Part shown: positions 1-42,723 of the stretch, piece by piece
Position numbering within the stretch: the stretch's first letter is position 1
Layout of the letters: each line of letters opens with the position of its first letter
Origin: Opitutales bacterium
GTDB lineage: Bacteria; Verrucomicrobiota; Verrucomicrobiia; Opitutales; UBA953
NCBI GenBank assembly: GCA_030725715.1
Contig: JANRFG010000009.1
Location: 1 to 42,723 of the forward strand
Direction: 5' to 3'
DNA: 42,723 nucleotides
Translations under genes and position numbers: made by a program
The notes under the pieces: generated by a model
Told to the model about the DNA's origin: nothing
Database searches by the model: none
What the model saw: the letters and a program-made list of their open reading frames with translations, nothing else

Positions 1-6
1 CCGTCC

Positions 7-1719
7 TCACGAGGCGTAGCGCCAGTCAAGGATCTCGGCCTGCGGGGTCCGGCGTCCTTGCCATCGGTTCCACTGGAGCTTGACGGCCATCTCCACGGGC
101 TTGCCCAGCTCGGGAATGCGGTCGGCCATGCGCCAGGCCACGAAGTTCAGACGACGGCCGCCGCTGAGCGGGACCTGGTGCCGGAAATTACCGTCGCCGA
201 AGGGCAAGGGCGGACGGTCGAAGACGAAGCCCTTGAAACCGAAGACCGGCTCGGCGTTGCCTTCGCCGTAAGGCTGCAGCAGGTCGAGGTCGTCGAGCAG
301 CTGATCGGTGACGTCCGCCGGGCGGAGCCAGTGGGCGATGTCGATATCCCGTCCGTCCGCCTGCGCGACCCCGGCCAGGCGCTGGGCCTGGATGGCCTCA
401 TTGAAGCGGGCCCGGAAAGCCTCGACGGCGGCGATGTCGAGCGAGACGCCGACGGCCATCGGGTGTCCGCCGTAGGTCTTGAGCAGGTCGGCGCAGGCGC
501 CGAGGGCTTCGACGAGATTGGTGCCCGGCACGCTGCGGCCGGAGCCCTTGGCGCTCTCCCCTTCCTTGCCGAGGACGATCACCGGACGGTCCAGCGCGCG
601 GCAGATCTTGCCGGCGGCGATCCCCACGACTCCCGGATGCCAGTCGCCGTGGACGACATAACCGGCGAGCTCGCCCATCGCCTTGGCCTGGGCCATGGCT
701 TCTTCGGTGACCTTCTTGTCGATCTCCTGGCGTTCACGGTTGATGGCGTCGAGCTGCGCGGCGTCGCGGAGGCAGTCATCCGGGTCGTCCGAAAGCAGGA
801 GGCGCAACGGCAACGAGGCGTCGGCCAGACGGCCGCTCGCGTTGATGCGGGGGCCGATGCGGTAAGAGACGTCGACGGAAGACAGCACGCCGCCGGGCTC
901 CATGCCGCTGACGGCGATGAGGGCGCGCAGCCCCTGCCGGCGGGCTTCGCCGAGGGCCTTGAGACCGTGGGCCGCGAGGATGCGGTTCTCCGTGCGCAGC
1001 GGGACGAGGTCGGCGATGGTACCGAGCGCCGCCAGATCGAGGTAGTCCTTCACCGCGATCGAAGTGCCGCGTTCGTCGCCGGCGAGGCGCAGGACCTTCA
1101 GCACGCCGTGGACCAGCTTGAAGACCAGTCCAGCCGTGCAGAGCGTCTGCCACGGGGCGTCCTCGGCGTCGTTGACGCGCGGGTTGACGAGCGTGCAGCT
1201 GACGCGGGATTCCTTGGCGACGTGGTGGTCGACCACGATGACGTCGACGCCTTCGGCCCGGAGGCGTTCGACCTCGGGCTTGGAATTGGTGCCGCAGTCG
1301 AGCGCGACGAAGAGCTGCGGCTTCGCCTCGGCGAGGACGCGTTCGAGCGCGGCCATCGAGAGGCCGTAGCCCTCTTCCAGGCGGCGCGGGACGAAATACT
1401 CCGGCGTGGCGCCGAGGCGGCGGAGGAAGTGGACGAGCATCGCGGTGCTCGAGACCCCGTCGACGTCGTAGTCGCCGAGGATGGCGATCCGCTCGCCCTT
1501 GGCGGCGGCGGCGACGAGACGCTCGGCGGCTTCGCGGAGGCCGCCGACCGCGAACGGATCGGAGACATGGGCGAGCTGCGGGCGGAGATGACGCTCCGCC
1601 TCGGCCTCGTCCGGGAAGGAACGGGCGAGGACGGCGGCCAGGGGTTCGCTAACCCCCAGCGAAGCCGCGATGCGACGGGCGAGCCCGGCGTCCGCGGCCC
1701 GGTGAGACCATGCGGCCAT
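7..1719 (-). CDS. recJ: Single-stranded-DNA-specific exonuclease RecJ
   Basis: RecJ degrades single-stranded DNA 5' to 3' in recombination and mismatch or excision repair in the cytoplasm. The 570-residue product shows the DHH-family metal motifs in order: DYDVDG near residue 80, LDCGT near 140 and VVDHH near 163. These are followed by the DHHA1 region (GGHPMAVG) and a C-terminal OB-like part, so the length fits the family and the gene is complete. The ATG lies 14 nt after the secDF stop, so it is probably the last gene of a yajC-secDF-recJ transcript. The gap reads CCCCCTTCCT before ATG, with no Shine-Dalgarno sequence. Confidence 0.95.
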   Translation of the reverse strand: MAAWSHRAADAGLARRIAASLGVSEPLAAVLARSFPDEAEAERHLRPQLAHVSDPFAVGGLREAAERLVAAAAKGERIAILGDYDVDGVSSTAMLVHFLRRLGATPEYFVPRRLEEGYGLSMAALERVLAEAKPQLFVALDCGTNSKPEVERLRAEGVDVIVVDHHVAKESRVSCTLVNPRVNDAEDAPWQTLCTAGLVFKLVHGVLKVLRLAGDERGTSIAVKDYLDLAALGTIADLVPLRTENRILAAHGLKALGEARRQGLRALIAVSGMEPGGVLSSVDVSYRIGPRINASGRLADASLPLRLLLSDDPDDCLRDAAQLDAINRERQEIDKKVTEEAMAQAKAMGELAGYVVHGDWHPGVVGIAAGKICRALDRPVIVLGKEGESAKGSGRSVPGTNLVEALGACADLLKTYGGHPMAVGVSLDIAAVEAFRARFNEAIQAQRLAGVAQADGRDIDIAHWLRPADVTDQLLDDLDLLQPYGEGNAEPVFGFKGFVFDRPPLPFGDGNFRHQVPLSGGRRLNFVAWRMADRIPELGKPVEMAVKLQWNRWQGRRTPQAEILDWRYAS

Positions 1720-1733
1720 AGGAAGGGGGCGCC

Positions 1734-4451
1734 TTAGGCGTCCTTGTCGGAGCCCGCCTCCCAGGAGTAGGTGCGCGGGAGTTCCGCGGCGTCTACGCCC
1801 TTACGATCGCCCTTGTGCCACCAGTAGAAGACGGGGCTCGCGATGAAGATCGAGGAGAAGGTTCCGGTCAGCACGCCGTAGATGAAGATCTCGCCGTAGA
1901 GACGGACGTCGCCGGCGCCGAAGGCCCAGAGGGCGACGGCGCAGAGGAAGACCGTGGCCGCGGTGAGCGTCGTACGGGAAAGCGTGCGGTTGATGGCGAA
2001 GTGGATCACGTCGCGGAGCTCGCGGCCGGGGTTGGCCTGGAGCTCCTCGCGGATGCGGTCGAAGACGACGATGGTGTCGTTGATGGAGTAGCCGATGATC
2101 AGCAGGATCGCCGCGATGAGGGTCGCGTTGAACTGGCCGCCGAAGAAGACGAACAGCGCCACCGTCATCAGGACGTCGTGCAGGGTGGCGACCATGGCGG
2201 CGACGCCGAAGCCGGTCTCGAAGCGCAGCGACACGTAGAGGCCGATGCCGAGGAGCGCCAGGATGACGGACCAGATCGCGTTGGAGCGGAGCTCCGCGCT
2301 GACGGAACCGCCGATGGCTTCCTTGGAAAGCATCAGCTTGTCGACCGGAGCGGCGCGGTCCTTGAGGATCTCCGGGGACTTGGCCTGGAGGGCGCCGACG
2401 ATGGCGGTGACGTTGGCGAATTCGCCCTTGGACTTGTCCTTGGTGAGTTCGGTCTCGATGCGGAGGGTCGGTTCGCCGCCGCCGACCGGAGTCTGGACGG
2501 TGACGGTGGTGTCCGGCAGGCCGATGGAAGCGGCGAGCGCGGCGATCCTGCCGGTGTCGACGGCGGCGCCGGGAGCCAGCGCGACGAGGGTGGATTCGCC
2601 GCCGCGGAAGTCCTTGCCGAAGGCCTCCTTGCCCTTGATGGCGAGCTGACCGAGGCCGAGCGCGATGATCGCCCACCCGAGCACGAAGGCCAGGCGGGCA
2701 TGCTTGAGGAAGGGGATCTGCATCGTCGGCCTGAAGACCGGCAGGCCGAAGATGCGCGTCATCATCCCGCGGGCGAGGGCGAGTTCCTGGAGGCCGCGGC
2801 AGGTCACGAGGGAGGTGAACACGGTCGTGAAGATGCCGATGGTCAGCGTGATGCCGAAACCACGGATAGGACCGGAGCCCATGAACACGAGGATCAAGGC
2901 CGTGAGGAGGGTCGTCAGGTTGGCGTCGATGATCGTCCAGCTCGCGCGGGCGTAGCCTTCGCGGAGGGCGACCGAGCGGTCCTTGCCGAGGGCGGCCTCT
3001 TCGCGCACGCGCTCGAAGATGAGGATGTTCGCGTCGACGGCCATGCCGAGGGTGAGCACGAGCGCGGCGACGCCGGGGAGCGTGATGGTCGCGCCGAAGT
3101 AGGCCATGGCGCCGAGGATCATCAGCAGGTTGAGGATCATGCCGAGGATGGCGATGAAGCCGCCCCAGACGTAGAACCCGACCATGAAGAAGATGACGAG
3201 GCCGACGGCCACCAGCGAGGCCACGACGGACTTGCCCTGGGCGTCCTTGGCGAGCGAGGGACCGACCGAAGTGACGTCCTGGATGATCAGGGGGAATTCG
3301 AGCGGGTTGTTCAGGACGTTGGCGAGGTCGACGGCCTCTTCGCGGGAGAAGGAGCCCGTGATGGTGGCGCCGCTGCTGCGGATGGCCTCGCGCACGGTCG
3401 GGGCGGACTGGAGCTTGCCGTCGAGGACGATGGCGAGCTGGCCGACGGAGCGGACGTTGCCTTCGGCGATTTTGGCGGTGAGGTCACCGAACTTCTTGGA
3501 ACCCTCGTCGGTGAACTTCATGTCCACGTAGAAGGAGATGCCGTCGTCGGAGCGACCCGAGGCGGACTTGATGATCTTGCCGGTGGCGTCGGCGGCCTTG
3601 CGGACGTAATAACGCGTGACGCGGATCTCGCCGGTCTTGGCGTCGACGTCGCGGATGGTCAGGACCTCGTAGGTCGAGATGGCCGAGGCGGAGCCGAGCA
3701 TCGGGTCGACGGGCAAGGAACGGAGGGAGTGCTCGCGCTCGGTCTCGGCGGGACGTTCGGTGCGGTGCACCTGGCGGAACTCGAGCTTGGCCGGCTTCTT
3801 GAGCGAATCGATGACGTCGGGGTTGTTGGCGGCGTCTTCGCCGGGCAGCTGGATCTCCAAGGAGAGGTCGCCCACGGGGCGGAGCACGGGCTCCGCGACA
3901 CCGAACTGATTCACGCGCTGCTCCATGACCTGGAGGGCCTGGTCCACCATGTCGGCGTGGGAGACGTTCGACTTGTCGCCGGCGGTCTTCTCGCCGGATT
4001 CGGCGCCGGTCGGGTCGACCTTGAGGGTGAAGGACACCCCGCCCTGCAGGTCGAGGCCGAGCTTGAGGCGGCCTTGCGAGCCGATGAGCAGCTGCTTCAG
4101 CACGATGCCGTTGCGCTTGGCCTGGTCGGGCTCGCTGACGATCTGTGCTTCGGTGAAGAAGAACGGACGGAGGTCGACCGGGGCGGCGCGACCGCGGCCT
4201 TCGCCGATGTCACGCAGGGCCTGGAAGTAAGAGACCGACTTCTGGTCGGCGGCGACGGCGGCGTCCTTCTGGCGCTTGACGCGCTCGAGGGCTTCGGCGT
4301 GGAGTTTTTCGAATTCGGGCTTCTGCGCGATGACCTGCGTGGGCACGAACTGGTCGAGAGGGGTCGGAGAAATCGGGTGGAACTCGTACCAGGCGACAGC
4401 CAGGGCAGCGAGCGAGACCGCGATCTTCCAGAACCAAGTCCTGGACGTCAT
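1734..4451 (-). CDS. secDF: Fused protein translocase subunit SecDF
   Basis: SecD and SecF use the proton motive force to complete export through SecYEG at the inner membrane. Here both are one 905-residue chain. The N-terminal half has a first membrane segment, the large periplasmic P1 region and the SecD motif LGLDLQGG. Membrane helices carry the SecD signature, and a second unit begins near residue 575 with the SecF motif DFRGG near 615 and its own helices ending around 885. SecDF fusions are known in several phyla. yajC lies 31 nt upstream and recJ 14 nt downstream. The sequence before ATG is C-rich (CCACCCCTAAGCCCACCC) and has no ribosome-binding site. Confidence 0.96.
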   Translation of the reverse strand: MTSRTWFWKIAVSLAALAVAWYEFHPISPTPLDQFVPTQVIAQKPEFEKLHAEALERVKRQKDAAVAADQKSVSYFQALRDIGEGRGRAAPVDLRPFFFTEAQIVSEPDQAKRNGIVLKQLLIGSQGRLKLGLDLQGGVSFTLKVDPTGAESGEKTAGDKSNVSHADMVDQALQVMEQRVNQFGVAEPVLRPVGDLSLEIQLPGEDAANNPDVIDSLKKPAKLEFRQVHRTERPAETEREHSLRSLPVDPMLGSASAISTYEVLTIRDVDAKTGEIRVTRYYVRKAADATGKIIKSASGRSDDGISFYVDMKFTDEGSKKFGDLTAKIAEGNVRSVGQLAIVLDGKLQSAPTVREAIRSSGATITGSFSREEAVDLANVLNNPLEFPLIIQDVTSVGPSLAKDAQGKSVVASLVAVGLVIFFMVGFYVWGGFIAILGMILNLLMILGAMAYFGATITLPGVAALVLTLGMAVDANILIFERVREEAALGKDRSVALREGYARASWTIIDANLTTLLTALILVFMGSGPIRGFGITLTIGIFTTVFTSLVTCRGLQELALARGMMTRIFGLPVFRPTMQIPFLKHARLAFVLGWAIIALGLGQLAIKGKEAFGKDFRGGESTLVALAPGAAVDTGRIAALAASIGLPDTTVTVQTPVGGGEPTLRIETELTKDKSKGEFANVTAIVGALQAKSPEILKDRAAPVDKLMLSKEAIGGSVSAELRSNAIWSVILALLGIGLYVSLRFETGFGVAAMVATLHDVLMTVALFVFFGGQFNATLIAAILLIIGYSINDTIVVFDRIREELQANPGRELRDVIHFAINRTLSRTTLTAATVFLCAVALWAFGAGDVRLYGEIFIYGVLTGTFSSIFIASPVFYWWHKGDRKGVDAAELPRTYSWEAGSDKDA

Positions 4452-4482
4452 AGTGTCAGGGTGGGCTTAGGGGTGGATGACC

Positions 4483-4809
4483 TCAGGCCTTGATGACGGC
4501 GTCGACGTCCTTGCCCATGATGGCGGACTTGTGGACGACGAGACGGCCGGAATCGAGTTCGAGGGTGATGCGGTCGTCCTTGATGGAGACCACGCGACCG
4601 TAGATGCCGCCGGCGGCGAGCACCTTGTCGCCCACGGCGAGTTCGGTCTGGAGCTTTTCGAGCTCCTTCTGGCGCTTGCGCTGGGGAGCGAAGAGGAGGA
4701 AGTACATGCCCACGAAAAGCAGGGCATACATGGCCAGGATAGGCCAGCCTTGCTGTTCGGGGGGTGCTTCCGCTAGTCCCTGAATGACAACAGTTTGGAT
4801 GATATTCAT
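4483..4809 (-). CDS. yajC: Preprotein translocase accessory subunit YajC
   Basis: YajC is a small single-pass inner-membrane protein that associates with SecDF. The 108-residue product has a hydrophobic helix at about residues 23-41 (LAMYALLFVGMYFLLFAPQR). It is followed by the family's basic stretch and the soluble domain with VGDKVLAAGGIYGRV. I chose the ATG at 4809 (MNIIQTVV) because an upstream in-frame ATG at 4875 adds 22 residues unlike the family. It is the first gene of the sec transcript and is divergent from kup across 128 nt. The leader is AACCCACCCCTTTCC, with no Shine-Dalgarno sequence. Confidence 0.95.
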   Translation of the reverse strand: MNIIQTVVIQGLAEAPPEQQGWPILAMYALLFVGMYFLLFAPQRKRQKELEKLQTELAVGDKVLAAGGIYGRVVSIKDDRITLELDSGRLVVHKSAIMGKDVDAVIKA

Positions 4810-4910
4810 TGTTCGTATTGTTTGGAAAGGGGTGGGTTGAAGGTCTGGAAATGCGATAATGTGACAAAAAGGCAAGCCCCGGCATCCCCGATTGGCTTTG
4901 ATTACCCCCT

Positions 4911-4941
4911 AGGAGGTGTCACTGTGAATAACTCTCCATGA
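4911..4941 (+). promoter_or_regulatory. kup leader: AGGAGG, five-codon frame and TGTGAATAACT element
   Basis: AGGAGG at 4911-4916 is the only consensus Shine-Dalgarno sequence near an annotated gene, but it lies 21 nt from the kup ATG. It is 6 nt from a GTG at 4923 that opens a five-codon frame (GTG AAT AAC TCT CCA TGA). The TGA of that frame overlaps the kup ATG as ATGA. Alternatively, TGTGAATAACT (4923-4933) is an extended -10 element; the same 11-mer lies before lpxC. Either reading is inference. Confidence 0.35.
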
Positions 4942-6968
4942 GTACGTCCGACCCGGAACCGACCCAAGGTTCCTCACCCGTAAAACCCCTCACCATGGCG
5001 GCCACCATCGCGGCCCTCGGGGTCGTGTTCGGTGACATCGGGACGAGCCCCCTCTACGCCTTCAAGGAGTGCCTGCGGGTCCGGGACGCCGAAAACAACA
5101 TCCTCGGAGCCTCCCAGGTCGTGCCGATCCTGTCCCTGATCATCTGGTCGCTGATCTTCGTGGTGATGGTGAAATACGTGCTCCTGGTCATGGAAGCCAA
5201 TGAGGATGGGGAAGGCGGGATCATGACCCTGGTCTCCCTCGCGTCCTCCAAGGACAAGGACAAGGCCAAGCGGAAGCACCGCAACGTGCTCGTGCTGCTC
5301 GGCGTCTTCGGCGCCGCCCTGCTCTACGGCGACGGGGTCATCACCCCCGCCATCTCGGTCGTCTCCGCCCTGGAAGGCGTCAAGGAAGCCAACGAACGCC
5401 TGCACGGACCGCTCACGGCCGGCTTCCTCAAATACTTCATCCCGACGGCCGCCGTGCTCATCCTCGTCGGCATCTTCTGGCTGCAGAAGATCGGGACCGG
5501 CCGGGTCGGCATGTATTTCGGCCCGATCACGATGGTCTGGTTCGCCGTCATCGGCGGTCTCGGCGTGCTCTCGCTGGCCATGCACCATGCGGTCCTCGGC
5601 GAGATCGTCTGGGCCTTCAACCCGCTCGAAGGCCTGCACCTCCTGACCAGCCACCCCGGACTGGGCATCCTGATCCTCGGCGCGGTCTTCCTTTCCGTCA
5701 CCGGGGCCGAAGCGCTGTACGCGGACATGGGCCACTTCGGCCAGAAGCCGATCCGGGCGGCGTGGTGCTTCATCGTCTTCCCCGCCCTCATCCTGAACTA
5801 CCTCGGCCAGGGTGCGTGGGCCCTCGCCCACCCGGACGCCCTCCTGGAGCCGGGCTTCAACCCCTTCTTCAACATGGCGCCCGGCTGGGCCCAGATCCCG
5901 TTGGTCGTCATCGCGACCCTCGCGGCCATCATCGCTTCGCAGGCCCTCATCGCCGGAGCGTTCTCGATCACCATGCAGGCGATCCAGCTGAACTACCTGC
6001 CGCGCATGCGCATGACCTACACGTCCGACCAGGAATCCGGCCAGGTCTACGTGCCGGTCATCAACTGGCTGCTCATGGCCGGCTCGATCTACCTGGTCCT
6101 GCATTACGAGACCTCCGAGAACCTCGCCAGCGCCTACGGCATCGCCGTCAGCCTGACGATGCTGGTCACGACGGTCCTCTTCGGCCAGTACCTGCGCCAC
6201 AAGCTCCGCATCCCCTCCGCCGGAGCCTATGCCCTGCTCACGCCGTTCATCCTCCTGGAAGTGCTCTTCGTGCTGGGCAACGCGCACAAGGTCATGCCCA
6301 ACGGCTGGCTGCCGCTGCTGATCGGCGTCGTGGTCTACTACCTCATGGCGGTCTGGAACAAGGGGCGCATCGCCATGAAGCAGAAGCTGAGCGAGGGCGA
6401 GGCGGCCGGCGACTTCGAGAACTTCCTCGACAGCGTCGAGGACCGCTTCGTGGCCGGCAAGTTCGCCCGCGTGAAGGGCACCGCGGTCTACCTCGCCGGC
6501 TCGACGAAGTCCGTCCCGATGGCGCTGGCCCACAACCTCAAGCATAACCGCGCCCTGCACGACCACATCATCGTGGTGACCCTCAAGGTCGACGAGAACC
6601 GGGCGATCGTGCCGGACTCCGAGCGCGTGAGCTTCCAGACCCGCGGGCCGAAATTCTGCAAGGTCGACAGCCACGAAGAATTCCCTTCCGTGCTCAGCGT
6701 CACCGGACGCTTCGGCTTCCGCGAGAAGCAGAACGTCTTCCCGGTGCTCGAGAAGGCCTATCAGGAACTGGGCATCACGCCCAACGAACTGGAGACGACC
6801 TACTTCCTCAGCAGAGAGACGATCGTCCGCGCGACGACGGGCCTCTCGCTCAACGCCGTCCAGGAGAAGCTCTTCGAAGTGCTCAACCGCAACTCATTGT
6901 CCGCGACGGCCTACTTCAACCTGCCGCCCGGCCGCGTGGTCGAGCTCGGCATGCAGGTCGAGCTCTGA
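4938..6968 (+). CDS. kup: Low-affinity potassium uptake protein Kup
   Basis: Kup (KUP/HAK/KT family) imports K+ with protons across the inner membrane. The 676-residue length is typical. The N-terminus has the family motif GVVFGDIGTSPLYAFKE at about residues 28-44. About twelve hydrophobic segments run to residue 470, and a hydrophilic cytoplasmic C-terminal domain of roughly 200 residues ends the protein. It stands alone on the plus strand, divergent from yajC. Its stop is 4 nt from the stop of the convergent lipoprotein gene, leaving no room for a terminator hairpin between them. Confidence 0.95.
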   Translation: MSTSDPEPTQGSSPVKPLTMAATIAALGVVFGDIGTSPLYAFKECLRVRDAENNILGASQVVPILSLIIWSLIFVVMVKYVLLVMEANEDGEGGIMTLVSLASSKDKDKAKRKHRNVLVLLGVFGAALLYGDGVITPAISVVSALEGVKEANERLHGPLTAGFLKYFIPTAAVLILVGIFWLQKIGTGRVGMYFGPITMVWFAVIGGLGVLSLAMHHAVLGEIVWAFNPLEGLHLLTSHPGLGILILGAVFLSVTGAEALYADMGHFGQKPIRAAWCFIVFPALILNYLGQGAWALAHPDALLEPGFNPFFNMAPGWAQIPLVVIATLAAIIASQALIAGAFSITMQAIQLNYLPRMRMTYTSDQESGQVYVPVINWLLMAGSIYLVLHYETSENLASAYGIAVSLTMLVTTVLFGQYLRHKLRIPSAGAYALLTPFILLEVLFVLGNAHKVMPNGWLPLLIGVVVYYLMAVWNKGRIAMKQKLSEGEAAGDFENFLDSVEDRFVAGKFARVKGTAVYLAGSTKSVPMALAHNLKHNRALHDHIIVVTLKVDENRAIVPDSERVSFQTRGPKFCKVDSHEEFPSVLSVTGRFGFREKQNVFPVLEKAYQELGITPNELETTYFLSRETIVRATTGLSLNAVQEKLFEVLNRNSLSATAYFNLPPGRVVELGMQVEL

Positions 6969-6972
6969 GCCG

Positions 6973-7485
6973 TCACTTCGGCGCGGTGACCTTGAAGACG
7001 AACGCCTGCTTGCACGGGTGGTTCTCTTCGTCGGCCATCTCACGCGGGGTCGTGATCACGCAGACGCCGCCGAACTGCTCCCACGGCAGGAGGTCCGACC
7101 AACCCAGCAAGGTGATGGTCGAACCAGGGGCCGGACGGAGCACCCGCGAACGCACCTGCGGACCGGGCCAGCCGTAGCTGATGAGATACGTCGCGCGGCC
7201 GTCGGCCGAACGCGTGAAGCGGAAGGCCCCTTCCGCCGGCACGGGACCGGGACGGACTTCCAGGACCGCCTCGCCGTTCACGTCCAGCCACTCCTCGACA
7301 TAGATGAACTGGGCCGTGCTGGCCTCGTCCACGGGGTCGAGGTTATGGTAACGTCCGGCGATGCTCCGCCCGGCGGCGGCGTCCTCGATCAGTTCGACGA
7401 CGCGGTCTTCGGCCGTCGGCGGCAGCATGGAGCACCCTCCGAGGAGAAGCGCGAGACCCAAGGCTGCGAGGAGTCGGGCAGCCAT
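6973..7485 (-). CDS. Putative lipoprotein of unknown function
   Basis: I do not recognise a family. The 170-residue product has a lipoprotein signal: hydrophobic LLAALGLALLL followed by the lipobox LGGC, with the lipidated Cys at residue 18, so envelope attachment is expected. The mature part is soluble and contains four Trp and two further Cys residues (FGGVCVITTP and NHPCKQAF), which might form a disulfide. It begins 11 nt after the carA stop, so it is probably read through from carA. Its 3' end nearly abuts the convergent kup gene. Confidence 0.75.
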   Translation of the reverse strand: MAARLLAALGLALLLGGCSMLPPTAEDRVVELIEDAAAGRSIAGRYHNLDPVDEASTAQFIYVEEWLDVNGEAVLEVRPGPVPAEGAFRFTRSADGRATYLISYGWPGPQVRSRVLRPAPGSTITLLGWSDLLPWEQFGGVCVITTPREMADEENHPCKQAFVFKVTAPK

Positions 7486-7496
7486 GACGCAGGGGC

Positions 7497-8654
7497 TTAC
7501 TTGCCCGCCTTGCTCTTGGCGATGACGTCGTAGAAACGGTCGAACAGCACGTCGGCGTCGTTCGGGCCAGGGCCGGCTTCCGGGTGATACTGGACGGAGA
7601 AGACGGGCTTGTCCTTGAGGCGCAGGCCGGAGACGGTGTCGTCGTTCAGATTGACCTCGGTGACGACCGCGCCGCAGCGCTCCAGGTCTTCGCGTTTGGA
7701 GGCGAAGCCGTGGTTCTGGGCGGTGATGGACACGCGGTCCTCTTCGGTGTTCTTGACGGGCTGGTTGCCGCCGCGGTGGCCGAACTTCAGCTTGTAGGTC
7801 GAAGCGCCGATGGCGTGCGTGATGATCTGGTGGCCGAGGCAGATGCCGAAGACGGGGTAGGTCTGGATGAGGTCCGCCACGGCTTCGTGGGCGTACTTCA
7901 GGGCGGCGGGGTCGCCGGGGCCGTTGGACAGGAAGACGCCGTCGGGATTGAAGGCGCGGATCTCGGCGGCCGGGGTGCGGGCCGGGAAGACGTGGACGTC
8001 GAAGCCGGAAGCGACGAGGCGGCGGAAGATCGAGGTCTTGGCGCCGAAGTCGTAGGCCGCGATGCGGTACTTGGTCGCGCGGCCCTTCGGCTTGTTGAGG
8101 TGCGTGCCCGGGACGGTGAAGGCCTCGCAGTCGCCGAAGGTGGCGTTGTAGTGATAAGGAGCCTTGCAGGTGACGTCCTTGACGAAGTCGGCGCCGACGG
8201 TGCCGGTCCAGGCGCGGGCGCGCTGGAGGGCTTCTTCGTCGCTGATGCCTTCGGTGGAGAGGCAGGCCTTCATCACGCCGGCGGAGCGCAGCTTCTTGGT
8301 CAGGGAGCGGGTGTCGACGCCTTCGATGCCGGGGATGCCGTACTTGGCGAGCCAGGTGCTCAGGTCGGTGGTGGCGCGCCAGTTCGAGACGATCGGCGAA
8401 AGGTCGCGGACGACGAAACCGGCGACGTGCGGACGGGCGGACTCGAAGTCTTCCTCGTTGACGCCGTAGTTGCCGATCTGCGGGGTCGTCATGGTGACGA
8501 TCTGACCGAAGTACGAGGGATCGGTGAGGATCTCCTGGTAGCCGGTCATGCTCGTGTTGAACACGGCTTCGCCGCAGAGGGTGGCCGAAGCTCCGAACGC
8601 CCTGCCCCGAAGAATGGTCCCATCTTCAAGAGCGAGCACGGCAGGTCGGTTCAT
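7497..8654 (-). CDS. carA: Carbamoyl-phosphate synthase small (glutaminase) subunit
   Basis: CarA hydrolyses glutamine and channels ammonia to CarB to make carbamoyl phosphate for arginine and pyrimidine synthesis. The 385-residue product has the N-terminal CarA domain ([29 protein letters not shown]). Its class I amidotransferase domain has the nucleophile Cys in FGICLGHQ and the His-Glu pair in [10 protein letters not shown]. The ATG at 8654 ([12 protein letters not shown]) was chosen over an in-frame ATG at 8708 because it matches the family start. carB is not adjacent or elsewhere in the window. A TACTATCT element at 8713-8720 could be a -10 about 50 nt upstream. Confidence 0.96.
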
Positions 8655-8765
8655 GAGGTGGTTTTGAATGAGGCTTCCGCCCCCGTGTGAAGCAAAAAAA
8701 GTTCCCATCCGAAGATAGTACCGACCATGGACCCCGACCCGTGGCCGGCGGACCGGCGCGGACCC

Positions 8766-9449
8766 TCAGAATCCCTTGCCGACGTCGCCACCCAAGGGAG
8801 CCGGCGGACGGGCGCGGGGGTCCAAGGCATCGGCCGCATAGGGCTTATGCACCTGCCAACCCGCCCGGTAGGGCGCCCCACCCTGCTTCACTTGCTCGGT
8901 GATGGTGCGCAAGACCGCCGGATCGGCCCTCCGCGACCACTCGGGATGCAGCCAGACGTTGGGGCTGAGCCACTTGCCCCCTACGGCTTCGGTCCAGCGG
9001 GTGATGCTGTCCGGAGCCTCAATGATGAGTTTGACCTCATCCGCCCGGGCCAAGGACTCGGCTAGAGGCAGTTTAGCCCATTTCGGGCTGACGGTCACCC
9101 AGGCGAAGCCCGGGACGATGGCGTAGGCCCCGCAGGTCTCGAGGTGGACCTTGAGACCGACCGAGGCCATGGCGGCCAACAGAGGGCCAAGGTCATGGAT
9201 GCAAGGCTCGCCGCCGGTCAGGACGACGAACTCCGGGCGGGCGGCGGCGGCTTCGGCGGCCAGCTCGGCCGGGGAGGCCTTACGGACCTGCTTCGGGACG
9301 AACTGCGGGTGCCAGGTGGACGCAGAGTCGCACCAGGCGCACTTCACCGGACAGCCTTGGAGACGGATGAAGAAAGCTTTGCGGCCGAGATGCACCCCTT
9401 CCCCCTGCCAGCTGAGGAACGTCTCATTGACGGGGTAGAGCTCGGCCAT
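8766..9449 (-). CDS. queE: 7-carboxy-7-deazaguanine synthase QueE
   Basis: QueE is a radical SAM enzyme that turns 6-carboxytetrahydropterin into 7-carboxy-7-deazaguanine in queuosine/preQ0 biosynthesis. The 227-residue product has the variant cluster motif CPVKCAWC (CX3CX2C) at about residues 33-40. It also has the upstream GEGVHLGRKAFFIRLQGC segment and the SAM-binding LTGGEPC. The start is the ATG at 9449, only 2 nt after the queD stop, so the two are translated from one message. The C-terminus is rich in Arg, Pro and Ala. Confidence 0.95.
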   Translation of the reverse strand: MAELYPVNETFLSWQGEGVHLGRKAFFIRLQGCPVKCAWCDSASTWHPQFVPKQVRKASPAELAAEAAAARPEFVVLTGGEPCIHDLGPLLAAMASVGLKVHLETCGAYAIVPGFAWVTVSPKWAKLPLAESLARADEVKLIIEAPDSITRWTEAVGGKWLSPNVWLHPEWSRRADPAVLRTITEQVKQGGAPYRAGWQVHKPYAADALDPRARPPAPLGGDVGKGF

Positions 9450-9451
9450 GG

Positions 9452-9886
9452 TCAGGCCTTCGGCTGATAGCTCGCCTTGTTCTTCGTATCCTCGTGCAGG
9501 ATGATCTGCCGGACCCAGGCCCGGCCGCCGGTCTCCTGACGCACCATCGGGTCGAAGGTCTCGAACAGGAACTGCGCGATGCCTTCGGTGGAGACGGAGT
9601 CGATGACGAGCGGACGGAAGAGCTTCGGGTAATCCTGCAGGAGCTTCTCGCGGACGGGGTCCGCCTTGGCGAACAGGCAAGCGTGGTCGAGGTGCTCGGC
9701 GATCCAGGTCTTCAGGAAACCCAGGCCGCCGAAGTCGACGACGAAACCGCGTTCATCGAGCCGCTCGCAGCCGAACTCGATCTCGATGGCCCAGTTGTGA
9801 CCATGCAGGAAGGAGCAATGCCCGTCATGCCGATGCTGCCGGTGGGCGAACGGGATGTCTCGGTAGGTCTTGCTACAGGTGAACAT
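9452..9886 (-). CDS. queD: 6-carboxy-5,6,7,8-tetrahydropterin synthase QueD
   Basis: QueD converts dihydroneopterin triphosphate to 6-carboxytetrahydropterin, the step before QueE. The 144-residue product has the zinc and catalytic signature of the family: FAHRQ (His15), then GHCSFLHGHNW with Cys24, His28 and His30, and a later HLDHACLF with the general-base His. I start it at the ATG at 9886 (MFTCSKTYRD). A longer in-frame extension upstream would run through a terminator and a promoter. The gene has its own -35/-10 just upstream and overlaps none of its neighbours. Confidence 0.93.
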   Translation of the reverse strand: MFTCSKTYRDIPFAHRQHRHDGHCSFLHGHNWAIEIEFGCERLDERGFVVDFGGLGFLKTWIAEHLDHACLFAKADPVREKLLQDYPKLFRPLVIDSVSTEGIAQFLFETFDPMVRQETGGRAWVRQIILHEDTKNKASYQPKA

Positions 9887-9898
9887 GGGACAGCCAGC

Positions 9899-9927
9899 AG
9901 ATAGGAGGGCGGACGGCCGGGTCGCAA
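9899..9927 (-). promoter_or_regulatory. queD promoter, -10 twelve nt before ATG
   Basis: Read on the minus strand: TTGCGA (9927-9922), a 17-nt spacer, CTATCT (9904-9899), 12 nt, ATG at 9886. A start 6-7 nt after the -10 leaves about a 5-nt leader. The -10 is identical to that of leuS. Confidence 0.6.
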
Positions 9928-9961
9928 GGAAGATGCGGTCGGCGGCGCAGCGGAAAGGCCC

Positions 9962-9999
9962 AAAAAAGAGGCCTGCCGCATCCTCATACGGCAGGCCTC
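9962..9999 (-). terminator. Intrinsic terminator after the outer-membrane protein gene
   Basis: A perfect 11-bp stem (GAGGCCTGCCG 9968-9978 with CGGCAGGCCTC 9989-9999) with a 10-nt loop is followed on the minus strand by six T (9967-9962). It separates the outer-membrane protein gene from queD-queE. Confidence 0.9.
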
Positions 10000-10023
10000 G
10001 GAAGGCGATGAAGCGGACCGGCC

Positions 10024-10989
10024 TTAGAACGAGTGGGACAGGCCGAGGGACCAGATCTCGCTCGAGTGCACCGGATTCGCCAGGCTGCCGTTGGTCCGGG
10101 AGGCCATGTTGTTGTTCTTCATCGGGGTGCTGTAGAACAGGTAGGCGCTGGTCTTGGCACCCAGCTGATAGGTCAGGCCCGCGGCGACGTGCGTGGAGAA
10201 GGCCGCGCTCTCGAGGTCTTCGGCATAGGCGGTGAAGCCCGCCGCGTTCATGGTGTTCTTGTCGCGGAACTGGCGGATCGCCGTGGTCTGCAGCGAGAAC
10301 TTCAACGACTCCGTCCAACCGTAACGCGCGCCGAGCGTGCCGGTCAACGTGCTGCCCGGGCGGAAGTTGGCGTCATAGGCGACCGCACCCTGGGCGCCGA
10401 CCTGCCAGAAGAACCAAGGATGGTCCGCGTCGGCCGAGTATTCGCGACGGAGGGCCAGCATGAGATCGGTCGAGCCGGTGCCGGGCTGTAGGTAGCGACG
10501 GGAGACGTTCAGCGTGAGGTCGTCCGCGCCGGTCGGCAGCTTCACGCCGGCGATGACGGTGTAGTCGGACCACTTGAAACGGGTCGAGAGCGCGATGTCA
10601 CCGAGGCCGTTGACGTCCTGACTGGTGTTGACCGGGTTAGGATTGGCCATGGAGGGCACGATGTTCGTACGCAGGGTCCGGTCGACGCGCGGAATCGCGA
10701 GCGACCAGACCTGGCCGCCGAGATTCGTCTCGAGGGTGGTCGTGATATTACGATGCACGGCGAAGAAGTGCGCGTGGGCGTCGTTGTTACGGCGGTTCTG
10801 GTCGACGTAGTCGTAACGGACGTCGAAGGTGAACGGGCTGGTGGCCGCCGCCGGACGGTCCAGCAGGTTGTCGACCGGCACCCGGACGCAGCCGCAGGGG
10901 CAGGCCTGGGCTTCGGTGTAGGCGCCGAGGGCGAGGAGGGAGAAGAGCGCCACGCGGGAAGCACGGGCGGAGAGGAAGGAAGAGTTCAT
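10024..10989 (-). CDS. Outer-membrane beta-barrel protein, Phenol_MetA_deg-like, with N-terminal CPCGC motif
   Basis: The 321-residue product has a signal peptide (SRVALFSLLALGAYTEAQA). The mature protein then begins with CPCGC, followed by an all-beta sequence with alternating aromatic residues and a C-terminal Phe (SLGLSHSF), the usual mark of a beta-barrel. The pair GLGDIALS and VIAGVKLPTG is typical of the Phenol_MetA_deg 'transporter' family (PF13557), whose substrates are mostly unknown. The CPCGC motif may bind metal or form disulfides; that is inference. A possible structured leader lies upstream, and the small CAMC protein gene precedes it by 137 nt. The ATG at 10989 was chosen because the signal peptide begins there. 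Confidence 0.8.
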   Translation of the reverse strand: MNSSFLSARASRVALFSLLALGAYTEAQACPCGCVRVPVDNLLDRPAAATSPFTFDVRYDYVDQNRRNNDAHAHFFAVHRNITTTLETNLGGQVWSLAIPRVDRTLRTNIVPSMANPNPVNTSQDVNGLGDIALSTRFKWSDYTVIAGVKLPTGADDLTLNVSRRYLQPGTGSTDLMLALRREYSADADHPWFFWQVGAQGAVAYDANFRPGSTLTGTLGARYGWTESLKFSLQTTAIRQFRDKNTMNAAGFTAYAEDLESAAFSTHVAAGLTYQLGAKTSAYLFYSTPMKNNNMASRTNGSLANPVHSSEIWSLGLSHSF

Positions 10990-11014
10990 GAAGTGAGGTG
11001 GGTTGGGTTTTGTC

Positions 11015-11099
11015 GCCGGCACGGGTGTGGCGGTCCGCGCAGGCGACGATGCGCACCGGAAGGTGCGACTTGGGTGGAGGGAACGAGCCACGTGCCGGC
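11015..11099 (-). ncRNA. Candidate structured 5' leader of the outer-membrane protein gene
   Basis: On the minus strand an outer 8-bp stem GCCGGCAC/GTGCCGGC closes an 85-nt unit. It is continued inward by GTGGC/GCCAC across a 4-nt bulge, and a hairpin CGCACC-TTCC-GGTGCG (11067-11052) sits inside. The unit ends 25 nt before the ATG at 10989. The fold was made by eye and resembles no riboswitch class I can name. Confidence 0.35.
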
Positions 11100-11126
11100 C
11101 GAACTAACCGCGACCGGCAACGGTGA

Positions 11127-11528
11127 TCAGCCCCGCGACCGGGGAGGCGGCACCGGCACCTCGCCGGCCCGGATTAGCCCGACTTCGTCTGTCGGCCAGG
11201 CATGCGCCCGACCCTGGAAATCTTGCGCCCCGATGACCGCGAGGACGTCGACGGAGGTGTCCGCCTTGGCCTTCGCCTTCGCCGCATCTTCCTTCGCCAG
11301 GGGCTGTTGCTCGCTCTGCTTACGTCCGTCCTGGGCGACCTTACACATCGCGCAAGGAGCATCCGCCAAGGCCTTGGTCACGGCGGCGCCGACGGAGCGC
11401 TGGGCGGCGTTCTCGACCGACATCTTCGTCCAGGCGACGACCTGCAGGAGGTCCCACGACAGACCGGACGCAGCGAGCCACGCCACGAGGGCGAGCCAGG
11501 CGAAGGGCCGTTGGAAGCGTCGGAACAC
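11127..11528 (-). CDS. Small membrane-anchored or exported protein with PCAMCK motif
   Basis: I do not recognise the family with certainty. The 133-residue product starts with GTG and has a hydrophobic N-terminal segment (FAWLALVAWLAASGLSW) that could be a signal peptide or anchor. It then has a short motif PCAMCK near residues 58-63, an Ala/Lys-rich charged linker and a C-terminus ending in VPVPPPRSRG. The CXXC-like pair suggests redox or metal binding. Its position directly before a gene whose product begins with CPCGC suggests a joint function; this is inference. The start is uncertain because no ribosome-binding site supports it; an alternative Met at residue 36 would lose the hydrophobic segment. 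Confidence 0.6.
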   Translation of the reverse strand: MFRRFQRPFAWLALVAWLAASGLSWDLLQVVAWTKMSVENAAQRSVGAAVTKALADAPCAMCKVAQDGRKQSEQQPLAKEDAAKAKAKADTSVDVLAVIGAQDFQGRAHAWPTDEVGLIRAGEVPVPPPRSRG

Positions 11529-11617
11529 GCCAGAGGATTAGCCGCTCTGAGCAACGGCTTTCAAATCAATTAAGGTTCCGACCACGGGTCTTAAGCCCGC
11601 TTATCAGGATAATAAGC

Positions 11618-12277
11618 CTACCCGGCGTAAGGAGTCGGATCGGCCACGCCGGCGCGGAGGAAGGCTTCCTTACGCTCCACGCAGGTGCCGCACTTACCGC
11701 AGTGCCGATCTCCCCCGACGTAACAGGACCAAGTCAGGGCGAAGGGCACGCCCAGCTCGACCCCGCGCTTCACGATGGCGGTCTTATCCATGCCGACGAA
11801 CGGACGCTCCAAAGAGACTTCGTGCCAGTCGGCGAGACGGATGGCCTTGTCCAAGGCATCGGCGAAGGCGGGGCGGCAATCGGGGTAGATCGCGTGGTCG
11901 CCTCCGTGCGCGCCGTAGGCGACGGAGGAGGCCTTGAGCGACATCGCCCAGGCGGCGGCGGTCGCGATGAGCAGCATGTTGCGGTTCGGCACCACGGTGG
12001 CCTTCATGCTGGCCTCCTCGTAATGTCCCTCAGGCACGGCGACCTGCGAATCCGTGAGCGCGTTGGCGCCGAACAGGGAGGTCACGCCGCGGAGGTCCGC
12101 GATGCGATGCGGCACCTTGTAATGGGCGCAGATTTCAGCGGCGGCGACGAGTTCGCGGCGGTGGCGCTGTCCGTAGTCGACGGAGAGCGCGTGCACTTCC
12201 CTGCCCTCGGCCACGAGGTGGGCCAGGAGCACGGTGGAGTCCATCCCGCCGGAGTGAATGATGACGGTGCGCTTCAT
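11618..12277 (-). CDS. queC: 7-cyano-7-deazaguanine synthase QueC
   Basis: QueC uses ATP and ammonia to convert 7-carboxy-7-deazaguanine to preQ0, following QueD and QueE. The 219-residue product shows the PP-loop SGGMDST at residues 9-15. Its C-terminal zinc site has four Cys in [15 protein letters not shown]. The length is normal. It is 43 nt downstream of ybeY and probably belongs to the galE-HIT-ybeY transcript. It is separated from queD-queE by two genes and a terminator, so the pathway is split between two transcripts. Confidence 0.95.
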
Positions 12278-12320
12278 CCTGCGGGCAAGTTGGACGCGGA
12301 CCGAGCCGAGGGCGAGTCCG

Positions 12321-12782
12321 TTAATCGCGGACGCGGAGCTTGGCGCCGAGCTTGTCGAGATGCGAGACCGCCACGGCCTCGCCGACCCGCATGGCGGCGG
12401 ACTCCTTGCGATTGCCGTCGCGCAGGCCGGAAAGGTGCAGCCAGCCGTGCGCCACGTAGAGGCGCAGCTCGGTGGCCAGCGTGACGCCGTGCTCTTTCGC
12501 GGCCCGGCGGGCTTGGTCGATGTTCACGCAGATCTCGCCGGCGAAAGGCTCGCCCGGGTGCTCTTCGCCGACGAACGTGATGACGTCGGTCACGGTCGGA
12601 TCACCGAGGAATTCGTCGTGCAGCTTCGCCGTTTCCTTGTCGCCGAGGAAGGCGATCGAGAGCGAGCCAGCCGGGCAACGGTAGCCCTTGAGCTTATCCA
12701 AGGCGTGGACGACGCGCTGGACCGAGACCGCGGAGACCTTGGTCTTGGCGTGGCGGACGGAGATGTCGACGATGCGGCTCAT
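12321..12782 (-). CDS. ybeY: Endoribonuclease/rRNA maturation factor YbeY with an altered metal site
   Basis: YbeY is a zinc-dependent RNase involved in 16S rRNA 3'-end maturation and ribosome quality control. The 153-residue protein has TDVITF (65-70), the acidic GEICVNID segment and the motif [11 protein letters not shown]. Two zinc His (112 and 116) are present. The usual third His of HGXLHLXGYDH is replaced by Asp122. Asp can serve as the third ligand in some metzincin-like proteases, so activity may be kept. The ATG overlaps the stop of the HIT gene as ATGA, indicating translational coupling. Confidence 0.88.
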
Positions 12783-13270
12783 GCGGCGGCGAAGACGGGC
12801 TTGAGGCGGGCCCAGAGCTCGGCGAGCGCCTGCGGCAGGACGCGCGTATCGGCGATGACCGGCATGAAGTTGTGGTCGCCGTCCCAGCGCGGCACGACAT
12901 GGAAATGGAGATGCGTCGGGATGCCCGCGCCGGCGGCCTTGCCGAGGTTAAGGCCCATGTTGAAGCCCGCCGGGCTCATCACCTTCTGCAGCACGGCCTG
13001 ACAACGGACGAGCAGGTCCATCATCTCGGCGCGCTCCGCGGCGGTGAGGTCGGCCAGTTCGCCGACCTCGCGGTTCGGCAGCACCATCAGGTGGCCGGGA
13101 TTGTAAGGCGAATTATTGAGGATGACGAAGCAATGCGCGCCGCGATGCAGGATGAGGTTGGTCTCGTCGTCATTGCCCGCGAGCAGGGCCGCGAACGGAC
13201 TGCCGGCGCCGGGCTCCTTCCGGGAGCGGATATACTGGATGCGCCAGTGCGGATGGAGTTGTTCGGACAT
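12779..13270 (-). CDS. HIT-family nucleotide hydrolase/transferase
   Basis: The 163-residue product has the histidine triad HLHFHVV near residues 119-125. The family's N-terminal half includes LNNSPYNPGHLMVLPNREV, as in the longer, Ap4A phosphorylase/hydrolase-like branch. It probably hydrolyses or phosphorolyses a dinucleoside polyphosphate or nucleotide conjugate in the cytoplasm; the exact substrate cannot be told. It lies 4 nt after galE and overlaps ybeY by 4 nt, placing it in one operon with both. A second, shorter HIT protein (HinT type) is encoded at 27068-27415. Confidence 0.9.
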   Translation of the reverse strand: MSEQLHPHWRIQYIRSRKEPGAGSPFAALLAGNDDETNLILHRGAHCFVILNNSPYNPGHLMVLPNREVGELADLTAAERAEMMDLLVRCQAVLQKVMSPAGFNMGLNLGKAAGAGIPTHLHFHVVPRWDGDHNFMPVIADTRVLPQALAELWARLKPVFAAA

Positions 13271-13274
13271 CGGA

Positions 13275-14264
13275 TCAGGAGGCGAAGCCCTTGGGCCGGG
13301 CGAGGTGCCAATGGCATGCCGTCAGCACGATGCTGTCGAGCGTATCATAACGAGGGACCCAGCCGAGTTCGCGACGGACCTTGGCGGCATCGGCGTAAAG
13401 CGCGGGCGGATCGCCCTCGCGGCGCTCGGCCAACTCGTGCGGGACCGGGCGGCCGAGGATGCGCGCCACGCTGGCGATGACCTCTTTGACCGAGTACGGA
13501 GCGCCCGTGCCGAGATTATAGAACAAGGCCTGGCCGGGCTGAGCCAGCTTGGGCAGGACGTCCAGATGGGCGCGGGAAAGGTCGTCCACATGCACGTAGT
13601 CGCGCAGGCAGGTGCCGTCAGGCGTCGGGTAATCCGTACCGAAGACCTTGAGCGGCGGGCGGCGGCCTAGGGCGGCGGCGATGGCCAGCGGGATCAGGTG
13701 CGTCTCCGGCGAGTGGTCTTCGCCGATGGCGCCGTCCGGCGAAGCCCCGGCGGCGTTGAAATAACGGAAGGCCGCGAAGCTCAGCCCGTGCGAGCCGGCG
13801 AGCTCGCGCAGGCGCCGCTCTACGGCCAGTTTCGTGGCGCCGTAAGGATTGATCGGCTGCTGCGGCAGGTCTTCCGTCATCGGCATCCGCTCCGGGACGC
13901 CGTAAGTCGCGCAGGTGCTCGAGAAGACGAGCTTCTTGACGCCTTCGGCGAGCATCGACTGAAGCAGCCCTTCGGTGCGGACCACGTTGTTCTCGTGGTA
14001 ACGCTCCGGCCGCTGGACGGATTCGCCGACGTTCGTGAAAGCCGCGAAATCGATGACCACCTCGGCACGAGTCTCGCGTAGGGCGGCGCGGACGGCGGCC
14101 TGATCGCCCATGTCGGCACGATAAAGCTTCACCCCGGCCGGGACGGACTCCGCATGGCCGTAGGAAAGGTCGTCCAACACGGCGACCACGTGCCCGGCGG
14201 CCGCGGCCTGCCGGACGCAATGGCTGCCGATGTAGCCGGCACCGCCCACCACGAGCACGTTCAT
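13275..14264 (-). CDS. galE: UDP-glucose 4-epimerase GalE
   Basis: GalE interconverts UDP-glucose and UDP-galactose, supplying galactosyl donors for surface polysaccharide. The 329-residue extended SDR protein has the NAD motif GGAGYIG (7-13), the Ser in FSSTCATYG and the catalytic YGATK (Tyr141, Lys145). It also has RYFNAAG and RDYVHVDDL, so the epimerase assignment is firm. No other gal genes are present; it leads an operon with the HIT gene, ybeY and queC. Its promoter lies 6 nt before the ATG. Confidence 0.95.
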   Translation of the reverse strand: MNVLVVGGAGYIGSHCVRQAAAAGHVVAVLDDLSYGHAESVPAGVKLYRADMGDQAAVRAALRETRAEVVIDFAAFTNVGESVQRPERYHENNVVRTEGLLQSMLAEGVKKLVFSSTCATYGVPERMPMTEDLPQQPINPYGATKLAVERRLRELAGSHGLSFAAFRYFNAAGASPDGAIGEDHSPETHLIPLAIAAALGRRPPLKVFGTDYPTPDGTCLRDYVHVDDLSRAHLDVLPKLAQPGQALFYNLGTGAPYSVKEVIASVARILGRPVPHELAERREGDPPALYADAAKVRRELGWVPRYDTLDSIVLTACHWHLARPKGFAS

Positions 14265-14270
14265 GACGGC

Positions 14271-14299
14271 AGATAACCCCCGCCGACGGGCCTAGGCAA
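14271..14299 (-). promoter_or_regulatory. galE promoter, -10 six nt before ATG
   Basis: On the minus strand: TTGCCT (14299-14294), a 17-nt spacer, TTATCT (14276-14271), 6 nt, ATG at 14264. With a normal start 6-7 nt after the -10, transcription begins at the start codon itself, so the galE mRNA should be leaderless. Confidence 0.65.
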
Positions 14300-14330
14300 G
14301 CGGGATAGGGTCGCCCGCCGCTCCAAAACC

Positions 14331-14359
14331 TTGCCAGCGCCGTCCCGAACCTCCTATCT
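14331..14359 (+). promoter_or_regulatory. leuS promoter, -10 ten nt before ATG
   Basis: TTGCCA (14331-14336), a 17-nt spacer, CTATCT (14354-14359), 10 nt, ATG at 14370. It is divergent from the galE promoter with the same architecture. The predicted leader is about 3-4 nt. Confidence 0.6.
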
Positions 14360-14369
14360 GCACGCATTC

Positions 14370-16979
14370 ATGGACACTTCGGAAACAAAACCCGGCAGCT
14401 ACGATTTCCCCGCCTTCGAACAGAAGTGGCAGGCCGCCTGGAAAGCCGGCGCCACCTTCCGCACCGAGCCCATCTCCTGCGGCAAGCCGAAGTACTACGT
14501 CCTGGACATGTTCCCCTACCCCTCCGGCGCCGGCCTGCACATCGGCCACCCGGAAGGCTACACGGCTTCGGACATCCTCGCCCGCTATAAGAAGGCCAAC
14601 GGCTTCAACGTCCTCCACCCGATGGGCTGGGATGCTTTCGGCCTGCCCGCCGAGCAGCATGCGATCGCCACCGGCGAGCACCCCGCCGTCCAGACCAAGC
14701 GCAACATCGACAACTTCCGCCGCCAGCTGCAGATGCTCGGCTTCGCCATCGACTGGGACCGCGAGCTCTCCACGACCGACGAGAACTACTTCCGCTGGAC
14801 GCAGTGGATCTTCCTCAAGCTCTTCCGCCACGGCCTCGCCTTCGTCTCCGAGAAGCCCGTCTGGTTCTGCCCTGCCCTCGGCACCGTCCTTGCGAACGAG
14901 GAAGTCCTGAACACCCCGGAAGGCCCGCGCTCTGACCGCGGTAACCATCCGGTCGAACGTCGCCCGATCCGCCAGTGGGTCCTGCGCATCACCGCCTACG
15001 CCGACAAGCTCATCGAAGGCCTCGACCACGTCGACTGGCCCGATTCCACCAAGCGCCTCCAGAAGAACTGGATCGGCAAGTCCGAGGGCGCCGAAGTCAC
15101 CTTCAAGCTCGACGGCCATGCCGACACCCTGACCGTCTTCACGACCCGTCCGGACACCCTTTACGGCGCGACCTACATGGTCATCGCGCCCGAGCACCCG
15201 CTCATCGGCAAGCTCACCACCGCCGCCCAGAAGGACGCCGTCGAAAGCTACGTCGCCGCGGTCCGCAACAAGACCGACCTCGAGCGCACCGACCTCGCCG
15301 ACAAGAAGAAGACCGGCGTGTTCACCGGCGCCTACGCCATCAACCCGGTCAACGGCGCCAAGATCCCCGTCTGGACCGCCGACTACGTGCTCATCACCTA
15401 CGGCACCGGCGCGATCATGGCCGTGCCGGCGCACGACGAACGCGACTGGGAATTCGCCAAGGAATTCAAGCTCCCCATCATCCAGGTCGTCGGCTCCAAG
15501 AAAGCCGTCGACGTCAACGAGCAGCCTTGGACCGAAGACGGCCCGATGGTGAACTCCGGTCCGTTCGACGGCCTCTCCGCCGGCGAGACCAAGAAGAAGA
15601 TCACCGCCGACCTCGCCGCCAAGGGCCAGGGCAAGCTCGCCGTGAACTTCAAGCTGCGCGACTGGCTCTTCTCGCGTCAGCGCTACTGGGGCGAGCCCTT
15701 CCCGCTCCTCTGGGTCTCCCGCGAAGACTACGCCAAGATCCCGGCCGACTCCGAAGTGCGCGAGTTCCTCCCGAAGGAGCCCGTCACCTGCCAGCTTAAC
15801 GGCGTCGAAGTCTGCGCCGTGCCGCTGACGTCGAAGCAGCTCCCGCTGACTCTGCCGCAGGTCAAGTCCTACCAGCCCTCCCCGACCGGCGATTCGCCGC
15901 TCTCGAAAGAACCCGAATGGACCGAAGTCTGGTATGACGTCGCCTCCGGCGCCACCGTCCCCCAGTCGAAGCCGCAGCCCGGCCCGCTCTGGATCAAGGC
16001 CTCGCGCGAGACGAACACGATGCCCCAGTGGGCCGGCTCCTGCTGGTATTACCTGCGCTACATCGACCCCAAGAACGCCGAGGCCTTGGCCTCGAAAGCC
16101 GACCTGGCATACTGGGGCTGCCCGGACTTCTACATCGGCGGCGCCGAGCACGCCGTGCTCCACCTCCTGTACGCGCGCTTCTGGCACCGCTTCCTCCACG
16201 AGATCGGCGTCCTGCCGACCGCCGAACCGTTCAAGAAGCTCTTCCACCAGGGCCTCATCATGGGCGAGGACGGCGAGAAGATGTCCAAGAGCCGCGGCAA
16301 CGTCGTGAACCCCGACGCGATCGTCAAGGACCACGGCGCCGACGCCCTCCGCATGTACCTGATGTTCCTCGGACCGCTCGAGGCCTCCAAGCCTTGGAAC
16401 TCCGACGGCATCATCGGCATCACCCGTTTCCTCAAGCGCCTCTGGCGCCTGGCGGTCGATGAGAACACCGGCAAGGCTTCCGCCAAGCTGAGCGCCGACG
16501 GCGCCGAATCCGAGGAACTCGTCCGCGAGCTCCATCGCACCATTCAGAAGGTCGAGAAGGACATCGAGACCCTGCAGTTCAACACCGCCATCTCGCAGAT
16601 GATGATCCTCATGAACGTCGCCGAGAAGTCGCCGGCCCTGCGCCGCGCGACCGTCGAGGACTTCGTGCGCCTCGCCGCCCCGTTCGCCCCGCACGCGTGC
16701 GAGGAGATCTGGCAGCGCCTCGGTCACAAGGAAAGCATCACCGCCGCCGGCTGGCCCAAGCTCGACGTCTCCAAGCTCGTCGAGACCACCGTCGAGGTCG
16801 TGTTCCAGGTCAACGGCAAGGTCCGCGCCACCGCCAAGGTCGCCAAGGACATCTCCAAGGACGCCCTGCTCGCCCTCGCCAAAGCCGACGCCGACGTGAT
16901 CAAGTTCACCGACGGCAAGCCCGTCGTGAAGGAGATCGTCGTCCCGGGCAAGCTGGTGAACATCGTCGTCGCGGGCTGA
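14370..16979 (+). CDS. leuS: Leucyl-tRNA synthetase
   Basis: LeuRS charges tRNA-Leu in the cytoplasm. The 869-residue class I enzyme has the HIGH motif (57-60) in [16 protein letters not shown]. It has the CP1 editing domain with [20 protein letters not shown] and [15 protein letters not shown], and KMSKS at 637-641. The C-terminal anticodon-binding region ends in KLVNIVVAG. The ATG at 14370 ([13 protein letters not shown]) was chosen because the predicted promoter occupies the in-frame TTG upstream. It is monocistronic, ending at a strong bidirectional terminator. Its codon use is strongly C-biased, and a long open frame on the other strand is an artefact of this. Confidence 0.97.
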
Positions 16980-17000
16980 GCGCCGCCCGCCAAGCCAATA

Positions 17001-17027
17001 AAAAGGGCCCCGTCACGGGGCCCTTTT
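17001..17027. terminator. Bidirectional terminator between leuS and the MFS gene
   Basis: A perfect 12-bp stem AAAAGGGCCCCG/CGGGGCCCTTTT with a TCA loop has A- and T-rich flanks. It serves leuS on plus and the MFS transporter on minus. Confidence 0.95.
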
Positions 17028-17048
17028 CTTTTGCCGTGCCGGCGAGGC

Positions 17049-18407
17049 TTACTTGGCCTCGGCTTCGGCGATATCCTCCATCTTCACCGGCTCCATGCGC
17101 GGCACGAGCACGTGGATGATGAGGAGGCCGATCAGGTAGGCCGAACCGGCGATGAACCAGAGGATCGCGTAGGAGCCCGTGCGCTGGAGCACCTCGCCGA
17201 CCACGAATGCGAGCACCATGCCGCCGACCGCACCGGCCATGCCGCCGATGCCGACGACCGAACCCACGGCCTTGCGCGGGAACATGTCGGAAGCGGTGGT
17301 GAAGATATTGGCCGACCACCCCTGGTGGGCGGCCGCGGCGAGGGAGACCAGGAAGACCGCCGGCCACATGCCCACGTCATTGACGAAGACGATCGGGACC
17401 ACGCTGACTGCGCAGATGCCCATCGCCGTCTTGCGGGCCGCATTGATGCTCCAGCCGGCCTTGATCAGGCGGGAGGAGATCCAGCCGCCGCCGATGCTGC
17501 CGACGTCGGCGATCAGGTAGATCGTGACGAGCGGCAAGCCGATGTCCTTCAGGTCGACGCCGTGCTGCTTCTGCAGGAAGCCGGGGATCCAGAAGAGGTA
17601 GAGCCACCAGACCGGATCGGTCATGAACTTGCCGACGGCGAAGGCCCAGGTCTGACGGAACTTGAGCAGGCTTAACCAGCTCACCTTGCCCTGTTCGTCG
17701 GCGGGGTCGGACTCGATGTGGGCCAGCTCGGCCTGAGTGACGGTCGGGTGCTGGCGAGGGGTGTGGTAGGCGATCGCCCACCAGATCACCCAGATGAAAC
17801 CGATGGCGCCCGTGATGATGAAGGCCCACTCCCAGCCCCAGGTCACGGCGATCCACGGCACGATGAGCGGAGCCCCCAGGGCGCCGATGTTGGTGCCGGA
17901 ATTGAAGATGCCCGTGGCCAGTGCCCGCTCTTTCTTAGGAAACCACTCCGCCGTGGCCTTGATGGAAGCAGGGAAGTTGCCCGCCTCGCCCAAGCCGAGG
18001 AGGAAGCGCATCAGGGCGAAACCGGCGGCGGTGCCCGTCAGGGTGACGAAGGCGAAGCCCGTCTTGGCGTCGATCTGCATCCAAGGCAGGCTGAAGGAAG
18101 GCAGGAGGTGGGCGAAACCATGCCCGATGGCGGCCAGGCTCCACAAGCCGACGAAGATGATGAACCCCTTCTTGATGCCGATACGGTCGATGATCCGGCC
18201 CGAAAGGAGCATGCCGATGGCATAGGCGAACTGGAAACTGAAGACGATGGCCGCGTAGGTACGCTCATCCCAGTGGAACTTCGTCGACAGCTCGTCCTTC
18301 AGCAAGCCGATGACCTGGCGGTCGATATAGTTGATCGTGGCGGCGAAGAACAACAACGCGCAGACAATCCAACGCTTGTTGCCGATTTTTCCAATAGCTT
18401 CGGTCAT
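17049..18407 (-). CDS. MFS transporter, anion:cation symporter family, probable hexuronate importer
   Basis: The 452-residue product has about twelve hydrophobic segments. It has the MFS features of the ACS (ExuT/GudP-like) group: NYIDRQVIGLL in helix 1, the loop motif GRIIDRIGIKKG, and LGEAGNFPASIKATAEWFPKKERALATGIFNSGTN cut by short loops. It is divergent from, and probably co-regulated with, the hexuronate operon at 18513-23972, so import of glucuronate or galacturonate is the best guess. No substrate-specific residues can be judged by eye. The start ATG at 18407 (MTEAIGK) is preceded by AACCCCTACTT. Confidence 0.88.
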   Translation of the reverse strand: MTEAIGKIGNKRWIVCALLFFAATINYIDRQVIGLLKDELSTKFHWDERTYAAIVFSFQFAYAIGMLLSGRIIDRIGIKKGFIIFVGLWSLAAIGHGFAHLLPSFSLPWMQIDAKTGFAFVTLTGTAAGFALMRFLLGLGEAGNFPASIKATAEWFPKKERALATGIFNSGTNIGALGAPLIVPWIAVTWGWEWAFIITGAIGFIWVIWWAIAYHTPRQHPTVTQAELAHIESDPADEQGKVSWLSLLKFRQTWAFAVGKFMTDPVWWLYLFWIPGFLQKQHGVDLKDIGLPLVTIYLIADVGSIGGGWISSRLIKAGWSINAARKTAMGICAVSVVPIVFVNDVGMWPAVFLVSLAAAAHQGWSANIFTTASDMFPRKAVGSVVGIGGMAGAVGGMVLAFVVGEVLQRTGSYAILWFIAGSAYLIGLLIIHVLVPRMEPVKMEDIAEAEAK

Positions 18408-18512
18408 AAGTAGGGGTTGCCGCCTACCAAACGCCGTTTTTGAGGTAAGTCCACCCCAGAAGTCCTGTTGACGGAAACCCGCCCCAAAGCCACCTTTGGC
18501 TCGAATATACCC
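18408..18512. promoter_or_regulatory. Divergent control region of the hexuronate locus
   Basis: The 105-nt gap between the divergent transporter and operon must hold both promoters. It contains an inverted repeat CCAAAG-CCAC-CTTTGG (18484-18499), 14 nt before the dehydrogenase ATG, which could be an operator. No regulator gene is nearby, and no convincing -35/-10 pair is visible. Confidence 0.35.
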
Positions 18513-19499
18513 ATGACGAAGCCGCGCATCCTCCTCACGACCACTTCCTTCCAGGACACCCCCGGAGAACACCATAAGATGCTCGCCGAAACGGGCTGGG
18601 AAGTGGTCACCGCGCGCGGCCCCCTCAACGAAGCGGACACGCTCGCGCTGATGGGTGAGTTCGACGGCTACATCTGCGGCGACGACCTGATCACCGCCGC
18701 GGTGATCGAGAAAGCCCTTCCCCGCCTCAAGGTCGTCTCGAAATACGGCATCGGCGTCGACAAGATCGACGTGAAGACCCTCACCGCCAAGGGCATCCCC
18801 CTGCTCTTCACCCCCGGCGTCAATCATACGACCGTCGCCGAGCACACCTTCCTCCTCCTGCTCGCCCTGGAGAAGAACTTCTATTTCCACACCGACTCCA
18901 CCCGCTCCGGCGGCTGGAAGCGCAAGACGGGCCATGAGCTGCTCGACAAGGCGATCGGCATCATCGGCATGGGCCGCATCGGCAAGGAAGTCGCCATCCG
19001 CGCCCGCGCCTTCGGCATGAAGGTCGTCGGCTTCGACCTCTATTGGGACGACAAGTTCGCCGCCCAATACGACGTGCGCCGCGCCGCCACGATGGACGAT
19101 GTCTTCGCCGTCTCCGACTACCTCTCGCTGCACACCAACCTGACGCCCGAGACGCGCGACCTGATCCGCGCCGAGAACATCGCCAAGATGAAGAAGGGCG
19201 TGCTCATCCTGAACTGCGCCCGCGGCGAGATCGTCCACACCGACGACATCGCGGCCGCGCTGAAGTCCGGCCAGGTCGGCGGCTACGGCACCGACGTGCT
19301 CGACGAAGAACCGCCGCGCGCCGACCACCCGCTCACCAAGCTCCCGAACTGCGTCGTCACCCCGCACATCGGTTCCCGCACCGCCGAGAGCGTGCAGCGC
19401 CAGGCCGTCGCCGCGGTCACGAACCTCATCCGCGCGATGCACGGCGAAAAACCGCTGGCCCAGATCAACCCCGAAGTCGCGGTGAAGAAGGTCGTCTAA
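18513..19499 (+). CDS. D-2-hydroxyacid dehydrogenase, phosphoglycerate dehydrogenase-like
   Basis: The 328-residue product belongs to the NAD-dependent D-isomer-specific 2-hydroxyacid dehydrogenase family. It has the Rossmann motif GMGRIGKE near residue 152 and the catalytic Arg in LNCARGEIVHTDD. Glu is in DEEPP, and His is in TPHIGSRTAES. Such enzymes interconvert a 2-oxo acid and its D-2-hydroxy acid; the substrate is unclear, but a sugar-acid intermediate fits the operon. The ATG at 18513 was chosen; a TTG upstream in frame adds residues unlike the family. It is first in a five-gene operon and 22 nt from the next gene. Confidence 0.88.
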   Translation: MTKPRILLTTTSFQDTPGEHHKMLAETGWEVVTARGPLNEADTLALMGEFDGYICGDDLITAAVIEKALPRLKVVSKYGIGVDKIDVKTLTAKGIPLLFTPGVNHTTVAEHTFLLLLALEKNFYFHTDSTRSGGWKRKTGHELLDKAIGIIGMGRIGKEVAIRARAFGMKVVGFDLYWDDKFAAQYDVRRAATMDDVFAVSDYLSLHTNLTPETRDLIRAENIAKMKKGVLILNCARGEIVHTDDIAAALKSGQVGGYGTDVLDEEPPRADHPLTKLPNCVVTPHIGSRTAESVQRQAVAAVTNLIRAMHGEKPLAQINPEVAVKKVV

Positions 19500-19521
19500 T
19501 CTCCCCGCCGAAACCTTACCC

Positions 19522-20616
19522 ATGAACGAAGTCTTCCACGTCGTCCCCCGCGCCGCCCACGAGGCGCTCGTCACCGCCGCCTACGTCAAGCGCGGCTTCG
19601 GCGCCAAGGAGTCCGCGCAGGCCGCCCAGATGGCCAGCATGGCCACGCACCACGGCATCCGCACGCACAACGCGCTGAAGGCCCTCCACCTCGACGAACT
19701 CTTCGGCTCCGGCGCCAAGGTCCCGGGCTGCACCCCGAACGCCACCGTCACCAAGAAGGCCACGCGCTTCGAGGCCGCGGAAGTCTGGGACGCCCATCAG
19801 AAGCTCGGGCAGGCCGTCGCCGTCGACGCCATCGAGCGCTGCATCCAGCTCGCCGACAAATACGGCGTGGGCACGGTCTCCGTCGACAACGCCTTCCACT
19901 ACCTCTGGGGCGGCGGCTACGTGATGGAAGCCGCCAAGCGCGGTTACCTCGCCTACACGAACTGCACCGCCACGCTCGCGGAAGTCGTCCCCTTCCAGGG
20001 CAAGTTCCCGACGCTCGGCACCAACCCGCACTCATGGGGTTTCCCGACGACCAAGGAGCTCGGCTTCCCGATCGTGATCGACTGGGCCACCTCCGTCATC
20101 GCCATGGGCCGCGTCCAGGTGCTCAAGCGCGAAGGCAAGATGCTCCCGCCCGACGCCGCCGTGGACAAGGACGGCAAGGTCACCCTCGACCCGAACGAAG
20201 CCGTCTCGCTCATCCCCTTCGGCGCGCACAAGGGCTACGGTCTCTCGCTCATCAATGAGCTCGTCGCCGGCTACATCGGCGGCTCGCTCCCGACCCTCCG
20301 TAGCCGCACGCACGTCCCCGGCGAGAAGCAGGCCTGCGCCTTCTTCTTCCAGGTGATCCACCCCGAGGCCATGAGCTCCGGCGCCTTCGCCCAGGGCCGC
20401 ACCCAAGGCCAGAACGTCAAGGCCGTCCTCGACGACGTCCTCGGCCACGGCAACGAGAAGTGCATGCTCCCCGGCCAGCTCGAGGCGACCTTCGCCGCGC
20501 GCAGCGCCAAGGCCGGCGGCCTCCTCTTCTCCAAGGCCGAAGTCGAAGCCTTCAACGAGATCGCGTCCCACATCGGCCATCAGCCGTTCGACCTCGCCGC
20601 CCTGCCTACCGGCTAA
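19522..20616 (+). CDS. LDH2/malate dehydrogenase-family oxidoreductase (YiaK-like)
   Basis: The 364-residue product belongs to the NAD(P)-dependent LDH2/MDH2 family (malate/L-lactate/ureidoglycolate/2,3-diketogulonate dehydrogenases), which has a fold unlike classical Rossmann dehydrogenases. Visible family marks are MATHHGIRTHN near residues 41-51 with the catalytic His, SVDNAFHYLWGG, GTNPHSWGFPT and GAHKGYGLSLINELVAGYIGG split over residues 235-255. The enzyme reduces a 2-oxo acid; in this context a sugar-derived diketo or keto acid is likely, but this is inference. The start is preceded by AAACCTTACCC, with no Shine-Dalgarno sequence. Confidence 0.88.
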   Translation: MNEVFHVVPRAAHEALVTAAYVKRGFGAKESAQAAQMASMATHHGIRTHNALKALHLDELFGSGAKVPGCTPNATVTKKATRFEAAEVWDAHQKLGQAVAVDAIERCIQLADKYGVGTVSVDNAFHYLWGGGYVMEAAKRGYLAYTNCTATLAEVVPFQGKFPTLGTNPHSWGFPTTKELGFPIVIDWATSVIAMGRVQVLKREGKMLPPDAAVDKDGKVTLDPNEAVSLIPFGAHKGYGLSLINELVAGYIGGSLPTLRSRTHVPGEKQACAFFFQVIHPEAMSSGAFAQGRTQGQNVKAVLDDVLGHGNEKCMLPGQLEATFAARSAKAGGLLFSKAEVEAFNEIASHIGHQPFDLAALPTG

Positions 20617-20651
20617 GCCCTCCTCACTTCTAAACCCCAACTCCTCCTACC

Positions 20652-21749
20652 ATGGCCCTCCAGATCAAGTCGGCGAAGGAATGCGCCTTCGACCAAGTCT
20701 CCCTCGGTGAAATCATGCTCCGCCTCGACCCGGGCGAAGGCCGCGTGCGCACCACGCGCCAGTTCCAGGCCTGGGAAGGCGGCGGCGAATACAATGTCGC
20801 CCGCGGTCTGCGCAAGTGCTTCGGACTGCGCACCTCCGTCTGCACGGCGTTCGTCGACAACGAGGTCGGCCGCCTGCTCGAGGACTTCGTGATGCAGGGC
20901 GGCGTGAACACCGACTTCATCAAGTGGCGCGAGGACGACGGCATCGGCCGCACGGTCCGCAACGGCCTCAACTTCACCGAGCGTGGCTTCGGCATCCGCG
21001 GCGCCGTCGGCGTCCCGGACCGCGGCAACACCGCGGCCTCGCAGATCAAGCCCGGCGACTTCGACTGGGAACACCTCTTCGGCAAGCTCGGCGTCCGCTG
21101 GCTCCACACGGGCGGCATCTTCGCGGCCCTTTCCGAGACCACCGCGCAGGCCACCGTCGAGGCGGTCAAGATCGCGAAGAAGCACGGCACGATCGTCTCC
21201 TACGACCTGAACTACCGCCCTTCCCTCTGGAAGACCATCGGCGGCCTCAAGAAGGCCCAGGAAGTGAACCGCGAGATCGCCAAGTATGTCGACGTGATGA
21301 TCGGCAACGAGGAAGACTTCACCGCCTCCCTCGGCTTCGAGGTCAAAGGCGCGGACCATAGCCTCTCCCATATCGAGACCCAGGCTTTCAAGGACATGAT
21401 CGGCGAAGCCGTGAAGCAGTTCCCGAACTTCAAGGTCGCCGCGACCACGCTCCGCCGCGTGATCACCGCCACGAAGAACGACTGGAGCGCCATCTGCTGG
21501 CACGACGGCAAGTTCTACGACAGCATCCCGTTCCCGGAACTCGAGATCCTCGACCGCGTCGGCGGCGGCGACAGCTTCGCCTCGGGCCTGGTCTTCGGCT
21601 TCCTCGAGCACAACGACGCCCAGAAGGCCGTGAACTACGGCGCCGCCCACGGCGCGCTGGCGTCCACGACCCCCGGCGACACGTCGATGGTCACCCGCAA
21701 GGAAGTCGAGAAGCAGCTCGCCGGCGGCGGAGCCCGCGTCGTCCGCTAA
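20652..21749 (+). CDS. PfkB-family sugar kinase, probable 2-keto-3-deoxygluconate kinase
   Basis: The 365-residue product is a ribokinase/PfkB-fold carbohydrate kinase. It has an early SLGEIMLRLDPG, the glycine-rich GGGEYNVARGL and the ATP/anion-hole signature DRVGGGDSFASGL near residue 305 with the catalytic Asp. KDG kinases of uronate pathways share this pattern, and its place beside uxaC supports KDG phosphorylation to KDPG. It is somewhat longer than the usual 310-340 residues. The leader is CCCAACTCCTCCTACC, with no ribosome-binding site. Confidence 0.85.
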   Translation: MALQIKSAKECAFDQVSLGEIMLRLDPGEGRVRTTRQFQAWEGGGEYNVARGLRKCFGLRTSVCTAFVDNEVGRLLEDFVMQGGVNTDFIKWREDDGIGRTVRNGLNFTERGFGIRGAVGVPDRGNTAASQIKPGDFDWEHLFGKLGVRWLHTGGIFAALSETTAQATVEAVKIAKKHGTIVSYDLNYRPSLWKTIGGLKKAQEVNREIAKYVDVMIGNEEDFTASLGFEVKGADHSLSHIETQAFKDMIGEAVKQFPNFKVAATTLRRVITATKNDWSAICWHDGKFYDSIPFPELEILDRVGGGDSFASGLVFGFLEHNDAQKAVNYGAAHGALASTTPGDTSMVTRKEVEKQLAGGGARVVR

Positions 21750-21750
21750 A

Positions 21751-21779
21751 CCCCTACCCCCACCCCTATCCCTATCCTC
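21751..21779 (+). repeat. C-rich telomere-like repeat, copy 1
   Basis: CCCCTA, CCCCCA, CCCCTAT, CCCTAT and CCTC units fill the whole gap between the kinase stop and the SDR start. The opposite strand has four or more runs of three to five G and could form a G-quadruplex. Related copies lie at 29171-29206 and 36851-36886. Confidence 0.6.
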
Positions 21780-22550
21780 ATGTCCTCCCTCGAACTCTTC
21801 TCCCTCAAAGGCCGCACGGCCGTCATCATCGGCGGCACGGGCGAACTCTGCGGCGCCATGGCCGAAGGCTTCGCCTCCGCCGGCGCCCACGTGATCCTCG
21901 TCGGTCGCGATCCCGCCAAAGCCGACGCCCGTCTCGCCAAGATCAAGTCCGCCGGCGGCTCCGGCGAGTTCCTCTCCTGCGAAGCCACCAACAAGGCCGA
22001 TCTGATCAAGCTCCGCGACGGCATCCTCGCCCAGCACGGCAAGGTCGACGTCCTCGTCAACGGCGCCGGCGTCAACTCCGCTACGCCCTTCTTCGAGATC
22101 GATGAAGCCCAGCTCGACCGCATCCTGACGGTGAACATCAAGGGCGTCGTCTTCGGCTGCCAGGTCTTCGGGGAAGCGATGGTCGCCGCCGGCTCGGGAT
22201 CGATCATCAACCTCGGCTCGGAATCCGGCATCCTGCCGCTCTCGCGCGTCTTCACCTACTCGGCCTCCAAGGCCGCGGTGCACAACCTCTCGAAGAACCT
22301 CGCCCGCGAATGGGCGCCGAAGGGCGTGCGCGTCAACACGCTCGTCCCGGGCTTCTTCCCGGCCGAACAGAACCGCAAGGTGCTCACCCCTGAGCGCGTG
22401 GCGATGATCCTGGGCAAGACCCCGATGAACCGCTTCGGCGAGGCCAAGGAACTCATCGGCGCCTCCCTCCTGCTCGCCTCCGACGCCGGCAGTTTCGTCA
22501 CCGGCGCCGAGATCGTCGTCGACGGCGGTTTCGCCGCGATGTCCATCTAA
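21780..22550 (+). CDS. SDR oxidoreductase, probable fructuronate reductase (D-mannonate oxidoreductase)
   Basis: The 256-residue classical short-chain dehydrogenase has the N-terminal GGTGELCG cofactor motif, VNGAGVN, a Ser in NLGSESG and the catalytic YSASK (Tyr160, Lys164). It also has [14 protein letters not shown] and the C-terminal [10 protein letters not shown]. In Bacillus subtilis the uxaC locus encodes an SDR-type UxuB for fructuronate to mannonate, so the same role is likely here, just before uxaC. Gluconate-5-dehydrogenase or DEHU reductase activity cannot be excluded. Its start codon follows directly after the C-rich repeat. Confidence 0.85.
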
Positions 22551-22565
22551 CTAAGAACGACGACG

Positions 22566-23972
22566 ATGGCCTTCATGGACAATGACTTCATCCTCTCGAC
22601 CGGGACGGCGCAGAAGCTCTACCACGGCGTGGCGAAGGACCAGCCGATCGTCGATTACCACTGCCACCTCAGCCCGAAGGACATCGCCGACGACCGTCGC
22701 TTCGAGGACCTCACGGCCATCTGGCTCGCGGGCGACCACTACAAGTGGCGCGCGATGCGTGCCAACGGCGTCAGCGAAGACCTGATCACGGGCGACAAGT
22801 CCACCTCCCGCGAGAAGTTCCAGGCCTGGGCCGAGACGGTGCCGTCCACGCTCCGTAACCCGCTCTTCCACTGGACCCACCTCGAACTGCGCCGCCACTT
22901 CGGCATCCAGGACGTCCTCGAAGGCGCCACGGCCCAGAAGATCTGGGACGAGGCCAACCGCCAGCTCAAGCATGGCGACCTCACGGCCCGCGGCATCCTC
23001 AAGCTGATGAAGGTCCGCGTCGTCGGCACCACCGACGACCCCGCCGACTCGCTCGACCTGCACCACCAGATCGCGAAGTCCGGCTTCGAGACCAAGGTCG
23101 TCCCGACCTACCGCCCCGACGCGTGCCTCAAGGTCCGCACCCCGGACCGCGTGCAGGCCTGGGCCAAGCGCCTCGCCGCCGCGACCGGCAAGGGCGCCGA
23201 CACCTTCGCCGGCCTGATCGCCGGCCTCGACCAGCGCCACGACGACTTCGCCGCCGCGGGCTGCCGCGCCTCCGACCACGGCCTCGATTACCTGCCGGAC
23301 GCCGCCTGCACCGAAGCCGAAGCCAAGGCCATCTGGGAGCACGCCATGGCCGGCAAGGCCGCCACGCTCGAGGAAGCCGAGAAGTTCACGGCCTTCATCA
23401 TGCTGCACGTCGGCCGCCTCAACCACGCCAAGGGCTGGGCCACCCAGCTTCACCTCGGCGCGGTCCGCGACCCGAACCTCGGCCTGCTCAAGCGCCTCGG
23501 CTCCGACGCGGGCTGCGACACGATCGGCGACTTCCGCCAGGGTCCCGGACTCATCCGCTGGTTCGGCACCCTCTCGGGCGAGAACGCCCTCGGGAAGACG
23601 ATCCTCTACAATCTCAACCCCGCCGACACCGCCCTCTTCGCCTGCCTCCCGGGCTCGTTCCAGGACGGCGTGACGCCGGGCAAGATCCAGTATGGCTCGG
23701 GCTGGTGGTTCCTCGACCAAGAACGCGGCATGCGCGACCAGATGAACGCGCTGTCCGACCTCGGCCTGCTCAGCCGTTTCATCGGCATGATCACCGACTC
23801 GCGCTCCTTCCTCTCGTACCCGCGCCACGAATACTTCCGCCGCATCCTGTGCGATCTCGTCGGACAGGATGTCGAGTCGGGCCGCATCCCGGACCGCCAG
23901 GACTGGAACGAACGCCTGATCGCCGACGTCTGCTACGGCAACGCCAGCCAGTACTTCGGTTTCAAGAGCTAA
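22566..23972 (+). CDS. uxaC: Uronate isomerase UxaC
   Basis: UxaC isomerises D-glucuronate to D-fructuronate and D-galacturonate to D-tagaturonate. The 468-residue length and the sequence fit the family throughout: metal-binding VDYHCHLSP (His32, His34), FHWTHLELRRHFGI, LDLHHQIA, VVPTYRPDA, MLHVGRLNHAKGWATQLHLGA and a C-terminal DSRSFLSYPRHEYFRRILC split over a loop. It is the last gene of the operon, 15 nt after the SDR. An alternative start three codons in (MDNDF) is equally possible. Mannonate dehydratase (uxuA) and KDPG aldolase, needed to finish the pathway, are not in the window. Confidence 0.96.
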   Translation: MAFMDNDFILSTGTAQKLYHGVAKDQPIVDYHCHLSPKDIADDRRFEDLTAIWLAGDHYKWRAMRANGVSEDLITGDKSTSREKFQAWAETVPSTLRNPLFHWTHLELRRHFGIQDVLEGATAQKIWDEANRQLKHGDLTARGILKLMKVRVVGTTDDPADSLDLHHQIAKSGFETKVVPTYRPDACLKVRTPDRVQAWAKRLAAATGKGADTFAGLIAGLDQRHDDFAAAGCRASDHGLDYLPDAACTEAEAKAIWEHAMAGKAATLEEAEKFTAFIMLHVGRLNHAKGWATQLHLGAVRDPNLGLLKRLGSDAGCDTIGDFRQGPGLIRWFGTLSGENALGKTILYNLNPADTALFACLPGSFQDGVTPGKIQYGSGWWFLDQERGMRDQMNALSDLGLLSRFIGMITDSRSFLSYPRHEYFRRILCDLVGQDVESGRIPDRQDWNERLIADVCYGNASQYFGFKS

Positions 23973-23992
23973 GGAAGGTCCACGATCGGCTG

Positions 23993-24010
23993 GCCGTCCG
24001 CAGGGACGGC
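23993..24010. terminator. Hairpin between convergent uxaC and murI
   Basis: A 7-bp stem GCCGTCC/GGACGGC with a GCAG loop lies between the two stop codons. It has no T-run on either side, so it is only a weak candidate terminator. Confidence 0.35.
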
Positions 24011-24017
24011 TGGTCGG

Positions 24018-25277
24018 TCAGCGGGCGGCCTGCAGGCTACGCCAAGTCAGCGGGAGTTTCTCCCGGACAAGCTTCGCGGTCGCGCCGGGAAGTTTCTCCG
24101 GCGTCATGGGCACGTTGATGGTATCCTCGCGTCCGACCTGATTAGGCTGACGTCCATATTTATAATCGTAACTCAGCGAGCCGTCGGCGGCGAGGCCGAC
24201 GCCCGGCCACGCCGGATTCGGGACAGAGATAAAGAACTGGTCGCCGGCCGAAGACGGCTTCATCGCCATCATCTTGGCGCCCTGCAACGAGCGCCAGAGC
24301 GCCTCGGCGGTCCAGGCGGCAGGGTTCACCTGCTTGAGTTCCCGGGCGACGTGTGCGGCGTAAGGCTTACGACCATCCGTCGACGGCTGCTCGCGCCAAT
24401 AGGCGAAGGCCGCGGCGATCTCGTCGGCGACCAACGGATAATGGGTGCACCCGAGCATCAAGGTATCGATCGGCGCGGCGCCGTCCGCGGCGGCCGACTT
24501 CAGGAACGCGCCGACGTCGGCACGGATGATGTCGCGGATCGGCGTGCGGACCGAAGGATCACCCTCGATGGCGGCGGCGAGAGTGGCCGAGCCCAGCTGA
24601 CGGACGGGACGGGCGGTGACCTTGGCGAGCGCCTTGGGGTAGGCATTGGAGGCGCAAGTGCCCACGGTGGCGAGCACGGCCACACCGCCCTGCGCGCCAT
24701 CGGCGGTCTCAGCCAGGCCTTGCGCGCCGGCTTCGACGACCCCGACCACGATGACCGGCAGACCCCACGCCTTCACGGCGGCGCGGATATCCTCGAGTCC
24801 GTAAGCGGTGGCGGTGTTGCAGGCGATGACGATGGCCTTCACCGGCGGCTTCTGACCGTGGGCATAGCGTCGGCCGAGCAGGAATAGGACGTCCCGCAGG
24901 ATCAGCTCGCGGAGGAAATCCGTGCGCCCGACGGCAGAGTAATTCCCGTAAGGCATGTTGGCCTGGTCGCCGAAATAGACGAAGCGCTCGCCGGCGAAAT
25001 CAGGCACGCCGTCGGCGCCCTCCTTGCCGGTGCGGTTATCGTGACGGTCATGCGCCTTGAGGGCTTCAAGGACCGTGAGGCCGCCCACGCCGGAATCGAA
25101 CACGCCGATCGGCAGGTCACGGAGGTCGCCGCGGTAATCCTCCGCGACGAAACTGGCCGGGACATCACCCTGCGGATGGGCCTTGGCATGGCCGATCGCG
25201 ACGGCGAGAGGGTCATCCGTCGCACGCAAGACGACCGCGAAGACGCAGAGCAGCGTGAGACGGAGGAAGGCGGCCAT
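24018..25277 (-). CDS. murI: Glutamate racemase-family protein with predicted signal peptide and C-terminal extension
   Basis: The core (about residues 55-300) has all marks of glutamate racemase: FDSGVGGLTVLEAL, the first catalytic Cys153 in ACNTATAYG and the second Cys277 in GCTHYPL. Classical MurI is cytoplasmic and about 265-290 residues long, and makes D-Glu for peptidoglycan. This one has 419. It begins MAAFLRLTLLCVFAVVLRA, which looks like a signal peptide, and carries about 115 extra residues at the C-terminus (FISVPNPAWPGVG, DYKYGRQ). The ATG at 25277 is 2 nt after the alr stop, and no internal ATG or GTG lies before the core. Whether it supplies cytoplasmic D-Glu or acts in the periplasm is open. 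Confidence 0.85.
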   Translation of the reverse strand: MAAFLRLTLLCVFAVVLRATDDPLAVAIGHAKAHPQGDVPASFVAEDYRGDLRDLPIGVFDSGVGGLTVLEALKAHDRHDNRTGKEGADGVPDFAGERFVYFGDQANMPYGNYSAVGRTDFLRELILRDVLFLLGRRYAHGQKPPVKAIVIACNTATAYGLEDIRAAVKAWGLPVIVVGVVEAGAQGLAETADGAQGGVAVLATVGTCASNAYPKALAKVTARPVRQLGSATLAAAIEGDPSVRTPIRDIIRADVGAFLKSAAADGAAPIDTLMLGCTHYPLVADEIAAAFAYWREQPSTDGRKPYAAHVARELKQVNPAAWTAEALWRSLQGAKMMAMKPSSAGDQFFISVPNPAWPGVGLAADGSLSYDYKYGRQPNQVGREDTINVPMTPEKLPGATAKLVREKLPLTWRSLQAAR

Positions 25278-25279
25278 CG

Positions 25280-26416
25280 TCAGGTACGGTCGGTCCGGTA
25301 GACGCGCTGGACGCGCTGCGTGAGCGTGCACAGGGCTTCCCACGGGATGCAATCGGACCACGCGCAGAACTCCGCGACGGTGATCCGGTCGCCACCCTGC
25401 GCACCGAGGATCGTCACGACATCTCCCACGGCCACGGCCGGAACGTCGGTGACGTCGACGATGGTCTGGTCCATGGTCACGCGGCCCAGGATCGGACAAC
25501 GCATACCCCGCACGAGGAAGTGGCCGCGATTGCTGGCCGCGGTGGGCACGCCGTCGCCGTAACCGACCGCGACGATGGCCACACGGCTCGGACGGGAGAG
25601 CACCTTGGTGCGATTATAACTGACGGCGGTGCCGGCGGGCAGGTCCTTGACCAAGACCACGCGGGCGTGGAAGGAAAGCACCGGCTCGGGGCGCAGGCTG
25701 GCCAGGAATGAGCCCGCCGATGGCGGCAGGCCGTATTGCATCAGTCCTACGCGCACGGCGTTGAACGGGGCCGCGGCGGAGAAGCTCTCGAGGCCGGCGC
25801 TGTTGTCGGCATGGATCAGCAGACCGGCGCGAGCGGCCGCGGGGATCGTCTCCAGCAGACGGAGGAACGTCGCGCGCTGCTCGGCGGTGAAAGCCTGATC
25901 ATGGTCGGCGTCCGAGAAATGCGTATAGACCCCGCGCCACTCGAGGCCCGGCTCGGCGAGCACGAAGGCGAAGAGTTCCGCGGCCTGCTCATGCCAGACG
26001 CCCGCGCGGCCCATGCCGGTGTCGACCTTCACGTGGACCTTCGCGCGACGGTCGCGACCGCGGACGAGCGCGGCGAGCGCCTGCGCTTCCGCGAGGGAGT
26101 TCAAGGTGATGTCGAGTCCCAGCGCGACGGCGCGCGCCAGCTCGGTCGGCAGCGTCGGGCTGAGCAGCAGGATGTCCGCGTCATGACCGATCTCGCGCAG
26201 GATCGCGGCCTCGGCGACGTTGGCCACCGCGAAGCAATCCACGCCGGCCTGCAGGAGGCGCGTCGCGACCTCCGGCATGCCGTGGCCGTAGGCGTTGGCC
26301 TTCACGACCGCGACATAGCGGACGTGCGGCGGCAAGGCCTGCTTGATGCGGCCGACGTTGCGGTCGATGGCGGGCAGGTCGATCTCGACCCAGGCGCGGG
26401 CGGCGGACGTGCTCAT
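25280..26416 (-). CDS. alr: Alanine racemase
   Basis: Alr makes D-alanine for peptidoglycan in the cytoplasm, using PLP. The 378-residue product has the PLP Lys39 in VVKANAYGHG, HVKVDTGMGRAG, HADNSAG, the catalytic Tyr in VSYNRT, AVGYGDG and the C-terminal LGRVTMDQTIVDVT. The ATG overlaps the tsaB stop as ATGA, and the stop is 2 nt from murI. Two amino-acid racemases are therefore cotranscribed at the end of the trpG operon. Confidence 0.95.
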   Translation of the reverse strand: MSTSAARAWVEIDLPAIDRNVGRIKQALPPHVRYVAVVKANAYGHGMPEVATRLLQAGVDCFAVANVAEAAILREIGHDADILLLSPTLPTELARAVALGLDITLNSLAEAQALAALVRGRDRRAKVHVKVDTGMGRAGVWHEQAAELFAFVLAEPGLEWRGVYTHFSDADHDQAFTAEQRATFLRLLETIPAAARAGLLIHADNSAGLESFSAAAPFNAVRVGLMQYGLPPSAGSFLASLRPEPVLSFHARVVLVKDLPAGTAVSYNRTKVLSRPSRVAIVAVGYGDGVPTAASNRGHFLVRGMRCPILGRVTMDQTIVDVTDVPAVAVGDVVTILGAQGGDRITVAEFCAWSDCIPWEALCTLTQRVQRVYRTDRT

Positions 26417-27063
26417 GCGTCGGCGCGGTGGCGCTCACCGGACCAGGTCGCGAAATCCTGGGCGACATTCAGGGCGTCCGGGCGGGCTTCCTCGCGGAGG
26501 AAACCCGGCTGAGCCAGCAAAGCCGGCAAGGCGGACCAAGGCGGCGGGACGGGGACATGCGCGGGCAAGGCCGTGACGGCGACGTCACCGCACGCGAACA
26601 GACGACGGCCAGCGGAGTTCAGTTCCGCAGCTTCGGCTTCGAAGGGCGCGCCGAGGGAACCATCGGCGGCGACCTCGAGGGCGTGCCAGCGCTTGAGCCG
26701 CGATTCGACGGCCACGAGGAACGGACCTTTTTCTCCGGCGACGAGCGCGGAGCGAGCGAGCGCGGAGAGGGATTCCCAGACGAAGATCGGACGCGGCTCG
26801 AGCGCCGACCAAGCACGGACCGCCAGCGCGGCGATGCGGATGCCGAGCACCGAACCCGGACCGACGCAAAGCGCAAAGGAACGGATGTCGGCCAGCGAGA
26901 GCTTCGCGTCCGCCAGCGCGGTTTCGACGCAGCCGAAGAGACCTTCCAAGGCGCCGTCAGGCGAGATGCCCTGCCCGACCCAGCGACCGCCCGAGAGAAC
27001 TCCCACCCGGACTCCGGCGCGGGCGGAGCCGTCGAGGACGAGGCAGGGTTCAGGCGCGCTCAT
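26413..27063 (-). CDS. tsaB: Probable tRNA threonylcarbamoyladenosine component TsaB
   Basis: TsaB partners with TsaD and TsaE to place t6A on ANN-decoding tRNAs. The 216-residue product has the family order: a degenerate N-terminal CLVLDGSARAGVRVGVL (usually LDTS), then GPGSVLGIRIAALAVRAWS matching GPGSFTGLRIG, and VESRLKRWHALEV in place of the DAR motif. The second half is divergent. The call rests on these motifs and on size. The ATG at 27063 (MSAPEPC) is 4 nt after the hinT stop; longer in-frame starts would overlap hinT. It overlaps alr by 4 nt. Confidence 0.72.
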   Translation of the reverse strand: MSAPEPCLVLDGSARAGVRVGVLSGGRWVGQGISPDGALEGLFGCVETALADAKLSLADIRSFALCVGPGSVLGIRIAALAVRAWSALEPRPIFVWESLSALARSALVAGEKGPFLVAVESRLKRWHALEVAADGSLGAPFEAEAAELNSAGRRLFACGDVAVTALPAHVPVPPPWSALPALLAQPGFLREEARPDALNVAQDFATWSGERHRADA

Positions 27064-27067
27064 GGCC

Positions 27068-27415
27068 TCAGCCTGGCGGCCAATGGAGGGCGCGTCCACC
27101 CAGCAGATGCACGTGCAGGTGCGGGACCGACTCACCGCCGTCCGGACCGTTGTTGATCACGATGCGGAAGCCGTTCGCCAGACCGAGCTGACGAGACAGC
27201 TGACCGGCCACGAGCAACAGGTGCCCGAGGGTCGCCTGGTCTTCGGCAGTGGCGGCGGCGACGCGCGGGATGGCCTTGCGAGGCACGACCAGCACATGGG
27301 TCGGCGCCTTCGGGTCGATGTCATGGAAAGCCACGCAGACCGCATCCTCGTGGATGAGCTTCGCGGGGATCTCCTTGTCGGCGATCTTCTGGAACAGCGT
27401 CTTCGGGGCGCTCAT
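27068..27415 (-). CDS. hinT: Histidine triad nucleotide-binding protein, HinT type
   Basis: The 115-residue product is a compact HIT protein of the HINT/PKCI branch. It has TLFQKIADKEIPAKLIHED, DIDPKAPTHVLVVPRK, the Gly-rich NNGPDGGESVPHLHVHLLGGR with the triad His residues, and a short C-terminus. Such enzymes hydrolyse nucleoside phosphoramidates and aminoacyl-adenylates. It sits in the trpG operon, 6 nt after the hypothetical gene and 4 nt before tsaB. Confidence 0.95.
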   Translation of the reverse strand: MSAPKTLFQKIADKEIPAKLIHEDAVCVAFHDIDPKAPTHVLVVPRKAIPRVAAATAEDQATLGHLLLVAGQLSRQLGLANGFRIVINNGPDGGESVPHLHVHLLGGRALHWPPG

Positions 27416-27421
27416 GGGAAA

Positions 27422-27895
27422 TCAGAGGACGACGACCGTGACGCGGCGGCGGCCGGCCTGACGGGCGACCAGTCCCTGCACGGTGTCGACGGCTTCGTCG
27501 TAGGCCGCGCGCCAGCGCGTCGAACGGGCGCGGGTGCCGGCGAGATACTGGTCCTGCAGGCCGACGACCCAGAAGAGCACGTCGGCGGATTCACCCGTCG
27601 TGGCGAGCGCGTCGGCGACGCGTTCGCCGGCCCAGAGGGCGTCGAACGGTTCGGCACGATGGTCGAGCACGGCGACGGACGGCGTCGCGCGGTCCGGCGA
27701 AAGCAGGCGGAAGATCTGGGCGGCCGCGGCGGCGAGATCGGAAGCGTTCAGACGCGGATCGGTCTCGTCATCGGCCTCGAAGACCCGGAGCACGGCGTCG
27801 ACGTCGGTGCGCAGCTGGGGAGCGGTGCCCACCATCGAAGCCAGCAGCGCGTTGAGCGTGCGGAGGCGGATCGACTTAGGCAGCGCGGCGGTCAC
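27422..27895 (-). CDS. Conserved-position hypothetical protein (not NusB)
   Basis: I do not recognise this 157-residue protein. It has the position where nusB often sits (after nrdR) but lacks NusB motifs. Visible features are an N-terminal basic helix (SIRLRTLNALLASMVG), an Asp/Ala-rich middle (FEADDETDPRLNASDLAAAAAQ), a hydrophobic VLFWVVGLQDQYL segment and a basic Val-rich end (GRRRVTVVVL). The GTG start overlaps the nrdR stop as GTGA. It is the one start in the window with a Shine-Dalgarno-like GGGAGG at a usable distance, although that sequence also encodes nrdR residues. It is predicted to be soluble. Confidence 0.7.
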   Translation of the reverse strand: MTAALPKSIRLRTLNALLASMVGTAPQLRTDVDAVLRVFEADDETDPRLNASDLAAAAAQIFRLLSPDRATPSVAVLDHRAEPFDALWAGERVADALATTGESADVLFWVVGLQDQYLAGTRARSTRWRAAYDEAVDTVQGLVARQAGRRRVTVVVL

Positions 27896-28356
27896 TTCGC
27901 CTTTCCTCCCTTGCGGAGCTGGTCGATGGCCTTGGCGAGTTCGTCGATGTCGCGGAACTCACGGTAGACGCTGGCGAAACGGACGTAGGCGATCTGGTCG
28001 ACGGCCTGCAGACGGGCCATGATCTCCTCGCCGATGGCGCTGGAGGGGACCTCGTCGCCGAACTTCGCCTGCAGGTTCTCGACGATCTCCGAGATCATCA
28101 GGTTGATGCGCTCGAGCTCGATCGGACGCTTATCGGTGGCCTTGCGGACGCCGGAGGCGATCTTGCCGATGTCGAACTCCTCGCGGGCGCCGTTGCGCTT
28201 CACGACGACCATGCCTTCGCGGACGATCTCCTCGATCGTGCTGAAGCGATGATCGCACGCCAGGCACTCGCGGCGGCGGCGGATGGAATGGTTGCCCTTC
28301 CCGAGGCGGGTCTCCAGGACCTTCGTATCCTCGTGATTGCAGCGGGGGCAGAACAT
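27892..28356 (-). CDS. nrdR: Transcriptional repressor NrdR
   Basis: NrdR senses ATP/dATP and represses ribonucleotide reductase genes. The 154-residue product has the N-terminal zinc ribbon with Cys3, Cys6, Cys31 and Cys34 (FCPRC and CLACDHRF), and RRRREC. The ATP-cone domain has VVKRNGAREEFDIGKI. The C-terminus shows AYVRFASVYREFRD. Length is standard. It starts 3 nt after the trpG stop. No nrd genes or obvious NrdR boxes are present in the window. Confidence 0.97.
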   Translation of the reverse strand: MFCPRCNHEDTKVLETRLGKGNHSIRRRRECLACDHRFSTIEEIVREGMVVVKRNGAREEFDIGKIASGVRKATDKRPIELERINLMISEIVENLQAKFGDEVPSSAIGEEIMARLQAVDQIAYVRFASVYREFRDIDELAKAIDQLRKGGKAK

Positions 28357-28359
28357 CGC

Positions 28360-28923
<564 letters not shown>

Positions 28924-28929
28924 GTGCGG

Positions 28930-28958
28930 ACGATTTGCCCGGCGCCTCGAAGTGTCAA
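28930..28958 (-). promoter_or_regulatory. trpG operon promoter, -10 six nt before GTG
   Basis: On the minus strand: consensus TTGACA (28958-28953), a 17-nt spacer, AATCGT (28935-28930), 6 nt, GTG at 28923. The transcription start would fall on the GTG, giving a leaderless message. The -10 is poor, but the -35 and the spacing are canonical. Confidence 0.5.
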
Positions 28959-29099
28959 GGAACCGCGTCCCCGTGTGAACAAGTGAACGCGGTGATGAAC
29001 ATCGCTGCGAGGGCTAGAGGCAGGGCGAATAACTATGCGATTCAGATGACGGAAGCAGATGAAAGATGGACGATGGAAGATAGGATTCAGCCGAGCTAA

Positions 29100-29137
29100 C
29101 AGGCCGAGATCAGCTGGTGTGAACAATGCTCGGCCTG
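29100..29137. other. 9-bp inverted repeat in the trpG-lpxC gap
   Basis: CAGGCCGAG (29100-29108) pairs perfectly with CTCGGCCTG (29129-29137) around a 20-nt loop containing GTGTGAACAATG. There is no T-run, so it is not a typical terminator. It could be an operator or part of a small RNA. Confidence 0.35.
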
Positions 29138-29170
29138 GCCAAGCTCAAGCCCCGGCCCCGGCCCTATTTC

Positions 29171-29206
29171 GGCCTACCCCCACCCCTATCCCCACCCCTA
29201 CCCCTC
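29171..29206 (+). repeat. C-rich telomere-like repeat, copy 2
   Basis: It begins GGCCTACCCC like copy 3 and continues with CACCCCTAT, CCCCACCCCTA and CCCCTC units. It lies 39 nt upstream of the lpxC -35. The opposite strand has at least five runs of four or more G. Confidence 0.6.
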
Positions 29207-29244
29207 AACCGTGAATTCCACCCCAAACCCCTCGAAAGTAGGCC

Positions 29245-29273
29245 TTTACAGAGGGAGGGGGGTGTGAATAACT
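29245..29273 (+). promoter_or_regulatory. lpxC promoter
   Basis: TTTACA (29245-29250), a 17-nt spacer and ATAACT (29268-29273) with the extended element TGTG before it. The ATG follows 11 nt later at 29285. The TGTGAATAACT word is shared with the kup leader. Confidence 0.5.
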
Positions 29274-29284
29274 GTGTGAACGGC

Positions 29285-30625
29285 ATGAAACAGCGCACCT
29301 TAGGCAAAGAAGCCTCCGTCAAGGGCAAGGCCCTCCACACCGGCCAGGACGTCACCCTTACCCTCAAACCCGGCGCCCCGAACAGCGGCCTGGTGTTCCG
29401 TCGCATCGACCTTTTCGGCAAGCCCGAGGTGCGTCCGGTCTCGGAGATGATCACCGAGCTCGAGCGTAAGACGACCGTCTCTTCCGACACCGTCAAGCTG
29501 CACACCATCGAGCATGTGCTCTCCGCCCTGAGCGGCATGGCCGTGGACAACGCCATCATCGAACTCGACGCCTCCGAGCCGCCGATCGTCGACGGTTCCG
29601 CCCGCCCCTTCACCACGCTCATCCACCAGTGCGGCGTCGTCGAGCAGGCCGAGCCGCGCGAGACGTTCACGCTCACGCACCCGATCACGATCAACGAAGG
29701 CAGCCGCTCCATCATCGCCCTGCCCTTCGACGGCCTGCGCATCACCTGCACGTCCGCCGACGACCGCGGCATCCACACGCAGCACCTCACGATCGACATC
29801 GACGCCGAGACCTACGAGGCGCAGATCGCCCCGGCCCGCACGTTCACGATCTACGAAGACATCGAAGGCCTCATCGAGAAGGGCCTCATCAAGGGCGGCA
29901 CGCTCGACTCCGCGATCATCCTCAAGGGCGACAAGATCGTCAGCAAGGAGCCCCTGCGCTTCAAGGACGAGCTCGTCCGCCATAAGATCCTCGATATCGT
30001 CGGCGACATCGTCCTCGCCGGCGTCCGCCTCAAGGCGCACATCATCGCCGTCCGCCCGGGCCACGCGCTCAACGCCCGCCTCGCCGCGGCCGTGCGCAAG
30101 CAGTGGCAGGAATCCAAGGCCCCCAAGGCCAAGGCCGCGCCCGCCGGCCCGAAGGTCGAAGCCCCGAGCGCGCCCGTCGGCTCCGCGCTCGATATCCGCC
30201 AGATCCTCAACGCCCTGCCCCACCGCTACCCGTTCGTGATGGTCGACCGCGTGGTCGAGCTCAACGACGACTCCCTGGTCGCGATCAAGAACGTCACGAT
30301 CAACGAGCCCTATTTCCAGGGCCACTTCCCCGGCCAGCCGGTGATGCCGGGCGTCCTGCAGGTCGAGGCGATGGCCCAGGCCGCCGGCCTCATCATGCTG
30401 CGCCGCGGCGCCGCCGACGAAGCCCCGAAGGTCGTGTTCTTCATGAGCGCCGACAAGGTGAAGTTCCGCAAGGCGGTCACCCCGGGCGACACGCTCGAGA
30501 TCCGCGCGAAGCTCACCAAGGTCCGCGGCCGCATCGCCGCCGCCGAGTGCGAATGCCTCGTCAACGGCGAGTGCGTCTCGTCCGCCGAACTGCTCTTCAC
30601 CATCGCCGACTCGCCTAACGGCTGA
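29285..30625 (+). CDS. lpxC/fabZ: Bifunctional UDP-3-O-acyl-GlcNAc deacetylase / 3-hydroxyacyl-ACP dehydratase (LpxC-FabZ fusion)
   Basis: LpxC removes acetate from UDP-3-O-acyl-GlcNAc, the committed step of lipid A synthesis; FabZ dehydrates 3-hydroxyacyl-ACP in fatty acid synthesis. The 446-residue chain starts [10 protein letters not shown] as LpxC does, with [13 protein letters not shown] and the zinc segment [10 protein letters not shown] (His77). [10 protein letters not shown] near 231 carries further zinc and catalytic residues. A Lys/Ala/Pro linker near 275-295 leads to FabZ with [12 protein letters not shown] and [20 protein letters not shown]. Both enzymes compete for or produce 3-hydroxyacyl chains. 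Such fusions are known from Bacteroidota and relatives. lpxA follows after 5 nt. Confidence 0.95.
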
Positions 30626-30630
30626 ACCGG

Positions 30631-31407
30631 ATGGCCACGCAAGTCCACCCCACCGCGATCGTCGAAGCCGGCGCCAAGCTCGGCCAGGACGTCGTCATCG
30701 GCGCCTACGCCTACGTGGGCGGCGACGTCACCCTGGGCGACGGCTGCGTCCTGCACCACCACGCGACGGTCGAGGGCTACACGCAGCTCGGCCCGCAGTG
30801 CGAGGTCTTCCCTTACGCCTTCATCGGCGGCCGTACGCAGGACCTGAAGGCCCGCCCCGGCAAGCCCGGCCTGAAGGTCGGCGCCCGCAATACCTTCCGC
30901 GAATACGTCAGCGTCCACCTCGGCACCCAGGAAGGCGAATGGACCATCCTCGGCGACGATAACGTCCTGCTGGCCTATTCGCACATCGCGCATGACTGCG
31001 TGATCGGCAACCACCTGGTCATCTCCAGCCACTCCGCCGTCGCGGGCCATGTGCACGTCGGCGACCACGTGAACATCGGCTGGAACGCCGGCATCCACCA
31101 GTTCTGCCGCATCGGCGACCACGCGATGGTCGCGGCCTGCTCCAAGTGCGTCCAGGACGTGCCTCCTTTCGTCATCGCCGACGGCAATCCGTGCGAGACC
31201 AAGATGATCAACGCCGTCGGCCTGAAGCGTTCGGGCTTCACCGACGAAGAGATCGCCACGGCCAAGCTGATGCACCGCCTCTTCTACCGCGACGGGCTCA
31301 ACACCTCGCAGGCGATCGAGAAAGCCCGTGCCCTGCCCGAGGCCTCCGGCCGTGTCGCGAAGGCCTTCGTGGACTTCGCCGCGTCGACCAAGCGCGGCCT
31401 GGCCTGA
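30631..31407 (+). CDS. lpxA: Acyl-ACP--UDP-N-acetylglucosamine O-acyltransferase
   Basis: LpxA adds the 3-hydroxyacyl chain to UDP-GlcNAc, the first lipid A step, in the cytoplasm. The 258-residue product shows left-handed beta-helix hexapeptide repeats from HPTAIVEAGAKLG onward. It has the catalytic His in SHIAHDCVIGNH, AVAGHVHVGDHVNIG, HQFCRIGDHAMV and VPPFVIADGNP, followed by the alpha-helical C-terminus (NAVGLKRSGFTDEEI). It is cotranscribed with lpxC-fabZ. No lpxD or lpxB is in the window. Confidence 0.95.
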   Translation: MATQVHPTAIVEAGAKLGQDVVIGAYAYVGGDVTLGDGCVLHHHATVEGYTQLGPQCEVFPYAFIGGRTQDLKARPGKPGLKVGARNTFREYVSVHLGTQEGEWTILGDDNVLLAYSHIAHDCVIGNHLVISSHSAVAGHVHVGDHVNIGWNAGIHQFCRIGDHAMVAACSKCVQDVPPFVIADGNPCETKMINAVGLKRSGFTDEEIATAKLMHRLFYRDGLNTSQAIEKARALPEASGRVAKAFVDFAASTKRGLA

Positions 31408-31419
31408 GACCGTTGGCGC

Positions 31420-31447
31420 TTGCGCCGTCGGCCGGCTTGCCTAGTTT
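31420..31447 (+). promoter_or_regulatory. Possible promoter of the secreted hydrolase gene
   Basis: TTGCGC (31420-31425), a 16-nt spacer, TAGTTT (31442-31447), 7 nt, ATG at 31455. The short -10 to ATG distance matches the pattern at galE and trpG. Confidence 0.4.
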
Positions 31448-31454
31448 CGCAGGC

Positions 31455-32261
31455 ATGAAAGCCCTCCTACCCGCCTTTATCGCGATCACGAGCTCCTTCG
31501 GTGCGCTTTCCGTGGCCGAGCCGATGAAAATCGAGGTGAGGCGCCTTCCCGAGTCAGCGGCGGCTACGACTACGTTCCTCAATCCCGAATACGTGGTCGC
31601 CTCCCCGGCCGCCGCTCAGGCGACCGACAAGACGCCGCTGCTCATCTTCCTCCACGGCGCTGGTGAACGAGGTACCGACCTGACCCAACTGAAGTCGGTG
31701 CCGCCCATCCGGCACTTCAGGCAGCAGACCGAACAGCCCTTCCTCATCGTCGTGCCGCAGTGCGCCCCAGACAAGGCGGGCAAGAAAGACGAATGGCAGG
31801 CCGCGGACCTGGAAGTACTCTTCAAACAGCTCGAGAAGGACCAGCCGTTCGACAAGTCGCGCGTCTATCTCATCGGCTATAGCATGGGTGGCTATGGCAC
31901 CTGGCTCTGGGGCTCCGCTCACCCCGAGCGCTTCGCCGGCCTTGCCCCTCACGCTGGCGGCCTAGGCTCCGGCGGCCCCCGGGCCGTGTCGCCCGATCTC
32001 ACCGGGTGGGCTAAGCGCCTCGCGCCGTTGCCGATTTGGATCTTCCACGGCGACCGGGATAACGTCGTGCCGCCCGAACGCTCCGAGCGCATGCACACCC
32101 TACTCAAGTCCGCCGGTGCCAAGCAGGTCCGTCTGACGATACTGGCAGGCCAAGGCCACGGCATCGGCGGTAACCTAAGTAACCCCGAGCTCTACGCGTG
32201 GCTGCTCCGCCACCGACGCCAGGGAAACCAAGTCGTCGAAACCCCTCTGCCCATAAAATGA
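31455..32261 (+). CDS. Secreted alpha/beta hydrolase (esterase/phospholipase-like)
   Basis: The 268-residue product has a signal peptide (MKALLPAFIAITSSFGALSVA). An alpha/beta-hydrolase domain follows with the oxyanion segment LIFLHGAGERGTD and the nucleophile Ser in GYSMGGYGTW. The acid residue is in FHGDRDNVVP, and His is in GQGHGIGG. It resembles the carboxylesterase/LpqC-like group that often accompanies carbohydrate esterase functions in this phylum; the substrate is unknown. Its TGA overlaps the ATG of the next gene (ATGA). Confidence 0.87.
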   Translation: MKALLPAFIAITSSFGALSVAEPMKIEVRRLPESAAATTTFLNPEYVVASPAAAQATDKTPLLIFLHGAGERGTDLTQLKSVPPIRHFRQQTEQPFLIVVPQCAPDKAGKKDEWQAADLEVLFKQLEKDQPFDKSRVYLIGYSMGGYGTWLWGSAHPERFAGLAPHAGGLGSGGPRAVSPDLTGWAKRLAPLPIWIFHGDRDNVVPPERSERMHTLLKSAGAKQVRLTILAGQGHGIGGNLSNPELYAWLLRHRRQGNQVVETPLPIK

Positions 32262-32679
32262 AAATCGCCTGCTCTTATTTCTTGGCCTGCTCGCGCTCGT
32301 CGGCTGTAGCCCGGCGGCCGTGACGCTGCGCGGGACGCCGGCGGAGCTGAGCGCCCTGCGGAGCAACGGCGGACGCAGCTTTACTGCCGGAGACGTCGTG
32401 ACGTGGGCGCAGCTGGACGATCATTTCCGCGACCAGACGGTGAAACTCACCGTCGGCCAGGCTGACGGAAAAGCCCTGCTGGGACGTCTCGTCCTGCTGG
32501 AGAACGGAGCCGAAGCGGCCGACTTCCTCAAGGCCCATGGCTGCGCCCAGCTCTCCGGCCCGATCGGCGTACGCAAGCTTCCGACCTCCCTGCAAGTGGA
32601 CGTCGAACTCACCGGCAAGGACGGCCAGAAACTCATCCTCATCCTGACCTCCGACGGCACGCCGGCGGGCGAAGGCTGA
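32258..32679 (+). pseudogene. Small lipoprotein gene with an apparent one-base frameshift after the start codon
   Basis: An ATG at 32258 overlaps the hydrolase stop as ATGA, the expected coupled start. In its own frame it stops after about 21 codons. One base off, from 32260, an open frame encodes a perfect lipoprotein signal (NRLLLFLGLLALVGC, Cys codon at 32305-32307) and runs to 32679. That frame has no ATG, GTG or TTG before the lipobox; the first GTG is at 32320, after the Cys. One more A in the AAAA run after ATG would give MKNRLLLFLG. The mature part (about 125 residues; family unknown) is intact with normal codon use. A sequencing error, slippage or a recent mutation are all possible. 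Confidence 0.65.
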
Positions 32680-32685
32680 AAACAA

Positions 32686-32713
32686 AAGAGCCGCGGATCG
32701 CTCCGCGGCTCTT
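32686..32713. terminator. Bidirectional terminator
   Basis: A 12-bp stem AAGAGCCGCGGA/TCCGCGGCTCTT with a 4-nt loop TCGC is followed by CTTCTTT on plus and by TTTTG on minus. It separates the lipoprotein gene from thymidine phosphorylase. Confidence 0.9.
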
Positions 32714-32734
32714 CTTCTTTCCTGACGGGCCGGC

Positions 32735-34069
32735 TCAGGCCACGCGCTCGACGACGAGCGGGGGCATGTTCGGGCGCTTCGGGGCGAGACGGTAGGCGTC
32801 GCGGAAATACGGCAGCGCCGCGTCGACCTTGGCCTCGTCGTTGTAATGGATCATGATCAGCGGCTCACCCTGCTTGACCTGCGTACCGACCTTGCGGATC
32901 TCGGTGACGCCGACCGCGGGGTCGAGCGTGCCGTCCTTGAGGGTGGCGAGGAGGCGGACGCCCTGGGCGATCTTGCCGGCGTCGATGGTGTGCACGTAGC
33001 CGCGCTTCGGGGCGGGCAGCTTGCGGATGAACTTCGCCTTGGGGAACTTCGAAGGATCGTCGATCCAGTCGGTCTTGCCGCCCTGGGCGCGGACCATCGC
33101 CTTGAACTTCTCGAGGGCGGAGCCGTCCTTGAGGTGCTTCTCGACGGTCTGCTTGGCGGAAAGGGTCGAACCAGCGACGCCGGCGAGGCGCACGACTTCC
33201 ATGCCCAGCTTGAGGACGAGGTCCTGCAGGTCTTCGGGGCCTTCGCCCTTCAGGAGGCGGACGGCTTCGAGGACTTCGAGGCCCGTGCCGACGGAGTCGC
33301 CGAGGGGCTGGTTGATGTCGGTCACGAGGGCCACGCACTTGCGGTTGAGCGAGCGGGCGACGCGGGTGACGATACGGGCGAGCTGCTTGGCCTGCTCGAG
33401 GTCGCGGATGAAGGAACCGTTGCCCCACTTCACGTCGATCACCAGGCCTTCGCAGCCTTCGGCGAGCTTCTTGGAGAGGATGCTGCCCGTGATGAGCGGG
33501 AGGGACGGGATCGTGCCCGTCTTCTGACGGAGCGTGTAGAGGATGTCGTCGGCCGGGGCGATCTCGCGGCACTGTTCGGTGACGGCGCAACCCACGCGCT
33601 CGAGCTGCTGGCGGAACTGGTCCATCGTGGCCTTGCCCTTGAAGCCCGGGATCGAGCTGAGCTTCTCGACGGTCGAGAGGCAGAACTCCTCGTCCTTGCC
33701 GTTCATGCCGGGCATGATGACGCCGGCGGCGGCGCCGAGCGGGCCGAGCACCATGGAAGTCTTGTCGCCCACGCCGCCGGTCGAGACCTTGGCGATCTTC
33801 GGCTGGGTGAGACGGTCGAGGTCGATGACGTCGCCCGAGAGACGAAGCTCTTCGGCGAGGAGCGCGGTCTCCTGCGCGGACATCTGCTTGAAGTAGATCG
33901 CCATCGCGAGGGCGGCCTGCTGCGCCTCCGGCATCTCGGCGTCCATGATCGAGTCGACGATATGACGGATCTCGTCGGCCGTGAACTCGCCGCCATCCCG
34001 CTTCTTCTCGATGAGAGAGGTGAAGGAGGGCTTCTCCTTACGCTTGTGGTCCAAGATTTTCTCTGTCAT
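32735..34069 (-). CDS. deoA: Thymidine/pyrimidine-nucleoside phosphorylase
   Basis: The enzyme splits thymidine (or uridine) with phosphate into base and (deoxy)ribose-1-phosphate for nucleoside salvage. The 444-residue product has the N-terminal helical domain (GGEFTADEIRHIVDSIMD) and the phosphate-binding KVSTGGVGDKTS. Further motifs are the SLPLITGSILSKKLAEG region, DVKWGNGSF and the C-terminal PYNP domain with GYVHTIDAGKIAQGVRLL. It cannot be decided by eye whether it is a strict thymidine or a pyrimidine phosphorylase. It stands alone; its start follows AATCCTAACTACTT, with no Shine-Dalgarno sequence. Confidence 0.92.
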   Translation of the reverse strand: MTEKILDHKRKEKPSFTSLIEKKRDGGEFTADEIRHIVDSIMDAEMPEAQQAALAMAIYFKQMSAQETALLAEELRLSGDVIDLDRLTQPKIAKVSTGGVGDKTSMVLGPLGAAAGVIMPGMNGKDEEFCLSTVEKLSSIPGFKGKATMDQFRQQLERVGCAVTEQCREIAPADDILYTLRQKTGTIPSLPLITGSILSKKLAEGCEGLVIDVKWGNGSFIRDLEQAKQLARIVTRVARSLNRKCVALVTDINQPLGDSVGTGLEVLEAVRLLKGEGPEDLQDLVLKLGMEVVRLAGVAGSTLSAKQTVEKHLKDGSALEKFKAMVRAQGGKTDWIDDPSKFPKAKFIRKLPAPKRGYVHTIDAGKIAQGVRLLATLKDGTLDPAVGVTEIRKVGTQVKQGEPLIMIHYNDEAKVDAALPYFRDAYRLAPKRPNMPPLVVERVA

Positions 34070-34271
34070 AAGTAGTTAGGATTGTGAAGGTTAGGGCCAT
34101 TCTGCGGAGGACAGGGAGGCGGACTCGCTGTGATGTAAGATTTTCTTGAAAAGTCGAGCCTAAACAGGCAAGGCGACCCTTGAGCGCCAAAAAGACCCTC
34201 CCTCGCCTGCGTTAGACGACGTAATCCCCCCTGATTCGGCCTAGGAGGTCTTTCTAGAAGGAAGGCAGGAC

Positions 34272-35357
34272 TTACCTCAGGCGACCCTGATAAAGGGCGT
34301 CTGAGCCGACCAGGGAGGCCCGGAGGAGCCCCGCCGGGAACGTCACCCCATCCTGCCAGCCAGGCGCCGTCGGATCGCCGGTACGCGGCGCGACGAAGGC
34401 ATACAGGTAGTCCGCGGCGCCGGTCGCCAGCATGGACGCCGCGAGCCGCGGGCCGGCTTCGACGAGCACGCCGGTGATCTTCTCCTGGGCGCAACGTTCC
34501 GCCCAGACCTGAAGGAAGGAAGCTTCGTCGCCGACCAAGGACCAGACCTGCACGCCCTCGGCCTCATACCAGGCGAGGTCGGACTTCTTGGCGGCGGCGC
34601 CGAGGCCGACGACGATGGTGCGCGTGTGGTGCGCGTCCTGGAAGAGATTCAATCCGGTCCGCCCGGCGGTCTTGAAATGACGGTCCAGCACGAAGCGCAC
34701 CGGACAGGTCTCGCCGTCGTCGCCGCGCGCGGTGAGGCGCGGGTTGTCGGCGAGCGCGGTGTCGGCGCTCACGGCGATGGCCGGGAAGAGCCGACGTAGG
34801 CGATGCACATAAGCCTGCGCGGCCGGACCGGTGATCGCCCTGCCCTGCCCGGCCGGCAAGGTCAGCTTACCGTCGAGCGTCGACGCGACCTTGAGCGCGA
34901 TGAGCGGCGTGCCGCGTGCGATCCAGTGATTGAAGATGAGATTCAGTTCGGCGCATTCCTCGCCGAGCACGCCTTCGACGACCGCCACGCCCTTGGCGCG
35001 CAGGAGATCGAGGCCATGGCCGGCGTGGGCCGGATTCGGATCGCGGGCGCCCACGACCACGGTGCGGAAGCCCGCCGCCAGGATGGCGTCCACGCAAGGC
35101 GGGGTGCGCCCGTGCGTGCAGCACGGCTCCAACGTGACGTGCAGGACCGCGTCGGCGGCGGGCTTACGTCCCAGGGCGCGCAGGGCCATGACCTCGGCAT
35201 GCGGCTCGCCGGCCTTGGCGTGGAAGCCTTCGGCGACGATCTTCCCGCCCTCGGTGATGACCGCCCCCACCATCGGGTTCGGGTGCGTCCGTCCCCAAGC
35301 CTGACGGGCGAGCTCGAGGGCTCGCCGCATCGGAGGCTCGGAAGCGGGCACGGACAC
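34272..35357 (-). CDS. ribD: Riboflavin biosynthesis deaminase/reductase RibD
   Basis: RibD deaminates and then reduces the pyrimidine intermediate of riboflavin synthesis. The 361-residue bifunctional protein has the deaminase zinc site HAEVMAL and LEPCCTHGRTPPCVDAI. It is followed by the reductase domain beginning LIALKVASTLDGKLTLP and containing VSADTALADNPRLTAR and LVEAGPRLAASML. It starts with GTG, 2 nt after the helicase stop, so it shares that transcript. No other rib genes are near, and no FMN riboswitch is visible. Confidence 0.94.
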   Translation of the reverse strand: MSVPASEPPMRRALELARQAWGRTHPNPMVGAVITEGGKIVAEGFHAKAGEPHAEVMALRALGRKPAADAVLHVTLEPCCTHGRTPPCVDAILAAGFRTVVVGARDPNPAHAGHGLDLLRAKGVAVVEGVLGEECAELNLIFNHWIARGTPLIALKVASTLDGKLTLPAGQGRAITGPAAQAYVHRLRRLFPAIAVSADTALADNPRLTARGDDGETCPVRFVLDRHFKTAGRTGLNLFQDAHHTRTIVVGLGAAAKKSDLAWYEAEGVQVWSLVGDEASFLQVWAERCAQEKITGVLVEAGPRLAASMLATGAADYLYAFVAPRTGDPTAPGWQDGVTFPAGLLRASLVGSDALYQGRLR

Positions 35358-35359
35358 GA

Positions 35360-36547
35360 TCAGCGGTTGCGCTTACGCGAGACCGCGGCGGCCTTGGGGC
35401 CACCCGGGGTCAGCTGCGGTTCGGAGTAGTAACGGAAACCTTCGAGCTTACGGCGCTCGATGCCGCGACCGAGGAGGACTTCGATCTGCTGCAGATGGTG
35501 CATCTCGTCCGGCGAGTAGAGCGTGAAGGCTTCGCCTTCGGCGGAAGCGCGGCCGGTGCGGCCGATACGGTGGACGTAATCTTCGGCGTGCTCGGGCACG
35601 TTGTAGTTGATGACGTGCGTGACGCCGCGGATGTCGAGGCCGCGGGAAGCGATGTCGGTCGCCACCATGATGCTGAACTTACCGGACTTGAAACCGGCGA
35701 GCGCGGCGGCGCGTTCGGACTGCGTTCGGTCGGCGTGCATCGTGGCGACGGGCGTACCGTGGCCTTCGATCCACTCGGCGATGCGGTCGGCGTCGCGCTT
35801 GGTGCGGGTGAAGACGATGACGGACTTGTAGCCGCTCTTGTTGAGCAGGGCCAGCAGCAGGTCGTATTTCTGGAAGATGTCGACCGGGTAGATCGCGTGG
35901 TCGACCGTGTCGGCGGCGCCGAGACCGGTGCGGACGTCGACGGTCACCGGATCGCGGAGGGCCCAGCCGGCGATGCGGCCGATGGCGTCGGAGATCGTGG
36001 CCGAGAAGAGCAGCGTCTGGCGGTCCTTCGGGCAGTAGTTGACGATGCGGGTGACGTCCTCGATGAAGCCCATGTCGAGCATGCGGTCGACTTCGTCCAT
36101 GATCAGCATCTGGATGGACTTCAGATCGAGGATCTTCTGCTCATGCAGGTCGAGCAGGCGGCCCGGGGTGGCGATGACGACGTCGACGCCCTCTTCGAGC
36201 GCCTTGACCTGGGCGCCGTAGCCCACGCCGCCGTAGAGGAGCGCGGTGCGGGTGCCGAAGTGCTTGCCGTATTTCTGGAAGTTCTCGTCGACCTGGACGG
36301 CGAGTTCGCGCGTCGGGACGAGCACGAGGCAGCGGGGCTTGCCGGCGGCGGGACCGAGGAGCGAGAGCGTCGGGAGCGCGAAGGCGGCGGTCTTGCCGGT
36401 ACCGGTCTGGGCGGCGCCGATGATGTCCTTACGGGCCATGATGGCCGGGATGGCCTGGGCTTGGATCGGGGTCGGGGTCACGTAGCCGTGTTCGGCTAAG
36501 GAGCGCAGGACTGGCTCGGGCAGACCGAGGTCGGAAAACGTAGACAT
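35360..36547 (-). CDS. DEAD-box-family RNA helicase with DEVD motif II
   Basis: The 395-residue product is an ATP-dependent RNA helicase of the RhlE/DeaD type. It has the Q motif (VTPTPIQAQAIP), Walker A AQTGTGKT and PTREL. Motif II is LIMDEVDRMLDMGF, so DEVD instead of DEAD. SAT, VFTRTKRDADR, ATDIASRGLDI and HRIGRTGRA follow. The C-terminal tail is short and basic (AAAVSRKRNR), so it lacks the long Gly/Arg or RNA-binding extensions of DeaD. It leads a two-gene transcript with ribD. Confidence 0.94.
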   Translation of the reverse strand: MSTFSDLGLPEPVLRSLAEHGYVTPTPIQAQAIPAIMARKDIIGAAQTGTGKTAAFALPTLSLLGPAAGKPRCLVLVPTRELAVQVDENFQKYGKHFGTRTALLYGGVGYGAQVKALEEGVDVVIATPGRLLDLHEQKILDLKSIQMLIMDEVDRMLDMGFIEDVTRIVNYCPKDRQTLLFSATISDAIGRIAGWALRDPVTVDVRTGLGAADTVDHAIYPVDIFQKYDLLLALLNKSGYKSVIVFTRTKRDADRIAEWIEGHGTPVATMHADRTQSERAAALAGFKSGKFSIMVATDIASRGLDIRGVTHVINYNVPEHAEDYVHRIGRTGRASAEGEAFTLYSPDEMHHLQQIEVLLGRGIERRKLEGFRYYSEPQLTPGGPKAAAVSRKRNR

Positions 36548-36665
36548 ATGGTCGGGTTAGAAAGCGATACGCTGGGGCAAAGGGAAAGGATAAAGGGAGG
36601 AAAACTCGGCCGTGAAGCCAAACCGCGGCCAAGGACGGGGCTTTTGCCCACCTTCGGGTCCGGGT

Positions 36666-36694
36666 TTGACAATCCTCCCGAGATTCCCTGCATA
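36666..36694 (+). promoter_or_regulatory. tRNA-His promoter
   Basis: Consensus TTGACA (36666-36671), a 17-nt spacer, TGCATA (36689-36694). The predicted transcription start is near 36701, at the foot of the hairpin described next. Confidence 0.55.
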
Positions 36695-36700
36695 GGACTT

Positions 36701-36718
36701 CCTTCCTTTCGAGGAAGG
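36701..36718 (+). other. UUCG-tetraloop hairpin at the 5' end of the tRNA-His precursor
   Basis: CCTTCCT-TTCG-AGGAAGG is a perfect 7-bp stem with a TTCG loop, ending 6 nt before the tRNA. It would form the very 5' end of the precursor and could protect it or guide RNase P. It has no T-run in either direction, so it is not a standard terminator. Confidence 0.5.
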
Positions 36719-36724
36719 ACGCAC

Positions 36725-36802
36725 GGTGGTTGTAGCTCAGTTGGTTAGAGCACTGGTTTGTGGTACCAGGGGTCGGGGGTTCAAGTCCCCTCAATCACCC
36801 CA
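36725..36802 (+). tRNA. tRNA-His (GTG anticodon), CCA encoded
   Basis: The cloverleaf reads GTGGTTG acceptor, D arm GCTCAGTTGGTTAGAGC, anticodon stem CTGGT/ACCAG around loop TTGTGGT (anticodon GTG) and T arm GGGGGTTCAAGTCCCC. The acceptor 3' strand is CAATCAC, then C73 and encoded CCA. The extra G at 36725 pairs with C73, the G-1 typical of tRNA-His. Confidence 0.97.
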
Positions 36803-36808
36803 CTTTGC

Positions 36809-36844
36809 AAGAGCCTCGGAGCAATCCGGGGCTCTTCTCTTTTA
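36809..36844 (+). terminator. tRNA-His terminator
   Basis: AAGAGCCTCGG pairs with CCGGGGCTCTT (one G-T pair) around AGCAAT, followed by CTCTTTT. It starts 6 nt after the tRNA CCA. Confidence 0.85.
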
Positions 36845-36850
36845 GCCCCT

Positions 36851-36886
36851 GGCCTACCCCGACCCCAATCCCTACCCCTACCCCTG
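36851..36886 (+). repeat. C-rich telomere-like repeat, copy 3
   Basis: GGCCTACCCC, GACCCCAAT and CCCTACCCCTACCCCTG units lie between the tRNA-His terminator and the 3' end of the small membrane protein gene. It starts with the same ten bases as copy 2. Confidence 0.6.
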
Positions 36887-36895
36887 CTGGGCGTC

Positions 36896-37393
36896 TCAGC
36901 CGTGCGCGCCCTTGGACTTGAAGTAGGCCTCGATGGCGTCGCGGATGGCCTTCTCGAACTCATCGTCCTTGGCCTTGATCTCGGCGTCGATCGTCGGCTC
37001 ACCGACCTGGGCGCCGCGGCGGAACCACTTCTCGCCACTGAAGGAGAAGTGCTGGCCGTAGTAGCTGGCGTAGGTGACGTGGAATTTATAACCCGACGGA
37101 TAGTTGGTCAGGAACACCGAAGCCTTCGCCACCGGGTAGTCAGGCTTCACCTTGAGCAAGGCCTTGCGCACTTCGGCGGTCACCTCCTTCGAGTCGCACT
37201 TGATCTTGTTATCCATGAAGCGCGCGTCGTCGAACTCGACGTCCATCGGGAAGAACACGCCGGACTTCATGCCGTTGAACGCGGTACCGGGGACGCCGAA
37301 GTAAAGCAAGGCGGCCGACACGAGGGTCACGGCGATCAGCGAGGCCATGACGGCCATCGGATGCATCGGCTTCTTCAGTTCGACGGAACACAT
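36896..37393 (-). CDS. Single-pass membrane protein of unknown function
   Basis: I do not recognise this 165-residue protein. It has a short cytoplasmic N-terminus, one membrane helix at about residues 13-36 (VMASLIAVTLVSAALLYFGV) and a soluble, presumably periplasmic domain. That domain has many charged residues and a repeated acidic/basic helix at the end (EIKAKDDEFEKAIRDAIEAYFKSKG). The start ATG at 37393 was preferred over 37429 because a promoter lies between them; a further ATG nine codons in is possible. It follows the giant cytochrome c protein on the same strand but has its own promoter. Confidence 0.75.
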   Translation of the reverse strand: MCSVELKKPMHPMAVMASLIAVTLVSAALLYFGVPGTAFNGMKSGVFFPMDVEFDDARFMDNKIKCDSKEVTAEVRKALLKVKPDYPVAKASVFLTNYPSGYKFHVTYASYYGQHFSFSGEKWFRRGAQVGEPTIDAEIKAKDDEFEKAIRDAIEAYFKSKGAHG

Positions 37394-37401
37394 GGGCGAA
37401 A

Positions 37402-37429
37402 GAGATAGATAGCCCTCGCCCCGAATCAA
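37402..37429 (-). promoter_or_regulatory. Promoter of the small membrane protein gene
   Basis: On the minus strand: TTGATT (37429-37424), a 16-nt spacer, TATCTC (37407-37402), 8 nt, ATG at 37393. The -10 shares TATCT with galE, leuS and queD. The -35 lies inside the upstream terminator hairpin. Confidence 0.5.
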
Positions 37430-37446
37430 TCAGATTGGGGTGAGGG
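37413..37446 (-). terminator. Probable terminator of the cytochrome c protein gene
   Basis: Arms CCCTCGCCCCGAATC (37413-37427) and GATTGGGGTGAGGG (37433-37446) pair with one G-T pair and one bulge. On the minus strand a moderately T-rich CTATCTATCTCTTT follows. Confidence 0.6.
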
Positions 37447-37454
37447 CCGTCGGC

Positions 37455-40382
37455 TTACTTCAGCGTCTGGAGGTAGGCCTTCACGTCCTCGAGCTCCTGC
37501 GGCTTGAGGATCAGGCCCATCGGGGGCATCGGGGAGACGCCGAGCTTCTCGAAGCCCTTCGCGAGGACCTTGTTGGGCTCGACCAGGGATTCGTGGATGT
37601 AGGTGGGCGTCGCGCGGGTGGCGATACCGTCAAGCGCGGGTCCGATGGCGCTGCCCTTCCCTCCCACCATGTGACAGATGGCGCAAGCGGCCGTGGGATG
37701 TTTCCAGAAGATGTCCGCTCCGCGGGCTGGCACGCCGGCGGTCACCGCAGCCTCGCCGGCGAGGGTCAGCTCGGAGAGGCGGACGTCGTCATAGAAGGAA
37801 TCACCGGTGGCGACGTGCAGCAGGTTGATGCTGGCCTTGGTACGCTTGCCGCTGTTGAAGACGACCTCGACCTCGGTCCAGTCGGAGTCACGGGCGGTGA
37901 CCTTCTCGGTCTCGGCGCGGCCGATATGGTCGTTGAGGCTGGCCTTGCCGCGCATCGCATGGGTCTTGATCCAGGCGCTGAGACGGTAGTCGGTGTTCGG
38001 CTTGAGTTCGACGTCGGCGAAGAAGCTCGTGTCGGCCTCGCCACGGGTGATGGCGCGCATGGCGTGCTTGCCGGAGCGCACGTTCTTCGGGTCGATGACG
38101 ATGCCCCAGTTGGCGTCCTTGTTGCCCGCGCGCTGGCCGTAGTCGCGGCGCTTCCAACCGAGCGGGGTCTTCTTGTCGTCAGCGACTTCTTCGAAGCCAG
38201 GATTAGGCAGCAGGTTCGGGCCTTCGACGTAAGTCGCGGTCTTGTGCTTCTTGGCGAGCAGGCGGGAAGCCTCGTTGAGCCATTCGTCGGACTTCACCGC
38301 CGGATCGGCGGCGAGCTGACGCACGAGCGTCTGGACTTCCGGGGAAGTCGGGAAATCGGCGAGCTTCACGAGGGCGGCCAGTCGGGTGGCCGGGGCCTTG
38401 TCGGCCACGACGCCCGCTCCGTAGAAGAGCTTCTGGGCGGCGGCATCGGCGCCGAGGGCGCGAATGGCGTTGCGACGGAGCTCGGGCGAAGCGGACAGCA
38501 GCGCGGCCTGATGGGTGGCGGCATCGAGTTCGCCGAGGCCGTGAAGGGACCAAAGGGCGTGGATAGCTGCGACGTCGGCGGAGGACTTAGTCACGAGCTC
38601 GCGGAGGGCCGGACTGAGGTCCTGCTTCTTGCCTTCGACGATCAGGCGCTGGGCGCGGAGACGGCCATACTGCGTGCCACCGGAGAGACCGGCGAGGAGT
38701 TCGGCGGAGGATTCACCCTGCGCAGCCTTGGCGACGCTGCCGGACTTATCCCAGACGATGCGATAGATACGGCCGCGGGCATGGTCACGCAGGTCGTTCT
38801 CGTGCGCGCCGCCGACGCCGGTCTTGGCGTCGTAGCCGCCGCGGTTCACGCTCGGGGTCGGGTTGTGCTGGATGATGAAGTTCTGCCAGTCGGCGAACCA
38901 GATGGCGCCGTCGGGGCCGACTTCGGCGAAGACCGGGGACATCCATTCGTCGGAGCTGGCGACGAGGCTGTAGCCATCCTTGGCGACGTAGCCGGCGCCG
39001 GCGGGTTGGACGTCCATGAGGCCGATGAGCTTCATCGTCGGCTCGCAGACCATCGCCTTGCCCTGCAGTCGCTCAGGCAGCTGCGGAGAATAGATGAAGG
39101 TCGCGCCGGCCGCGGCGGTCCAGCCGCCCATCACGTCGACCTGACGGAAATTCGGGGTGATCGTGTGCGCCTTGTCGACGACGTTGATCTTCTTGGCCGA
39201 CATGCCGCGCGAACCCTTGGCCCAGGCCGTGGCGGGGATGCCGCCGAAGAAGATCGGGGCGTTGTTGGCCGTACCACCGAAGGAGTCGCCGGCGGCGTTG
39301 GCGCCGTAACCCCAGGTGTTGTTGGAGAACTGGTGGAGGAACTCGAGCTTGGCGCCGTCCGCGCTGAAGCGGTAGCTGCCCATCGCGAAGTTTTTCTTCT
39401 CACCGCCGACTTCGCCGGTGAAGCCGCTGTAGCCGACCGCGCCGCGGAGCCAGTTGTCGTAACCGTAGGACAGGCTGCTCGCCTGCGCGTGGGTATCGCG
39501 GATGCCCCAGCCGGTCATGATGACCTGACGGACGTCGGCCTTGTCGTCGCCGTCGGTGTCCTTGAGGAAGACGAAGTTCGGGGACTGGGCGACGATCACG
39601 CCGCCGTTGGCGAAGACGAGGCTCGTCGGGATGTTGAGCTTGTCGGCGAAGACCGTGAACTTGTCCGCCTTGCCGTCGCCGTCAGTGTCTTCGCAGATCT
39701 TGATGGAGTCATTACCCTTCTGCTGGTCTTCCATGACGCCGTGCGGGTAGTCGCGGGTCTCGGCGACCCAGAGGCGGCCACGGGCGTCCCAGGCGAACGC
39801 GATCGGCTTCATGATGTCGGGCTCGGCGGCGAAGAGCACCAGCTTCATGTCGGCCGGGACCTGGGTGCGCTCCATGCTGCCCTTGACCGAATAAGGCTTC
39901 TGGAAAGTCAGCGGCTCAGGGCGCTTCTCGTAATTGGCGACGTTGCCGTTCTTCTCGCGGACCTCGGGCTCACGCTGGGCGAGGAAAGCCTGCCAGGCGG
40001 ACTTACGGTCGGCCGACAGCGAGGCTTCGAGCTGCGGACGGAAACCCGCGGCATTCGTGTCGGCCTTGATGACGAGTACCGGCACCAGCGCGCCGGAAGG
40101 CAGCTTGATGACGTTGTTCAGGGCCGGCGAACCATCGGCCTTCGGCTTCACCGCCAAGGCGTCGTAGCGCTCAAGCGTCGCGGCGTCGGGAGTCGCGCCC
40201 GTCGCGTAGTCGAACCAGATCGCATCGCGACCGAGCTCGGCCATCAGCGAGTGGAGCGGGCCGACGGCGGACTGCTCTTCGCCCGAGGCGTCGAGATAGA
40301 GGATGCGAATCGGACCGGAGGTCGGCGCGGCGGAGGCGAGGACGGCGAAGCAGGCCGACAGGATGGCGACGAAGGGGCGCAT
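37455..40382 (-). CDS. Secreted PVC-type propeller protein with HEAT-like, carbohydrate-binding-like and cytochrome c domains
   Basis: The 975-residue product has a signal peptide (MRPFVAILSACFAVLASAA). A short ThuA-like remnant follows (about 22-100; IRILYLDASG, TLERYDALAV). The beta-propeller (about 180-545) is typical of the Pirellula/Verrucomicrobium-type 'membrane-bound dehydrogenase' family (LFAAEPDIMKPIAFAWDARG, TDGDGKADKFTVFADKLNIPTSL). A HEAT-like helical part (about 560-715), a CBM4/9-like jelly roll (NLLPNPGFEEV, about 725-880) and a cytochrome c domain complete it. The last has the haem motif CAICH near 897 and a candidate Met ligand in PMPPM near 954. It is probably a periplasmic oxidoreductase for a sugar or related substrate; the substrate is unknown. 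The ATG at 40382 was chosen because the signal peptide starts there. Confidence 0.85.
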   Translation of the reverse strand: MRPFVAILSACFAVLASAAPTSGPIRILYLDASGEEQSAVGPLHSLMAELGRDAIWFDYATGATPDAATLERYDALAVKPKADGSPALNNVIKLPSGALVPVLVIKADTNAAGFRPQLEASLSADRKSAWQAFLAQREPEVREKNGNVANYEKRPEPLTFQKPYSVKGSMERTQVPADMKLVLFAAEPDIMKPIAFAWDARGRLWVAETRDYPHGVMEDQQKGNDSIKICEDTDGDGKADKFTVFADKLNIPTSLVFANGGVIVAQSPNFVFLKDTDGDDKADVRQVIMTGWGIRDTHAQASSLSYGYDNWLRGAVGYSGFTGEVGGEKKNFAMGSYRFSADGAKLEFLHQFSNNTWGYGANAAGDSFGGTANNAPIFFGGIPATAWAKGSRGMSAKKINVVDKAHTITPNFRQVDVMGGWTAAAGATFIYSPQLPERLQGKAMVCEPTMKLIGLMDVQPAGAGYVAKDGYSLVASSDEWMSPVFAEVGPDGAIWFADWQNFIIQHNPTPSVNRGGYDAKTGVGGAHENDLRDHARGRIYRIVWDKSGSVAKAAQGESSAELLAGLSGGTQYGRLRAQRLIVEGKKQDLSPALRELVTKSSADVAAIHALWSLHGLGELDAATHQAALLSASPELRRNAIRALGADAAAQKLFYGAGVVADKAPATRLAALVKLADFPTSPEVQTLVRQLAADPAVKSDEWLNEASRLLAKKHKTATYVEGPNLLPNPGFEEVADDKKTPLGWKRRDYGQRAGNKDANWGIVIDPKNVRSGKHAMRAITRGEADTSFFADVELKPNTDYRLSAWIKTHAMRGKASLNDHIGRAETEKVTARDSDWTEVEVVFNSGKRTKASINLLHVATGDSFYDDVRLSELTLAGEAAVTAGVPARGADIFWKHPTAACAICHMVGGKGSAIGPALDGIATRATPTYIHESLVEPNKVLAKGFEKLGVSPMPPMGLILKPQELEDVKAYLQTLK

Positions 40383-40520
40383 AGGGTATGCAATAAGCCA
40401 AAGCCCCCAAGGTTCTGAAGCAACCCGCAGAATCGTCAAAAAGTGGGCAATCCCGACCGCGGCAGCGGCTGGGGTGTCGTAAAAATGAAAGGCCCTGGCT
40501 GGCCGGCGGCCCACTCGGCC

Positions 40521-40548
40521 AAAAAAACGGCGCCCAGATGGGCGCCGT
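40521..40548 (-). terminator. groEL terminator
   Basis: A perfect 9-bp stem ACGGCGCCC/GGGCGCCGT with an AGAT loop is followed on minus by TTTTTTT (40527-40521). Confidence 0.92.
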
Positions 40549-40574
40549 GTTCAGGGAGCGATCGCTCAGCGACC

Positions 40575-42200
<1,626 letters not shown>

Positions 42201-42230
42201 GTTGGTGTGGTTTGAGAGTTGGGGGTTAGA

Positions 42231-42536
42231 TTATTCGACGACGGCGAGGATCTCTTCTTCGCGGAGGAGGAGGTAGATCTCTTCGTTGAGCTTCACTTCC
42301 GTGCCGGCGTACTTGCCGACGAGGACCTTGTCGCCGACCTTGACGTTGAAGGCGACCTTCTTGCCGTCCTTGTCGAGGGCGCCGGTGCCGAGGGCGATGA
42401 CCTTGGCTTCTTGCGGCTTCTCCTTGGCGGAGTCCGGGATGATGATGCCGCCCTTGATTTCTTCAGCCTCTTCGATGCGCTGGAGGAGGACGCGATCGCC
42501 GAGGGGCTTGACGCTGGGTTTGGTGTTTTTGGCCAT
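42231..42536 (-). CDS. groES: 10 kDa co-chaperonin GroES
   Basis: GroES caps the GroEL ring. The 101-residue product has [23 protein letters not shown] split around the mobile loop, then [19 protein letters not shown], and [15 protein letters not shown]. The ATG at 42536 ([14 protein letters not shown]) was chosen over an in-frame ATG at 42623 because it fits the family. The leader just before ATG is ACCCAAACACCCACC. No CIRCE element (TTAGCACTC-N9-GAGTGCTAA) is found upstream. Confidence 0.97.
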
Positions 42537-42642
42537 GGTGGGTGTTTGGGTAGAGGTTAGTCCTTGCGGACGGGAGTGGGGTTGCAGAACAGATGCCAAA
42601 GCCGTTTCGCCGAGGTTTAGCAAACGATTTAGGGGTTTTTCT

Positions 42643-42723
42643 GGGGTCCGACCCCCTCTCGACCCCGCAAACGGGTCATTGTTCCCCCTTTTGCTCGGGT
42701 CAGGGTGTCACACGGGTGAGACA
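42643..42723. promoter_or_regulatory. Possible groES control region with GACCC boxes and a terminal dyad
   Basis: GGGGTC-C-GACCCC (42643-42655), GACCCC (42661-42666) and GGGTCA at 42673 and 42697 (24 nt apart) cluster here. An 18-bp dyad TGTCACAC-GG-GTGAGACA with one mismatched pair ends the window at 42706-42723. Whether these control groESL or a gene beyond the window is unknown. Confidence 0.3.

Follow-up and report, generated by a model that had tools for sequence, protein, structure and literature searches.

Background-level Shine-Dalgarno use and start-codon-anchored promoters in an Opitutales genome

Scarcity of Shine-Dalgarno (SD) sequences in Verrucomicrobiota is already known from published work. 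In Akkermansia muciniphila and Verrucomicrobia bacterium IMCC26134 few SD:anti-SD interactions are found together with a conserved CCUCC (PMC10783764), a combination that recurs in the Opitutales of the same phylum described here. The parts of that report which concern these two organisms contain no promoter geometry, no leaderless estimate and no bS21 test.

A second related system is the Flavobacterium johnsoniae-type ribosome of Bacteroidia (PDB 7jil; PMC9976891), in which the anti-SD is sequestered by bS21, bS18 and bS6. According to the sections of PMC9976891 dealing with these groups, rpsU of Flavobacteriales is typically the single gene with a strong SD and bS21 is autoregulated, while some Bacteroidia orders also lack the rpsU SD. 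The organisms analyzed here share with this system an SD-less genome and a retained CCUCC (here, in the order), an aromatic amino acid where bS21 of Bacteroidia has Tyr54 and, in two sister families (f17 and f7), an rpsU SD stronger than -13 kcal/mol. They differ in that the aromatic residue is Phe and not Tyr, the genus of the window has no rpsU SD, and occlusion is here a hypothesis. Chlorobia likewise have SD-less mRNAs, with a strong rpsU SD and a bS21 that lacks Tyr54 and for which another C-terminal signature is reported (PMC9976891, in the part on this class); they are set beside the Opitutales by description.

Leaderless mRNAs have been linked with several SD-poor phyla, and in leaderless-rich lineages (Mycobacterium smegmatis, Deinococcus-Thermus and several archaea) promoter boxes lie directly upstream of the start codon, in the relevant sections of PMC5397173, a likeness that is again one of description. 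Those lineages belong to other phyla, and in the present genome the signature accompanies background-level SD use. The word Verrucomicrobia is absent from the main text of PMC5397173, and searches of literature outside subscription journals gave no paper whose title and abstract deal with leaderless mRNAs, or with occlusion of the anti-SD through bS21, in Opitutales. What is new here are the start-anchored promoters, which explain SD scarcity in a large proportion of the genes, and an order-specific bS21 Phe together with the rpsU SD pattern of the two sister families.

The window (the whole 42,723-nt stretch of DNA analyzed) is contig C9 of a 1.93-Mb metagenome-assembled genome (MAG) of an Opitutales (Verrucomicrobiota) bacterium, which contains no 16S rRNA gene. 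The view of the initial annotation that SD use has been lost here outside the Bacteroidota is borne out by secDF: among the best 80 of 258 matches, those closest to it, at 86 to 95% identity, carry the record titles Opitutae, Opitutus, Opitutia or Verrucomicrobia, with one Polynucleobacter-labelled record, and the more distant Opitutales proteins share 41 to 81% identity. Lake names appear in the isolate labels of many close secDF relatives, and the bacterium is styled a water bacterium.

Genes were called with our own finder, which combines hexamer coding potential with start-codon penalties and uses no SD information. The genome sample comprised 992 kb including the window; E. coli K-12 and the C. 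metallidurans megaplasmid (64% GC) were run through the same pipeline as controls. An SD core was defined as GGAG, GAGG or AGGA at positions -18 to -5 from the start codon. Genes were discarded if N occurred or if the available upstream sequence was shorter than 60 or 120 nt, leaving 797 for pairing energies and 783 for SD core and TTG counts. A gene was regarded as operon-first when no same-strand gene lay within 50 nt upstream. The record L003 was excluded from the close-relative group because of its Polynucleobacter label.

The absence of SD sequences is genome-wide and slightly below chance. In the window, an SD core precedes two of the 39 called genes. One is the GGGAGG before the GTG at 27895, located inside the nrdR frame as initially annotated; the other belongs to the gene 6973..7428, whose start was probably truncated by the caller, as a longer frame starts at 7485. 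The near-absence first noticed in the window extends to the whole sample, where an SD core stands before 59 of 783 genes and five intervals placed further upstream as controls gave 70, 76, 85, 80 and 104; in this respect the genome matches the SD-less mRNAs expected with a Bacteroidia-type occluded ribosome. The same finder detected SD cores in 42/77 genes of E. coli K-12 (control intervals, 1 to 5) and in 42/77 of the C. metallidurans megaplasmid (6 to 8), the latter differing from the present genome with Fisher p = 8e-23. Pairing with the 16S tail (797 genes) had a mean energy of -2.75 at -22 to -3 versus -3.41 further upstream.

The SD frequency in relatives, a check proposed with the initial annotation, was similar across the wider order. 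It was 5% versus a 9% background in the named close relatives (217 genes), counts that are not independent because largely the same syntenic genes are involved, 7 versus 7% in mid relatives (277 genes), 8 versus 7% in distant Opitutales (320 genes) and 7 versus 3% in gut Opitutales (73 genes). Residual SD use was found in genome G040 (14/52 genes, 27%, versus 11% background) and, weakly, in G074 (14/90, 16%, versus 9%) and G249 (7/50, 14%, versus 4%); in G046, three of 73 genes reached -10 or below, with a background of 0. Outside the Opitutales, small samples of Verrucomicrobiota genes near rpsU gave SD in 10 of 33 genes of other classes (6% background), in 2/15 for f29, a family of the same class and Akkermansia-like by our guess, and in 0/4 for f30. 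Five single non-Opitutales genomes gave 1/6, 4/6, 2/10, 1/9 and 2/9, with backgrounds of 1, 0, 1, 1.5 and 1.5 genes. With samples of this size, SD use in the non-Opitutales Verrucomicrobiota is a lead only. We take IMCC26134, unclassified at NCBI, to be placed in Opitutales by GTDB.

Inside coding sequences SD-like motifs are depleted (ratio 0.76), which is not what an SD-blind ribosome predicts; the same holds for further motifs rich in G or C (CCTCC 0.64, GGTGG 0.63, GTGGG 0.59), so intragenic avoidance was set aside as uninformative.

Upstream of the 458 operon-first genes, TTG is concentrated at positions -36 to -34 from the start codon. Among the 450 first genes with 120 nt of upstream sequence it occurs there 107 times, versus 16.0 expected (Poisson p 7e-51), and 142 times at -45 to -37 (47.9 expected), and it drops to 1 to 6 per position at -32 to -21. 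In total, 258/450 first genes carry TTG at -48 to -33 (298 sites versus 85 expected), a placement that predicts 5' ends on the start codon or as far as about 13 nt ahead of it; 192/450 have none in this interval, which counts against the leaderless reading. The internal genes of operons share the peak (30 versus 2.7 expected, 333 genes). No such peak was seen in the controls, where E. coli had 3 for 2.9 expected and C. metallidurans 4 for 2.5, or among 4204 in-frame ATGs taken as decoys (29 versus 31.7 expected).

A -10 box near -12 to -7, and a C at -1, accompany the TTG peak. With TTG at -34 (34 genes), A-11 was found in 56%, T-7 in 74% and C-1 in 79%; with TTG at -35 (46 genes), the values were 30%, 59% and 83%. 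Among the 27 genes with TTG at -36, the preferred -10 bases lie one position off (41% have A at -13 and 41% have T at -12). Such spacing is that of a sigma70 promoter with its +1 on the start codon or a neighbouring base, i.e. the fixed-distance boxes by which a leaderless-mRNA lineage is recognized. TANNNT alone had been tried as a leaderless marker and gave a small signal (7/169 first genes at -12 in the first 352 kb); the promoter signal was clear only with the larger sample and TTG.

Predicted promoters of the window are listed in Table 1. Two of the genes, whose products we presume to be an anthranilate synthase component II-like amidotransferase and a galE-like, NAD-dependent sugar epimerase, are predicted to be leaderless. 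For the amidotransferase gene, 36 genomes gave a full-length match; 30 of these loci were taken up and 29 used (L338, where the gene lies at a contig end, was omitted). TTGACA-N17-AATCGT precedes the GTG in 29/29 genus genomes, at a distance of 35 nt (34 in two), while the spacer varies. Conservation of the boxes between species, also expected of a leaderless-mRNA lineage, is thereby seen for this one gene.

Table 1. Predicted start-anchored promoter elements, their genes and the single convincing SD-like site of the window
Feature	Position	Strand	Remark
Amidotransferase gene, predicted leaderless	28360..28923	-	start GTG at 28923
-35 box TTGACA of amidotransferase gene	28953..28958	-	35 nt before GTG
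-10 box AATCGT of amidotransferase gene	28930..28935	-	-12..-7 from GTG
galE-like gene, predicted leaderless	13275..14264	-	ATG at 14264
-35 box TTGCCT of galE-like gene	14294..14299	-	
-10 box TTATCT of galE-like gene	14271..14276	-	
-35-like TTGAAA, N16, GCTAAT	11559..11564	-	gene 11127..11528, predicted leader about 2 nt
-35-like TTGATT, N16, TATCTC	37424..37429	-	gene 36896..37393, predicted leader about 2 nt
-35-like TTGCGC, N16, TAGTTT	31420..31425	+	gene 31455..32261, predicted leader about 1 nt
-35-like TTGCCA, N18, TATCTG	14331..14336	+	leuS 14370..16979, predicted leader about 3 nt
GGGAGG, sole convincing SD-like site	27905..27910	-	before GTG 27895, inside nrdR frame 27892..28356

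The TTG peak was also found in other Opitutales: in a genome of the same genus (G018; 11 versus 2.1 expected), in the named close relatives (21 versus 4.5, in largely the same syntenic genes), in mid relatives (19 versus 9.7), in gut Opitutales (8 versus 3.1) and in eight pooled genomes of other Opitutales families (51 versus 19.3, p = 1.6e-9). It was not significant in the pooled distant Opitutales loci (L049-L080; 20 versus 14.9), in three genomes of the same family but other genera (G074, 7 versus 3.7; G128, 1 versus 1.3; G249, 3 versus 2.2), or in G038, G040 and G340 taken singly. The distant loci and the three same-family genomes indicate that SD loss reaches further than the leaderless signature can be traced.

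Since the TTG peak, the -10 box and C-1 fit sigma70 geometry, leaderless or very short-leader mRNAs look common in this genome, their true 5' ends being predicted from a promoter-like peak, which is an indirect sign. The suggestion of leaderless mRNAs in the initial annotation thus gains strong support from promoter boxes whose positions are fixed relative to the start codon. An mRNA whose predicted 5' end lies at or near the start codon has no room for an SD, and SD-free initiation probably arises because many mRNAs start on the initiation codon itself or only a few bases away from it. We propose that SD-dependent initiation has been largely abandoned and consider it quite probable, as regards the leaderless and short-leader part of the proposal, that many transcription units are of this kind, either lacking a leader or having one of roughly 1 to 13 nt. 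Sigma70-type promoters of the form TTGnnn-N17-nAnnnT-N6 would put the transcription start on the start codon or a base just before it, and the C before the ATG of leaderless genes would be position -1 of a C/A initiator. The 5'-terminal start codon may be recognized by the ribosome together with initiator tRNA, and internal genes of operons could be translated by coupling or from weakly structured, G-poor start sites. The anti-SD is retained in the order, and the C-terminal part of bS21 with its Phe may help to hide it.

If true, translation without SDs alongside a preserved anti-SD would also occur in an order outside the Bacteroidota, and SD loss would be tied to a transcriptional cause, the start-anchored promoters, and to a ribosomal candidate, the bS21 Phe, which is a possible cause of the loss. 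Opitutales would then be a natural test of which came first, the hiding of the anti-SD or the shortening of leaders.

One answer to this question, compatible with the start-anchored promoters, is that occlusion of the anti-SD in a bS21/bS18/bS6 pocket, as in Bacteroidia, came first and made SDs useless, with short leaders following; we hold this to be only slightly less probable than its opposite. The PDB alignment of the bS21 encoded here with that of F. johnsoniae (7jil_z) ends at residue 50, and the Tyr54 position in Opitutales was reached by a gap-free count onward from the shared KP motif. Phe occupies this place in 63/63 Opitutales genomes counted, the present one included (38/38 in one set and 27/27 in families f17 and f7, with two genomes shared), while no aromatic residue was found there in 30 other Verrucomicrobiota (12 from other orders of the class and 18 from other classes; the best 30 of 115 matching genomes). 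In the first set bS21 was matched in 55/57 genomes; 39 loci were read and 38 counted, the uncounted locus L163 of G016, at which the contig ends just before the start codon, having the Phe as well. Matches were obtained in 17/19 genomes of f17 and 10/11 of f7, and the weak matches L363 and L364 were omitted. For bS18 (rpsR), 41 genomes were matched; 30 of these loci were taken up and 24 sequences read.

An extreme rpsU SD (dG -13.3 to -18.4) was found in 17/17 rpsU genes of f17 and 10/10 of f7, and none of the neighbouring genes reached -10 (0/18 and 0/11, respectively). In genome G052 rpsU, at -18.1, was the sole gene of 43 sampled at or below -10, the next being at -9.0, which resembles the Flavobacteriales pattern as given in the corresponding part of McNutt et al. 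2023 (PMC9976891). Against this order of events, the control interval of G052 also contained 1/43 at or below -10. The residue is aromatic but Phe and not Tyr; rpsU SDs stronger than -13 kcal/mol, as in Bacteroidia, were found in 0/18 cases in the genus of the window; across the order genomes only 3/20 rpsU genes reach -10, and 3/20 lie at -13 or below. Genome G040 has the Phe yet retains residual SD use, as, more weakly, do G074 and G249, and the three strong sites of G046 likewise count against a role of bS21. A strong rpsU SD (dG -10 or below) also occurs in 16/18 genomes of other classes that lack the Phe, so it is alone no indicator of occlusion, and f29 of the same class shows little SD without the Phe in small samples (2/15; 2/9). 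Because the rpsU SD is absent from the genus, strong rpsU SDs occur elsewhere without the Phe and f29 is SD-poor without it, we treat occlusion of the anti-SD by bS21 as a plausible hypothesis and not as a result. More tentatively still, Opitutales may have evolved, independently of Bacteroidota or by shared ancestry, an anti-SD hidden with the aid of the bS21 Phe; some families would have kept the rpsU SD for autoregulation, and the lineage of the window would have lost it, with leaderless transcription becoming a main route.

Less likely, in our judgement, is initiation on ordinary leaders without SD, in which weakly structured, C/A-rich sequence and bS1 would be used and leaderless mRNAs would be a minor class. 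The C/A-rich contexts noted in the initial annotation are present in the window, with the correction that CCCACCC is separated from the secDF ATG by 7 nt and not 6. In 78% of the 107 first genes with TTG at -36 to -34, the base at -1 is C; there it would precede +1 and lie outside the mRNA, and would not form a C/A-rich leader. Genes that show no TTG box keep the enrichment (C at -1 in 63% of the 192 first and 58% of the 276 internal ones), in favour of ordinary leaders, and C. metallidurans, an SD user, has C at -1 in 51%. Part of the enrichment is therefore neither promoter nor specific to SD loss: the "C/A context" is partly promoter sequence and, beyond that, the residual is partly a general preference for C. 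Folding near starts is weak (mean MFE -6.10 at -20 to +20 versus -10.91 at +151 to +190, 300 genes), and a frame with six S1 domains shows that bS1 is present; but weak start structure is equally found in C. metallidurans (-6.93 versus -12.04), and ordinary leaders would not account for the start-anchored -35/-10 geometry with its drop in TTG at -32.

Highly improbable is an altered 16S anti-SD in this genus, matched by a different mRNA motif: the MAG has no 16S, a pattern search of 372 Opitutales genomes found no tail in its own genus, and an RF00177 search of 57 genomes, this one included, found 16S in one, but the pattern search gave 18 tails from 17 genomes, all 18 reading GGATCACCTCCTTT with CCTCC intact, the same-family genome G249 among them, and base frequencies upstream of the present starts show no purine-rich peak. 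The 16S 3' end, whose inspection had been proposed with the initial annotation, is accordingly known from the order; as no tail was found in the genus, its own CCTCC is expected, judging by these relatives, to be intact.

Equally remote is an artefact in which wrong start codons mask real SDs. The finder is home-made and some called starts look wrong: carA and ribD were shortened, and kup was placed at 4938 in one run and at 4995 in another. However, the identical finder recovers SDs in 42/77 genes of either control, the TTG peak at the called starts is resolved to within about 1 nt, and groEL, groES, rpsU and rpsR of this genome, with well-known N-termini, are also without SD. Before kup (4938), the five-codon uORF AGGAGGTG-N7-GTG has the look of a regulated SD; relatives do not share it, and it was taken as chance. 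Gene finders that score SD sequences could misplace starts in these genomes.

A conserved block, GATTGGCTTTGATTA ... TGTGAATAACTC, lies 5′ of kup and is kept in most of the relatives compared; AGGAGGTG, which lies inside this block, is not conserved. The block is likely to be either a regulatory site or a promoter whose transcript has a short leader.

Within the genus of the window genome, the start region of rpsR (encoding bS18) conserves the arrangement TTGCCC ... CTTAC ... CCC-ATG (locus L188 and the genus relatives among the compared loci L178-L201), and this conservation suggests a promoter with a leader only a few nucleotides long. Upstream of rpsU (encoding bS21), CCCTCCAA was present in 15 of the 18 genomes of this genus that were counted, and it matches the anti-Shine-Dalgarno sequence of the 16S rRNA tail, not the Shine-Dalgarno sequence.

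Locations of the distinguished features
Feature	Location	Strand	Remark
kup upstream block	window 4878..4937
Possible hexuronate catabolism cluster	window 18513..23972
tRNA gene, single	window 36726..36799		Rfam match
Large protein	window 37455..40514	minus	DUF7133, cytochrome c and CBM_4_9 domains
CCCTCCAA region before rpsU	L223 (locus outside the window) 8373..8417		relatives among L158-L172 and L224-L229

The tRNA gene was the sole Rfam match in the window at gathering thresholds. The genes of the possible hexuronate cluster are presumably uxaC-like, kdgK-like and dehydrogenase genes. Spacers preceding its internal genes are strikingly pyrimidine-rich, e.g. ACCCCTACCCCCACCCCTATCCCTATCCTC.
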